Positions 1 to 64,000 of a stretch of DNA of 64,000 nt are shown here, in pieces. Every line of letters starts with the position of its first letter. Position 1 is the first letter of the stretch. The notes beneath the pieces were generated by a model. That model was given only the letters and a program-made list of their open reading frames with translations, was not told the origin of the DNA and searched no databases. Source of the stretch: Terramyces sp. JEL0728 (Eukaryota > Chytridiomycota > Chytridiomycetes > Rhizophydiales > Terramycetaceae); assembly GCA_027603945.1 (NCBI GenBank), contig JADIIU010000035.1:1-64000 (forward strand). The letters run 5' to 3'. A program made the translations under genes and the position numbers.

Positions 1-617
1 TAGTTTGAATCCACTGCAGGGTCGACCCGTGGATCCAGAAGAAGTAATTTCACAATAGGAGCATTGGCATAATTGGACGCACATTTAATTGGATGATTGT
101 ACAGCATTGATGGATCCAATTGGTATCTGTTTAACAAGTATTCCACGCTATCCGTGCAGCTGAATTCTATGCATCGCAGAAACAGCTCTTGGAGGTTCGC
201 AAATCGGAGAAAATAATCCTGGGGCAGCGATCCGAGTAATTTCACCGCAATGTACGGATTGAATTTGAGCTTGTGGTTGATGCAGGTTGAAAGAACCTTG
301 ACTCTGGTATCCATCGAAATAGCTTTTGAATAAAGTATTTTATCAAACATTTCAATGTGCTGGTTGTATACGATAAAAGCAAAGGATTCGTCGTTCAAGT
401 ATTCCAGTGACAGGTAAAAATTTGGGGTTTTAACATGTTGGCAGGATTCCTTGTATGCACGGAAGGTCAGTGTTGGTCTAAAAGGTATATTTTTGAAAGC
501 TTTATAAAGCTCATAGTACTCTGCGAGCTTCAGGTGCTGTGTAATCGATCCCAATTCTAACGGTATTTTCTGAAACATACTCTTTAAATATGAAACTAGT
601 TTGCAGATCTCCCACAT
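1..617 (-). CDS. F-box-like / ankyrin-repeat protein, truncated by window edge
   Basis: A single open frame runs from an ATG at 617 to the window start, 205 codons without a stop or intron; the gene continues outside. The N-terminus (start MWEICKLVSYL, then IPLELGSITQHL, then LAEYYELYKAF) has the hydrophobic spacing of an F-box-like helix bundle. The last ~35 residues contain an ankyrin-type unit with an A-N-A-P-I-V-K-L-L-L core followed by LDPRVDP, the repeat style seen in large ankyrin families of chytrid fungi. F-box/ankyrin proteins usually act as substrate adaptors for SCF ubiquitin ligases, but that role is inference. It is divergent from MSH6 with 215 bp between starts. Confidence 0.7.
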   Translation of the reverse strand, partial: MWEICKLVSYLKSMFQKIPLELGSITQHLKLAEYYELYKAFKNIPFRPTLTFRAYKESCQHVKTPNFYLSLEYLNDESFAFIVYNQHIEMFDKILYSKAISMDTRVKVLSTCINHKLKFNPYIAVKLLGSLPQDYFLRFANLQELFLRCIEFSCTDSVEYLLNRYQLDPSMLYNHPIKCASNYANAPIVKLLLLDPRVDPAVDSN

Positions 618-832
618 GGTTGAATACTGGTAATTTATGGATCTGTTTGGTCGATACAAACGAGTGTAGGCAAGTACGGCAGATTCACATGGAATTTGAG
701 GACTGCGTTTTGTTTCGCAATTATCGAAACGATCTCACCTGAATTATATATAGATCGGGACTGTGCTATGCTTCACAATCAACCCTGCAACAGTCCGAAT
801 AATATGTCCGAAGGAAAAAGTTGGACTGATAA

Positions 833-3800
833 ATGAAATCTCAAAAGGGCACACCAAACCAAAAGAAACAAACCACATTAACATCATTTTTCACTCCCAA
901 AACTCCGAAAACCCCAACGCATCCAAAGTCTCACAATGTGTTGAGCGATCACAAGAAGAATGTAGAGACTGACGATAACCGTGAACCAGTAAAGAAGAAG
1001 CTAGTCGTGGAAGAAAGTGAAAAGCCAATTAAAAAACAGAAGCGCAACGTTGTAATCAGCGATGATGAAGGTGCATTCATGTAACCGTAGATATGGAAGT
1101 TGGGCCAGTTAAATTTCCATCAACACCAGCTGTCGACTTGAATAGCTTCAAGATGAGTCCATCTCCGCGCGATCCAAAGTGTAATGCAAAGCTAATCATA
1201 GCTACTCCGCGAAAAATTGAAAGTACTCCTTCTAAACTTAAACCACAATCAAGAACCGAAAAGTTTAAAGAAAAGAATGAAGAAAGATACTCCTGGCTAT
1301 TGGATGTTAGAGACGAAAACAAGAGAACTGTCAGTGATCCAGACTATGATCCTCGAACATTGTATGTACCGAAAAGTGCGTGGAATTCATTCACACCGTT
1401 TGAAAAGCAATTTTGGGAAATCAAGAGCAAGCACTGGGATACGGTTGTGTTCTTCAAGAAGGGCAAGTTTTTTGAATTGTATGAAAACGACGCTGATATT
1501 GGACATCAACAATTTGATTTGAAATTAACTGACAGAGTCAATATGCGCATGGTTGGCGTTCCAGAAAGCAGTTTCCATCACTGGGCATCCCAATTCATTG
1601 CAAAAGGGTACAAAGTCGCCAAAGTCGAGCAAATGGAAAATGCAATTGGAAAATCAATCAGAGATAAAGAAACCCCTTCAAAGAAGGACGACAAAATTAT
1701 TAGACGTGAGCTGACTTCTGTTTTGACTTCCGGAACAATTGTAGACGGGGGATTGCTAACCACTGACATGAGCACTTTTTGCATGTCAATCAAAGAAGAA
1801 CAGCCAAATCCTAATTTACCTCCCCACTTTGGGATTTCGTTTGTCGACACTGCAACTTCAGAATTCAACGTGTCTTATTTCCAAGATGATATTAGTCGCA
1901 CTCAATTTGAAACCTTGATCACCCAAGTAAAGCCAAAAGAATTGGTGCTAGAAAAAGTAAGTGTCGCTAACAAAAGGGCGGAATTTCAAAGGAAAGTATG
2001 AAGATCTTGAGAAATAACTTGGACAATCCATTATATAACTTTCTTACCAAGCAAACTGAATTTTGGAATGCAGAGATCACTACTGATGAACTGAATCGAG
2101 GGATATACTTTAAACAGGATAGCAGCATGGATGTAGATATGGACGACGCTTTGAAATTTAGTATTTTGCCCTAATGCTAGAATGTTGGCCAGAAGCAATT
2201 CAAAAAATCAGCAAGGAGCCTGTTGCGCTATCAGCCTTTGGAGGATTGCTTTCCTATCTCAGAACTGTACGTATTTTTAACGTTAGCTGAAGTTGGATCG
2301 ATCCCTGCTTTCCGCCAGCAACATCCATTCTTATGATCCAGTGAGATCATCCAATAGTTTGATTCTTGATGGCCAGACTTTGATTAATTTGGAAATTTTC
2401 CAAAACACTAATGATGGAGGGGATAAAGGGACTCTATTTAAGCTTTTAAATCACTGTTCTACTCCTTTTGGAAAGAGGTTATTCAAACGCTGGCTGTGTT
2501 ATCCGTTACAGTCTGTTGAAGGCATCAATCGCCGTTTGGATGCTATAGAAGATCTGATTGGGCAATCTGCATTAGTTGGTAACTACTAGTAACATAGATG
2601 ATTTGAAATTGTGTCTTAAAAAGCTGCCAGACTTGGAAAGGGTAATTTCACGAATCCATTCTGGAAATTGTCTGGTTAAAGATTTTGTTAATGCTCTAAA
2701 AGCGTTTGAATCAATTAAAGAAATTCTTGGCGAACTTGGAGAAACCAAGGACAAAGTCAAGTCTAGAGCGCTACTGAATATCATCAATTTCAATTTTCCA
2801 AAAGTCTTGGAAGAATCTATCCAGTATTTTAACGATTCTTTTGATCAAAAACTAGCATTTGACACTGGCAAAATCCAGTTGAACCCAGGGTATGACGAAA
2901 CCTACGATGAAATGGTTCAAACGATTAGCAAAGTTGAGCAGAAACTCGAGCAGTACAAGAAGGAATGCGAAAAGAAGATTGGGTGTAAAATTGCATACAA
3001 GGACATCGGAAAAGAAATCTATCAGCTTGAAGTGCCTCTTAAGCAAAAAGTTCCAAACGATTGGAATTCAATGTCCAAAACCAGCGCAGTGAACCGATAC
3101 TATACCTCCAATCTGCGCAATTTGATTAATGATCTTCTTGAAGCAAGAGAGCATTGCGAATCGGCAATGAGAACCATCAAAACTCGTGTTTATGGAAAGT
3201 TTGATGAAAACTACGATGCTTGGTACCACTAAATTAATGATAGGATGAAGATAATCAATAATATCGGTGAGCTGGACTGTTTGTTTAGTCTTGCCCAGTG
3301 TACAAAGAACTTGCAGGAGCCTGTTTGTAGACCTGAATTCATAGAAAGCAGTGTCAGTGTATTGGAAATGCAAGACATGCGCCATCCGTGTGTAATGGAA
3401 TCCGTTGGGTCGGATTATATTCCAAACGATGTCAACTTGGGCGGGGATAATTCGACAATGATACTTTTAACTGGTCCGAATATGGGTGGTAAATCTACTC
3501 TACTGCGCCAGGTAATTTATCTTTTATGCAGACTTGTATTGCTGTTATTATGGCACAGTTGGGCTGTTTTGTTCCAGCTTCAAAGTTTAGACTTGCTCCG
3601 TTTGACAGAATATTCACCAGGATTGGAGGTAATCTATGATTAATGTAGCAAACGACAACATTATGGCTGGTCAATCTACATTCATGGTGGAGTTGTCGGA
3701 AACCTCCAAAATCTTAAAGGACGCGACTCCCCGATCACTTGTGATTCTTGATGAATTAGGCAGAGGAACTTCTACATTTGACGGGTATGCGATTGCGTAT

Positions 3801-4190
3801 GCGGTCCTGTACCACTTGATTGTCAATATTGGCTGTTTGGGGCTTTTTAGCACCCACTATGGAACACTCACAGACGAATTTGAAAAGAACCCATTGGTGT
3901 CCCTAAAGTACATGAGTTTCCACGTGGATCAGGAAAGTAAGCAGGTGGTATTTCTGTACAAGCTAGTGGATGGCAAGTGTCCGGAATCCTATGGAATGAA
4001 TGTTGCCAAGATGGCGAATATCCCATCTTCAATTGTAGCATACGCGGAACAAGTCGCAGAAGAATTTGAAAAGACCCAAATACTAAAAGCAAAAGAAGTT
4101 GAAAGCGACTGCAGCTTGACCACTTTGGCTTCATTTAAGGGAATCGTATCTGGTGAAAACCTCAAAAACATTTGGAAAAGTCTTCAATAA
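833..4190 (+). CDS. MSH6: DNA mismatch repair protein MSH6 (MutS homologue)
   Basis: MSH6 pairs with MSH2 to recognise base mismatches and small loops in nuclear DNA. The frame is restored by removing eight GT-AG introns of 19-21 nt at 1071-1090, 1957-1976, 2161-2180, 2267-2286, 2579-2597, 3223-3243, 3512-3531 and 3629-3648, giving 1065 residues. Residues 13-20 are a canonical PCNA-binding PIP box (QTTLTSFF), as in other MSH6 proteins. The mismatch-binding domain follows with the F-x-E motif in [10 protein letters not shown]; the ATPase has Walker [10 protein letters not shown], the MutS signature around LDELGRGTS and STHYG. No PWWP domain is present, as usual in fungi. The start at 833 is chosen because it precedes the PIP box directly. 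A TATA-like run lies near 744. Confidence 0.95.
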
Positions 4191-4269
4191 AAAGTGGTTT
4201 ATTTTAAAAATAATACAACATTCAAAACTCTGAATTTGGTAGGGCTGGAACAATGCCTAATATTAGTAA

Positions 4270-5193
4270 TCAATCACTATGTCTTTTTTGTTGCTCGTAT
4301 TGATCAAATATCGATGTAGGATATCCAGGCTTTAACCCTTCATCGTCGCTTTGATAGCTGTCTATTATTTTAGGGTCGGAAAGCAAGGAATCTTCGCTGT
4401 TGTGCTGTGCGACTTGGACGGTTGGCACCGCAACGTAATGCGGGTCGAAATAGTAGTTAGTAGCAGCATCATATTCATAAGCTCGATACGCTTGATAATC
4501 ATCGTAGTATCCGTCTTGGCCGTACATTGGCGATCGCTGCTGACTGTTGTTACGGTAGACTGTTCCATTATTTCCACTGACTCCGGCAGTTGTAGGGAAA
4601 TACATTTCTTCTGTAACTACTCCGCTGGTTAATGCCGGCGAATTTACTCCTTTCTCTAACGCAACAATTCTAGGTGTTGAACTATGGCCATTATTTGCCA
4701 TTTTGAATATTTCGTTAAAGTCTCGCTCATTATCCTTGGATTTGACGTACATGCGGACCCCAAAGACGATACCAGCAAGAGCGAGTATACCAAATGCAAC
4801 GAATGCGACAATAATTATAAAGGTGGTGTTGTTGCTGGAGCTTGAATTTTCAGCAATGCTTGTGCCGTTGCCTGAAGGAGTTGCGGCTGGATAATAAGTA
4901 ATGTAATTGGTGTAAGTAAAGTACTGCCCAAGGGTATTGGATTGCACTACTACCACCGCTGTAACTTGTGGTGCTCCTTTGGTATTTACTGGTTGCTGCG
5001 TCTGCTGTGGTGTGTTTTGATTAGTAGGGTTATTAGTTGGGTTAGCAACGGGGTTGTTTGGAGCAACTTGGACTTGAGTTGGCTGAGGCGGGTTATTAAC
5101 TGGCGAATTTTGCGGTACGGAAGGTTGGGTCTGTGTGCTATTATTCTCTGCGATTATGCCTTTCAATGCCATTAGAATCAATGCCAACTTCAT
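4270..5193 (-). CDS. Single-pass surface protein with Pro/Gln/Asn-rich ectodomain
   Basis: No family recognised. The open frame extends to 5442 only through non-ATG codons; the ATG at 5193 is preferred because it begins a signal peptide (MKLALILMALKGIIAE). The 307-residue product then has a low-complexity ectodomain rich in N, P, Q and T (residues ~17-120), one membrane span (~125-147), a basic stop-transfer and a ~155-residue cytoplasmic tail with many Tyr pairs and acidic patches ending near DSYQSDDEG. The architecture resembles Mid2/Wsc-type wall sensors, but no WSC domain is seen, so a sensor role is inference. It has no intron, unlike several neighbours of the same architecture. Confidence 0.7.
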   Translation of the reverse strand: MKLALILMALKGIIAENNSTQTQPSVPQNSPVNNPPQPTQVQVAPNNPVANPTNNPTNQNTPQQTQQPVNTKGAPQVTAVVVVQSNTLGQYFTYTNYITYYPAATPSGNGTSIAENSSSSNNTTFIIIVAFVAFGILALAGIVFGVRMYVKSKDNERDFNEIFKMANNGHSSTPRIVALEKGVNSPALTSGVVTEEMYFPTTAGVSGNNGTVYRNNSQQRSPMYGQDGYYDDYQAYRAYEYDAATNYYFDPHYVAVPTVQVAQHNSEDSLLSDPKIIDSYQSDDEGLKPGYPTSIFDQYEQQKRHSD

Positions 5194-5417
5194 TTTTGAG
5201 CGACAAACTTTTTTTAAATAAATAATTACCCCGAACCTCCCTTTTCGGGAATGATTGTGAAATCGCAGACAATAATGAAACAGACAAGGAAAATAAGTCG
5301 CTCTGTCGCCCGATAAACTCTGGATAGCCATAAATAAACCCAAATAAATCGCAGTAGATATCCATTTGAGATTCTTGAATTTTCGGATAACAATATTAAA
5401 AATATAAACAAAATATA

Positions 5418-6467
5418 TTAATCTCGAGAGATGGTTGACCAAATCTGCGAAATGTGCTGTTGTTCGCTCTGGTTGTCGCTGAAATAGTTTGAATAGAGAT
5501 TTTCAGATCTTCTTTGCTTGGCAATAAAAGAAAACTCGTCCTCATCACTGAATGGATTCTCCATAATTTCGATTTTGCATTCAGGTTCCTTGCGATCAAT
5601 CGTCTGCACTGTTTCAACCCGCACGGACTTTATTGACTGAGCGGCCGCTAAAGGTATATCTGTATAACGCAATGCGGATTTCTTTGGCCTTGGAGGGAGC
5701 TCATTAGTTGTTTGCGATTTAGGTGCCCTATGTAGTGAATTCTTTATAGCGTCGCGTTTAACAGAGTCGTATTTGGACATGTAGCTGTCAAAATCCCGTC
5801 CGCCATATACATTTTCATATTGATTTGGATATTTCTTTGGGCCGTATAAAGATCCGGCTGAACTGTCTCGTTCGTCAAACAAATGATTGCTCCTCGTTGG
5901 CGGACTTTTGGTGTTGCTTAGTACGTAGATCTTTGGATCTTTTTGCATTGGCTGCAATGGCACTGATTCAAATGGATCTTCATCATAAGTTGGCTTCACC
6001 ATCAAACTTAACCGATCAGATATCGACATTCGTTTGTGAGCTGTTCCGCTGTATTCTTCCAGCCGCTTCCTCCTTTTGCGGCAGTACATGAAGAGCAAGA
6101 CAGCCATCGCTATTAGTGCTACTATTCCAATTATAATTCCCACCAGTATTGGGGCTGTGAGATGAAATGGCTGCGAACTCATAGCACTTGCAGATGTCGG
6201 AACAACTAGATCTGTCGTAATAGGGATATCTGCCGTTGCTGTATTAATTTGAGCGTTTTGATCTGGAAAAGTCTGCGGTGGAGGAGTCCAAACTGGAAGT
6301 TGAGGTGGTTGAGTGATTGCTGTTGCTGGTTGCTGATAGTAAGTTTCGGTTCCTTTATTTGATGCTGAAATAAGACTTTGTAGAGCCGGAACTGCCCAGT
6401 AAACATCCGTGGTGTATAGATTGGCAGTCTGAGTTTGCATAAATATAGTTTTAGGCAATTTAAACAT
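5418..6467 (-). CDS. Single-pass membrane protein with long Ser/Lys-rich tail
   Basis: An intronless 349-residue frame. The first ~100 residues are Pro/Thr/Gln-rich with Tyr/Trp-containing patches; a membrane span lies at ~104-128, followed by a strong stop-transfer (CRKRRKRLEE) and a ~215-residue tail containing possible phosphorylation clusters, a proline patch (ELPPRPKKS) and an acidic NPFSDEDE motif that resembles an endocytic NPF signal. The N-terminus chosen here (ATG 6467) is not a convincing signal peptide, so either it inserts by its membrane span alone or a short upstream exon is missed. It shares overall design, not sequence, with the gene before it. Confidence 0.65.
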   Translation of the reverse strand: MFKLPKTIFMQTQTANLYTTDVYWAVPALQSLISASNKGTETYYQQPATAITQPPQLPVWTPPPQTFPDQNAQINTATADIPITTDLVVPTSASAMSSQPFHLTAPILVGIIIGIVALIAMAVLLFMYCRKRRKRLEEYSGTAHKRMSISDRLSLMVKPTYDEDPFESVPLQPMQKDPKIYVLSNTKSPPTRSNHLFDERDSSAGSLYGPKKYPNQYENVYGGRDFDSYMSKYDSVKRDAIKNSLHRAPKSQTTNELPPRPKKSALRYTDIPLAAAQSIKSVRVETVQTIDRKEPECKIEIMENPFSDEDEFSFIAKQRRSENLYSNYFSDNQSEQQHISQIWSTISRD

Positions 6468-6587
6468 AAACTAGACACAACCTGCAAACCCGGATTTTAT
6501 ATTTGAGCTGCTTTTATCATTTGATTAATCTCAGTTTTAATATTAGACATTAAAATGTCATTGCGTCAAATACCAAATTAAACTTTT

Positions 6588-7261
6588 TTATTGTAGGAAT
6601 AATAAAACAAGCAAAGGCTGGGCTGGATTGGATTTGTAAGATGTGCTCTTCCTGGTAGTGGTGGTTGTCGTAGTAGTTGCTCCATAACTTGCAAATTGGC
6701 TGGCAAAGGCGAAATCGGATTGTGAAATTTGCGATGATAATGTAATTGCTCCATTTGCAGAATTGTCTCTGTTTATGGACCAGAACGATAGCACGGATAT
6801 CCAAGATGTTTGGGCTGCATATCTTACTAAATTTGCAGCATTATTTAAAGTAAAAGTTTGGCCAGCAGCGGCGTTGTTGCCAATCATTGGCCTTAGGCCC
6901 AATTTAGTGTTTGTCAGACCTATAGATTGCAATTGGACGTATGTCAGGTTTGCAGCGGCCATAGTGTATATATCCATTCCTGTTGCTCCGTTGGACACCA
7001 AATAGATGGAAAATTGCAAAACCAACACTATTATTAATTGCTATATACCATCGATTGTAAATCCATTTGACACTGCAGCTCCCAAGAGCTGATAACCATT
7101 TTGATATCCTTACTATTTTATTAATGAATAATTTAGGTATACCGAGGTTCCTGCTGCCGATCTTCCACAGTAAAAGTGGCATTCAGATCTGAAGCTTGTG
7201 CTGTTACCAATGCAGCTATTAGCAGATGCGGTACTATTCGGAAATAGTGACGCGGATGCAT
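6588..7261 (-). pseudogene. GH18 chitinase remnant with GPI-type tail
   Basis: After removing a 21-nt intron (7028-7048) the region 7100-6588 reads as the C-terminal third of a fungal GH18 chitinase: a barrel strand around GFTID, the patch GMDIYTMAAANLTYVQLQ, then LGLRPMIG and VLSFWSINRDN, both typical of class III chitinases. A Thr run and a hydrophobic end (LLVLLFLQ) suggest a GPI-anchor signal. A separate start at 7261 encodes a good signal peptide (MHPRHYFRIVPHLLIAALVT). Between them the frame does not connect by any intron of normal size, and the part that should carry the catalytic DxxDxDxE motif is absent. I read this as a broken or deleted chitinase gene; an undetected complex splice is the alternative. 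Confidence 0.55.
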
Positions 7262-7332
7262 GAAAATGTAAAAAAAGTTATGGAATATCAAATCATGCGG
7301 AAATCTTTATTTAGGAAATCATAAAATAAAAG

Positions 7333-7964
7333 TCAACTGATTGAATGTTTCTTTGTCCTACCAATGGTGTTTGTCAACTCCCTTTGCATTGTTGGGAATC
7401 TGGATTCGGATCGATTTTGGTGTTCCATAATGAATGTGCTCAGTGTGTAGTGATTCCGGTCTTCATGCAGGAATCCAGGCTCCATTTCAATGTCCCGACT
7501 GGAATTAAATGATATCCTTTTAATTTCTTCAAGGACACTGTTCCGTTTTTCCTGTAAGGTCACTTCCAGTTTGGAACTTTTTCTGAATAATTTTACGGGA
7601 TTCTAAATTAGACAGTAATAGTTACATTTCCTCTACTCTTCATCCAGAATATTCCTGCCGCGCCTATTATCAAAACTACTGCTATAAAAATTATGAACGA
7701 GGTCAGAGTAAAGTATGTCGGATCCCCAGAGTTTTCAGCAGATTTAGCTGCTGGGGTATTTGTGGAGGAAGAGATGTGAGTGAAATCCTTTGTTTCACTG
7801 GGAATAGGTGTAAACTGGGAATGCGGTGCTTTCGAGCTGGATATTAGTGGAGCTTGCTGGGAGACTGCGGGTATCTGAGCTATTTGGTGGACTAACGTTG
7901 AACTGCTCGTGGATCCAGTTTTAGAATTGGAATATCGAATTGTGGACAAACTAGAATAATTCAT
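7333..7964 (-). CDS. Single-pass Ser/Thr-rich surface-type protein
   Basis: Two exons joined by a 23-nt intron give 202 residues. The ATG at 7964 is the first in frame. A Ser/Thr/Pro-rich extracellular part (1-80) is followed by a membrane span (~85-107) and a basic junction (MKSRGN); the intron falls exactly after this junction in phase 0. The tail is charged. There is no clear signal peptide, so the span may act as a signal-anchor. It is divergently paired with the next gene, 140 bp between starts, and that gene has the same design. No family recognised. Confidence 0.65.
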
Positions 7965-8104
7965 CAAGAATTTTAATATGATAAAGTCAGCTCTATTTGT
8001 CGGCACATTGACATTGTAATTCTTCCCCTCAAAATGAACAAACAAAACTCAGAAAACCGGAGTTTCGCTGGTAGTGTTTGGAGACTCGCTGAACTTTATC
8101 CATA

Positions 8105-8865
8105 ATGTCCCTAAGCCCACCAAAGATAACTAGTTCAACGTCCAGATCTGTATCTTTTCTAAAAACCGCAACAGTATCCATACCTTTAACAACTGAAAAT
8201 TTGATTCCCACAGCAACCCCTCCTTCACCAACGCCAAGTTCAGACAATACGTCAAGTTCGGATATTTTGGGTCTAATTTCAGAATTGTGGGGGAGACCAG
8301 CCGTTAAAATTACAGTGATAGTTATTGCGTCTTTGATATTACTCTCAATATTGCTATGTATTGCGGTAAAGTGCCGCAAAAAGGTATTATCCCGCTAACT
8401 CGCCAGCCAAGCACATCCAAAATCAAGGTCATTGGAGGACCAGAGCAGTTTGAATACGCAAACCATTTAGCCCGATACGACATGCAATCAAGACGGATGA
8501 AATACGAAGATACTATAGTTGACCCAGACATTTCCTACTCGGAGAGTGTTTATCCAGAGAACGACAGGGAATCCGAAATATTTGAAATAGAAAAGAATTT
8601 TTCAAAAGAAATCCCAGATAATGATATTTTAGATTTACGCTCAGTATCAACCAGTGAATCAATATCGGATGACTTGTCTGTACATTTGCCAGATCATAGG
8701 GATTCCATGTATTCAGAAATATCTACTTCATGGCAATCTCCTAGATATTCCCAATTCCAGGAATCTACCAGGTTGAAAGCCGCAAACAGGAAAACGCTTT
8801 CAATTTCAAGCAACAAGGATCTGTATTTACTACGCGAATCTCGTAAAGGGCTGTCAGAATTTTAA
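8105..8865 (+). CDS. Single-pass Ser/Thr-rich surface-type protein
   Basis: Two exons separated by a 23-nt intron (8384-8406, phase 0) encode 245 residues. Residues 1-60 are Ser/Thr/Pro-rich and lack a cleavable signal peptide; the membrane span is at ~66-88, then VKCRKK and the intron. The ~150-residue tail is acidic and Ser-rich with many DSxS/ESxS patches. Design, intron position and phase match the divergent neighbour at 7333-7964, suggesting that the two arose from a common ancestral gene although sequence similarity by eye is weak. Confidence 0.65.
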
Positions 8866-8910
8866 TAAATTATGCAGACGCGTTTATTTCAGCCTTAATT
8901 GTTAGACCAA

Positions 8911-10958
8911 ATGCGAAGACTGATTCTCTTTGAAGGGTTAATAGCAACCGGTATTAGAAATTTAACTTAAGCACACTCTCATTGGAATGAGGATTTTTTG
9001 AATTGTTCTATTGCAAACAAGACCAATAATGAAATTAAACAACAGGCACTGTATTTGGGAGCAGCACGACCAACCCATCCAGTTCCTCACACAGTCGCCG
9101 GGAACCCAACTTTGGCTGTTTTGCCAACCAATCCTGTAGATCCCATCAATATCCCAGTTGAAACAACAATTCATGCGGTACCGATTCAATAATTATAGAT
9201 TCACACCACCAATAATGTTCAAACAACGAACGACCCAATTCAAACTACATCTATTTTTACTTCTGATGCTTCGGAAATTAGCAATATGATTACCATAACA
9301 AGCACATCCATTATTACAACGCCAGTAGAAGACACCGTCAGTACCAGTGCCTCGGTGGTGTCTTGGACTACTCCATGGGGCACATCTCAAACAAGCGATA
9401 CCGGTTTGGCTAGTTCAACTGATTCTAATTCGGTTGGTCCGACGATATCAGACACTGCGACCCAAATTAGTGCAAGTTCTAGTTCTTTAGTGACCACATT
9501 GACGCCAACTACCACCGTAGACACAACATCACTGTCAACCGATATCTCTATTACTTTGGCGGAATCTACAACGCTGGCCATCTCCCAAACAAGTGACACG
9601 ATTACAATTATTAGCACCACTCCTGAGCAGTCAAGCGACAGTTCTACAATAACAACTACTCAAGCAAGCGACAGTTCTACAATAACAACTAGTCAAGCAA
9701 GCGACAGTTCTACAATAACAACAATTCAGAGCTCTGCCAGTCAATCAGATACTACTAGCGCTTCTGAGACAACGAGTCAGGCAGCCACTAGTTACACTAT
9801 TTCGACAGACACTACTTTTTCGACCTCGACTCAATTTTCATTGACTGTTACCGAAACAAGCTCAACTAACGTGTCAGTTTTAATCCAAAACACTTCTATT
9901 CCGAATAATAAATCCATACCATTTCCCAACGATGACGGTGGAACAACCGCGAACAACGTAAGGCTAGGGCTGATTATTGGAGGAAGTGCGTTGTTTTTAG
10001 CTGTCCTGGGTATCTTTGCAATTCGAACAGTTGGGCTAAGGGTAACTCTATTTTCATTTAGGCTTCTGATAAGTTCCAGTCGCGATTGAATAATTCATTT
10101 GAGGATTTAGAGAGTGATCGTTCACCTTTCACCCCAAGGAAACTACCCGCAACAGATCCTAAATCCCCTTTGACTTCAAGAGAATACGGTTCCTTGCTTT
10201 CGGCAGACAGTGCACAGATTCCACCATCGAATTACAACTATTCAGCACCGTATTCCTACAACAGCTCGACACCTCAACCCTGGGCTAACAATACCTCATA
10301 TCCTTATCGCTCTGCTTATGCATACCAATCTGCACTGCCAAGTAATGTTTACTGCAATGCATCTAACTCGACCTCACCTCAAAATTGGAATCCATATTCC
10401 CAAAGTGATCCAGGAAATTCGTCGAGTATATATCAATCTAATGAAAATCTACATACCCCTATATCTCACTCAGATTTGGGGAATTCTGGGCCAAATGCTC
10501 CATCTACTGCTGCATTCAGTAATAGTGCAGACGCTATCCAATCCGTCCCAAATTCGTCACCTCCTGGATTGAATTCGAGTTCGCAGAGCGCTACCTACAC
10601 TCCGCCAAGCCTTCAACCGGGGAGTATAACTCCAAATTTATCCAACAGTGGGTCAAATGGATCATTTCAAATCCCTGCCACATCTATTCCGTACGTACCA
10701 GGTACGCCTGGTATTAAATTCCCAACGCAGAATCCAACTTTTATTAAATACGCCAATGTATTTCGTCGCCCAAATGAGGAAACCCCAGTCGATCTACCCA
10801 TACTTGCTAATTCCATTAACACTGGAATGCCTCCAATTTTTGCAAAATCGCCATCAATTGAAGATTCAGCTGTCTTGCCAATTCTTGATAATAGAAAACG
10901 TGAAGGTGACACAAACATCTCAGATATGCCGCCAATTAGACAGCTGCCAAAGCAATAA
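8911..10958 (+). CDS. Mucin-like single-pass protein, paralogue 1 of tandem set
   Basis: Three introns (21, 21 and 20 nt) give 661 residues. The start at 8911 encodes a signal peptide (MRRLILFEGLIATAHS) split by the first intron. The ectodomain is a long Ser/Thr mucin-like stretch with three copies of a 12-residue unit (SDSSTITTTQA and variants). The span near residue 338-360 (core LGLIIGGSALFLAVLGIFA) is followed at once by a phase-0 intron and the juxtamembrane module ASDKFQSRL, then SPFTPRK, an Asn/Ser/Tyr/Pro-rich tail, and C-terminal short motifs VLPILD and DMPPI. The same span, module and tail motifs recur in the next gene. Probable heavily glycosylated surface protein; signalling role unproven. 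Confidence 0.75.
9632..9733 (+). repeat. 36-bp tandem repeat coding for SDSSTITTxQA
   Basis: Nearly three consecutive 36-bp units (AGCGACAGTTCTACAATAAC core) in the mucin-like ectodomain at 8911-10958, differing by a few bases. In-frame repeat, likely a site of length change. Confidence 0.85.
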
Positions 10959-11062
10959 TCAATAAATATTTACTTTATGCACTTCACGGATCTAATTTGC
11001 GATATCTATAATTGATTGTTTATGCCAAAACGCGTTGGGACAGCCCATAAATTCGCTCTTTA

Positions 11063-12641
11063 ATGAAAAAACTAATTGCATTCACCTTAGTCGCAAGGAT
11101 AAGCAATTGCAGATTGATAATAGCGCGCTCATTGGATATCGGAACTGGCGAGATAGACACTGGTAATGCGGACCAAACATATATTCAACTTCCTTCTCAA
11201 CCCACTTTTCCAGTACAGCCTACTCAACAGTTGATTGCAACTAGTAATTATCAGGTAGCAGTTGGGGATGTACCATCAACGGGGGAAACTACGAATCCTG
11301 CCACTACTATAATGGCAACGACAGATCCCCCGACAACTGCTGTAGTGACCAGCAGTCTCCCTACAACAATTGCTGCGACATCTAATGTGTGGACCACTAG
11401 TATTCCACCACCTACATCTGCTATAACAGCCATACAAACAACTGTTGGCTCCATATCTACCTTGGTTACAACAAATCAAATTACTTTGACATCTACAATA
11501 TTGCCAACTGCAACTCTTACAAATACAAGTATCCCTCTACCTGATACTGGAGACTCAAGCTTGGATACAATCAAGCTGGGTTTAATAATCGGTGCTTGTG
11601 CAATATTCCTGGCTGGTTTGGGGATTTTTGCATTTAGGACAATTAATCTAAGAGTAATTGTTATTAATTCAGGCATCTGACAAATTCAAGTCTAGATTGA
11701 ACGATTCAATGCAATCGTTTGAAGACGATTCGTCCCCATTTCCCGCAAGGAAGCCATTGCCTAACGATCAGTATCCGTCAAATGTTAGAGAGCATGAATC
11801 CTTCTTTTCTCCTGACGGCACTCCTAGACCATCTGTGGATTACGGCAGGAATTCGCCATATGCATACACTTCTGCAATTCCACAAACAATCTTTGATTAT
11901 TCCAAATACCCGCACAAAAATGTATACGCCAATGATTCGCAGATGCCATCCTATGACTATTCTTCTTTGAAAGCAGCTAACACTTCCGGACCGAATGATT
12001 ATAATTCACAGCCTGGATATCCAAAATATGGGGGCATCGGGACAAGTGTTTCTTCAGCACCAAACCCTGCCGCCGTCTATTCTAATTATAACTCTAGTCC
12101 GTCTTCTTGTCCGCCAGAGATGAATTACTCTAACGGCCCAACATCACAGAGCTCATTTCCTAGCCCCCAGAATTATTCAAACAATAATCCGACAGCTTCT
12201 GCACCCAATACTGGTATTTCTCCTAACGATCAATATTTCCCCGCTGCTAGTGGAGTCACTCCAAGGTCTTCTTTCACCTATTCTGGAGTGCCAGTTCCTA
12301 TAAATAATCCCGCCTACAATTGGAAAGCTAGTGATCCTACACAGAAATACTACCAGCGAGTTGGAAACAATCCTCTCTATGTAATTCCTCAAAGAAATAC
12401 TGCGCCAACCGATACTGAGGATAACATTACTGCTGAAATACCATTACTAGACGAATCCGACAAGCCTGAAATACCAATACTTGACGAATCTCACATGCCT
12501 AAAAGACTTTTAATGTCTCAAGTAGACACAGCAGAAGACTCTGCCCCAGCAATTCCACTGCTTGATGATCGTAATAGCAGACAAGAAACCTTGGATATGC
12601 CACCAATTATCGATTCTAAAAACAATAATAGTTCTTTATAA
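11063..12641 (+). CDS. Mucin-like single-pass protein, paralogue 2 of tandem set
   Basis: Two exons with a 19-nt phase-0 intron encode 519 residues. The N-terminus MKKLIAFTLVARISNC looks like a signal peptide. A Thr/Pro-rich ectodomain leads to a span at ~172-195 (core LGLIIGACAIFLAGLGIFA), nearly identical to that of the upstream gene, then the intron, then ASDKFKSRL, SPFPARK and a long Asn/Ser/Tyr/Pro-rich tail. The C-terminus carries repeated IPLLDES/IPILDES/IPLLDDR units and DMPPI. These linear motifs are conserved with the upstream paralogue whereas the ectodomains have diverged, which suggests a constrained cytoplasmic interaction. Confidence 0.75.
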
Positions 12642-12700
12642 TAAATTTGTTGTAGAATCTGCTTATAAACAAAAGAAACGCGCATAGGTTGTTTCAAAAC

Positions 12701-13457
12701 ATGTCAACAAAAGCCCCAATTCCAACTTCTGTTCAAGTTGAAGCCCACACGACAGTACCGGCCGTTTCGTCGATTACAATCCGCTCCACAGATAATTTTG
12801 TTCCAACTGCCAATGCCAATCCTACAGCTTGGAGTCCAACAACAAACAATATCTTGACTACAAATGTATTACCAATACCTTTGCTTAAAAGTACCGATTC
12901 AGCATTGCAGCATACATCCGAGTATGCTCAGTTATACCCATCTACGACAGTCGATACAAATACCACGATGGCAGATCAAAACGGATCAAATTTCTCTTCT
13001 GATTTGAAACTAGGATTGATTCTTGGTATATCAGCAATAGCAATTGGAGTCCTCGGGATTTTTATTTTCAGAAAGATATACTTGACCTCTTCAGATAAAT
13101 TTCAACACAGATTAACAGAGTCGTTCGGGACATTACACAAAGAAAGCTTCCACCCATTTGCGAAACGGACAGCAGTTTACAGTGATTCTGGTTCATTGAA
13201 TTCTACACCTAATGTGTCTGTGGTTGAGAACAATCGACCCAGCGCAGACGAGATTTACGACCCAGATACGCGCCGGTACCATGAACCAGAACCAACAATC
13301 CAAGGACACTTGTATTACCATGTAGACGTAGTCCACCCTGTACATTACGGGGTGAGCACCACATTAGATACACATGGTAAATAGTACTAATTTAGGGAAC
13401 TATGTAGCTGAAGATGAAAGCATTCTGGAATCCGCTAAATCCTCAATTTCTTTATAA
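12701..13457 (+). CDS. Single-pass surface protein, shorter paralogue 3 of tandem set
   Basis: The frame from ATG 12701 runs through a Thr/Ser-rich ectodomain, a span at ~103-125 (core LGLILGISAIAIGVLGIFI) and the module TSSDKFQHRLTES, clearly homologous to ASDKFxSRL in the two upstream genes, but here without the intron that both carry at this point. A 19-nt intron near the 3' end (acceptor TTTAG) bypasses a stop and extends the product to 13457, 245 residues. The long Asn/Pro-rich tail and DMPPI end are missing. No clear signal peptide is visible; a short first exon could be missed. Confidence 0.65.
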
Positions 13458-13508
13458 GACCATAATGTATCGATAATAAATTTTTAAAGAAAGAAGTTTA
13501 GTGCAAAA

Positions 13509-14913
<1,405 letters not shown>

Positions 14914-15130
14914 TTGAGATTGAAAATTTTCAACAAGGGTTTTTTGTTGGAAATTCTGGTGGTAATTGTCCCTCCACATAGCCAGCTACATTCTAGCTGT
15001 TGCGCACTACCTAATAGTCGTATTTATTATTCCCTTTTCGGTCAGTAACCTTGCAAGGTAGAGGAATCATACACGCATAGCAGGAATATCAAAAATGAAA
15101 ATAAATATTAATAGGTATACATATTATTGT

Positions 15131-15379
15131 TTATTCGGTCCAGTTCGTTATCAGAATTGCCAGTGAAGTAACAATTATTTTGGATTTAGTGCAATACGCA
15201 ATACTATCAGCAAGCGTGCTGATCCCCACGGTGATATGATCGTCTATCAGGCTGGTGTTGTTGTTCTTTATGTAGTGAACTTGGTCTATAACTATTGGTT
15301 TGGTGAAATCAAAAGAATAGTAGAGAACCGCTACAGATACGATGGTGAAAAGTAGTGATTCAAAGTACGCTTTGGACAT
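15131..15379 (-). CDS. Small predicted membrane protein
   Basis: An 82-residue frame from an ATG at 15379. The first ~20 residues include a hydrophobic helix (SLLFTIVSVAVLYYSF) and a second hydrophobic segment lies near the C-terminus (KIIVTSLAILITNW), with an acidic/Asn loop between. A TATAAAAG box is present on the same strand at 15404-15411, about 30 bp before the ATG, the spacing seen at other genes in the window. No family recognised. It could be secreted, with a signal peptide, or be a two-span membrane protein. Confidence 0.5.
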   Translation of the reverse strand: MSKAYFESLLFTIVSVAVLYYSFDFTKPIVIDQVHYIKNNNTSLIDDHITVGISTLADSIAYCTKSKIIVTSLAILITNWTE

Positions 15380-15626
15380 GCATATCAGTGGTGCATGTGT
15401 GGCCTTTTATACATTTGTTTAGCACACGTTTTATTGATTGGTTTAAGCTTTTTCAATGAGAGCCAATCATTGAAAACGCAGTAGGCTCGAGCATTGACAA
15501 AATTCGAAATGAAACGAAAGAGAAAACGTGTAGGGAACACTCGTTTCACATCTCAATTAATCTGAATTGCAAGGCAGTTGCCTAGATCTGCATGATACAC
15601 CAATTCGCAGTGGGACAATATCTTTA

Positions 15627-17377
15627 TTAGCACTTTAATTGCCAGTTGCCTCCATTCTTTGCTACAGCCAGCTCTTGCATAATCTTGGAGTACATTGCAG
15701 GCTGTGGTTGCGTTCCATACTCTTCCTTCCATTTCTGATTCAATTCCTGTTTCTTTAATACATCTTTTTGTCTAAACATTGCTATAGCAGTGTACCTGAA
15801 TTGGTCTTGCAACTCATTTCCACTTCGCTTCAGCACCACAATGTCGTCTTTGATTGTAATACAAAGCGACTGGATTTGCTGTTTAATCAAGTCTTCTGTA
15901 ACACTAGCTAGTTTAGATTTAGGTACTAGGTTAATTGAAAGTTACGGTCAATTTGCTGGTTAAATAATTCAATAATTCTAGTAATACCAGTAGCTCCACC
16001 GGATAGTATTTGTTTAATCAAGGAATCGACTCTATCTTGTAAATTTGAGCCTTCAATCTTGAATTTTGCCGGCGAATTAATTACTTTGGTCTTGGCTGTT
16101 ACTTTCTGAGTAGGTTTAACTGCTGCACCAGTCATTTGGCCAAGGGAAATGTCTGCATCGGATTGAATATTAGTTGCGTTTCTTTCTGCTACTTCAGAAT
16201 AAACCACAGAAAAATCCTGCTCTTCCGGGACTTTTAATATCCATCTTCTATCTTCTCCAAGCACTGCAATTTCTCTAAACATATTCTGCGACATTGCATT
16301 CGGCAATTTGCACACTTGAGCAAATTCAGATCTCATTACAGATTCATTTTGCAAGAATTGACCCAATAGATAATTTCTAGCTGCAAGTGGTCTGTCCTTG
16401 TACAGAAATCTGCTTTTTATAATCCAAATCCCTGCTGTTACAATATAGTACCTCTAATCACCACTGCTACTTGCTCCAGCATTGAAATCAAATCTATGGG
16501 ATCGCAATCAAACAGTTCCTCTATACTGGAGAATCCAATTGCATGAGCATTGAGTAACAGTGCAAGTAATCGTTCGTGAAGAGTGAACCCGGCAGTTTGA
16601 TTAAATGCCATCGCCACTTTAAATGTAGGAACTTGAGTATCTTTTGATGTAATCTCTCCCAGATAATTTGAAATTTCTTCAACTTCATGCTCGCATTCTT
16701 GTTTCAGATAATCCATTTGTATCTTTGAGTCTTCCGAATCTTCATTAAAATAAAATACCAGGCTCATTAATACGCAGCTCAACCCATGGCTCTCTACTAG
16801 TCTGCTGCTGCAAATGCAACTGCTGGATATTTTCCAAGTTTCCCATTTTGATTGTCTTTGCTTCCTCCTCATAATTTGGATTGATATCCTTCATATCTTC
16901 AAAATTCGACTTTAATTTCAATTGTTTTTCGGCCTCCTGATGCTTGTCGATATGTGATAGTACCGGCCTTAGCTGATAAACAGATGTAATCTCTGTCAAG
17001 TGTAACGTGTCTCATTAGTCAGATTCTTACCGTCTACATTAATAAAAATAACCTTCAAATAGCCCAACCATGTATTTCCCAGTCTTTGGAACTTGAAATG
17101 AATCCAGCTGAATGGTTTTTAGGTCGGCTTGGTATTCCTGGTTCCTGAATTCATCGTAATGAGCAGGATTATCCAGTGGCAAATCAATCTGCAGCTTGTT
17201 TGCATTTGGTTTTATCCTGGCTTGCTTGGGGTGGTTGGTAAACGGCTTTGATCTCGTTGGAAATTGCAAGAAGAGCAAGTTTTGAGTATCAGTAAAATTA
17301 ATTTTATAACTTTCAACTATTGGATCGTCTTTGGTATCCATCTGTTCGTCTACCGGTTCTTTCTTTACTACAACCAT
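15627..17377 (-). CDS. RPC37: DNA-directed RNA polymerase III subunit RPC5 (POLR3E/RPC37 family)
   Basis: RPC5 with RPC4 forms the TFIIF-like subcomplex of RNA polymerase III, needed for initiation and termination on tRNA and 5S genes. Five introns (19, 20, 19, 20, 20 nt) give 550 residues. The N-terminal dimerisation region shows the family pattern NLLFLQFPTRSKPF, then KLQIDLPLD and KYMVGLFED; the next conserved strand (DTLHLTEI and YQLRP) is reached only after two introns flanking a 3-nt microexon (17031-17033). The C-terminal half is helical, as expected of the winged-helix region. The ATG at 17377 is only 32 bp from the divergent calcipressin start. Confidence 0.88.
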
Positions 17378-17409
17378 ATTTTTTTTTGCAAGTTTTTTCG
17401 CGATATTTG
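17378..17409. promoter_or_regulatory. 32-bp bidirectional spacer RPC37/RCN1
   Basis: Start codons of the divergent genes are separated by 32 bp consisting largely of T/A runs (TTTTTTTTGC, then TTTTTTCGCG). Any promoter elements must overlap the coding regions or be core-less. Confidence 0.6.
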
Positions 17410-18259
17410 ATGGACGAAAGAAAAGTAGAACCAGTAGCAACGAATACCTTGATTATTACAAATGTTTCTCCGCAGTGCTTTGAAAATCATGGAGCGCTGA
17501 TCAAGAACTTGCTGGAACCTTATGGACATTTATTGAAGCTAATTGTGTTGAAATCATTTGGAAGATTGCTAGCAGTTTTAGATGACACATTTGTAGCGAA
17601 ATCAATCAAGCATAAGCTCCACAAAGCCAGATTTGAAGGTAATTAAAGATTAAATTAGGTAATTTTGACTAAGCAGCAGGCATTCATCAATCTAACCAGT
17701 AGGTTCGGTTTGACTAATATAAGGAAAGGAAATCCGAGTTTATTTTGGAATGGTAAGCGCGATCTTATGTAGCACACCGACTTGAATTGGTTAAACCCCG
17801 AACCATCTATCAGAATGAGTTATTTGAATATCCCTGAACCAGAACGTAACTTTCTGCTATCTCCTCCTGGTAACTTTCAAGTAACTAAGGTTCACCGCCT
17901 GTCGGATGGCTGCAAACAGCTGAATCAGAACCAAAACCAGGTGGTTTTTGCGAGAGTATTGAAGAGCGAGCATTATCTTTTGTGTCATTGAATGACTTTA
18001 AATTGGATGGATATGAAGATGTAGATTTGAGCACGGAAGAAGAAAGAGACAGGAAAATATTGGGACAAGGTAATAAATATTAACTGGAGAAAAAACAGAG
18101 ACAGGCAGTAATAGCAAAATATACAAGTTTGAGGGTACAGGAGATGCCGAATTGCCAACATTGCAAATTGATATTGCGCCGGATATGTTTCCCGCCAAGA
18201 TCCGCATGCCTACTACTGTTAGACCGCCTTTAAAAGATGAATCATCTGATTGTGAATAA
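17410..18259 (+). CDS. RCN1: Calcipressin / regulator of calcineurin (RCAN family)
   Basis: Calcipressins bind and modulate the Ca2+/calmodulin phosphatase calcineurin. After splicing the product is 234 residues. An RRM-like N-terminal domain (TLIITNVSPQCF, then LLAVLDD) leads to LHKARFEG-KEIRVYFGMHTDL, then the family signature FLLSPPG-SPPVGW, which is interrupted by a 20-nt intron, and a C-terminal TTVRPP stretch resembling the calcineurin-docking PxIxIT-like tail. Three introns are 20 nt; the first (17639-17723) is 85 nt and reads as four successive mini-introns. Start ATG 17410 precedes the RRM directly. Intron removal restores 235 codons including stop. Confidence 0.9.
17639..17723 (+). 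other. RCN1: Composite intron made of four tandem mini-intron-like units
   Basis: Homology places the exon junction as FEG|KEIRVYFG, so the whole 85 nt must be removed. The interval divides into 17639-17658 (GT...TTAG, 20 nt), 17659-17679 (GT...GCAG, 21 nt), 17680-17702 (GC...TAG, with CTAAC) and 17703-17723 (GT...AAG, with CTAAT). Each unit has its own TAA-containing branch-like motif and AG end, the size of a standard intron here. Confidence 0.6.
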
Positions 18260-18490
18260 ACCCAGACTACAAATCAAATGTTCATTCGCCCCCAAATCAA
18301 CCTTGGCTAAAGATAGATATCGGGAAATCAATGTTAGTTTCACATTTAATAACTATGGCACAGAGATTTTTTGTGTTTAGAGGAAAGAAGCAAACCAAAA
18401 GCATTTCTTGGTTATCAGAATAGCGATCCAAGCAATCTTGCAAAATATATTTGAGAAACCTTTATTACCTAATCTACAACATATATCGCA

Positions 18491-19063
18491 TTATCTGTAC
18501 GTCTTTCTGTGTGCAAAACCTTGGAGTTCAAACGACCTTAAGAGTACAGATGGCTGATGGTCCAGCGTAAATTCTTTTAATTTGAGCACTTCAAACTCGG
18601 AAGTTTTCAATTCCTTTACCTGGGCAATCTCCTGCGTAAAATCTACCAGCTGGCACAGGAAACGATATCGTCCAGGCACTTTGATGTATAAATTTGAAAA
18701 GATAAAGAATATTTTTGGTTTCCCGTCTTCCGCATCGATAAATAGCTTTGCTTCCGAAGTAGTATTTCCGAATAGGTTCTCCCGTAGTCTCCTTAGAGCA
18801 GCTTTGCTTCCATAGAGGACATGTTCGAAGGAATCGTCTTCACCCAAGAGCACTATATTACATACTACATTAAAGGACTCCAGCTAATTGTTACTTTGCC
18901 TGTACCTCCTCTTTCGTCAAGTCTTTGGGAAATACCAACTGCAGAACCAGTATAGGATACCTTTATTAAATAATCCGTACAAGTTGCTTTTGAAATATGG
19001 TTTCGTTAGCCCTGCTTCTCTTCCTTTGGTGGGCTCTTGCCGTATTTCAAACTGATATTCCAT
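18491..19063 (-). CDS. Velvet-domain protein (fungal developmental regulator family)
   Basis: Velvet proteins (VeA, VelB, VosA, VelC) are fungus-specific NF-kB-like transcription regulators linking development and metabolism. Two introns (20 and 22 nt) give 176 residues, essentially a single velvet domain. Family landmarks: N-terminal YQFEIRQEPTKGREAG (the R-Q-x-P motif), then YPILVLQLVF, FNVVCNIVLL, the core KIFFIFSNLYIKVPGRYRF, and the final SFELQGFAHRKTYR matching the usual FA-x-Q-G-x-x-I-x-x-R-K end. No extra activation or PEST region, so it most resembles the compact VelB-like members. The assignment rests on these motifs, with moderate divergence. Confidence 0.82.
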
Positions 19064-19765
19064 GACCAACCAAACTAATTTTATAGAAGTTTTTCCATGA
19101 AAATTCCCCTCTAAATGGAAAAATTTGAGAGTTTCTTGTAAGCAGTCTATTATCAGCTGCTACCTCAAGATCTACTTTTATTAAAAGTTTGATTAAAGAA
19201 AAAGATGCTTCCAATTTGCTCAAAATAAGTCATTTTCCACTTTTTTATTCTCAATGGGACTCTAATACAGAAAAATTGTCAATATCCACTAATTTGAATC
19301 AAATTTGTATCAAATGAATATTGGACATTGCGTACAGCTCCTTGGTTTGAAAATTGCATCCGGAACGCCTAATCATGACTGTGGAGGAATAATTCCCTCC
19401 GATTTATCCTTCTGATAGAGCAGCGATGAGGTCTAGGTATAGGCAAAGTTCGTGTGCAAATTAAATCAGCCTAAATTCCAGATGGTCCTTTTTTGATCAA
19501 TTCCTGTCCCCAAAAAGTAGGGGAAAAAACAAAAATAAGAGGGATGTTTCCAGCAAATTATTTTACATTAAAAAGAATGATAAATTAAATTTCAAGTTGC
19601 AGTGTACCACAGTCGCCTTGTTATTGCGGATGTTTCATTACCAGGATTTCTTGCCTCTATTACAAGGGAAAGCCCACCTGTTAGGCTGGTAAATAAAGCA
19701 TTCTTTCACTGAAAGATAGCAGCTGTAAAAAACTACTTTGAGATCTTACGCGCGTCAAAAACACC
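19064..19765. other. Longest gene-free interval in the window (702 bp)
   Basis: This separates the divergent velvet and kinesin genes and is 3-20 times longer than other divergent spacers here. No ORF, tRNA or recognised snRNA is seen. It holds an imperfect hairpin (GGAGG...CCTCC near 19383-19400) and a T6 run near 19489 that could be a Pol III terminator. Probably mostly regulatory; a small non-coding RNA gene cannot be excluded. Confidence 0.4.
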
Positions 19766-22374
19766 ATGGTCTCTTCAACAATTCAAATCTATGGGAGAAT
19801 CAGACCAATCAAAAAGAATTCGAAATTCAAAGCATCTGCGGGTAGATATTGGGTCGAACAAAATGAAAATATGGAAAAGGTTGGTTTTCATGTCCCAAAA
19901 GATATCCAACAAGGATTAGTTAATCATCAAAAGGAAAATTACGAGTTCCAATTCAATAAAGTATTTGATACGGAAGCTGGACAAGAGGAAATATTTGATG
20001 CGGTAGCGAAACCAATCATTGACAGGTAATTGGTGTGTAAATTAGTACCCTGCAAGGATATAACGGGACATTATTCGCATACGGGCAAACAGGGTCTGGG
20101 AAAACATTCACTATTACAGGTGGAGCAGAACGATATGCAGATAGAGGTTTAATTCCCCGTACTTTACAATACATATTCAAGCATATTCAAAACGTAATGC
20201 AATGTTAAAATAGGATCCACAATCAACTTATAGTGTCCATGTTTCATATCTGGAAATATATAATGAAATTGGATACGATTTGTTGGATTCAAGCAGAGAT
20301 GCGAAAAAACTGGAGGATTTGCCCAAAGTCAGTCTGATGGAAGATGAATTCGAGATGATCCATTTGAAAAACTTGTCTGTAGTTCCAGCTGGTAATGAGG
20401 AAGACGCTCTGAACCTGCTGTTTGTCGGAGACACAAACAGAATGATTGCAGAAACCCCATCCAACCCTTCATCTTCCAGATCTCACTGTATATTCATTAT
20501 TACTCTAACATGTCGCAAAGCAGGGCAGGATGTTATTCGCCGATCCAAACTACATCTTGTTGATTTAGCAGGTTCTGAAAGAGTAGCAAGGACAGGCATT
20601 GATGGGAACCTTTTGAAAGAAGCAAAACATATCAATTTATCTTTACATTATCTTGAACAAGTAATTGTTGCATTGCATGAATCCAGTAAAGGGAAGCGCA
20701 CTCACATTCCATACAGAAACTCAATGATGACTTCGGTCTTGCGCGATTCGATAGGTGGTAACTGCAAAACCACAATGATTGCAACTGTTGCGGTTGAAGA
20801 TTTGCTGATTGAGGTAACTTTAGATAACCATAGGAATCAATCTCCACCTGCAGGTTTGCCCAAAGAGTTGCTTTGATCGCAAATAATGCGACTCTCAACG
20901 AAGAATTAGATCCGCAATTGACAATCAGTAGGTTAAAAGCAGAAATAGCGAGATTAAAAGCAGAGCTAGCGATTGCAAGAGGAGAAACAGCTGATAACAG
21001 CGAGGAACTGCCAGACTATGAAAAGGATCGGTAATTATGGATTGACGGTAGGATACGGACAGCTGTTGACGAATATCTCCAGGATATTTCAGAGACTGCA
21101 GAATTAGTTTTTTCAGATTATAAGAAAATCCAATATGCTTTCAAACTGGTAAAGACACGAATACTCAATGGTGGTGGAATTACAAATACTTCCAAATCCT
21201 CTCTCAGCTCAGATAGCATTGATTTTGATGAACAGGGGCTATCAGCAAACCAATTACAGCAATTCAACAAACTCAAACAGTTAGCTATGCATAGAGATAA
21301 TGAGATCAACATTCTGGTGGGGATGATTGCCCAATTAAAACAAGCCCCAGTCGAACAGGTGCCTTGTATTTCATATCAGAAAATAGAAAGAGTTCCATCC
21401 TTGCAAAGAGCCAGTATAACTACTACAGTTTCTGAAAACAACGATTTAAAGAAACCACTTCCACAATTGTCTACCGAAAAGGCAAAAGCATTTGAAATAT
21501 TCAAGCAATCCTACCCTTCGTCTGATTGGATTGAAAGACAGAAGCAAATACTGAAATCAAAATATATGCAAGCCAAGCAACTGGGAGCCAAAGCAGGCAC
21601 GTTAAGAAATGAGATGAGTAACGCACAGCTAATCTAGAAACCATTAAAGAAAGGTTGGCAGACTTGGACAACACTCCAGACTTGGAGGCACAACGGCTCA
21701 GACTATCAAATCTTATATTGGAATACAAATCGGCATACCAATCGCTGAAAGATCTCAAAGCTGAAATTGAACATCTACAACATCTCTTGGAACAAGGAAG
21801 AATCAGAATGACCAGGGATTTTGAAGCATGGTATGTGGAAGTATATCAAATGGATAATGAAACTATAGCAAAATACAGAGATGATCCTATAGTCAAGCAA
21901 GAGTTGAATGAAATGGGAGAAAGTGCCCAATCAGAGTTTGGGACGCACACTGCTCAATTTAAATCGGAGGCTTGGGTTAATCCAACCAACAATGCCCCTG
22001 TATACGAGCTTTCCAGGCCTGAACCTCGTCCAGATAGATTTAATCAGCATACAGGCAATCTAACCAAACCGAAATTTGAAAAATTGGCCTCTAACCTTTC
22101 GTCGCGAACATTAACCGATGAATATGCCGATACAAACGTCGTTGCCAGCTATCAACGACTCCAAAGTTCGAGGAGTTTGTCGAGATTGGGGTTGCATGAA
22201 CAACCCAGACCGCTTAGTAGTCAAAGTTCATTCACACCAGTTGACAGGAAAAGCAGACCGCCATCAAGATTAGACCCATTATCAAACGATGCTGTTAGCG
22301 AGGACATTCAAGCATTTTACAAGGTTCGTGATCAACTACTTGCCAAGAATAAGACAAACACTAATGTAACATAA
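19766..22374 (+). CDS. Kinesin-9 family motor (KIF9/KIF6-like, flagellar)
   Basis: Kinesin-9 motors are conserved in organisms with motile cilia or flagella, where they sit on the central-pair/axoneme. Five introns (20, 20, 20, 21, 20 nt) give 835 residues. The motor domain is N-terminal: P-loop GQTGSGKT (~103-110), switch I NPSSSRSH, switch II VDLAGSERVAR, and the kinesin-9 diagnostic run HINLSLHYLEQVIVALHE followed by HIPYRNSMMTSVLRDSIGGN. Coiled coil and tail follow, including a KIF6/9-like RDFEAWYVE patch. The motor start at 19766 is a good fit to family N-termini (IQIYGRIRPIK). Stop is only 8 bp before the next possible ATG. Confidence 0.92.
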
Positions 22375-22439
22375 TAAAATTAATGTTATTGAAATTGAAG
22401 CTCAGAGTGCGTACGAACATCTGTCCAGAAAAGTTTTCA

Positions 22440-23321
22440 ATGAAATTTTGTAGATTCGCAAGGTACACAACACTGGTAACAGAAAAAGTGCAAAGACTGC
22501 GGAAATTCAATAACGCTGTCGGTACGATATCAGAGATTTACCATTCGCTCGAATCACAAAAAAAGGTGGAGAGTGTAGATACATTTTTGCTTGATCTGAA
22601 CTCTTTTACCGATAAGCTTGCCAAATCAAATATTAAGCAAGTAGTATCTGATGAATATATATCGCCCGCATTGAAATATACATACGAACCAGTGGGAACA
22701 ATAATGTCAAAGGGAGAACGAGATGCGATTGAAGAAGAAACGAGAGACCAAGCGTCGTCCCATGTCTGGAACTTGTTACGGAAAGGAAGGATTACAGCTT
22801 CAGTGGCTGGAAGGTGCTATAAGAGCAAGAACAAGATACTAATGGCCAGTTTATCTTCAGATTTCCGTCCGAATCCAGCAATGCAGTTTGGAATAGATCT
22901 AGAAAATATGGCAATTCGCGCTGTAGAAACTCATCTTGATGTTAGTATATCAGATTCTGGATTATGGATTGATTTAGAAAGACCTTACCTTGGTGCATCT
23001 CCAGACGGGCTGATTTACGAAAACGGAAAATTAACTGGAGTAGTAGAAGTCAAATGTCCGTTTTCGCTTCGATTCAAGAAACTCGGCAGTATACCATCAT
23101 CCAGCTTTATCAAAAATATAGACGGTGAAATACGGTTGGATCGTAACCACGATTATTATTATCAAGTTCAAATGCAAATGGGGATTGTAGGAGTTCAGAA
23201 ATGTGTATTCGCAGCATATACTGGTTTGGATTTGCATACAGAATGGATTGATTTTGATTCTTCCTTGTGGGATAAGATGCTTCTTAAATTCGATATGATA
23301 TGGCATGAAAATAAAGAATGA
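22440..23321 (+). CDS. YqaJ / lambda-exonuclease-like PD-(D/E)XK nuclease
   Basis: YqaJ-type recombinases degrade or process DNA ends and occur in phages, viruses, transposons and scattered eukaryotes. The intronless frame shows the PD-(D/E)XK core: GRITASVAGRCYK, the substrate-binding Q-F-G-x-x-x-E motif, GASPDG (catalytic Asp) and GVVEVKCP (E-x-K), then the downstream YYYQVQMQM helix typical of this family. Start is uncertain: ATG 22440 gives a basic, acid-free N-terminus (MKFCRFARYTTLV) that looks mitochondrial, while an in-frame ATG at 22383 would begin 8 bp after the kinesin stop. A truncated gene copy begins directly after its stop, suggesting a past insertion. Confidence 0.8.
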   Translation: MKFCRFARYTTLVTEKVQRLRKFNNAVGTISEIYHSLESQKKVESVDTFLLDLNSFTDKLAKSNIKQVVSDEYISPALKYTYEPVGTIMSKGERDAIEEETRDQASSHVWNLLRKGRITASVAGRCYKSKNKILMASLSSDFRPNPAMQFGIDLENMAIRAVETHLDVSISDSGLWIDLERPYLGASPDGLIYENGKLTGVVEVKCPFSLRFKKLGSIPSSSFIKNIDGEIRLDRNHDYYYQVQMQMGIVGVQKCVFAAYTGLDLHTEWIDFDSSLWDKMLLKFDMIWHENKE

Positions 23322-23327
23322 TATCCT

Positions 23328-23702
23328 TTGAATTCAACATCTGACTGGATAAACTTGCAGCCAGTTCCTTGCGACGTTAAACTCATCTCTGCTACAACAT
23401 TGTTGACAATCCAGCATGTAAACTTTGATTTACAGCTCAATCCCATCATCAATGGAGACAAACCAATCATCCGTCGTTGGACCAGAGGCGGAGCATTTGT
23501 AGTTTCCGACGCCAATTATACCACGTATTCCTTTGATCTAAATGGAAATTTGATTCATGTACCGTTAGATTCATGCTATGGTGTGGTGACGAGAAGCGCC
23601 AAGGTAGCACAAACAGGCGAGCTGTTATATGTTAACGTATTGAATCAGATAGGCATTGCAATGGCACAGGCAGCAAAAGAAGACCGCTTTGACTGCGTTT
23701 AG
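23328..23702 (+). pseudogene. 5'-truncated copy of the secreted-protein gene at 24107-25036
   Basis: The 124-codon frame aligns to the last ~125 residues of the next gene (PVPCDVKLI versus PVPCDIKLL; RRWTRGGAFVVSDAN versus HRWTSSGNLVVSDGN; IPLD/VPLD then SCYG or TCYG; both end RFDC plus one residue). It lacks an ATG at its left end, a signal peptide and the N-terminal two thirds; similarity stops 6 bp after the YqaJ stop codon. The frame is intact, so truncation may be recent or a spliced 5' exon may exist. Confidence 0.65.
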
Positions 23703-24106
23703 CTGTCTGAATCTCCACCTACTGTTACTTTAATATAGCAATCGTTCTTTATTGTCTTGAGGACACTGGATCATTGATCCAGCGCATGCAGCTCGTAAGG
23801 AGAAACAATTCTATTGCCTAAGCATCCAAAGGCGGCAGTTTTATTATTAATTCATTGGCACATGCCACCCGTAACATTAGTAGTTACACAAGGCTAATTG
23901 CGATTTACCAGCCTTGAAACTGCATGGTTCAGAGTTGGCACTTCCAATTCCGAATTCCTTTTCAATGTTTTCTGCAGCTTTCCATAGATTTTGTGCCGAT
24001 TCTTGGCGGGATATTCTGTGTTTCTGTCATTGGTGCCGCTGCCGCGCAAAGACCTTTCCAATTTGGTAAAGCGTATATAAACATCCAAAATTCAACACTG
24101 CATCCA
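23703..24106. promoter_or_regulatory. Intergenic region with TATA box for the secreted-protein gene
   Basis: About 400 bp without a supported gene. A TATATAA at 24074-24080 lies 33 bp before the ATG at 24107, implying a very short leader. Nothing else recognised. Confidence 0.55.
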
Positions 24107-25036
24107 ATGAAATTTGCTCTTCTTCTATCGAGTGCTTTTGCTGGCGGGTTGTTTGGGGGAGTTAATGATGATGGTTCTCCTTGTTGGATCGGAAACTGCT
24201 GGTTCGACCATTCTGAAGTGCTGCATGGGTATGGATACACTGGCGCTCCAGCTTGGTCTGACGATGGCTCGATGGTAGCTGGAATTGAAGTTACTTATCA
24301 ACGCAAACTCACTTTCCCCACAATTGACACTGGCTTGTGGACAACCAGAGATTATAGATATAGAATATTTACAAAGAAACTCGGTGATTTAAGCAAGTCT
24401 TATGTCAATAAATTGACTCCTGGTAATGTAGACTCGTCCTCCTTGATGTTCCAAAAAGCAGCTGGCTATGTTCTTTACAACGAATATTCAAGTGGACCAT
24501 TGGGATTCCAATTGGTTAAATTGACTTTGGACGGAGTTAGAACTGAAATCAACGACGATTTGTACGGTGATAACTCTGGATTTCCAAAGCCCGTGTACGT
24601 CCCTTCTACAGATGGAAGCTTAATAGCCAGGGTTTACTGTCCGGATAGAGCTCCTGTCAATGGCCAATGGACTGATTTTCTTCCTGTCCCCTGCGATATC
24701 AAGCTTCTCGATGCTAAAAGTCTCTCAATCAAGTCCAAAACCAACTTTGATTTACAATACAATACCAAATTGGGCAGCCAGTTGAATATTCTTGGCATTT
24801 ATATTCACAGATGGACTTCCAGCGGAAACTTGGTTGTGTCTGATGGAAATAAAACGTCTTTCTCAGTTACACAAGGCGGGGCTGTTACTTCTATACCTTT
24901 GGATACTTGCTACGGTCTTTCGAGCAAGAGCGGACGGGTTAATGCAAAAGGAGATTTGCTTGATTTGGACATTTTTGGTAACATTGCTATTGCAGAAAAA
25001 AATGTTGCTCCAATGAATAGATTTGACTGCAAATAA
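24107..25036 (+). CDS. Secreted protein of unknown family
   Basis: The ATG at 24107 is chosen because it starts a signal peptide (MKFALLLSSAFAGG); the longer open frame upstream has no ATG with coding support. The 309-residue mature-type protein has Cys/Trp pairs near the N-terminus (PCWIGNCW), many Tyr/Asp/Gly loops and repeated beta-like segments (DGSMVAGIEV, DGSLIARVYC, SGNLVVSDG), suggesting a beta-propeller-like or beta-sandwich fold. No transmembrane segment or GPI signal. A partial copy lies immediately upstream, so this is a small local family. I do not recognise a described domain. Confidence 0.72.
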   Translation: MKFALLLSSAFAGGLFGGVNDDGSPCWIGNCWFDHSEVLHGYGYTGAPAWSDDGSMVAGIEVTYQRKLTFPTIDTGLWTTRDYRYRIFTKKLGDLSKSYVNKLTPGNVDSSSLMFQKAAGYVLYNEYSSGPLGFQLVKLTLDGVRTEINDDLYGDNSGFPKPVYVPSTDGSLIARVYCPDRAPVNGQWTDFLPVPCDIKLLDAKSLSIKSKTNFDLQYNTKLGSQLNILGIYIHRWTSSGNLVVSDGNKTSFSVTQGGAVTSIPLDTCYGLSSKSGRVNAKGDLLDLDIFGNIAIAEKNVAPMNRFDCK

Positions 25037-25134
25037 ATTGATTTTAACATATTCGCAGATATCAAGCAGTATATTTGAGGATCTGCTTGCCATTAGATTA
25101 GTATCGGAAGTGGCACCAAGTTTCCATTTCAAAA

Positions 25135-28100
25135 ATGAACTACAAAAAGCTCGACGACCCAGTAGCCTAATCTTAATCCAGAAAGTATCCGTGGAAATAG
25201 ATGAAGTGCTAGGGATCCAGATGGAGCCCTATGAAGAAATAAGAGTGTATTTTATTGGATTTCTTGTTCTCTCTGCAGTCTCTCTTGGAATATTACCCAT
25301 CGCATGTTACTGGAAACCAGAATATTATTGCCGGATCGCCTGCAAGAAGACGAGCAACATTTCTGCAGATATTGTACTTGTTAAAGGTTAGCGTTATTCT
25401 AACTGGAGAAAAGGATTTCAGCTTAGCCCGCGTTCAACAGGACAAAGTACGATATTTTGAATATAAAAATAAGAGATTTGTATATTCAGACAATTACAAG
25501 TATTTCAAGCGGACCGAATCTATTCTAAAGAATCTGCAGCCAGAATATATTCACTCGTTGATCACTGGGAATACAAGCGAAGCTCACGGCAGGGAAATGC
25601 TTGTCAATGGAAAGAACAAAATCGACATTAGAGATACCCCAATATTTCAAATGATTACGGAAAAGTGTATACATCCGTTTTACTTATTTCAGATGGCATC
25701 TGTTATAATTTGGTTTGTAGAAGGATATGCTACTTATTCCTGTTTGATTTTGTTTATGAGTGTCGCTTCAATTATATGGGAAGTGTGGACAGCAAAGGAA
25801 AACGAAATCAAACTGCGCAAACTGACAGAACACTCAGCCCAATACAATGTTTTGCGGGATGGGCAAGTTAAAATTGTGAATTCGGAAGATCTGGTCGTTG
25901 CAGACGTGTTGTTTTTGGAAAACAAGGATATGAATTCGCAAATTCCGTGTGATTTAATATTACTGCATGGGGAATGTTTAATCGATGAATCTTTGCTCAC
26001 TGGAGAAACGGTTCCGGTTTTAAAGGCGCCATTACAACCATTTGGGGATCCTGTTAACATGGACAAAGACAAGAATCACATTTTGTTTGGCGGTTCAAAT
26101 ATCTTGCAGTTGAAGCCGAAAAAGTACAACAATGCCGATTGCGTTATAGCAGTTGTAATTGCAACAGGATTTTACACAAGTAAAGGAAAGTTATTTGACT
26201 CAATTTTAAATCCCAATGAAATAGATTTCAAATTTAATAGAGATGCCTCGAAATTCATGTGTGTGCTGGGGGCAGTTGCATTTCTTGCTTTCGTTAACAG
26301 GGCAGCCAATAGCTTTATGGATGGAATGAACGCTTTTGATGCCATAATTGGTTCTGTGGATTTGATTACTATTGCAGTCCCGCCTGCTTTGCCATTGATA
26401 TTAACTGTTGGAATAGGTATTTCTGTTCAGAGATTGGCAAAGTTAAAGATCTTTTGTATCGATCCTGCCAGACTGAATTTCGCAGGGAGGCTAGATATAA
26501 TGTGTTGGGACAAGACCGGCACACTAACAGTGTCTTTGCTATCATTCATAGGAGTTGACCGACAAATATCATTTGGTAGTTTGGATACCCAGGTTGAGTT
26601 CAGCAACATGAATAACGACTTTGCCATTGAGAAATTCATGTTGGTGTGTCACGGAGTTACATCGCAAGGCGGTAAGTTCCTGGGCCACTCATTGGATATC
26701 GAAATGTTTACCAAAACTGGATGGAGAATGTTGGATCCAATCAGTGAGACTGTTGTGGTTGAAGGTACTACTTATCCATTGGTTCTAGAGATTAAAGTCG
26801 AAAGCCCTGCATTGCCGTCTGTGCTAATCCTTAAAAGATTTGAATTTGATGCCCATTTGCAGCGCAGTTCAGTCATATCATACCACTCTTCCCTGATGAT
26901 CCACGCCAAGGGCTCTCCAGAAGCAATTAAAGCAATCTGCACCCCAGAATCGATTCCCCAAAATTATGATCAGCTAGTAGGTCAATATTCCATTGAAGGC
27001 TACTATGTAATTGCCTGTGCAGCGAAACGTGCAACATTGGAAAATCCAGATTTGAAAATGATAAAGAGGGACGATGTGGAACACAGTCTGCAATTTTGTG
27101 GATTCTTGCTTTTTCAAAATCCATTAAAGGATCAAACTTATGATACATTCACAGCACTGAAGGAGGCAAACATTCGGCCAGTAATAATGTAAATTTTCTT
27201 GAATATAGTACTGGCGATAATGCTCTCACAGCAATCCATGTTGCTCGACAGTTAGATTTGTGTAAACAGTCCATCTTAATTGACACAGCTGGTAATTCAG
27301 TGTCCTACCACAAAGTGCCTTCAGAAAGAAAGGTCAAGTCAGGAGATATTCATAATCATGCAATTGTAAAACAAGATATAACCTATATCGCCAGCGTTAT
27401 GGAAGATAACCCCCATATCGAATTTTGCCTGACAGGGAAAGCTCTTAAAACTTTAATCGCAAACAAGGATGACATTTTATTAGATAAACTAATTCCAAAA
27501 GTGCGTATCTTTTCAAGAACTAAACCAGATCAGAAAACTTGGATCGTAGAGTTTCTGATCAAAAAGAACTTTTATGTTGGAATGTGCGGAGATGGAACCA
27601 ATGACTGCGGCGCTTTAAAAGCTGCCCATGTTGGCTTGGCATTATCTTCAGCTGAAGCATCGATCATAGCTCCATTTACTTCTGCAGATAAAAAAATTAA
27701 AGACATTGTGGAATTGGTAAAGGAAGGTAGATGTGCTCTGGAAACCTCTTTCATGGCTTTCAAGTATATGACACTATACCCAATAATTCAGTTGATGATG
27801 GCGGCAACTTTGAATCAGATTGGTGCTGGGCTCTCCAACAGCCAGTTTCTATTTGATGATATGATTATTGTCACCATGCTAGCTTTGTTATCCTTGTACA
27901 CCCGACCAAACGACACTTTATCAACAACAAAGCCGACCGACAATCTGCTTGATCCACATGTGATTGCATCTATCTTGGGACAAATTGTAATTTGCGCAGT
28001 ATTCTTTGTGGTCAACTTTGCCAGTTTGATACATCAACCGTGGTATTGCTCTGTGGACACTGCTACTAGCAATCTCGACAATCAGTTTAAGCCCATCAAT

Positions 28101-28615
28101 GCCAGCATCGGAGCAGCCAACTATCCGTGTTATCCGTAAGTTTGATTGACAGTAGGATAAATCCGGATATTGATGTCAGCTCTTCGCAACTGATAACTGG
28201 GCACGAAAATGCTAGTGTATGGTTATTTACCCATTTTCAATATGCTGTTGTGATATTTTCCTTGTGTTTGATCACGAAATATCGTAAACCGTTTTGGACA
28301 AATTGGCAATTCACTTTGTACTGGGGTTTGGTGATGATTGTTTTGACTTATCTGCTGATTGGCGTTTATAATCCGTCCACCGCAAGATTGCCGACGGATG
28401 CAGAATATTCAAACTGGTTGTCATACATTTTTTTGCTGCCAGCCAACTACCCTCCATCATTCAGAGTCTTTGAGTTATTTTTGACAGTGATTTATTTCTT
28501 TTGCAGCACACTGTGGGAAGTTTTCCTGGAATGGAGGTTCAACAAGGAATTCCAGCTCTCCTTATTAATACCCAGAAACAACAATCAGGAGGATTTACAA
28601 TTGCTGCCAATATAA
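25135..28615 (+). CDS. YPK9: P5B-type cation-transporting ATPase (ATP13A2/Ypk9 family)
   Basis: P5B ATPases export polyamines from lysosomes/vacuoles. Four introns (20, 22, 20, 20 nt) give 1132 residues. Features in order: P5-type N-terminal membrane-associated region (VYFIGFLVLSAVSLG then WKPEYYC), actuator motif LLTGET, the P5B-defining PPALP in transmembrane helix 4 (VPPALPLILTVGIGIS), phosphorylation site DKTGTLT, nucleotide-domain KGSPE, the IITGDN hinge restored across an intron, and MCGDGTNDCGALK. About ten hydrophobic segments are visible. ATG 25135 is supported by the following 20-nt intron linking MNYKKLDDP to the conserved part; earlier codons are not ATG. Confidence 0.94.
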
Positions 28616-28649
28616 TAGCATTAAACAATAAATATATTACTACGAATAA

Positions 28650-31026
28650 TTATCCCCTGGCATTAACCGATAGCTCTGGCGGGAGTAGGTCTATTAGCAC
28701 TTCCAACTGGTGAGTGAGTTGTCCGTATTGTTGGGGAGACGGTATGAATTCTCCCCATTGAACTAGTGGTTTTGCACAAATCTTATTCAATCTGAAATTC
28801 TTGTGAACTGTAGGTGTAGTCTTTTTTGGAGAAGAGGCTATTGCATTTGTAGATCCCCAGGGTTTTGTTGGTGGATTTGGGGCAGTATTTGCTTTGATGT
28901 GTTTTGGATTCCTCAAGGAAGAAATATCAACTTCGTCTTCATCGTTGCCTTGGAAAGCGTACGACACTTCCTGAAAGTTTTTCTTTTCAGGGGATATAGG
29001 CGATTCGGATTTGGCTATTTCTTCTTTAGGCAAGTGAGCATATCGAATTTCTGTTCCGTCAATAGTATAAAAAGAAGCATAGCGCTCCAGCTCTTGTTTG
29101 TATCTCATTAGCAAATCTACACATTCTACCATTGTACCGCTATTGAGGTGTTTCTTTACCCACGGTGTTATTTGATAAGTGCAAAGGGTATTCAAGTAAT
29201 GATATCTCCATGTTCTATAGGTATCTATTGTACGATAATGTAGCCAGGAAGCAAAATTAGATGATTTCAGAAAAGCAACGTAAAATTCAGCAACTGGTCT
29301 TTTGGATGCCAGAGGCAGAGTAGGAACTAAGTTAACTAGAATTAACCTGATTGCTCGAATGACTTTAAAAATACATCTTGGCGGAATGGCTTGATTTCAG
29401 GCTTGCTTCTTAGACATGTTAAATCCATGTATGTCGGGTTTCCAACAATTAAACTGTCAAAGTATCGATTCAACGGCTGCAGGAATCGTTGTGTTAATTC
29501 AACAAAATGCTGTCGGATCTGGTTATTTACCGCTTCAATCCCTTTAACATTTACGCCTACTTCAAGCAAAGATTTAATCAGCTTCCTGTCTTTAAAAAAA
29601 TACGATTTATGCTTGAAGCTGCAGCTCTGGCATTAGAAAAGTGTACTTGAACAGAGTAGAAACTTGGCGTGTAGTTGGGATTTATATCAAGCCTTGATTA
29701 GTATAAATTACGATTCCAATCCAGCAAATTCTAATAGGTTCGATTTCTTTGACAGCCCAGTAGTAATTATATTTGGCCAGTTTTCTAATACCTTGGTAAA
29801 CATGCGATTGGTTAGTCCTAAGACGATGGCTGGCGGCGGCGACTATTGTCAGTTCAAGCTTACTCGTCCCTTTCCAACAAAGGTTGTGAAATCTGGATCC
29901 TGGATCGTGAAATACGGACGGAAATCCCCACCAAATGGTATCTAGGATTAAGGTGTACTGACTGGTTTAATTAATTCAATAAGCGATTCAATTATGGCAC
30001 TGCAGGTGTTTGGAGTATCAGACATAACAATAAGCGGATCCCCAATTGTCATTATCTCCCAGCAGGTCCAGAGATTTTCCAAAGATTCAGCAAAATTTTC
30101 GTAAAATTTTCCAGGATTACATAGGTGAGTTGTCTCAGTACTGATATATGAAATTATATTTTCATATTTCGATTTTTGTTCGTAAAACTGTGGAAATCTG
30201 TCGTTTGGGGGAAATGAGAATCTATTTGTCTTTCCGAAAAACGGCAAGTCCAGTGCTGAAGATTGAAAATTTACTTCTGAAGATATTGATGTGGGTGGTG
30301 GTGGCCTGCGTTAATCCTTCTTACCAATTGGATATTTCAAAACACGCAGTTTCGAGAATTGATAATTTGCCGCTTTCATCATTCCTCAGTGCTACTAATT
30401 CTTCCATTGCTACTGGCCCCAACTTTTGTACAACATCTCTAAACAGTCCTGGCCAGTTATGCGGTGTAAGCAATACAATGGCTTTTTGGAAAAACCCTCT
30501 CCTGACCTGTTCATCCTTTACTTGTCTGAAAAATACATATCCGTAGGTATAGCCATCATTCTCTATCGGTAATCCAGACAAATTCGCGGCTTCAAACTGA
30601 TCCTGTTTTGCAAATTCATAAGTTTGCTTCTGCTTTGAATATAGGTTTTGAGAGAACTTTCCGTTCCTCATTCTAAAACTAAAGGTGCTATCTCCTGAGT
30701 GAGCTGAAGAATTTGAATCGGGAAATGCTGAAAAACATCTAATTTAGCTACTCGTTACAAGGTCTTTTTTTCTGATTCTGAGAACGGTATGGGTGGATAT
30801 GCCTGTTCAAGAGCTAATATTAGGTAATTGTACCATGGCCCAGCTCCAAATCAAAATTCACCACACATACGCATAATATCCACTGCCACAGGTTTCCCAA
30901 ATCCAATTTGGACAGTGAGGTTTTCATCTCCTGATTAGGCGAGAGGATATCTAACAGCTCTGGCGATGCTTTTACTTCCATAGACTGTAATGAAACTCTG
31001 GTTATAATTGAAGGACGATTCGACAT
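28650..31026 (-). CDS. DENN domain protein, DENND6 family (Rab GEF)
   Basis: DENND6 proteins are guanine-nucleotide exchange factors for recycling Rabs, with the FAM116 type DENN fold. Eight introns (19-21 nt) give 738 residues. The N-terminal WILCVCVVNFDLELGHALE, PIPFSESEKK and CFSAFPDSNSS match the upstream DENN lobe; then YGYVFFRQVKD, the core LWTCWEIMTIGDPLIVMSD, FRPYFTIQDPDF, PPPAIVLGLTNRMF, and the C-terminal helical part with VELTQRFLQPLNRYF, FLKSSNFASWL and a final LEVLIDLLPPEL. The C-terminal region is longer than in animal homologues because of a Ser/Lys-rich insert. Confidence 0.9.
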
Positions 31027-31195
31027 TTCTGAAGAAAAATCTGAAAGCGTGATTTATGGGTAAGAATATGGACCAGAGATGTAGCATTTATTATTTAGCG
31101 TAGCTGTGGTCCATATTCATTCGAATGTTTCTTCGGCCATTCCCCTTGTGATTTTCCTTGAAGGCTTTCCCAAATTGTGCACTTGACCTCTTAAA

Positions 31196-31756
31196 ATGTC
31201 TGAATTGACTCTATTTCAAAAGTACCAGCAATCGCTTCAAGCTAATCCGGTTCAAACCAAAGCAGCTACTTCAGGAGTTCTTTACGGGCTGCAGGAACTG
31301 ATCGCACTCACCGTTACCAAAACTGCAGATGCAAACGGCCTTGTTAAAGCGCTCAAAATGATTCTCTATGGATTCTTTGTATCGGGGCCATTGGGCCACT
31401 ACATGTATTTGGAATTGGAAAAGAGATTCCAAGGGAAAGTTGGAGCATTAGCAGGAATTGGAAAGTTGTTGGCCAGCAATTTGATCATTTCACCAATCAT
31501 GAATTTCCTTTATTTGTTTGCGCTGGCTGGTATTTCTGGAGCAAATGCGAAACAAGCACTGGGAATTGCTCAATCACGAATTCTTGGATTGATGAAGATC
31601 TCGTTGGTCGTGAATCCGCTGGTTCAAGCCTTTGCATTCAAGAACCTGCCATCAGAATTGTGGTTGCCGTTCTTCAACTTTGTTGCATTTGTGTTTGGGA
31701 CATATGTCAACATCAAGACCAAATTGGCCAACAAAAAGAAGGAATCCAAAAAATAA
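31196..31756 (+). CDS. Mpv17/PMP22 family membrane protein
   Basis: Members sit in the inner mitochondrial or peroxisomal membrane and form or regulate small-solute channels. The intronless 186-residue frame has the family length and order: short N-terminal W/Y helix (LFQKYQQSL), GVLYGLQELIAL, GFFVSGPLGHYMYLELEKRF (the conserved GPxxHxWY-like motif), then helices and a final ELWLPFFNFVAFVFG corresponding to the W-P-x-x-N-F signature. The C-terminus is Lys-rich. Mitochondrial (Sym1) versus peroxisomal (PMP22) placement cannot be settled by eye. Confidence 0.8.
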   Translation: MSELTLFQKYQQSLQANPVQTKAATSGVLYGLQELIALTVTKTADANGLVKALKMILYGFFVSGPLGHYMYLELEKRFQGKVGALAGIGKLLASNLIISPIMNFLYLFALAGISGANAKQALGIAQSRILGLMKISLVVNPLVQAFAFKNLPSELWLPFFNFVAFVFGTYVNIKTKLANKKKESKK

Positions 31757-31922
31757 AAACTCTTTATTTGTAATGCCCTTGCGATAAAGTTTAGTTTATT
31801 ACCAGCCCTGGTGCCCAGATTTACGGTGTAACTGCTGTGCCATTGAAAGAGTTTCTGCCAAATAAGTGACTGCAGCGAATAGGGAAAGTAGCGAGAATTC
31901 AAAGAGGGACATGAAACTCTTT

Positions 31923-33137
31923 TTATTTATAGGGATTGGATTCTAAATCTGTCAAATCCGACATGACTGAAAAGTCAGAGAATGCAAATGAAAGTGGGTG
32001 TCGTTTCCTGCCAGTTTGCGGATCGATATCATGAACAGAACCCATTTGAGATTCCAGATCTCCTCCTGAAATGACAGAAAATCGGTTGTTGTACCCTCCA
32101 TTGTGGATGACATGTGAAGAGTTGGATAATCGCGATCTCCGTCTGCTTTGGTCTGTATGTAATCTTTCCAGATGTGGAAATTTCATTAGCATATCCGTAA
32201 TGGGAACGGAGCTGCGTTTTGGACCTTGGACTGGTGGGAATAAAGTTATTTCATTAGCCAGCAATGATTGTGATTGAATGATGGCAGGACTTGCCAAGAA
32301 CTCATCACTTCCACCTGAGACAAAACTCCCATTATCAGAGTCAATTGGAAATCTTTCTTGTTTTTGGGATTCGCTATTCCTTTTGTAAAATGCAAACCCA
32401 AATGCTACTAGGGCTATAATAAATAGTGCGGAAAGTACAATTGGCAGCACTATAGGAAGAATGTTTGGAGAACTTCCATTTGCACTTGCCGCGGTTGGCA
32501 ATGAAGTGAAAGTTGCTGGCGAGATTGGTCCGACAGAGTTAGCACTTCCCGGAGGCTGTAATATTGTTGATGTTGGGGAGTTTGTGCTTCCAGACGGCTG
32601 CGATATGGCTGTTGGTTGAATGGGAAACGTTAGAGTTGCAGCAGTGGTACTGTCCACAGAATTTACTCCATTTCGGTTATCCACTGGAGTATTTTCAGGG
32701 ACTGGTCCATTTATTATATTCGGGTTTTGGTTTGGTGGTCCAGTTACAGTAGGGTTTACAGGATTTGGGTTTGGATTTATAGGTGAATTATTAATAGGAG
32801 GTTTAGTAGTGCCTGGATTTGCAGTTATTGGATTAGCTGTTGCTGGATTAGCTGTTGCTGGATTAGCTGTTGCTGGATTAGCTGTTACTGGATTTGCAGT
32901 AATTGGATTTGCAGTTACTGGATTTGCAGTTATTGGATTAGCTGTTATTGGATTGGCTGTTATTGGATTAGGAATAGTTTTAGGTGCATCGCCAGCACTT
33001 GTAGTTGTAGATTGAATGGTATTCGATATAGTAGGCGTAATGGTGTTGGGTATATTTACAGTTGATGTTGGAATGGGTGTACTTGTGAGAGCCAAGACTT
33101 CCGGAGTAGGTATTTCCGATATTCCTCGCACAAACAT
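31923..33137 (-). CDS. Single-pass surface protein with NP(I/V/A)TA pentapeptide repeats
   Basis: An intronless 404-residue frame from ATG 33137. The ectodomain is Thr/Pro/Asn-rich and includes about a dozen consecutive five-residue units NP[I/V/A]TA, followed by Asn/Pro-rich and Ser/Thr-rich parts. A span lies near residues 229-252 (core PIVLPIVLSALFIIALVAFG), then YKRNSESQKQ and a ~150-residue Ser/Arg-rich tail. No clear signal peptide at the chosen start, so an upstream exon may be missed or the span is a signal-anchor. Same architecture as the 4270-13457 cluster. The repeat is suited to slippage-driven length variation. Confidence 0.68.
   Translation of the reverse strand: MFVRGISEIPTPEVLALTSTPIPTSTVNIPNTITPTISNTIQSTTTSAGDAPKTIPNPITANPITANPITANPVTANPITANPVTANPATANPATANPATANPITANPGTTKPPINNSPINPNPNPVNPTVTGPPNQNPNIINGPVPENTPVDNRNGVNSVDSTTAATLTFPIQPTAISQPSGSTNSPTSTILQPPGSANSVGPISPATFTSLPTAASANGSSPNILPIVLPIVLSALFIIALVAFGFAFYKRNSESQKQERFPIDSDNGSFVSGGSDEFLASPAIIQSQSLLANEITLFPPVQGPKRSSVPITDMLMKFPHLERLHTDQSRRRSRLSNSSHVIHNGGYNNRFSVISGGDLESQMGSVHDIDPQTGRKRHPLSFAFSDFSVMSDLTDLESNPYK
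32815..32985. repeat. 15-bp tandem repeat coding for NP(I/V/A)TA
   Basis: About eleven consecutive 15-bp units of the form GGATTAGCTGTTATT or GGATTTGCAGTTACT on the + strand, differing by a few substitutions, inside the surface-protein gene on the minus strand. Unit length is a multiple of three, so copy-number change keeps frame. Confidence 0.85.
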
Positions 33138-33265
33138 TGGAGATGTCCATTGACCTTTCTTCTTTTATGTATTCTGGGCTTCGACTGCAAGGGCTTCCAC
33201 CATAGGGGTTGAGTCAAATGTTTTGAAACTAAAAAAAATGTGTAATCGGCAGTAGCGTTTGTTTA

Positions 33266-34765
33266 TTAAAGTTTCGATGCTTTTAGAAGAGTCATTGGTC
33301 TGTATATAGATTCGGAGAGCGTATCTTGACCATAATTGTGTGACAGGCGATGTGTCAAAACGTGACTCTGATTGATTTGCGAAATGTCAGTTACTCCCAT
33401 TAGCCTCATTGCAATTTCAAACTCTTCGCGTAAAATATCCTAATGTTAACTGATATTACAATTAAATGCTCAACTCCTTCTTGGCCATAAGCAGACATTG
33501 CATAGAGGAATGGCCGTCCCAATCCCACTGCCTTCGCACCTAATGCGAGGGCTTTAAATATATCCGTTCCCCTTCGGATGCCACCATCAAGATATATTTC
33601 AACTGCCGCCGCGAGGTTTGCTTGCTTTAAATGGTGAGCGACTTCCTGCATCACTTCTATTGCTGATCTAGAAGTATCCAACTGCCTGCCGCCATGATTG
33701 CTAACTATGATAGCTTCTACACCATGTTGGGCCGCCAAGACTGCATCTTCGCCACATTGGATCCCTTTGAGTATCAATGGAAGCTTTGTGGTAGATCTGA
33801 TCCACCTTAAATCATCCCAGGAGAGTGAGGAATCAATGAAATGCCCTATTGCTCTTGCAGCCCCTTGGTTTCTAGATAGCGATTCATTTGATTGAACATC
33901 AGGAGCCTAGCGTTTAGATAATTCGATACATCGTTTTCAAATTTAACCCTCATATCCTTTTCACGTCGACCCAATTGTGCCGCATCAACAGTTATTACAA
34001 GAGCCTTAACTCCCAGCCGTTCGGCTTTCCTGATAATTTCTTTTGCCAACTCCTTGTTTGGATTTACATACAGTTGAAACCACTGGATTTGAGCTGGCTG
34101 TTTGGCATTTACCATTTCGTCAACTGAGCAGCTGGCTAAAGTAGGGATCATTTGTATGATATCTCTAGTACCGGCTGCTCTAGTTAAAACTACTTCTCCT
34201 TCGGGATGGCCTAATTTCCCAAGTGCTGTTGCAGTAATATAAACGGGCAGTGCCGTTTTGCTTCCCAACAAAGTAGCAGAAGTATCAACATTCTTTACAT
34301 TAACGAGAACTCTTGGTTTAAGAAATATTCGATTGAATGCCTGATGATTTTCCCGAAGTGTAATTTCATCTCCCGATCCTGAAGAGTAATAGGCCCATGC
34401 ATCTGGAGATAGTACATCCTGTGCAATACTCTACTGTTAGAGACAATTACTTCAAAATCGAATGAATTCAGCACACTGCTCAATGGTGGCCGAGGTATCT
34501 CTTTAACTGCTGTAGCTTTATCATCTTCTCTCAACTCTTCTGTTGGTCCTAGATGGAATTCTTTTTTCAAAAACCTATCCATCATATCTGCAGGATGAAA
34601 TTTGCCGAATTCGCTTGTTGCATCCTTGCCTGCGAATTTGTAAATAATCTTGCTTCCACCTGGATGTTCCTTGGCGAATTCGGTGAGATTGTAGACTTTA
34701 TCATGAATAACCAGCCAGCAATCTGAAGGCGAATCGTGTTTTCCAATTTCTTTTCTTTTCAACAT
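33266..34765 (-). CDS. CYB2: Flavocytochrome b2-type L-lactate/2-hydroxyacid dehydrogenase with PTS1
   Basis: A cytochrome b5 heme domain (DCWLVIHDKVYNLTEF then HPGG; heme His in HPGG and KFHPAD) is fused to an FMN-dependent 2-hydroxyacid dehydrogenase domain. Three introns (20, 23, 20 nt) give 478 residues; correct splicing is essential because the raw frame misreads the AWAYYSSG-x-DEITLREN segment. FMN/catalytic motifs: KPRVLVNV, ITATALGKLGHPEGE, VITVDAAQLGRRE, and IIVSNHGGRQLD with the active-site His, then LDGGIRRGTD and GLGRPFLYA. Instead of a mitochondrial presequence the protein begins directly at the b5 domain and ends in -SKL, a canonical peroxisomal targeting signal. Confidence 0.93.
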
Positions 34766-35083
34766 GAAGACAACCAAAAGTAGAAAATGAGGAGTATTAC
34801 CAACCCCCAATCAAATCACAATTTAGGTCAATAGCTGATTATTTCAATTATCACTTTCTCGGGATTTAGCCCGAATACAAGAACTGCTGGCTCTCAAAAA
34901 GTATCTGAAGCAAACCATGTCCCCATAATTTAGAGATTGAACTCTGCGGATAAGATTAGAGTGCGAGGAATAAGGATTTAGCGGAGGTTAAACCCACGCG
35001 ATGACTTTAATATTTGAAAATTAAAATTTGCGAGCTTATATTAAATCCCATGGTATATAAGAGAATCCTAATCACAGTCTGTA
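34766..35083. promoter_or_regulatory. Divergent intergenic region with TATA box
   Basis: 318 bp between the CYB2-like and small surface-protein starts. TATATAA at 35054-35060 is 30 bp before the ATG at 35084. No gene seen within. Confidence 0.6.
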
Positions 35084-35718
35084 ATGAAGTACTATTCAGT
35101 GTTGCTGTACTTTTTAACTGTGTGTATTCGACTGTATGCCGCTCCCCTACCACAAGCAACAAATTCACCATCTATCGGACCTTCTGACGAGGAAGGAAAC
35201 CCTTACGAAGTATGGGGTGCAGGGAATGTAACCAGTCCAGGAAGTCAAACTGATCCCTATGTTGGAAATCCGTACGATCTCTGGGGAGCAGGAAACACAA
35301 GTGCCAATAATGGCGATAATGGAGATAGTGCAGTTGGGGTTGATTTTGACAATACACTCCAGGCAATCTTTTTGGTAGCAATGGTTGGGATATTGGCGAT
35401 GGTAAGTGTGGGGCTTTTCATCAAGTACAAGGTATACTCTTTCTAATATAGTATTCTGCCGGTTCTTCCTTTAGAGAAAGCGCAGATACAAATATTTACG
35501 GTGTCAACACTCCTCTCGAAGCTATTGTGAAAAAAGCCAGACGCACTTCAATGCTTCCGCTGACCGACCGAGCCAAAAAGGAAGGAATGCCTGCTGTGAT
35601 ACTTCAACCAAATTCAACATTGTCCAGGGCAGACAGTCAATCTACTGTCCACTCATACACAGATACTTTGGCAGATTACTTTGAAACAACTGAGAGAAAT
35701 GCCAAACCGCGCAAATGA
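35084..35718 (+). CDS. Small single-pass surface protein with WGAGN repeat
   Basis: Two exons with a 20-nt phase-0 intron encode 204 residues. A signal peptide (MKYYSVLLYFLTVCIRLYA) is followed by a short ectodomain with two copies of GNPY(E/D)(V/L)WGAGN, a membrane span at ~92-114, the stop-transfer KYK, the intron, and a ~90-residue tail containing KKARRTSMLPL and Ser/Thr-rich sequence. The intron position and phase right after the span match four genes in the 7333-12641 cluster. Function unknown. Confidence 0.72.
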
Positions 35719-35740
35719 CTTTTAACTGAATATATTATTC

Positions 35741-36213
35741 TTATTTTCTAGAATTTACGAACAGCAACCCGCTCAAGTCAATGTGTTGCTTGTTCTTTTC
35801 TAGCTTGTAAGCCAACATCAGCTCTTTGAATACGGCAAAGTCGCCCAACGATTCCAATAATTCAAACACGTCGCCTTCTAATTCTTCGGCGCTTCGCTCC
35901 CTAAGTAAGTAGAAAACTACTTTAATAGCGCGAGAAAATCCTCCATCTTGAACTCGTCTATCCGTTCGGTTAATCTTTGGGTAATGTATTTTTCAGCAAA
36001 ATCTGTGTATTTATTGAATATATCCATATATTCCAATTTGTTTTCTTTGTCGTCAGTAAAGATATGAGAATGCTTGTCAAAGAAAGTCTGTTGAAATTTC
36101 ACGAAATCATCATCCATCAAAATGTCTTCCAATTCTCCGACTACAGCATCAAATCGTTCATCTTCAGGATGAATTGGGTTTGAAAATGTTTCTTCGGCAA
36201 AGTCAAAATCCAT
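35741..36213 (-). CDS. ARL2BP: ARL2-binding protein (BART/ARL2BP homologue)
   Basis: BART binds the small GTPase ARL2/ARL3 and is linked to cilia and mitochondria. One 20-nt intron gives 150 residues, near the family norm. Key matches: FDAVVGELEDILMDDDF, the F-x-D-K-H loop, then EENKLEY-like KENKLEYMDIFNKY, EKYITQRLTERI, and after the intron EGDVFELLESLGDFAVFKELMLAYK. ATG 36213 is the first in frame; upstream in-frame codons lack a Met. It is convergent with the small surface gene (22 bp between stops). Confidence 0.9.
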
Positions 36214-36396
36214 ATTTAAATGTTCTGTGTTAATCTGAGATACTTGTGGTTGCAGCCATTTCAATGTTACCACGCGAACTTTTCAAGCGTCGCGTTTTGA
36301 CTATGCAGCCATCTTGCTGTGATTGGCTTATATCCTGGTGTCGGGTGTTCAGCTGCAGGTGCCGCAAGGTTTAAAGCCGAAAATTGTTTTCTCCAA

Positions 36397-37821
36397 ATGA
36401 CCCACCACACTATAGTCAGCCCAGTAGATCAAAGCGTCTACAAAACCGTGCCATTAAAATCAACTCCAGAAGCATTGGAAGTATTGGAAATTTCAAAGAA
36501 TGCGCAAAAGCAATGGAAGAAAACGTCTGTCGAAGAGCGAGTAAAAATTGTCGAGTCATTCTGTCAACACTTTTTGGAAGACAAGGAAGAGATTGCTACG
36601 GAATTGGCATGGCTGATTGGAAGGTTCAGATCAGTTAATATAGACCCCGACAACAAAACTTTAACGAAGTAAACGGATTGGTGACTAGAGCAAAATTCAT
36701 GGCTTCAATTGCAAAAGAAAGCTTAAAAGACACAGTTATTGAAGAGTCCGATGAATTTGTTCGTTTCATTTCCAGAGATCCGCTCGGGGTTATCTTTATC
36801 ATTGCCGCTTGGAATTACCCTTACTTGGTAGCTGTAAATGGTGTTGTTCCTGCTATTTTAGCAGGGAATTCAGTAATTTTGAAGCAGGCACCTCAAACGT
36901 TCCCAGTAGCTGACAGATTTTTGAAAGCGTTCGAAAGAGCTGGATTACCAAAAGGCGTCTTTCAGTTCTTGCATATTGATCATCCAACTGCCGAGGTGGT
37001 TATTAAGCACCCTAATGTTGCATACACGCACTTTACTGGATCGGTTGGCGGAGGTGCAGCAGTAAACCGCATCGCTGCTTCATCTACTTTTATTGGTAGG
37101 TTTATCTAAATTAGGCGTTGGATTAGAGCTTGGAGGAAAAGACCCAGCTTATGTTAGGGAAGACGCAGACCCTATTTCTGTTGCTGATAATTTGGTTGAT
37201 GGCGCAATGTACAATTCTGGACAAAGTTGCTGTGCGGTTGAAAGAATCTACGTTCATGAAAAGATTTATGATGAATTTGTTAATCGTGCAGTCGATACTG
37301 CCAAAAAATATGTTTTGGGGTCACCATTTGAGGCATCTACCAATTTAGGGCCGGTAATTAAACCAGAAGCGGCAACAGCAATCAGGGCTCAGATTAAGGA
37401 TGCAGTAGATAACGGAGCAAAGTGCTTGATTGACGAATCCCTCTTTCCAGTCGCCAAACCGGGTACTGCTTATGTTGCCCCTCAAATCCTAGTAAATGTG
37501 AACCACACTATGAAGATCATGAAAGATGAAACTTTTGGGCCTGTTGTTGGAATAATGAAGGTAAAGAGTGATCAAGAAGCTGTGGAATTGATGAATGACA
37601 GTGAATTTGGCTTGACAGCATCTGTCTGGACTGCAGATCGTAAAAAAGGGTTGGAAATTGGTAAGCAAGTAGAAACCGGCACTCTCTTTGTCAATAGATG
37701 CGATTATATCGACCCTGCGTTGCCATGGACTGGCATCAAGAACTCTGGACGTGGCTGTACCATGTCAAAGTATGGATTTGATCAAGTAACAAGACCAAAA
37801 TCCTACCATCTTAGAAAATAA
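36397..37821 (+). CDS. Aldehyde dehydrogenase (NAD(P)+-dependent, ALDH superfamily)
   Basis: Oxidises aldehydes to acids. Two introns (20 and 19 nt) give 461 residues. Visible: WNYPYLVAVNGVVPAILAGN (cofactor-binding strand/helix), FTGSVGGG (Rossmann glycine loop), catalytic Glu in LELGGKDPAYV, and nucleophile Cys in GQSCCAVERIYVHE, plus ETFGPVVGIMKV. The sub-branch resembles fungal MSC7-like or succinate-semialdehyde-type enzymes (ELGGKDPAYV); substrate cannot be fixed. ATG 36397 starts just before HHTIVSPVD. Confidence 0.92.
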
Positions 37822-37974
37822 GTCTTTTTTTCAATAAAGCATATTAACGGGTTAGTTTATGTCCTACTGAATAAATTGCACTTGACAGAACTATTTCGCG
37901 ATACCTGATTATTTTTGCTATACAATTCAGAGTTACTGTTTGGTAAAATTAATTGACATGCGGAAAGAGGTTCT

Positions 37975-39459
37975 TTATTTAGGACCAATCATCTTTTCTG
38001 GACGAACGTATTCATCAAACTGTTCGGGGGTAAGTAAACCTAAAGCAACTGTAGCTTCCTTCAAACTGGTTCCTTCTTTATGTGCCTTCTTTGCAGCACT
38101 TGCAGCATTGTCATAGCCAATATATGGGTTCAGTGCAGTGACAAGCATGAGTGATTCATTAAGGATCGAGTTGATCTTTTCTTCGTTTGCTTCGATTCCA
38201 ATCACACATCTATCAGTAAAAGAGTGGCAGGCGTCAGTTATTAATCTGGTAGACTGTAAAAGGTTTCTGATCATAACTGGTTTAAATACGTTCAGCTAGG
38301 GTTAATGATGCTTACTTCAAAGTGACCTTGAGCCCCAGCAACGGAAATTGCAGTTTGGTTACCGATTACCTGTGCGCAAACCATAGTCATGGCTTCACAT
38401 TGGGTTGGGTTGACTTTTCCAGGCATGATTGAGGAACCTGGTTCGTTTTCAGGCAAAGACAATTCACCTAAACCACATCTTGGTCCAGACCCCAAAAGTC
38501 TAATATCGTTTGCAATCTTGTTTAATGAAACAGCCAAAGTGTTGAGTGCGCCGTGAGCTTCAACGATGGCATCGTGAGTAGCCAAAGCTTCAAATTTGTT
38601 TGGAGCAGTTTGGAATGGAAGTCCGGTTTCAGCGGCAATTTGTTTGGCAACTTCAACATCATAGCCTTTAACAGTGTTTAATCCAGTTCCAACAGCGGTT
38701 CCACCTTGAGCCAGGTTGTATAATCTTGGCAAGGCTGCCATGACTCTTTCAACACCAAAAGCCATTTGCTGTGCATATCCGGAAAATTCCTGTCCAAGGG
38801 TTAGCGGAGTAGCATCTTGCAAGTGCGTGCGTCCAATCTTGATAATATGGTTGAAAGCTTTTGCCTTTTCATCCAAAGCTGCTTGTAATTTTTGTAATGC
38901 AGGAATCAATTTTGAGTTGAACTCGACAGCAGCTGCAACATGCATAGCAGTTGGAAAAGTGTCGTTACTGGACTGACCTTTGTTGACGTGGTCGTTTGGA
39001 TGAACAGGAGATTTGGAGCCTAATTCACCTCCTAAAATTTCAATAGCGCGGTTTGCAATTACTTCATTAACATTCATGTTGGATTGAGTGCCAGAACCAG
39101 TTTGCCAGATGACAAGCGGGAAGTGTTCCTTTAATTTTCCAGAAATGACTTCGTCAGCAGCCAATACAATAGCATCGCCAACCTTCTTGTCTAATCCAGT
39201 CTTCATGTTGACTTTGGCAACGGATTTCTTGATGACACCAAATGCTCTGATGACTGGCTCTGGCATTTTTTCAGCTTGCCCACCGATATTGAAATTCATC
39301 AAAGAACTGAGTAAATAACCTTTTACCGTTGAGTTTGAGCACCCCAATATTTTTCTGCTGGGACGTCCAAATAACCGAATGAATCCTTTTCTTTACGGAA
39401 CTGGAGTGAGAAAAAATTACCTTTAGCGAGGAATATAATCTTTTATGTGCTCTGAGCAT
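37975..39459 (-). CDS. FUM1: Fumarate hydratase, class II
   Basis: Fumarase interconverts fumarate and malate in mitochondria and cytosol. Three 20-nt introns give 474 residues. ATG 39459 starts a mitochondrial presequence ([13 protein letters not shown]), split from [20 protein letters not shown] by an intron. Motifs: [23 protein letters not shown], and the fumarase signature [11 protein letters not shown]. Two in-frame ATGs lie further upstream (near 39501), overlapping the divergent CMC1 gene start, and a translation start after the presequence could give a cytosolic form. The CMC1 and FUM1 starts are only 46 bp apart. Confidence 0.96.
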
Positions 39460-39505
39460 ATTTTTTATTAGGCAAAAATTTTCCGTCGATTTTGTCATCA
39501 TAGAA

Positions 39506-39806
39506 ATGATCGTCGCAGCCTTGAATGCACAGGAAGAAGAGAGAATACGGAAAGAGATGACTGAAAAAGCTCGGGCCAAATGCACAAAATATTTAGATGG
39601 TAAGCCGGGATTAACCAGAATTATTCGCTTGTACAAGGCACAAAACAGTGTCGCTAATCTGGAATTGTAAGAAGGAGGTTCGTGCTGCTAATGAATGCGT
39701 GAAGCAGTACACAAAGCATGAGGTGCACAAGAAAATGAGGATGGATATGCTGAACGATAAGACTGAATATTATAAAAAGAATGGGAGGTATCCAACCGAA
39801 GAATAA
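39506..39806 (+). CDS. CMC1: CMC1-family twin CX9C mitochondrial protein, copy 1
   Basis: CMC1 is an intermembrane-space protein that helps cytochrome c oxidase assembly and copper delivery. One 19-nt intron (39600-39618) gives 93 residues. The two CX9C motifs are C-TKYLDELFA-C and C-KKEVRAANE-C, with the helix-turn-helix spacing expected; the tail is charged (KTEYYKKNGRYPTEE). The start at 39506 gives MIVAALNAQEEE; the second copy diverges exactly after the third codon, so the true start could instead be the internal Met of KEMTEKARAKC. Confidence 0.85.
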
Positions 39807-41627
39807 ATGCTATTTAATTGGAATTTGATCCGGAAACCATGCAATCTTTGTGTATTGTAATCTTGGCTTTTTTTCTTGCAAATAATGAACCTGCAGAAAT
39901 TCATAAAGCCGATAAAATTGAATCCGCTTTTAATCAAACAATGGAATGAAACCAAATTCAAGCAAGTCAAGAGTGAAATACCTTATGTAATGATGAACGT
40001 AAAGGACTCACTCGCACTGTACAATCTAGACAAATCCAAGGATCAGTCAGATGCAATCCTCAACAATTTGTTAAAGACAAACGTAAAGACTGGATATACT
40101 TTTGCGAAATTGATTATTGAAAAACACCAGATTCACCCACTGCTATTCAGTGTGATGGTGCAGTCGGTGTTGGATTCGAAATCATTGCAATTTATTGAGC
40201 CAATGATATCTGCATTTTTAAAAAGAGAGTCGCTTTCAGGAAACGATAAAGCAAATCTAGCTGCTACCTGGCTGCCGTTCGTAATCAGAAAGGCACACAA
40301 AGAATCACTGCACTACATCAACGGCAAAATTTCAAAATACATTACTGGAAGTAAATTAGAGTTGGACCAGTCGACGATGGATTTATTAATCGACTCGTTA
40401 GCGCAGAGAAAGGAATATTTCAAGCTGAAAGGTATGCAAGTTGACGACGATAACAATCTGAAATACCAGACTATAATGGTATTGTGCCTGTACAGAAACA
40501 AATTAGCGAGCTCATACCACTTGATTAACTTGTACAATGACTTGGAACTGGGATTTCGCAAAAGTTATACACCAAATGTGGAGTCTCAGTTGAAATACAA
40601 GCACAACCAGCTGAACAGTTTGTTATTTGGAGGCGATATATCTGAAAAACAAAACCAGAAAATACAAGAATATGTGAGTAGAAAGTCAAAGCTGGAGGAG
40701 TGTTTTGAAAGAATAATGGAGTATCTGTTATATAGGCTGGATGATGAATTCGCCTTTGAGCAGTTTATCCAAAATAGAAAGCTCTCCCTAAAGCAATCTA
40801 CTATCGCGTTAAAGTATTTCTGCAAACAAAAGAATATTGAATTGGTCCGCAAGTACTACCAGCCAAGCCCTGAAAATACCCCAATCTACTTTAGATATCT
40901 CCTGCAGAATGGGCTAAAGGAAAGGGCAAAGGAGATCCTGAACGTTGAAAAAGAGAGTGAAACAAAGCAGGAACTGGCTTTCGAGTACAACATCCACAGT
41001 GGCAACTACTATTATCATTCTGATCTGCAAAAACGTAAATTGTTTAGATATTTTTACAGAAACAAGCTGTACCCTCAACTAATACAGCTTTGCACGGAAG
41101 AGGAATTGGTTACAAAGGAACCAATCAAAGAAATGGCTGGAAAGGACTATGCAAGGCTGATCGACGCACTGTGCTACATGAACCATGACTATTCAACAGT
41201 AACAAAGGTTATAGCCGATAATAACTTGGATGCATCGCTGTACACCAAACTTCTAAGAAAGCATTCCAAAACTGAAACACCTGCCAATAAATAACAACAC
41301 ATTGTATTATAACAAGAGACCTGTCAAAATTGAAATTCCGACATAGAACAAATTGTTTGTGACGGTTTGTAAAGATACTGAAGGGCTTTGTACCTTTGCT
41401 ACATAAGGATCATACCTCTTCTCAACATCTACTCTGTCATCATACACTGGTCGATTCCAGACTGGTGGTGGTAAATTCTTGTAATCCAATCCTGCTTTGA
41501 CGCACAGCGAATCATCGAATTCATAATCGCATTGGTGGCAATATCTATATTAGCAGAACGCACTTTACATATACGCTGTTGTAACATTCGCATTCGTTTC
41601 GGAATTCCGTTTTCAAGCAAGTGCTGG
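39515..41627. repeat. Segmental duplication, copy A (about 2.1 kb)
   Basis: Matches 61867-64000 at roughly 98-99% by eye, including three genes and their spacers; offset is 22352 before and 22373 after a 21-bp indel in the spacer near 39840. Copy B is cut by the window end, so the right boundary is unknown. Confidence 0.9.
39885..41294 (+). CDS. Helical-repeat protein of unknown function, copy 1
   Basis: Intronless, 469 residues from ATG 39885 (the longer frame starts at TTG). The N-terminus is basic and lacks acidic residues for 20 positions (MNLQKFIKPIKLNPLLIKQW), consistent with mitochondrial import. The remainder is a continuous series of amphipathic helices with Tyr/Leu/Lys-rich composition, reminiscent of PPR/TPR-like mitochondrial RNA-binding or translation factors, but no consensus repeat is clear enough to call. 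A copy with about four substitutions is at 62258-63667; most nucleotide differences are synonymous, arguing that both are functional. Confidence 0.72.
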   Translation: MNLQKFIKPIKLNPLLIKQWNETKFKQVKSEIPYVMMNVKDSLALYNLDKSKDQSDAILNNLLKTNVKTGYTFAKLIIEKHQIHPLLFSVMVQSVLDSKSLQFIEPMISAFLKRESLSGNDKANLAATWLPFVIRKAHKESLHYINGKISKYITGSKLELDQSTMDLLIDSLAQRKEYFKLKGMQVDDDNNLKYQTIMVLCLYRNKLASSYHLINLYNDLELGFRKSYTPNVESQLKYKHNQLNSLLFGGDISEKQNQKIQEYVSRKSKLEECFERIMEYLLYRLDDEFAFEQFIQNRKLSLKQSTIALKYFCKQKNIELVRKYYQPSPENTPIYFRYLLQNGLKERAKEILNVEKESETKQELAFEYNIHSGNYYYHSDLQKRKLFRYFYRNKLYPQLIQLCTEEELVTKEPIKEMAGKDYARLIDALCYMNHDYSTVTKVIADNNLDASLYTKLLRKHSKTETPANK

Positions 41628-41637
41628 TTAATGACAT
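41307..41637 (-). CDS. Small Cys-containing, tail-anchored-type protein, copy 1
   Basis: A 19-nt intron (donor GTGCGT, branch GCTAAT) joins an N-terminal exon with Cys pairs (ECECYNS) to YCHQCDYEFDDSLC and a Pro/Tyr/Asp-rich middle (LPPPVWNRPVYDD), ending in a hydrophobic C-terminal segment (LFYVGISILTGLLL) that could be a tail anchor; 103 residues. The Cys pattern may coordinate a metal or be oxidised, but is not a CX9C pair. Convergent with the helical gene (12 bp between stops). A second copy enters the window end. Confidence 0.65.
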
Positions 41638-41799
41638 GTTACTTTAGATAGAATAATTCTGATTGACGGATGCATTCGGTATTTATACATTCGGCAAGAG
41701 CATATTGGATAAGCAACAAATACATTTTGGAAAATGACGTGAGTGCAATTGGAATAAATGAAGCGTTCAATAAAGATCAACTTTAAGAATATTTTTATA

Positions 41800-42423
41800 T
41801 TAAAATCGCTCCTTCATTCTGGTGCTAATAGTACGCAACTTGCTATACACTTTGCCTGGGCTGCTTCCCAAAATCAAGTGGACGATTGCGTCTCTTGCAA
41901 TTTTGATATTCTGGAACGAACCAAGGATGTGTATCTTTGTATCTGCGACTACTATTCTCGTGCGGCTGGTGTTTTCAATTGTGAATTTCGTTTTGCCGTC
42001 CTTTCCTACAATTCTACCAATGGCACGGGAGAGGTTGTCCCCAGACAAGGTCTTGACATCCTTAATTTCAAAAGTGTCGATATACAAATCATCCAAACGC
42101 AATAATGATATAGCATCGTTGATATCAAAGCCCAAATTATAAGCTTTAATGAAATCAGCAGCTTTTTGTATGGCTCCGATATCTTCTGTTTCGTCGCTGG
42201 TTTTTAAATCGATTGACTTTTTTTTCAAATTCATTCTTATTTGCAATTTCAAATGTTCTACCAGCGGAGTGTATATTTTCAACCAGTCTTTTTTCAAAGG
42301 AGTGAGTCTGTGGGGTGGAATTGGGATTCTTCTGGATGTGGATTTACCTGATGCCAATTCACTAGGTTTGAGAGCTTCGAATTCCATTTCTTCATCATTT
42401 TGAGGTTCTTTGAATTCAGACAT
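41800..42423 (-). CDS. PNO1: Pre-rRNA-processing protein PNO1/DIM2 (KH domain)
   Basis: PNO1 binds near the 3' end of 18S rRNA in pre-40S particles. An intronless 207-residue frame from ATG 42423. Landmarks: acidic N-terminus, RRIPIPPHRLTPLKKDW, divergent first KH, ALxLLRLDDLYIDTFEIKDVK, then GRIVGKDGKTKFTIEN (the GxxG loop is GKDG), IHILGSFQNIK and the C-terminal ILGSSPGKVYSKLR. These match the family closely. Confidence 0.95.
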   Translation of the reverse strand: MSEFKEPQNDEEMEFEALKPSELASGKSTSRRIPIPPHRLTPLKKDWLKIYTPLVEHLKLQIRMNLKKKSIDLKTSDETEDIGAIQKAADFIKAYNLGFDINDAISLLRLDDLYIDTFEIKDVKTLSGDNLSRAIGRIVGKDGKTKFTIENTSRTRIVVADTKIHILGSFQNIKIARDAIVHLILGSSPGKVYSKLRTISTRMKERF

Positions 42424-42509
42424 TTTATTTTTTTTTGAAAAAAAAATATCTCCCCATAAAAGTAATTTCTGAGTAGAGTCCAATTGAAATACAAAAAACT
42501 TTATTCAAA

Positions 42510-44804
42510 TTAATAAGGAGAGTTGACAATATTGGAGCGAGATTTTAGTAATTTCACTGGGGTGCTAAGGTGGTTCTTTTTGACCATTTCAACATTACTT
42601 GGAAGTGCAACAATGATATCTCTATCTTGGCCGTACTTGAAATTATCTGCCACGACTTTTTCAGTGTATTCTTTGATGGTGTAATTGTAGTACTTTCCTA
42701 GCTTGACTTCTCTGAAATTCCAGCTGATAATGAATTTGCCTGTGGACGTAATTATACGTTTTTCACGTCCTCCTAGTTCAGCATTGAATTTAGCGGGAGT
42801 AAATGAAATATTTGGTCCAAGCCAAGCTAAGTTAGTCTAATATTACCTGCATGCTCAGGTTTGAGAGTTAGTCTTCTCGGAGTTGGCTTAATTGATTTTT
42901 CAAATGACGACCTTTGTTCCCCTTTCACTGTGGTTTGAATAAGCAGCAAATAGGTTTTGCAAGTCGCCAAGACATAGTCCCCATTTTCAGTAGTGTCAAT
43001 ACCAATGATTGGATCTCCAAGGCCTGGCAACGATGTTTTGGCAATCTTACCAAGCTTGTCGTAGAGCCGGATTTCACCCTTTTCTGACCCAACAACCATT
43101 CGCCCATCTCCAGTAGTAGCAATGGTGGAAAATTGCAAATTGGTACTGTAAATCTTGGAGGTATCTTGAACAACCTTGGATTGGCTAAGACGAGGATCAA
43201 TCTTGAACATTGATTTTTGATTAATACCCAAAACAGTCTGTTCATTTGTAAGTTGTGCATATTTGGCTTCTGGAGCAATTTCAGTAACAGAGATGTTTTC
43301 ATCCACATTCCATTCTTCGACTACTTTTCCTGTTTCCAAGTCCATCCTGTAGACATTTCTGTTATCACCAGGTTTCATCATCAAGAGTGAAGAATCTTGC
43401 TGGTGCAACATAACTTTTCTAGGAGAAAAGAATTGTCCGTTTAGCGTCCCGATATTGCTAAATTAGAGATTCTTACTTGATTGTGGTTGCAAATTCTAGA
43501 TCTTCTTCTTCTCCATGTTTGAAAACGCCGATTTTATTTCCTCTCACCACGAATGAGCGGTTATGCTTGTAGCCAACTGCCAACAAGCTATTTTCAGATT
43601 TGTCATTGAATGGATTTTCTTGTTCTCTCAGTGGTGCTACATCCTCTTCTTCTTCTTCTTCTTCGTCTGATGGTAGTCGTTCATCGTCAATTTCCATATC
43701 TTCAAACATGTTTTGGATGAATTCCTGTTCGATTTTTTTGGCTTTACTAAACAGAGATTTGTTGGTAGATTCGTAAAGGCAGTTACTGAACCAGTGGTTG
43801 AATTCTTGATAAATTTCCTTGTCATTCTTATCAAACTTTAAAGACCACGAGACTGGATTGTCTGAGATGGTATTCCAAATGAAAGCCAACTGTTCACTAT
43901 CAAAGAACGGACAAATATCATTCCTTAATTCTTGAACAATGCTTGCACTGCCATCAATGTACACTACATATTGGTATTTGAATTCCTCTTCCTGCGATTT
44001 TATCAATTCCACTCGAACAGCCGGAAAACATTGGATGAAAGTGGTTGAAACTACATCATATATCCATAGTTCGCAATTCATTTTGATTAGAACCTCTCCC
44101 TTCTCAACTTTGGCAGGTTTGAGGATGCCTCTTACCCTTTTTTGAACAGAAGAGATATCTGTTGGTGCCAGGTTAGTTTCAGGCTTGACAGGAGCGTTGC
44201 TTTGTTGTGGTTTTTTAGGAGTCGTGGACTAGTGTTAGTTCTCGATTACCTTCCAAGCACCAATGGAAGTTTGCGCAACTCTTTCTCGGTAGTGCTGAAC
44301 GTATCTGGCATACTCGCTACTAGTAATTTCATCTTTGGGTTTTTTGAATTGGCGCTCCATCATGGAATAGTGCACTGCTTCTTCAAAAAGATCAACATTG
44401 CTTCCAGGTATTGTTGAATCAACGTTATACTCCCATCCACAAACACCGGATTCGTCTTCAATGTCTGCCCAAATTATTCTGAAACGATCTCGCTTGAGCA
44501 TCAACTGCGCATCAATTAAAAAAGAAGCTTCAAAATCATTTAGTTCGTGGTCGTCATCTGCATGACTATCCGAGTCTTCTGATTTCGTAATCAATAGTTC
44601 GTAATTGAAAGGTGTGCCAGTTGATTTTACGGCAATTGTTGCGTCATTGTAAATCAATTTTTTGGATTCATTTGAAGTAGGATCCAAGTAAAATAGCTTC
44701 CCTGATGGCAACGAAACTACTGTCCCGTCTCCCTGTCCAAACACCAAGCTTCCTACTGCTTTCAAAAGAAACATTTTTGTGATCGAGTCAGAAAGTTCGA
44801 ACAT
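42510..44804 (-). CDS. VID27: VID27-like WD40-type cytoplasmic protein
   Basis: VID27 is a fungal/plant protein linked to vacuole import and degradation of fructose-1,6-bisphosphatase. Three introns (21, 19, 20 nt) give 744 residues. Features: PH-like N-terminal region (GSLVFGQGDGTVVSLPSG), acidic linker (EEEEEEED), the AVGYKHNRSFVVRGNKIGVF strand, the propeller KPGDNRNVYRMDLETGKVV, GSEKGEIRLYDKLGKIAKT and PGLGDPIIGIDTTENGDYV, and C-terminal FTPAKFN...REKRIITSTG. The last exon is needed for this end. Confidence 0.93.
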
Positions 44805-44827
44805 GGAAAATCAATTTATTACAAACC

Positions 44828-45438
44828 CTACCAGCAAGCACCAAATATGGGTTGGCATCCAGTCCCGCAATAATCACTGGAGTCTCCGCAGGAATTTGAC
44901 CGACCACAACACCTTCCTACTGCGTCTGCACACATAAACTTTGCTGAAGCACCACACCTACTTCCATCAGGAGAAATTGGGTACAGAGGTATTGGTGGTG
45001 GATGTCTAGCTGGTCTACACTGGCCATACCCAGCTTGGCATCCATTAGAGCAATGCAGCTCGTCAAACCCTGTATTAACAACCGAATACCACACTTTCCA
45101 AACGCTGAACAGCAACTATGAGGAACTCCACAACTTGTTCCATAATCTACCCCGCAATTACCATCAGTTGATAACGGATAGCTGTAAGATGGCTGACAAT
45201 AATTATTGTTTGACGACTGATCTTGACATACACATTGTTGATTGGAGAACGAGAATGGCAGTTGGCATCCTCTTCCACAAAACTCTTTTGTGAAACCGCA
45301 ATATCCATACTGCGAACAACAGGCGTCTTGCACCGAACATGTGCCTATATTTGGGCCACAAGTTCCGTCTGATGTACCTGATGGCTGTTGGCAGTCGGAT
45401 GCACATAATCCTGTTAATAGCAGATTCAAAACAATCAT
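44828..45438 (-). CDS. Secreted protein with three CBM18 chitin-binding (hevein-type) domains
   Basis: One 20-nt intron, inside the second domain, gives 196 residues. ATG 45438 starts a signal peptide (MIVLNLLLTGLCA). Three hevein-like modules follow: CGPNIGTCSVQDACCSQYG (about 25-60), CGVDYGTSCGVPHSCCSAFG (about 92-126) and CGASAKFMCADAVGRCCG (about 155-191), each with the CC-S-x-x-G/S-x-CG core. The third is the most divergent. No catalytic domain: likely binds and shields wall chitin or host/prey chitin; in chytrids CBM18 expansions are common. Confidence 0.92.
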
Positions 45439-45616
45439 TGAATCGAAAAAGAAACAGAACGCGTTTTGTTGACTGCAACTCCGACTTGAAAGGTACGCAC
45501 TCAGTCTGGCAATGGTCCACAAAGAACACCAAATACATAATTTATTATTTAATTTACAATCAATTGCACCTTGAGGATCAACTTGGAACAAAAATTATTC
45601 GCAGATGATATGACTG

Positions 45617-46024
45617 TCAAACCCCAGAGAAATGGAATTGCAGACTTGCAGGTTCCAAACACTTAATTTCATCAAATATTCTAAAGTAACCGGGCTCTTC
45701 CAATTGGGTAGCAAATAAAACATCCGGCGAAACGCTTCCTGGAAACTGCGGTATGCTGGAAGGTGATACATTCGTGTGGACATTTACCGACAGAGTGGAT
45801 TCCATGCTCCGGTATATCTCTGAATTGATTTTGCTTGACTGAGTAGTTTGATCCTGTAAATCGTGCGCAGACATATCAATATACGATAGCCTCACTTTCA
45901 AAGGTTCATTAACCCACAACTCGAGGACTTTTTGGTGAATTTCAGCTTGGTTTCGTAGATTGAACTGTTTTGCAATATCCTGTTGCTTCTCATTCTTGTA
46001 CAGCGCAAAGCTGTTGGCTGCCAT
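45617..46024 (-). CDS. HMG-box-like protein, N-terminus uncertain
   Basis: The 135-residue frame starts MAANSFALYKNEKQQDIAKQ and continues EIHQKVLELWVNEPLKVRLSY, a good match to the three helices of an HMG box (N-S-F...Y-K-x-E, ...V-L-E-L-W...NEP-x-V...Y). The usual K-R-P-x lead-in is missing or altered; the open frame reads upstream as HYASAM, so an exon further upstream (ATG near 46149) may be joined by an intron of 41 nt, longer than normal here. The C-terminal half is Ser/Pro-rich. Might be a sequence-specific or mating-type-like HMG factor; evidence is insufficient. Confidence 0.5.
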   Translation of the reverse strand: MAANSFALYKNEKQQDIAKQFNLRNQAEIHQKVLELWVNEPLKVRLSYIDMSAHDLQDQTTQSSKINSEIYRSMESTLSVNVHTNVSPSSIPQFPGSVSPDVLFATQLEEPGYFRIFDEIKCLEPASLQFHFSGV

Positions 46025-46157
46025 CGCTGAAGCATAGTGCTTGATAGGTATTTATTAATTGGTAATTGACACCTCATGACTTTACAGACTCGGGTAGTGA
46101 ACCAAGGCGAAGCTTCTTTGAAAGCAATACAAAATTCCAAAATTTGCATAATCATTA

Positions 46158-46796
46158 TTAATTATTCCATTTAGGCACAGCTATAGGCGCATCGTCATCA
46201 AATGCATCCGCCCAGCTGGAAGAGTTTTGGAGGATTTCGCTGACATCTTTTTCTACGACTTTACTTTTTGCTTTTACGAGTTCTTCCACATGCTTTCCAT
46301 GCGACTCTTTACGATTACCTTTACTTTTGGCAACGGGTCTGATATCTGCGCTCTTATCAGTTGCCTTGTCTCCCAGCCGGTCAAAAACAGATGGCTTTGT
46401 AATTTGTATCTTTGCGGTTTGTGTTGGTTCCTTCTGTGGAGTATCTTTCAGTTTAGGCTTGGGCCCCAACCTATCAAATACTGACGGTTTCTCTTCTGGT
46501 TTAGGCGCTTTGTGATACTTTTCCTCCTCTATTTCTATCCGCTCCTTGTATTTACCCTCATCTTTATCCTTTCCTGCTTTGCGACTGGCTGGCTTCTCTC
46601 CTAATCTATCAACTACTGATGGCGTATCTCTAGGTTTGTCTTTTTTATTGTGGTGTTTTGATTTTCGTTGTGGGGATTTTTGTCTTGGTTTTGGCTTTAC
46701 TTTCTCCGCTTCTTCAGTTTCCCAGGCATGCGGGGTTCTATAGAAGGAAGGGTCTACGCTGGGCAGTAACTTTTTCGCTGCGTCTTTGTTTTCCAT
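46158..46796 (-). CDS. Lys-rich protein with three PSV(V/F)DRLG motifs
   Basis: Intronless, 212 residues, very basic and predicted disordered. The octamer PSVVDRLG at 59-66 and PSVFDRLG at 104-111 and 135-142 recurs with G-(E/P/D)-K after it; a C-terminal segment SWADAFDDDAPIAVPKW is acidic and could be a short binding helix. The motif occurs in various eukaryotic RNA-associated proteins as I recall, but I cannot assign this gene to a family. The start at 46796 is the first ATG of the frame. Confidence 0.65.
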   Translation of the reverse strand: MENKDAAKKLLPSVDPSFYRTPHAWETEEAEKVKPKPRQKSPQRKSKHHNKKDKPRDTPSVVDRLGEKPASRKAGKDKDEGKYKERIEIEEEKYHKAPKPEEKPSVFDRLGPKPKLKDTPQKEPTQTAKIQITKPSVFDRLGDKATDKSADIRPVAKSKGNRKESHGKHVEELVKAKSKVVEKDVSEILQNSSSWADAFDDDAPIAVPKWNN

Positions 46797-46833
46797 CCAG
46801 ATATTTCAAAAAAAGTTTAAAAAATAATGGAGT

Positions 46834-47783
46834 TTATATAAATTCCTTCTCCATGCCGAGCAGAACATTATCAATAATTCTAGTATTTCCTACTTTGATA
46901 GCACCGCTGAGGATAGCACCTTCTTTGCCTACAGTCTCTACTTCAGTTAGGGACAATGGTTCGGCGATAGAAAGGTATTCCAATTTGATATTCTTTTCTT
47001 GTAAAATCACCTGCTCTGCTTTTCGAATCAACTCCTTTCTGTCTCGTACCCCAGCTCCAAATGCCGCAATGGCTGCTTGCATTCCCTTGTACAAAATTGG
47101 TGCTAATTCTCTTTCCTGTGGAGAAAGATATCTGTTACGGGAACTCATGGCTAATCCATCTAATTCTCTTTTTGTTTCTGCAACAACAATTTTCAAATTA
47201 AAGTGCAAGTCGCGAACCATAGTCCTGACTACTGAACATTGCTGAACATCTTTTTGGCCAAAGAAAGCATGAGTTGGTTGAATGATATTGAACAATTTGG
47301 TAACTACTGTTGCAACTCCTCTGAAAAAGTGTGGTCTGATGCTTCCTTCCATCTGATGCGACTTTCCTAATACTTGCACAAAAGTTCCCGCTTGCTGGTC
47401 CACTTGTAACGGAATTCCAGCAGGGTACATTTCAGCTACACTCGGAACAAATACGACATTGGTGTTTACTTTGGCCAGCAAGTCCAAATCTGACTCCAGG
47501 GTCTTTGGATATTTATTCAAATCTTCGTGTGGAGCAAATTGTGCTGGGTTTACAAATATAGATGCGACTGCAACATCACAGTTGGATTTTGCCAATTCAG
47601 CTAGACTGGTATGTCCAGTATGTAATGCCCCCTTTGTAAATAAAAGAATACCATGGTTGGCACAAATCCAACGGTTTTTCCTTGTCTGTACCACTCATTT
47701 CTCAGCTGCTGGTATTCTTTGATGGTATGCACTACTTTTGGCCTTGAACTGAGTTTTCGAATTTGGATTGCGAGTCTTTGCAT
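46834..47783 (-). CDS. PAN6: Pantothenate synthetase (pantoate-beta-alanine ligase)
   Basis: Last step of pantothenate (vitamin B5) synthesis, ATP + pantoate + beta-alanine. One 20-nt intron restores the ATP-binding motif FVPTM-GALHTGHTSL (HxGH type) and gives 309 residues. Other motifs: SIFVNPAQFAPHEDLNKYP, FFRGVATVVTKLFNII, AFFGQKDVQQ and the second signature GLAMSSRNRYLS. Start: ATG 47783 yields a basic, Ser-containing presequence (MQRLAIQIRKLSSRPK); an in-frame ATG at 47834 adds 17 residues. Confidence 0.94.
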
Positions 47784-47902
47784 CTTGGAAAATTTAGGCG
47801 GTTGGATCGGCACGCATATCTGTTGCATTAACATATGATCTGGAACGCCCGTCAGTTTCCAGTTACAGTAAGGCTGCTGGCCAATTCAAAATTAATAATT
47901 AT

Positions 47903-48859
47903 TTATTGGGTAACTACAACTTGAATTGGCATCTTGAAAATAGCGTAATCATCAATATCCGTAAACCGTAGCGATATCCTCAGATAATGGGATACAGACA
48001 AGAGTTTGCCACTAGTCGGCTGATGAATTTGTTTTGCATCTGTTAGATCGTACAAATCCAGCAGACAGGGTTCATCCCAAGTGGGAGTATCATACACCAC
48101 TGCACGTATGATTTCGGTAGAACTCTTTGCCGTGTATTCAATGCCCAAGTTGTTTTTCTTTTTGTACTTTACTTTCTCAACCAAAGTATACTGCACCTGC
48201 TCTATTTCAAACACGCCAATGTCTGGGGAACACTCTTGCGAAAAGGTTACTACCGGGCGGAATGATGATATCAAGAATTGAGAGTCTTCCAACGTGTGAA
48301 CCAATAGCATTCGCGAGCCGCTGGATGATACGGTGATTGGCCATTTGTTGACTGTCCAATCTTCGCCGAATGATACCAATTGTTTTGCATTAGGTCTGTA
48401 CACTAACGGGACGCTGGTTGTGCAAACGGATCGTGGACAGTTGGGCTGCTCTATATTTGCATTGATTTCATATGAAATACTTCCGAAATCGCCAGAGAAG
48501 GCATCCGGACACTGCAATGCAGATAATTCTATTTCAAATGGTATACAGGTTGATTGATCTGAATTGGTGCCTGATAACGCAGTCGATTTCTGCAGGAATT
48601 GGAACGACTTTAAATATCTGCCATCCCCAACCATCTCTGTGCCAACAATCGTCAATATAATCCGGTAAGGAGCAGGGATTGCTAATTGAACGGTTCCTTG
48701 AATACAAAATCGGGCATTAGTAAAAGCCGTTGTAGCTTCTAAACTATTCTTTATGAAATGAGGTATAAATTTTTGCAATGGACTGAGTTGAGCCATCGGA
48801 GGTCTGACTATATGGAAATCTGTTGATAATCGCAATTCCGGTCTTGAGAAATTGGGCAT
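47903..48859 (-). CDS. Arrestin-domain protein (ART/alpha-arrestin-like)
   Basis: Intronless, 318 residues. Beta-rich sequence with the alternation expected of two arrestin lobes: VQLAIPAPYRIILTIVGTE, FEIELSALQCPDAF, SISYEINANIE for the N-lobe, and VFEIEQVQYTLVEKVKY plus YLRISLRFTDIDDYAIFKMPIQVVV for the C-lobe, which ends as such proteins do. No PY motifs seen, so ubiquitin-ligase recruitment is not evident. Likely a trafficking adaptor; family membership by pattern only. Confidence 0.6.
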   Translation of the reverse strand: MPNFSRPELRLSTDFHIVRPPMAQLSPLQKFIPHFIKNSLEATTAFTNARFCIQGTVQLAIPAPYRIILTIVGTEMVGDGRYLKSFQFLQKSTALSGTNSDQSTCIPFEIELSALQCPDAFSGDFGSISYEINANIEQPNCPRSVCTTSVPLVYRPNAKQLVSFGEDWTVNKWPITVSSSGSRMLLVHTLEDSQFLISSFRPVVTFSQECSPDIGVFEIEQVQYTLVEKVKYKKKNNLGIEYTAKSSTEIIRAVVYDTPTWDEPCLLDLYDLTDAKQIHQPTSGKLLSVSHYLRISLRFTDIDDYAIFKMPIQVVVTQ

Positions 48860-49099
48860 AGGAGGTGTGTGTTTGGTGATCCCTCGCCTTAAATATTTAA
48901 TTTAGCGTCTGATGCAGGGTTACACAGTGATCGATCAGGCTCAATATTTCGGAACCAGATCAAAAGGCAAGGATAGTTGCACAGAGCTATGTGATTCGCA
49001 TGAGCTACTGAAAGATGCCGCTGGATGTTCTCGCATTCGTTGGATGGATATCCTTCCACCAAAGGCTCTTTCTATGAAATATGCCAAAGAGAGAATTTA

Positions 49100-49723
49100 T
49101 TACAGTGAACCAATAGTGCTAATCAAATTGTCGCTAAAGTAGTCCTCGACATGAGTGCCATTCACTTGGATGTACGGAACCCCATGAATACCACGCAATT
49201 GTGCTTCCCCACATTCCTTGTTTACTTGATCTTTTCCTTCATCCGAATTCAAGTATTCAAGGGCCTTGTCTTTGTTACCACCAGCTCTTGCATAGCATTC
49301 GCCTAGTACTGCAAAGTCACCAATATTCTGAGCCTTTTCGTGGTAGGCAGCCAGCAGTTCGCTCTTGACTTGAGAAGCGATTCCATTCTGGCCGGCTAGA
49401 TGAATCAAACGATGTGCATTCAGCGTATTTGCGACCAGCCCGGCATGATTGAATTTAATTCCAAGCGGTTCGCCAACTTGCTTTATTCTGGCCGACATCA
49501 TTTGAAACCGATCTTTTCCAAATCGCTGCTCATACATTTCAACCTTATCCTTTCCTTCTATGGGAAGAGCTGGGTTGAGTTGGAAAGGGTGGTAGCGAAC
49601 ATCAAATTGAATATCGGGGAAATTCTTCATTGCGGTTTCCAGGTGTTTCTTTCCTACATAACACCAAGGACAGATTACATCTGATGTGAAATCGATTCGA
49701 ACTGTTTTCATTTTGGATAACAT
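49100..49723 (-). CDS. DsbA-family oxidoreductase, FrnE-like
   Basis: Intronless, 207 residues. The N-terminal IDFTSDVICPWCYVGKKHLE contains the CPWC active site of FrnE-type DsbA proteins (polyketide/thiol-disulfide enzymes), with YHPFQLNPALP following and HAGLVANTLNAHRLIHLAG, ECYARAGGN and GVPYIQVNG (cis-Pro loop GVP) later, all family marks. Cytosolic, with no targeting signal. An open + strand frame overlaps its last 43 bp. Confidence 0.9.
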   Translation of the reverse strand: MLSKMKTVRIDFTSDVICPWCYVGKKHLETAMKNFPDIQFDVRYHPFQLNPALPIEGKDKVEMYEQRFGKDRFQMMSARIKQVGEPLGIKFNHAGLVANTLNAHRLIHLAGQNGIASQVKSELLAAYHEKAQNIGDFAVLGECYARAGGNKDKALEYLNSDEGKDQVNKECGEAQLRGIHGVPYIQVNGTHVEDYFSDNLISTIGSL

Positions 49724-49792
49724 CGTGTGCCGGATTTTTCCGCATATTTAAACAATAACTTAATGCGTCAGAATCGATTGGAATAATTTTTA

Positions 49793-50298
49793 TTAAGCAA
49801 AATAGCCTAGTAGAGCGATAAAGGGACCCAAGGCATAGCTGTACTCGGAGGCAGAGTTTTTAACTTGCTGGACGATGGCGGTTGGTGTGCTGGTTGCTGA
49901 AGTAGCTGCCGATGCGGAATTTGGGGATCCAGCCTTTGCCGTGATTGTATGGGTTTGTTGGAAAAATACTTGCCATGCAGGAGGGACCGGGAGATTGAGT
50001 GCATTTAGTCCGACTGATGCGCATAAGCTATTCATCTCAGGCACAACATTATTTTCCAAATCTTGCTGGACAGTGACATTTCCGGGACACTGTTGATAGC
50101 ACAAAGATTGATGGTACATTTGATAGCACAGGCATTGGTTGTAATACGTAGGGCTGCTGGTTTGAATCATGGCACATGTGGTTTCCTTGTAGTTTTCAAT
50201 AATGTCCAAACACGGTTGAAAGTTTGTCAACGAGCAATCTTGGGACCTTGCAGCTGAAATTAAAGCGAATTACCAGCAATCAATAATGCAAATATCAT
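49793..50298 (-). CDS. Cys-rich secreted protein with GPI-type C-terminus
   Basis: A 20-nt intron joins a signal-peptide exon (ATG 50298, MIFALLIAA) to the body; 161 residues. Eight cysteines fall in the first ~75 residues after the signal (DC...CLD...CAM...CLCYQ...CYQQC...LCA). A Ser/Thr/Ala stretch follows and the last 15 residues are hydrophobic (LGPFIALLGYFA), typical of a GPI-anchor signal. It may be a small CFEM-like or wall-anchored protein, though the eight-Cys CFEM pattern is not clear. Confidence 0.65.
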
Positions 50299-50922
50299 TT
50301 GTTTATTCAAAGAGGTTTGCTTATTTATATTATTTGTGTACAATGTAAACAAAAACCGGTATTATCACGCGCGATTAATCAAGGAGTATCATTGAGAAAC
50401 AAACTGTTTCTGAACAGTGCGCAGGCAATTATTGGCACCCTGCTGTCCGGGATAAGAGCACTCATTATGGCTATACAAGTGAAAATGACTGAACAATCTG
50501 CTTTAATGCAAGAGGTTGATAACAAAAAGGGATCAGAACTTCTTAGAGATTCGCAAGTCATTGGCCGAACACATGGTGTTAGCCTGCAAGTTAACTGTTC
50601 ATCACTTCCCAGGGAGAATTCACTTTACTTGCAATAAACCTTGTATCTTGAAATTTTGATTTGTTGTGATCAGATTCGCCTTGATCTCGCGCAGAGAGAC
50701 ACTAATCTGTAGACTGGTCTCTGGCGGTTACAAAAGATATCATCACTTCAAAGACTTACTGCATGTAAAGCAAATTCACAAGGAATTTTGGCACATCTTT
50801 GCTTGAAATGCAAGGGCTAGGGCTAGAATGTGGCGCATCATTAGAAAAAAAACGAGCAGCGAACGATTGGCCAAAAAACCGCGAGAATCGATTGGTTGAA
50901 GCAAATTTAAGCTACAGACAAG
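50299..50922. other. 624-bp interval with no supported gene
   Basis: A + strand frame of 112 codons (50299-50637) begins at TTG and has its first ATG at 50467 (57 codons left, M-A-I-Q-V-K-M-T-E-Q). It is not recognisable and has no intron/branch support. Nothing else identified; it probably contains the NF-YB promoter. Confidence 0.35.
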
Positions 50923-51441
50923 ATGGGAAAAGGAACTGAAAGCGAAGAACAAGACAGACTACTCCCTATAGCAAACGTAGCTCGAATAATGAAAAGAGGT
51001 CTGCCTGAAAATGCCAAGATTGCCAAAGATGCAAAAGAGTGTATACAGGTACCTGGCTGCTTAATCTAGGAATGCGTATCAGAATTTATATCATTTGTAA
51101 CATCTGAAGGTACTCGTTCCTAATTCAGCCAGCGATAGGTGTGTCCATGAAAAAAGAAAGACTATAAATGCAGAGGATATCTTGTGGGCTATCCAATCTC
51201 TAGGATTTGATTCCTACCACGATACATTGAATTTATATTTGGTGAAATACCGTGAAGTAAGTGAAATTAATACCAGTCTTTAAAGTCTGATAAGCCAAAG
51301 GAAGAAGAGACTCATGCCAAGCCGAGTATGGATCTATTGCGGGCGATGCAGAACCAGCAACTGGCTGCACGATTGCAGGGGCAGCTGGATGGACAGCAGT
51401 TTCAGCTAAATCGAAATGATCCGCAGAATTTCAATTACTAG
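50923..51441 (+). CDS. HAP3: CCAAT-binding factor subunit NF-YB/HAP3 (histone fold)
   Basis: HAP3 pairs with HAP5 and HAP2 to bind CCAAT boxes and regulate respiratory and other genes. Three introns (21 nt at 51049-51069, then 19 and 20 nt) break the frame, so no exon is long; joined they encode 152 residues. The NF-YB core is present: [53 protein letters not shown], and [19 protein letters not shown]. The C-terminal tail is Gln-rich. ATG 50923 starts 15 codons before the core. Confidence 0.92.
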
Positions 51442-51469
51442 TGCAATAAATACCTATCTCTTTATTAAG

Positions 51470-52789
51470 TTAATCCCAGTCTGGAATCACTTTTTGATCA
51501 CTATGGCACATTTGCTGGTATTCCTGCTCTGTCAAAGACATTTTCTTTGCCTGCTTCATGAAGGCTTCAAAAGTACACAATGATAGATCATTTCTATAGT
51601 GATCTTTAGGTGCCTTACAAGCGGGAATTGCTATTGATTCGCCATTGTACTTCATTTGGACGTAGCCTTTTGATTTGGATGAGGGATATGGCTTCTTTTC
51701 TTGGAAATATTCAAATGTAAGTGACGATCCAAATCCAGGGTACGGATAGTCGCCATCGAATGCTCTGAAGGATATTAATAGTGGGATGATGGTCCTTGGT
51801 TTAGTTTGAATTACGAGTCGTGTCCAGAAAAGATTGCCATTTTTGGAGTGTTTGGAATGGCATTCCTCATATCTTCCATAGGTTTAAATAGTTCTGGGAT
51901 GAATCGTCCAATCGCTCTTTTCGTGAAATTGTCATCCTTTTCATATAAGCGGGCCCTTGGATTATTAGGATATTACCACAAATCAATAGTCAACCCTTCC
52001 AACTTACCATGATCATCTTCAGTAACTCCCTTGGGCAATTCAATGCCGTTGCCGACCATGCAGCTGAACACATCGTACAGTCGATACACTTGGTTTTCGT
52101 TGGATTTAGTGCCATGCATCGTGTGCCAAAACGACAATGGGTTCAGCACGCTAACTAGTCTCTGTTGGTGTTTCTTTGCGAAAAGATCCCTTAATATCTT
52201 TGTGTCGTATACCATGGACGAACACGCATCGTGGGGATACATGGTTTCATGTTCGGTATCTTTAACAAGGACCTTTGGACTTCCAATAGTGTCCTTTTTC
52301 GGATATAAACCATGCAATAAATATTGTAGCGATTCAACAGTCCTTAGATAGTTGGTGGAACGAAGTGCAATTTCAGCTGATTCTGTATTCCAGACAGGAG
52401 AGAGTAGTTTGCCAAGATAATGCTCTCGCAACCATTTACCGACATTTTGCATTCCGTTTTTCCCAGCATCAGTCAACTGTCCTGAAAAGCAACGTTTAAT
52501 ACGTGTTTACCATTGATTGTGTTTTACCTTTTCCAATTGTTTTTGCAATTCATCCTTTCCGCTTTGTCCAAATTCAAAATCCAATTCGTGATTGCTTTCT
52601 GTTGTCAATGTCAGTTACCGTGTACTTTATGGAACGCTGCATAGAAGCTGGGTAGGACATTGCATAATTTCCATTGCGGAGCACTTGGGAAATGACTGGT
52701 TGAAAACACTGGGGATCTTGCCCCTTTATTATCTAGTAGTTACCATGTCTGTGAATAAATAGGACTTGCTGTAATTCGAGATTGTCCAT
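51470..52789 (-). CDS. Histidine acid phosphatase-like protein (clade 2)
   Basis: Five introns (four of 20-21 nt and one of 51 nt) give 395 residues. RHG motif: FIHRHGARSPVF near the N-terminus; later WxTESAEIALRSTNYLRTVES-type helix and the proton-donor motif GHDST restored across a 20-nt intron. No signal peptide, so it is probably intracellular, like ACP6/LPAP-type members rather than secreted phytases. The 51-nt intron ends ...GGACAG; the internal ...TTTTCAG acceptor would put the following exon out of frame. Substrate unknown. Confidence 0.85.
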
Positions 52790-53288
52790 TTCAACTTTAG
52801 ACAAAATAAATTTACATGCATGCCGATTAGATTCCAGATGAAAATTGCTCAAAGAATCAGCGATACGGATACTCAAGACATTGCAACTGCTTTCAGGACC
52901 ATCTCGAGACTTGTGTGGAACAACCTGCTCTCACTTGATTTAGTATAGTTACTGCAGCTCTCAGTCCAATAGCTTTCCCTAGATGGCTGCTTACCTAATT
53001 GCGGGAAAAGGGGTATCGAGATGCTTACATAATCCATCTTTTTCAAAGTTGCTTAGCTAATGTGGCGCGAACCAGTCCTTGAAATATTGCATATCAAGTG
53101 CTGGCTGCAGATAAGAAGCATTACAGAGCCGGCAAAATTAAGACACCCCTACTCCAAACCACTTGCTTCCACTTTTTCCGGGCTGAATTCATGCATTAAC
53201 TAATCTTTGACTTTAACATTGATAGCTGTGGCGCAAATCACTGATTTTGTATAAAATGCTCGAAAAAACTGAATCGAGTCAACTAATA
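52790..53288. promoter_or_regulatory. Divergent intergenic region (499 bp) with MET6 TATA box
   Basis: TATAAAAT at 53250-53257 is 39 bp before the MET6 ATG. A 44-codon + strand frame (from ATG 52820) is present but unsupported. Confidence 0.5.
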
Positions 53289-55614
53289 ATGGTCTCCTCA
53301 TCTAACCTCGGATTCCCACGTATGTCTGCCAACAGAGAGCTTAAAAAGCTCGTCGAAGCCTACTGGGCAGGCAAAGTAGATCACCAAGCCCTGGTTAACG
53401 GTGCCAAGGTAATATTATAATTGACATCAGGAATTGCGTGCCCTCCACTGGAAAATCCAAAAAGATGCTGGAATTGAATCCATTCCATCCAACGACTACT
53501 CTCTCTACGATCACGTTCTTGATCACTTGTTTGTCTTTGGTGCAATTCCATCCAGATATGCAAACATCCCAAGCGCTACCGACAAATACTTTGCCATGGG
53601 CCGTGGTCTTCAAAGACCAGCTGAAGGCATCGATGTGCCAGCCATGGAAATGAAAAAATGGTTCGACACCAACTACCACTACATTGTCGGTGAATTCTCT
53701 CCTTCAACCAAATTCCACCTTCAAGATACCAAGCCAGTAGACCAATATCTTGAAGCAAAGGCTCTTGGAATCCAAACCCGTCCAGTTGTTCTCGGACCTG
53801 TTTCCTTCCTTGCTCTTGGCAAAGAATCCAGCGATGCTCCAGCTGGATTCGACAGATTGTCTCTTTTGGACTCTCTTCTTCCTGTATATGTTGAATTACT
53901 CACCAAGTTGCAAGCTGCTGGTGCTGAATGGGTTCAAGTCGACGAACCAATTCTTTCTCTTGACAGATCTGCTGAATACAAAGCATACTTTGCAAAAGCA
54001 TACGCCGCCCTTACTGCTGCTGCTCCACAATTGAAGTTCTTTTTGGCCTCTTACTTTGGAAGATATTCAAGCAACTTGGACTTTGTTGCCGACCTTCCTA
54101 TCCACGCTATCCACATTGATGCCGTCCGCGCACCAGCAGATGTTGATGCTGTTGTTTCCAGAGTCCAAGGAAAGACCCTCAAAGTTTCCGTCGGTGTTGT
54201 TAACGGAAGAAACATCTGGAAAAACAACTTGGCTCAGTCCATTGCAACTGTAAAGAAGGTTATTGCTGCCGTTGGTGCTGACAGAGTCATCGTTGCTCCA
54301 TCTTGCTCCCTTCTCCACACCCCACACTCCCTTGCTTCTGAAAAGAAGATGGATGCTCAAATCAAGAACTGGATGGCTTTCTCTGTTGAAAAGCTCCACG
54401 AAATCGCGACCATCGTAAAGGCTATCACTGCTCCAGGATCTGTTGATGCTGTCCTTGCTGAAAACGCTCACGCTCACGAACTCAGAAAGACTTCCGCTCT
54501 TATCCACAACCCTGAAGTTCAGGCTGAATTGAAGGCTATTGTTCCAGAAAACTTTAGACGTTTAAGCAAGTTTGAAGTTCGTGCTCAAAAGCAGCAACAA
54601 AAACTCAACCTCCCACTCTACCCAACCACCACTGTCGGATCTTTCCCACAAACCAAGGAAGTCCGTGTTGCTCGTCAAAAGTTCAAGAAGGGAGAAACCA
54701 CCCTCGAACAATACAATGCTTTCATCAACAGCGAAATCCAAAAGACTGTCAAGTTCCAAGAAGAAGTTGGTCTTGATATGCTTGTACACGGTGAATTCGA
54801 AAGAAACGATATGGTTGAATACTTTGGTGAAAACTTGAAGGGTTACGTCTTTTCCGAATACGGATGGGTTCAATCTTACGGATCTCGTTGCGTCAAACCA
54901 CCAATTATTTTCGGGGATGTTTCCCGCCCATATGCCATGACTGTTGAAACCTCAGTCTACGCTCAATCCCTCACCAAGCTCCCAATGAAGGGTATGTTGA
55001 CTGGCCCAGTTACCATGCTCCAATGGTCTTTTGTTCGTGACGATCAACCAAGATCCGAAACCACCTACCAAATTGCTCTTGCTCTTAGAAAGGAAGTTTC
55101 CGACCTTGCAAAGGCAGGAATCCCAGCCATTCAAATCGACGAACCTGCTATCCGTGAAGGCCTGCCACTTTTGAAGGAAGATCAAGATGCTTATCTTGAC
55201 TGGGCTGTCAAATCATTCTTGTTGGCCACCACCAATGTTCCAGACGAAACTCAAATCCACACCCACATGTGCTACTCTGATTTCAACGATATTTTCCCAG
55301 CTATCCAAGCTTTAGATGCCGACTGTATCACCATCGAAAACAGCAAGTCTGATCTTAAACTTTTACGTGCTTTCGAAAAGTATGGATATACCAACGGAAT
55401 TGGTCCAGGTCTTTACGACATCCACTCTCCTCGTGTTCCACCTGCTGATGAAATGAAGAGCCGTCTTTCTGCCATCAACAAATACATCAAGACCAACCTT
55501 TTGTGGGTTAACCCAGATTGTGGTCTTAAGACTAGAGGATGGACTGAAACTGAAGCTGCACTTAGAAACATGTGTGAAGTTGCTAAACAAGCACGTTCTG
55601 CTCCAATTGCTTAA
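53289..55614 (+). CDS. MET6: Cobalamin-independent methionine synthase (MetE)
   Basis: Transfers a methyl group from 5-methyl-tetrahydropteroyl-polyglutamate to homocysteine. One 22-nt intron after GAK joins the first exon (NLGFPRMSANRELK) to the body; 767 residues. Both barrels are present; the catalytic zinc ligands His and Cys appear in HTHMCYSDF, and Cys again in VNPDCGLKTR, with the substrate motif QIDEPAIREG. Codon use is visibly biased to a small set (AAG, ATC, CCA, GCT), unlike most neighbours, as expected for a strongly expressed gene. Confidence 0.97.
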
Positions 55615-55679
55615 TTAAATAAATTGCATATGATATTGAATCGCTAGTTTTTCTTTTTTTCAAAAAAGTTCGAATCAAA

Positions 55680-56531
55680 ATGCAGGAAGAGGAAGACTTT
55701 TACGAAAGACAGGAGCAGGAATTAAAGTCAAAAACCAAAAAAAAAGATTCTCGATTTGTTTTAGACAATGACAGTTTGGATTCTGATGAAGACGCTCACT
55801 TTTTAACTGAAGAATTCTCTCACCCAGAAGATATAGACGAAGATTACGACTTTGGAGAAGAAAATGCCAGAGCATTAAAACCATTAGACGAGAAAAGCTT
55901 AAAGGATTTCCAAGCCAAGATAGAAAAAACTGGCGTTTGTTACATGTCTAGAGTACCTCCATTCATGAAGCACACTAAATTGCGCTCCATGCTATCAAAG
56001 TACGGTGAAATTGGACGCATTTATCTGAATCCAGAAGATGCAAAAATCGCAGCAAGAAGAAAGAAATACAAGCATAATAAGAGACAAAATTTTGTTGAAG
56101 GATGGATCGAATTCATGGACAAGAAGATTGCCAGAAAAGTTGCTGCTTTGCTTAACAATACCAACATGGGGGGGAAAAAGAGAGGATACTACTATGATGA
56201 TATTTGGAATATTAAATACCTTCCAAAATTCAAATGGAATCATTTGACTGAGCAACTCGCTTATGAACTCAAAGTCAAAGAACAGAAACTACGAACTGAA
56301 ATGGATCAAGTCAAGAGAGAAAACAAAATGTATCTCAAGAATGTCGAAAAGGCAAAGATGTTGGAAGCAATTAGCAAACGTAAGGGAGAATCTCTGCAAC
56401 ACAAGAATCAAGAGGAGCCAAAACGCAAGAATGAAGAAGAGCCAAAGCGCAAAGTCAAGCAGCGTAAAGTTATTGAACAGAAACCAGAAACTGGCACAAA
56501 GAAAGGATTTTATTCCAAAATATTCTCCTAA
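55680..56531 (+). CDS. ESF2: 18S rRNA-processing factor ESF2/ABT1
   Basis: Activator of basal transcription/ribosome biogenesis factor; binds U3-containing pre-18S complexes. Intronless, 283 residues: acidic N-terminus, VCYMSRVPPFMKHTKLRSML, GEIGRIYLNPEDA, VEGWIEFMDKKIARKVAALLN (RRM core) and YYDDIWNIKYLPKFKWNHLTE, the family signature, then a basic coiled C-terminus. Start at the first Met of the frame. Confidence 0.95.
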   Translation: MQEEEDFYERQEQELKSKTKKKDSRFVLDNDSLDSDEDAHFLTEEFSHPEDIDEDYDFGEENARALKPLDEKSLKDFQAKIEKTGVCYMSRVPPFMKHTKLRSMLSKYGEIGRIYLNPEDAKIAARRKKYKHNKRQNFVEGWIEFMDKKIARKVAALLNNTNMGGKKRGYYYDDIWNIKYLPKFKWNHLTEQLAYELKVKEQKLRTEMDQVKRENKMYLKNVEKAKMLEAISKRKGESLQHKNQEEPKRKNEEEPKRKVKQRKVIEQKPETGTKKGFYSKIFS

Positions 56532-56546
56532 TATAAATTATCATAT

Positions 56547-56803
56547 TCAGTTATCCCTCTCAATAAACGATATATGTGCATTCCACTTGTCTTTATCGGC
56601 TCCAGATTGCTCCATTCGATCAAATTCGGTTTCCAGTTCGTCGTCAAACAACTGCGGCTGGTCTTCAGTTTTAATAATCACGTCTACATGAATCTGGAAA
56701 TACCATCCTTGGGAAGTTTTTCTGCAAACCATTTCTTGTCTATTACATCTATTATTTTTGGATTCCCATGTAATGTAAGTGAAAAGTGGTGATCTGTTCT
56801 CAT
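56547..56803 (-). CDS. SWM1: Anaphase-promoting complex subunit 13 (APC13/SWM1)
   Basis: APC13 stabilises TPR subunits of the APC/C. One 20-nt intron gives a 78-residue protein: a short N-terminus, then IIDVIDKKWFAEKLPKDDVII, matching the family core D-L-I-D-x-x-W-x-x-(D/E)-K-L-P-x-(D/E)-D-V-x-(I/L). The C-terminal acidic, Trp-containing tail (DKDKWNAHISF) also fits the usual W-x-D pattern. The raw frame without splicing does not reveal this. Its ATG is only 29 bp from the divergent EME1 ATG. Confidence 0.82.
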
Positions 56804-56832
56804 TCAATCTTGGAAAAACTTAATCTTGCATA
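56804..56832. promoter_or_regulatory. 29-bp bidirectional spacer SWM1/EME1
   Basis: Shortest divergent spacer in the window. Supported by intron-corrected starts of both genes. Confidence 0.55.
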
Positions 56833-58399
56833 ATGGAAATCATTGTACTGCCATATTAATAAAGGATATTGACTCTGATTTCGAAGTAACTCCCGCTCCA
56901 TTGAAAGACAAGATGGTTCCAAACAATGTGGTGATTTTGGACTCTGATGATGATTTTGCCCCGCAGGGTTTAGCTATCAATCCAACTCCTGAGAAACGAC
57001 TATTTTTTTGGGATTCAGGCGACAAAGGGTTGGACTTTGAAACCAAATACCAGTATCAAGAAAAGTCAAAGGAATATCAAGTGAGTATTGATTCTGAAGA
57101 TTCAGACTTTGAATCTTCAGTAAATAACTCACAACCGACCTTTAAGTCGGAGCAGCAATTATTGCAAAAGGAGCAGGAGTTGTTGCAAGAGTCCGAAATG
57201 CCAGATATATCTAAAATGTTGGAAAAGGAAAGGAAAAAGAACGAAAAGGCAAATCAGTTGAAAATAGAGCGGCTGCAGAGACAGATGAAGAAAGAACAGG
57301 AAAAGAACATTCGACTGGAGAACAAACTTAAATTAAAGCAAATTAGAGAAGAAGAAAAGGAAGAAAAAAGGAGAGAAAAACAAAAGGAAAAGGAAACTCA
57401 AGACTTGGAATCCGTTGGGAAGAAAGCAATCCAGACTGCAAATAAATTGCGACAAAAGATCGAATGTGCCAGGGAAGTTATTGCGCATCTGTGCAAAAAC
57501 TGGAACCAAAATGACCCTTTTCTTAATACATCCCTCAAAGAAGTCGGTGTAGAAACTAGAATCGAAACCACAGCAGTCAAAAATTCAATGACTCTGACAC
57601 ACAAAGTAGATCGGATTTATGATTTTGAAAATTCAATATGGAATCCCTGTTCGCTCCGACTTGAGAAATTACCTTATATTCTAATTATGCTTTCGGCCAT
57701 GGACATTGCAGAAATCCTAAAAAGCGATCAGAGTCTCATGAATTACTTTACCGATTGCACCTCAAAATATAAAGGAGATACTATCATTTTTCTAGTTGTC
57801 GGACTGCCAGAGTACTACAAGGCATTCAGCAGCGCACAAACAGCAATTCGAAACGATGAAATTAGAGAACAGCTTACAAGTGAAAAAAGAAAGAAAAGAA
57901 AGGCAAATGATATTTTGGATGGTCCTGACAAGAAAACAATAGAGCGAGAGTTGATCTTGCTGCAGATATTTGGCAAGGGTAAATGCAAAATACATACCTG
58001 CAACAAAGTAGATATCCACGGTTTCATTGTATCCTTTATACAACAGATTGCTCTATTTCCAGACATGTAGTAATTCTTGTTTAATCCAGTATCAAATCAT
58101 CTGAATACAATCAATTGGCATTTGGAGATTCCATCAAATCTGGGAAAGATGGGCAAGACACTTGGATAAAGATGATTGAAAAGATACCAGGCGTGACCGA
58201 ACGAATGGCCATTGGAATAAGCCAAAGGTACTCTAATTTAGGAAGGCTAATGACACTGGTAGAGAGTTACAGAGATCTAGTGGGTATTCCATATCAGACA
58301 AATATGGGCAGTAGAGATTATAGAATAGGTGAAAGTGTAGCCAAGCGCATATACTCTGTTTTCTTTGGCCAAGATCCAAATATGCCTGTAATCAATTAG
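56833..58399 (+). CDS. EME1: Crossover-junction endonuclease subunit EME1
   Basis: Non-catalytic partner of MUS81 in a 3'-flap/Holliday-junction nuclease. Two introns (20 and 23 nt) give 507 residues. The N-terminus holds SUMO-interaction-like VVILDSDDD and DSEDSDFES acidic patches, then a long coiled coil, the ERCC4-like nuclease fold without the catalytic ERK-D motif, and a C-terminal tandem HhH region (MIEKIPGVTERMAIGISQRY). The first exon is only four codons (MEII) before a 20-nt intron, which explains the frame break at the start. Confidence 0.86.
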
Positions 58400-58423
58400 T
58401 GCGGTTATTTATAAATATATTCT

Positions 58424-60864
58424 TTATTGGCTTGCTTCAGGTGCCCAATGTCCCCCGCAAAAACAGATGTCCTGGTAGGCATTTTGCCAGGGAGGCATAT
58501 TCTGGAAAATTGCAAAAGATTCATCCAGCTCAATGTCGGCCTGTGTGTGTTGTAGACAGCGTGTGCAGCGATTCAGTTTGGACGTACTGCGGATATTGTG
58601 TTTGGTAATGACATCTATTTTGCTCAGGTGTCTTTTTGGCCCGTTAATGAGAATAGTTAGCGTTTCGGCTTCAGGCTTTTGATACAGCTTTTCAAACATT
58701 GATTTGAATCGCGGCTTAATTGAATCCATCGACGGTTTGAAGTGCGGATCAACAGCAGCTTGTAGCAAGAGTATAGATTCTGCACGGAGTAAGGGCTGGG
58801 AATCACTAACAAGGGCATCTAAAGAATTAAATTCCAGGAAAATGCCTATCATAGAATCCAAATTAGGTCTGTCTTTCTTCAGCGCTGCATCAATTCGTTG
58901 CAGGTATGCATTTCTGCTGTGAGCCTCAACACTCGATGAACTAATTGTGATGTTGGCAAATTGTTTGTTGATTGCTTCCAGATTGAGCTGGAACAGTTTG
59001 ACAAAGTACAACAGCTGCAGTACTAGCCTTCTGCAATTTCTGTTTAATGCAAATATTAGCGGCGACCCGTCTAAATTAATAAAAGAATACTTTTAAAGTC
59101 TGGCTCTTTTCTAGTCAAGTAGGAATACAAGTGCATTACCACGCAGGATGTAAAGTCTTGTACCCAGAGAGCTAACGGAACCATGTGATGGATCGCTCCT
59201 TTCTGGAATTGCAAATCAGGTTTGTTGTGGAAATCTGCTATTTGGGTAATCTTGTTGGAAATTTGCGAATCTTCATTAGTACTTTTTACTTGTCCATTCA
59301 AGAGCTTTGAATTGGTTAACCAGAGAGCGGCAAAATAAATCTTTGATCAAACAAAGCTCAAGGATGTTGAACGAGTTGCGTAAAGGCCAAGAGTTTGGTT
59401 GTAGAATTCTGGATTAGCTGTTACTTACTTGGTGGTGTAAAATAGTAGCTGGAATACCTCGATATGCTCTTCCAAAGTGTGGATTTTACTGAACGGGATT
59501 GGACTGCTGATTTCCTGCATTTCTTCGTATTTAATGATCACGCTATTGATGAATTTCTCTGCAAGGTCTGGAATAAATAAATAGTTACCAGGCTTAATTG
59601 ATTCTCTAATTAATATCGACACATCCAACAAATCGTGCTTGTTTAATGCACTGCAAACAACCAGCGCTGCAAGGCTGTTCAGGTTTTTATCAGCCAAACC
59701 AGGATTCAAGGCAAATCCCTTGATCTTTTCTTTGCTTACTACAAGTAACTCTGATTTTCCAAACACGTCTACTCCTAGTTGAATTGTATGAATTCCATTT
59801 GGAGACAATATAGGCAATACCGGTTTGTAATTCATTTTAAATAATTGGGTTTTATCAACGGACGGGTATTTTGGCTCATTACTAAAGAAATTGCTAAAGA
59901 CGTCAATCTGCATGTCATCCTTGAGGTCATCCGGAGGTAGCGTATCAGGGACTAGTATATTTCCCATCTCCTTCACATCCAATGACGGCAACATCCTGTA
60001 CTCATTTAACCCATCCAGGTATCCAATAAATAAATAATTCTTCATCGCCATCACACACGAGATATTAGAAACATATTTTTCGGCAACTAGTTTCCATCCA
60101 CTTGAATTTTCGTAGACGTGGATTAAACTTTGGTCCATAAGATCGGATACAGTAACAAAATGATGGGTTGATAATTCTATAAACTTAATTGGCTGTTGGT
60201 ATGGAACTTTGTCTATATGTTGGATGGAGACTTTTTGATTCGCCAGGTCAATAGCGACAGTCGCAATGATGATTTCTGAAGAAACTCCAATTACGGATAC
60301 AGAGTTTTCTGGAATAAGAAAAATCTACCTTTGACCAATGCCTGAGCCATTGCTAATTCAACTGGTAAACTGCACGATATACAAGTAAACTCTCCTTCCA
60401 TAGTATCAAAATATACAGAGATTGCTGTTTGCCCAACTGAAATGAAGGCATAACTTCCAAACAATAAATCTGGACCCTGCTGAAACAGACCAGTCGGAGA
60501 ATACTACATAAAATGTTGGGTACCTGCTTGATGGGTTGATACCAAACTAGCTTATGAGGGAATTCTTGCAGCTTTACTTGCTTTACCATGTTGAAATTCT
60601 GAATGGTCTCTCCTAGCTTGAAAATCCCAAGGTCGAGTTTCTCATCCAAAATCATCAAGTAATTCCCGGTATAATCCCATTTTATCTGTATAATCTTTGA
60701 GTATCCTGTAGATATAATCGAGTAGTTCAACTGACTTTTACAATGGAATACAATTACAGTATTTGTCCTGAGTTATAAATAAAGTACTTTTTCAGTAGGA
60801 ATTCGTCGAATATGGTGTCTTGATCTGCGATGAGAGCAATTATATTCTTTACACTCCAGTCCAT
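58424..60864 (-). CDS. MED16: Mediator tail subunit MED16 (SIN4)
   Basis: MED16 is in the Mediator tail that receives activator signals. Six introns (19-23 nt) give 772 residues. N-terminal propeller-type repeats begin after MDWSVKNIIALIAD with IIQIKWDYTGNYLMILDE (typical IxCLxWxxxGxxL), then helical middle parts, and the C-terminal zinc-binding tail RCTRCLQHT with CFCGGHWAPE, the diagnostic MED16 end. Start ATG 60864 is followed by a 23-nt intron. Confidence 0.8.
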
Positions 60865-61047
60865 AGATTCCGATTCGATTTTTGAAAAGCGGAAAATAAC
60901 ACTTTGAAAAAACAGGAAATCTTTTTAATACTGAACCAATGATTCAACCTACCCATCTATCATGCCAGCCCGTCCTTTTGTTTACTGTCACGTGATCTTG
61001 TTCTGTTAAGGTTTGAACGTTGAAGCGTTTTTTACTATTTGTTGCAA

Positions 61048-61282
61048 ATGACCTCACCAAACTCAAGCCCAATAATGACCACTCAACCAACTGCTCAAAC
61101 TGTAGTGATGACTACTGATCCTCAAAGATTACGTGGTGGAAGAAAGTACTTGGATTTAACCTAGGAAGCACCCGCTCTGCTGTGAATGTATGGAGTGCTG
61201 TCTCGACTGTTTCTGTATTGCATGTATATGTGAATGCCTCGCATGCTTTGAATGCTGCCAAATTACTGAAGAAGCCTTTTAA
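61048..61282 (+). CDS. Tiny Cys-rich protein 1 (CYSTM-like)
   Basis: One 19-nt intron (61146-61164) joins a Thr/Gln/Pro exon (MTSPNSSPIMTTQPTAQT) to a Cys exon; 71 residues. The second exon has 13 Cys within 29 positions (LCCECMECCLDCFCIAC, ICECLACFECC), interspersed with hydrophobics, resembling CYSTM-type tails that insert into membranes and are stress-linked. A match to a defined family is not certain. The next gene has the same two-part design. Confidence 0.7.
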
Positions 61283-61648
61283 TAATCCTTATGTTGGAAT
61301 AAACGTTTTAGGTTTCAATTGCGAGGCTTTATTTTATCAGAGTTTGTTTGATTGCAGTGTACCTTTCCAAGTATATCTCTGGACTGCGTCGATAATTGTG
61401 GACTGCGGTAACTTGACTTTAACGCTTGAATCAGATCTGATATTGTTGAGTATCATTAAATTGAACATTACGAGAAACTACACGTATCTGAAAGATCAGT
61501 TGGGCGGATTACAGCTTGATGCTAGGTGATTACTAATCAATCCTCCTGGGAAAATCACGCTTTTCTTGTAATGAGCATAGCTAAATCAAATCCATTAATA
61601 ATAGCCGATTTGGGTCCCAAACAAAACACCAGGTTCTTGGAACCGCAG
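61283..61648. other. 366-bp interval with unassigned open frame
   Basis: A + strand frame runs ~61290-61529 (FNCEALFYQSLFDCSVPF onward) without an ATG; it may continue by a 50-nt GT-AG removal into the next exon frame. Unsupported; no known gene recognised. Confidence 0.3.
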
Positions 61649-61843
61649 ATGTCTAATACTCTGGGACCTACTACAATAGCTAAACCCCCTGATAAGCAAG
61701 AGAGGTAAACGCGTTGGTAATCTAGAAAAGGTGATGAATGCTGTGATAATTGTGGAAATGCAATGCGATGTATGACCCCTTGTTTCGAAATAATGTATTG
61801 CTGCGGTACTGTTGTTGAATTCTTTTTTCTTTGTTTCAGCTAA
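61649..61843 (+). CDS. Tiny Cys-rich protein 2 (CYSTM-like)
   Basis: A 21-nt intron (61705-61725) joins MSNTLGPTTIAKPPDKQER to a Cys exon (KGDECCDNCGNAMRCM, then TPCFEIMYCCGTVVEFFFLCFS); 57 residues, eight Cys. The end is strongly hydrophobic, so it may sit in a membrane. Shares design, exon structure and neighbourhood with the previous gene, suggesting tandem relatives that diverged fast. Ends 24 bp before the duplicated block. Confidence 0.65.
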
Positions 61844-61908
61844 TATATTATACCACAACTTGCATTGCAGCCTTGAATGCACAGGAAGAAGAGAGAATAC
61901 GGAAAGAG

Positions 61909-62158
61909 ATGACTGAAAAAGCTCGGGCCAAATGCACAAAATATTTAGATGGTAAGCCGGGATTAACCAGAATTATTCGCTTGCACAAAGCACAAAACAG
62001 TATCGCTAATCTGGAATTGTAAGAAGGAGGTTCGTGCTGCTAATGAATGCGTGAAGCAGTACACAAAGCATGAGGTGCACAAGAAAATGAGGATGGATAT
62101 GCTGAACGATAAGACTGAATATTATAAAAAGAATGGGAGGTATCCAACTGAAGAATAA
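61909..62158 (+). CDS. CMC1: CMC1-family twin CX9C protein, copy 2
   Basis: The coding sequence matches copy 1 from the fourth codon on (one Arg to Lys in ACTKHKT), with the same 19-nt intron, but the upstream ATG of copy 1 is outside the duplicated segment. The first ATG in frame here is at 61909 (MTEKARAKC), giving 76 residues that retain both CX9C motifs. Whether it is expressed is open; a promoter must come from the unrelated Cys-rich gene side. Confidence 0.7.
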
Positions 62159-62257
62159 ATGCTATTTAATTGGAATTTGATCCGGAAACCATAGCAATCT
62201 TTGTGATATGCGTTCCAGCGTGTATTGTAATCTTGGCTTTTATTTTTCTTGCAAATA

Positions 62258-63667
62258 ATGAACCTGCAGAAATTCATAAAACCAATAAAATTGAATCCGC
62301 TTTTAATCAAACAATGGAATGAAACCAAATTCAAGCAAGTCAAGAGTGAAATACCTTATGTAATGATGAACGTAAAGGACTCACTCGCACTGTACAATCT
62401 AGACAAATCCAAGGATCAGTCAGATGCAATCCTCAACAATTTGTTAAAGACAAACGTAAAGACTGGATATACTTTTGCGAAATTGATTATTGAAAAACAC
62501 CAGATTCATCCACTGCTATTCAGTGTGATGGTGCAGTCGGTGTTGGATTCGAAATCATTGCAATTTATTGAGCCAATGATATCTGCATTTTTAAAAAGAG
62601 AGTCGCTTTCAGGAAACGATAAAGCAAATCTAGCTGCTACCTGGCTGCCGTTCGTAATTAGAAAGGCACACAAAGAATCACTGCATTACATCAACGGCAA
62701 AATTTCAAAATACATTACTGGAAATAAATTAGAGCTGGACCAGTCGACGATGGATTTATTAATCGACTCATTAGCGCAAAGAAAGGAATATTTCAAGTTG
62801 AAAGGTATGCAAGTTGACGACGATAACAATCTGAAATACCAGACTATAATGGTATTGTGCCTGTACAGAAACAAATTAGCGAGCTCATACCACTTGATTA
62901 ACTTGTACAATGACTTGGAACTGGGATTTCGCAAAAGTTATACACCAAATGTGGAGTCTCAGTTGAAATACAAGCACGACAAGCTGAACAGTTTGTTATT
63001 TGGAGGCGATATATCTGAAAAACAAAACCAGAAAATACAAGAATATGTGAGTAGAAAATCAAAGCTGGAGGAGTGTTTTGAAAGAATAATGGAGTATCTA
63101 TTATATAGACTGGATGATGAATTTGCCTTTGAGCAGTTTATCCAAAATAGAAAGCTCTCCCTAAAGCAATCTACTATCGCGTTGAAATATTTCTGCAAAC
63201 AAAAGAATATTGAGTTGGTCCGCAAGTACTACCAACCAAGCCCTGAAAATACCCCAATCTACTTTAGATATCTCCTGCAGAATGGGCTAAAGGAAAGGGC
63301 AAAGGAGATTCTGAACGTTGAAAAAGAGAGTGAAACAAAGCAGGAACTGGCTTTCGAGTACAACATCCACAGTGGCAACTACTATTATCATTCTGATCTG
63401 CAAAAACGTAAATTGTTTAGATATTTTTACAGAAACAAGCTGTACCCTCAACTAATACAGCTTTGCACGGAAGAGGAATTGGTTACAAAGGAACCAATCA
63501 AAGAAATGGCTGGAAAGGACTATGCAAGGCTGATCGACGCACTGTGCTACATGAACCATGACTATTCAACAGTAACAAAGGTTATAACCGATAATAACTT
63601 GGATGCATCGCTGTACACCAAACTTCTAAGAAAGCATTCCAAAACTGAAACACCTGCCAATAAATAA
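62258..63667 (+). CDS. Helical-repeat protein of unknown function, copy 2
   Basis: 469 residues from ATG 62258, same as 39885-41294 with about four replacements (for example S to N in YITG(S/N)KLELD, NQ to DK in YKH(NQ/DK)LNS, A to T in VI(A/T)DNN). Synonymous changes dominate. No frame damage, so both copies look functional. Confidence 0.72.
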   Translation: MNLQKFIKPIKLNPLLIKQWNETKFKQVKSEIPYVMMNVKDSLALYNLDKSKDQSDAILNNLLKTNVKTGYTFAKLIIEKHQIHPLLFSVMVQSVLDSKSLQFIEPMISAFLKRESLSGNDKANLAATWLPFVIRKAHKESLHYINGKISKYITGNKLELDQSTMDLLIDSLAQRKEYFKLKGMQVDDDNNLKYQTIMVLCLYRNKLASSYHLINLYNDLELGFRKSYTPNVESQLKYKHDKLNSLLFGGDISEKQNQKIQEYVSRKSKLEECFERIMEYLLYRLDDEFAFEQFIQNRKLSLKQSTIALKYFCKQKNIELVRKYYQPSPENTPIYFRYLLQNGLKERAKEILNVEKESETKQELAFEYNIHSGNYYYHSDLQKRKLFRYFYRNKLYPQLIQLCTEEELVTKEPIKEMAGKDYARLIDALCYMNHDYSTVTKVITDNNLDASLYTKLLRKHSKTETPANK

Positions 63668-63679
63668 CAACACATTGTA

Positions 63680-64000
63680 TTATAACAAGAGACCTGTCAA
63701 AATTGAAATTCCGACATAGAACAAATTGTTTGTGACGGTTTGTAAAGATACTGAAGGGCTTTGTACCTTTGCTACATAAGGATCATACCTCTTCTCAACA
63801 TCTACTCTGTCATCATACACTGGTCGATTCCAGACTGGTGGTGGTAAATTCTTGTAATCCAATCCTGCTTTGACGCACAGCGAATCATCGAATTCATAAT
63901 CGCATTGGTGGCAATATCTATATTAGCAGAACGCACTTTACATATACGCTGTTGTAACATTCGCATTCGTTTCGGAATTCCGTTTTCAAGCAAGTGCTGG
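63680..64000 (-). CDS. Small Cys-containing protein, copy 2 (partial at window end)
   Basis: Identical by eye to 41307-41627, including the 19-nt intron; the predicted ATG would lie at about 64010, beyond the window. The duplicated segment therefore includes at least most of this gene. Confidence 0.65.

Follow-up and report, generated by a model that had tools for sequence, protein, structure and literature searches.

Introns of about 20 nt with GT-AG termini are found in most genes of the chytrid Terramyces sp. JEL0728 and occur genome-wide, and our analysis confirmed that they are real. Their existence, size, motifs and spacing, the reading frames restored by their removal, and the homology of the resulting proteins were observed directly. 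The best explanation is that they are true spliceosomal introns of the U2 type, whose geometry has been reduced almost to the minimum and is nearly fixed, a reading that the sequence makes highly probable. We analysed a 64-kb window (the whole stretch of 64,000 nt) together with twenty 10-kb stretches taken from elsewhere in the assembly, each on a different contig, giving 264 kb on 21 of the assembly's 231 contigs. An earlier note had described mini-introns of ~20 nt between positions 833 and 60864 in a fungal-type gene set; a protein match identified the genome as Terramyces (Chytridiomycota), and the intron-bearing genes indeed extend from 833, the start of MSH6, as far as 60864.

Results

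An unsupervised gene finder was run with flat length odds from 12 to 250 nt and with neither length nor motif preference. With GT-AG boundaries, 58 of its 186 introns in the 264 kb measured 19–21 nt, and 76 of the 186 fell at 17–26 nt. As a control, ten decoy dinucleotide pairs were put in place of GT-AG in the same run. These yielded 3–12 introns at 19–21 nt and 11–29 at 17–26 nt, from totals of 153–193, and none exceeded 15 introns in any 3-nt length bin across 12–61 nt. An excess of longer GT-AG introns was looked for in this run and none was found, with 110 lying outside 17–26 nt versus 135–164 for the decoys. When the flat-length run was supplied with learned motifs, 132 of 190 introns lay at 17–26 nt.

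The refined model contained 261 introns in the 264 kb, of which 253 were 17–26 nt long (mode 20), and all 21 stretches contained introns of this size; the dominant length class across genes is therefore below 30 nt. The earlier claim that nearly all introns are tiny stands on these figures, qualified by rare longer ones: eight of the 261 exceed 26 nt, and the Isy1 gene has a 62-nt intron that homologues support. The final gene finder carries a short-length prior and therefore undercounts longer introns, the one in Isy1 being among those it missed; longer introns are rare in this genome, but they exist. Retention of a short intron would cause a frameshift or stop in 252 of 253 cases in the refined set, a figure biased by the way the introns were called. 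Within the window, the refined model placed 64 introns in 25 intron-bearing genes, with lengths of 19 nt (9 introns), 20 nt (39), 21 nt (10), 22 nt (3), 23 nt (2) and 126 nt (1).

MSH6 carries eight of these introns, and all are 19–21 nt long in the refined model, as the earlier note had it.

833..4190, +, MSH6 gene model, eight introns (20, 20, 20, 20, 19, 21, 20, 20 nt)
1071..1090, +, intron 1, GTGCATTCATGTAACCGTAG, 20 nt; variable region, junction gap-free in 1/118 homologues
1957..1976, +, intron 2, GTAAGTGTCGCTAACAAAAG, 20 nt; gap-free in 116/118
2161..2180, +, intron 3, GTATTTTGCCCTAATGCTAG, 20 nt; variable region, gap-free in 6/118
2267..2286, +, intron 4, GTACGTATTTTTAACGTTAG, 20 nt; gap-free in 115/118
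2579..2597, +, intron 5, GTAACTACTAGTAACATAG, 19 nt; gap-free in 104/118
3223..3243, +, intron 6, GTACCACTAAATTAATGATAG, 21 nt; gap-free in 116/118
3512..3531, +, intron 7, GTAATTTATCTTTTATGCAG, 20 nt; gap-free in 116/118
3629..3648, +, intron 8, GTAATCTATGATTAATGTAG, 20 nt; gap-free in 118/118

Six of the eight junctions were thus gap-free in 104–118 of 118 homologues, and the other two lie in variable regions. Splicing the eight mini-introns out of a second MSH6 copy (L025, on contig C55) reproduced GenBank protein P0001, which comes from the same strain and is itself a gene model, with 0 differences in 1065 residues; the window copy differs from P0001 at 6 residues. In P0003, the public GenBank model of the MSH6 gene in the window, segments of 13 and 90 residues are missing, and fusion or misreading of mini-introns seems to be the cause.

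Removal of the introns also restored conserved proteins in other genes of the window.

13509..14979, -, proteasome subunit Rpt2; introns 14890-14910, 14812-14832, 14162-14183, 13644-13664 (21, 21, 22, 21 nt)
15627..16894, -, RNA polymerase III subunit RPC5-like; introns 16740-16758, 16432-16451, 15926-15945; Pfam RPC5 (21-228) covers first two junctions
19766..22374, +, kinesin (KIF9-like); introns 20026-20045, 20194-20213, 20814-20833, 21031-21051, 21618-21637; Pfam Kinesin (11-349) covers three junctions
25135..28615, +, P5-type ATPase; introns 25162-25181, 25387-25408, 27189-27208, 28136-28155; Pfam matches cover two junctions
29948..30981, -, Avl9-like; introns 30814-30833, 30739-30758, 30306-30324; weak Pfam Avl9 match (25.9 bits, cut-off 22) covers two junctions
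33266..34765, -, flavocytochrome b2-like; introns 34431-34450, 33907-33929, 33440-33459; Pfam FMN_dh (108-448) covers second and third junctions
36397..37821, +, aldehyde dehydrogenase; introns 36624-36643, 37096-37114; Pfam Aldedh (5-456) covers both junctions
37975..39299, -, fumarate hydratase; intron 38296-38315 (GTAAGCATCATTAACCCTAG); 434/434 residues gap-free against fumarase 5d6b
42510..44804, -, VID27-like; introns 44229-44249, 43458-43476, 42827-42846; Pfam VID27 (397-731) covers two junctions
46834..47828, -, pantoate-beta-alanine ligase; intron 47632-47651; Pfam match (31-315) covers junction
50923..51441, +, NF-YB/HapC; introns 51049-51069, 51110-51128, 51257-51276; 40-nt exon between first two
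51470..52452, -, histidine phosphatase; introns 51956-51976, 51795-51814; Pfam match (1-256) covers both junctions
53256..55614, +, cobalamin-independent methionine synthase; intron 53409-53430 (22 nt); Pfam Meth_synt_1 (15-330) covers junction

Residues 23-461 of Rpt2 aligned to the 440-residue human Rpt2 chain with gap-free junctions at aa 42, 251 and 417 and two small indels away from them. The third Rpt2 intron splits the Walker A motif (GVPGT|GKT), and the first falls at the position of the homologue's start Met. NF-YB residues 8-98 aligned without gaps to HapC 4g91 across junctions at aa 42 and 55, and altogether the six tested junctions of Rpt2, NF-YB and fumarase showed zero gaps. In the window, 33 of 64 junctions lie inside regions backed by MSH6, PDB or Pfam alignments, and 31 of 64 are without homology support. 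Genes called ab initio were as follows.

7333..7964, -, predicted membrane protein; intron 7603-7625 (23 nt); ab initio only
8911..10958, +, predicted Ser/Thr-rich membrane protein; introns 8951-8971, 9178-9198, 10042-10061; ab initio only
11063..12641, +, predicted Ser/Thr-rich membrane protein; intron 11654-11672; ab initio only
12701..13457, +, predicted membrane protein; intron 13377-13395; ab initio only
17815..18259, +, predicted gene; introns 17870-17889, 18070-18089; ab initio only
28650..29803, -, predicted gene; introns 29327-29346 (20 nt), 29586-29711 (126 nt, uncertain); ab initio only, no Pfam family
35084..35718, +, predicted membrane protein; intron 35432-35451; ab initio only
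35741..36213, -, predicted gene; intron 35901-35920; ab initio only
49793..50298, -, predicted secreted protein; intron 50254-50273; ab initio only
56833..58399, +, predicted gene; introns 56845-56864, 58070-58089; ab initio only, no Pfam family
58424..60864, -, Med16-like; introns 60768-60787, 60504-60523, 60309-60328, 59409-59428, 59271-59289, 59071-59090; ab initio, Med16 C-terminal match (706-768) covers no junction

The introns have GT-AG termini and, close to the 3′ end, a branch site of the YTRAY type. When motifs played no part in the calling, 58 of 79 short introns had TRAY 3–9 nt before the end, against a background of 12.7% in 4,543 uncalled GT..AG strings of 19–21 nt. In these 58, the branch A stood at position 14 or 15 in 50 and 5–6 nt from the end in 54. 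The refined set of 253 gave the same picture: the branch A was at position 14 (111 introns) or 15 (103) in 214, and 5 nt (129) or 6 nt (94) from the last base in 223; YTRAY stood where a branch site is expected in 69%, and YTAAY did so in 62%. The narrow 19–21 nt range follows from these two near-fixed spacers (14–15 nt and 5–6 nt). The CTAAY/TTAAY motif proposed earlier was recovered as a YTAAY-like branch site in ~20-nt introns of all 21 stretches; the proposal that the branch site lies within ~10 nt of the donor failed, since only the start of the motif is near ~10.

The genome encodes a canonical U2 snRNA (140 bits) with GUAGUA intact, as well as the branching factors Isy1 and Cwc25. The snRNA check suggested earlier succeeded for U2 but not for U6, for which searches with a first-look filter gave false matches within a coding exon only, and patterns and BLAST gave empty or unrelated results. 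No RF00003 match for U1 was found in the genome, again with a first-look filter; both absences speak against the U2-type reading, but are weak negatives because of these filters. Cwc25 keeps its plug, MGGGDLNLKKSWHP, rather than showing a Stentor-type loss of the glycine plug. The Isy1 N-terminus has diverged, as in Stentor, with MAPKTLAQKQEDKLANILKKYDG in place of MARNEEKAQSMLYRF; the annotated Isy1 of Batrachochytrium, from the same order, begins at the canonical MLYRF stretch.

We considered whether the introns could be artefacts of gene finding, as some GT..AG pair can bridge any frame disruption. The finder did bridge frames with decoy pairs, 11–29 times per 264 kb at 17–26 nt, and some individual ab initio calls are therefore surely wrong. 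However, GT-AG exceeded the ten decoys 2.6–6.9 fold at 17–26 nt and about 5–19 fold at 19–21 nt, the branch motif turned up in introns called without it, and splicing restored conserved proteins, leaving this explanation extremely improbable. It is also very unlikely that ~20-nt introns are confined to a subset of genes while most introns are of the ordinary fungal kind, 50–100 nt long, and escaped the model. The Isy1 intron and the eight introns above 26 nt, called despite a model that disfavours them, point in that direction, but longer GT-AG introns fell below every decoy in the flat-length run.

Sequencing or assembly indels, or pseudogenes, are scarcely conceivable as the source of these stretches. 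The assembly is internally duplicated, with near-identical kinase pairs on C3, C18, C26 and C42, yet errors do not take the form of 19–21-nt insertions with a GTA start, an AG end and a branch motif, and three MSH6 copies have all eight introns at equal lengths while most differences between their exons affect third codon positions (10/17 and 22/37). The near-uniform size is unusual for introns, and could suggest stretches kept in mRNA and passed over by the ribosome (bypass or programmed frameshifting), or removed from DNA like the internal eliminated sequences of ciliates. Against this, GT...YTAAY...AG is a spliceosomal signature, U2 snRNA, Isy1 and Cwc25 are encoded, and we know of no ciliate-type DNA elimination in fungi; we give such mechanisms almost no weight.

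Discussion

Ultra-short introns are already known from ciliates, nucleomorphs and mikrocytids. Fungal introns in general are U2-type, with GT-AG termini and a YTRAY branch as in Terramyces, and are usually expected to measure 50–100 nt. Our literature searches listed no fungal report of ultra-short introns like those of Terramyces. Cryptococcus introns average 63 nt (PMC8476143), and those of Terramyces, at about one third of that fungal length, are a short extreme among fungi. The likeness to Stentor and chlorarachniophyte nucleomorphs noted earlier agrees with the published lengths (PMC9505925, PMC10245619). Stentor coeruleus, a heterotrich ciliate with introns of 15–16 nt, shares with Terramyces genome-wide, near-uniform tiny GT-AG introns with a GUA donor (its commonest intron likewise starts GUAAUU), a nearly fixed branch A, a canonical U2 branch-binding site and a non-conserved Isy1 N-terminus (PMC9505925). 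In contrast, its branch A is at position 10 or 11 rather than 14–15, it is described as having no strong branch consensus, whereas Terramyces has YTAAY in 62%, and its Cwc25 has lost the GGG plug that Terramyces keeps (PMC9505925).

Nucleomorph introns of Bigelowiella natans (18–21 nt) match Terramyces in size class and narrow range (PMC10245619, PMC2483917), but belong to a relict endosymbiont nucleus rather than a fungal nucleus and, according to PMC2483917, have no branch-point signature, unlike the clear branch site here. The 16–17-nt introns of Mikrocytos mackini are also tiny, very uniform and conserved in sequence; they number 224, in a reduced parasite whose spliceosome is reduced too (PMC10245619), whereas Terramyces has 261 modelled in 264 kb alone, with Isy1 and Cwc25 present. 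Introns of Nyctotherus (21–29 nt) and Paramecium (20–33 nt) are likewise tiny and tend to cause a frameshift or stop when retained, but their length range is broader, and for Nyctotherus the authors report no branch motif (PMC2633312), while Terramyces has one.

We propose that the introns of Terramyces would be removed by the major spliceosome via intron definition. The donor would be GUA, the (U/C)UAAY branch would be read by a normal U2 snRNA, and the 3′ site would be chosen as the AG about 5–6 nt past the branch A. A lariat loop of 14–15 nt (donor G to branch A) plus a tail of 5–6 nt to the 3′ end would give 19 (14+5), 20 (14+6 or 15+5) and 21 nt (15+6). More speculatively, the tight loop may be accommodated partly through changes in Isy1, whose N-terminus has diverged, with the Cwc25 plug unchanged. 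It is conceivable, though we consider it rather unlikely, that the Rhizophydiales lineage of Terramyces, Boothiomyces and probably Globomyces, Kappamyces and Gorgonomyces remodelled the Isy1 active-site N-terminus, relaxing the minimum lariat loop so that introns shrank to two near-fixed spacers (14–15 and 5–6 nt), a link drawn from one clade with intron lengths seen for Terramyces alone. If true, these fungi would have repeated part of the Stentor change independently, and Isy1 would become a determinant of minimum intron length that can be put to the test. On the same reading, runs of mini-introns may even bound exons of just 1 and 3 nt, in Isy1 itself.

These results bring genome-wide ~20-nt introns, close in size to the shortest known, into Fungi. 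Because the donor-branch-acceptor spacing is almost fixed, the genome itself states a minimum geometry that its spliceosome accepts. Terramyces, a cultured strain of the JEL collection, is thus a good place to ask what is the smallest intron the splicing machinery can handle, and Batrachochytrium is available for comparison. There is also a practical warning in the gaps of GenBank model P0003 and in filters at 30 nt: a pan-eukaryotic survey of minor introns dropped introns of <30 nt in all species (PMC10639083).

An excess of GT-AG introns near 20 nt

The assembly of Terramyces sp. JEL0728, a chytrid fungus of the order Rhizophydiales, comprises 15.0 Mb in 231 contigs, and the window is part of one of these (C35). 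We called genes with a Viterbi finder whose codon scores were trained on the data; every intron carried one constant penalty, and all intron lengths of 12–250 nt had equal odds. The sequence analysed was the window together with twenty 10-kb stretches, taken from contigs C1–C20 (264,000 bases in all). With GT-AG as the permitted boundaries, genes of at least 450 nt coding contained 186 introns, 76 of them at 17–26 nt and 58 at 19–21 nt. Ten decoy pairs (GC-AG, TG-GA, CA-TC, AC-CT, GA-TG, CT-GA, GT-AC, TC-AG, GT-TG and CT-AC) gave totals of 153–193 introns, with only 11–29 at 17–26 nt and 3–12 at 19–21 nt, in a comparison biased towards GT-AG by codon scores trained on GT-AG models. The most that any decoy placed in any 3-nt length window from 12 to 61 nt was 15 introns. 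Thus, the proposal in the earlier note that introns of about 20 nt are a genuine pattern is borne out above chance. Outside 17–26 nt, GT-AG yielded 110 introns in the same run, below every decoy (135–164), and longer introns are therefore rare.

After addition of weights for donor and acceptor derived from the short class, with lengths kept flat, there were 190 introns in genes with 300 nt or more of coding sequence, 132 of them at 17–26 nt (two of 18 nt, 38 of 19, 62 of 20, 21 of 21, seven of 22, and one each of 23 and 24). The final model, which includes a length prior, called 261 introns in 172 genes, 105 of which bear introns, at a density of 1.26 introns per kb of coding sequence; 253 of the 261 lie at 17–26 nt, and they occur in all 21 stretches. 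Because the prior biases this model towards short introns, its histogram of lengths cannot serve as independent evidence, and the length peak is independently supported by the two flat-length runs, without and with learned motif weights.

Spliced products and public gene models

The best database match of the spliced window MSH6 was P0001, a GenBank MSH6 protein of the same strain. Contig C55 carries two further MSH6 copies whose starts are 5.2 kb apart, and one of them (L025), after removal of eight mini-introns, encodes P0001 exactly (0 differences in 1065 residues); compared with P0001, the window MSH6 has 6 residue differences and the second C55 copy has 5. Each of the eight introns has the same length in all three copies. 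Relative to the window MSH6, each C55 copy differs at 2 of 160 intron bases, with 17/3,198 and 37/3,198 differences in exons. P0003, the public model for the MSH6 in the window, lacks 13 and 90 residues present in our model, apparently because adjacent mini-introns were merged. We examined 8 residues on each side of every MSH6 junction in 118 homologues over 900 aa, and junctions 1–8 were gap-free in 1, 116, 6, 115, 104, 116, 116 and 118 of them, the first and third junctions being in variable regions. MSH6 of Globomyces sp. JEL0801 (P0092) has a nine-residue insertion, RYNISFLND, relative to P0004; back-translated by eye, it might represent a retained 27-nt GT..TTAAY..AG intron, which we did not count, and would hint that Globomyces has short introns as well.

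Other window genes gave similar tests. Rpt2 residues 23–461 align with human Rpt2, with no gap at the junctions at residue 42, at residue 251, which lies within Walker A, and at residue 417, and two small indels elsewhere. NF-YB is ungapped over residues 8–98, covering two junctions, and fumarase over 434/434 residues, covering one. Pfam matches, which do not by themselves imply ungapped junctions, cover junctions in the kinesin, flavocytochrome b2-like, VID27, pantoate ligase, histidine phosphatase, RPC5, aldehyde dehydrogenase, methionine synthase, P5 ATPase and Avl9-like genes. Aldehyde dehydrogenase had no match in PDB at E 1e-75, and Pfam was used instead. Among 15 proteins searched, Pfam returned no family for three (the models at 56833–58399 and 28650–29803, and an intron-free tandem-copy protein). 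In total, the homology test covered 17 of the 25 intron-bearing window genes, and homology-supported stretches hold 33 of the 64 junctions in the window, spread over 14 of these genes, a count that takes in all eight MSH6 junctions via P0001; the remaining junctions are ab initio.

The gene for Isy1, at about C35:111.6–112.4 kb on the window's own contig, contains a longer intron and an unusual array:

C35:111767–111828 (stretch L030), 62-nt intron, removal of which gives ELFEQAAQM, the same as in Boothiomyces
C35:112289–112353 (L030, reverse complement 1229–1293), three mini-introns (20, 20 and 21 nt), all motif-perfect, near the start of the gene

Globomyces reads ELFEQAAEM at the 62-nt junction. 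Between the mini-introns of the array lie a 1-nt exon (A) and a 3-nt exon (CAA), so that the protein reads E-D-K-L-A, and the Boothiomyces GenBank protein is without DKL. Judged by eye, a single 69-nt intron with an 11-nt tail would match Boothiomyces in this respect. Because the shortest of 156 internal exons in the 264-kb sample is 40 nt, the array is exceptional under either reading.

A near-fixed branch position

In the refined set of 253 short introns, the branch A occupies position 14 of the intron in 111 and position 15 in 103, and the tail from branch A to last base is 5 nt in 129 and 6 nt in 94. Introns of 19 nt use A14 (59/63) and those of 21 nt A15 (37/46), while 20-nt introns are divided between A14 (49/120) and A15 (61/120). 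Because the acceptor weights are fixed to the 3′ end and could favour a spacing of 5–6, we recounted on introns called without motif information. TRAY was found 3–9 nt from the end in 58 of 79 such short introns (genes of at least 300 nt), relative to a background of 12.7% in 4,543 uncalled GT..AG strings of 19–21 nt; these 58 had A14 in 26 and A15 in 24, with tails of 5 nt in 25 and 6 nt in 29. The earlier reading of these sequences as real mini-introns holds, but its placement of the branch site within about 10 nt of the donor was wrong.

The donor is GTA in 89% of the 253, followed by AATT-like bases; G at +5 occurs in 13–17% of the 19–21 nt classes and in 40% of 22-nt introns (n = 15). The 3′ ends are TAG (158), CAG (66), AAG (23) and GAG (6). 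Retention would cause a frameshift in 204, an in-frame stop in 48 and read-through in 1, counts that are biased because stops partly drove intron calling. We considered whether branch strength made this genome an exception to the rule that intron-rich species have weak branch motifs (PMC2483917), and dropped the idea, as the commonest branch hexamer accounts for 27/253, like other intron-rich species. The unusual feature is the fixed branch position, not branch motif strength.

Spliceosomal RNAs and branching factors

U2 snRNA was present (140-bit match) with GUAGUA intact. Searches of the whole assembly found no U1 with RF00003, and no U6 with two sequence patterns and BLAST with fission-yeast U6. 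A third pattern gave one unrelated match and a fourth two places, neither U6-like. Candidate diverged U6 genes on contigs C199 and C111 (Rfam RF00026, 27 bits) were rejected, as they overlap a predicted exon of what we take to be a VMP1-like membrane protein. An interrupted U6 gene is one possible reason. At gathering scores, Rfam gave no match in the window, in the 20 stretches sampled or at six additional loci.

In Stentor, tiny loops are proposed to clash with branching factors, and there the N-terminal glycine plug of Cwc25 is lost and the Isy1 N-terminus is non-conserved (PMC9505925). In contrast, Terramyces Cwc25 has a canonical start, MGGGDLNLKKSWHP; MGGG begins 88 of 120 Cwc25 homologues among the matches listed. 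Terramyces Isy1, which starts MAPKTLAQKQEDKLANILKKYDG, is diverged at its N-terminus, as in Stentor. Of 14 aligned Isy1 sequences, those of Spizellomyces, Fimicolochytrium, Chytriomyces, an ascomycete, an animal and an alga have the canonical MAR..EKA start; entries from Geranomyces and Batrachochytrium begin at an internal MLYRF, a Blyttiomyces entry is partial, and divergence is seen in Terramyces, Boothiomyces, Globomyces, Kappamyces and Gorgonomyces. Among the best 120 of 371 homologues, 72 start canonically, 35 at an internal MLxRF-like Met, which look truncated by annotation, and 13 with neither, including Boothiomyces, Globomyces, Kappamyces and Gorgonomyces. The five diverged genera belong to one clade, so the divergence represents one or few evolutionary events; the introns examined here are those of Terramyces.

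Relation to known ultra-short introns

Introns this small are of a known kind. Published lengths are 15–16 nt in Stentor (PMC9505925), 16–17 nt in mikrocytids and 18–21 nt in nucleomorphs (PMC10245619), 21–29 nt in Nyctotherus and 20–33 nt in Paramecium (PMC2633312), and about 25 nt, shortest 23, for Trichomonas type B introns (PMC12316389). PMC8476143 was the fungal intron survey used for comparison; the parts consulted of PMC5364385 and PMC13391722 contain no chytrid intron lengths. Among the open-literature papers listed by our searches, none has a title or abstract opening that describes introns of this kind in Terramyces, the Rhizophydiales or any other fungus, and within the reach of those searches their place in this fungus is new. 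In contrast to Paramecium, B. natans and dicyemid introns, which have no branch-point signature (PMC2483917), Terramyces introns have one. What sets the minimum intron length is an old question, and the near-fixed spacing and the split Cwc25/Isy1 result make it testable in a fungus.

Duplications and other features

Positions 39515–41294 and 61867–63667 of the window are direct copies, near-identical (99% identity over the two 300-nt stretches reported) and 22.4 kb from each other, encoding an intron-free 470-aa protein of no Pfam family. Contigs C3, C18, C26 and C42 have near-identical kinase matches about 29–62 kb apart, which, with the C55 MSH6 copies, suggest segmental duplications or stitched haplotypes. 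Window positions 4270–13457 hold a row of predicted single-pass membrane proteins on both strands, some Ser/Thr-rich; judged by eye, the proteins at 8911, 11063 and 12701 resemble paralogues. An ORF without introns at 22383–23321 has a YqaJ-like recombinase domain and may derive from a viral or mobile element.
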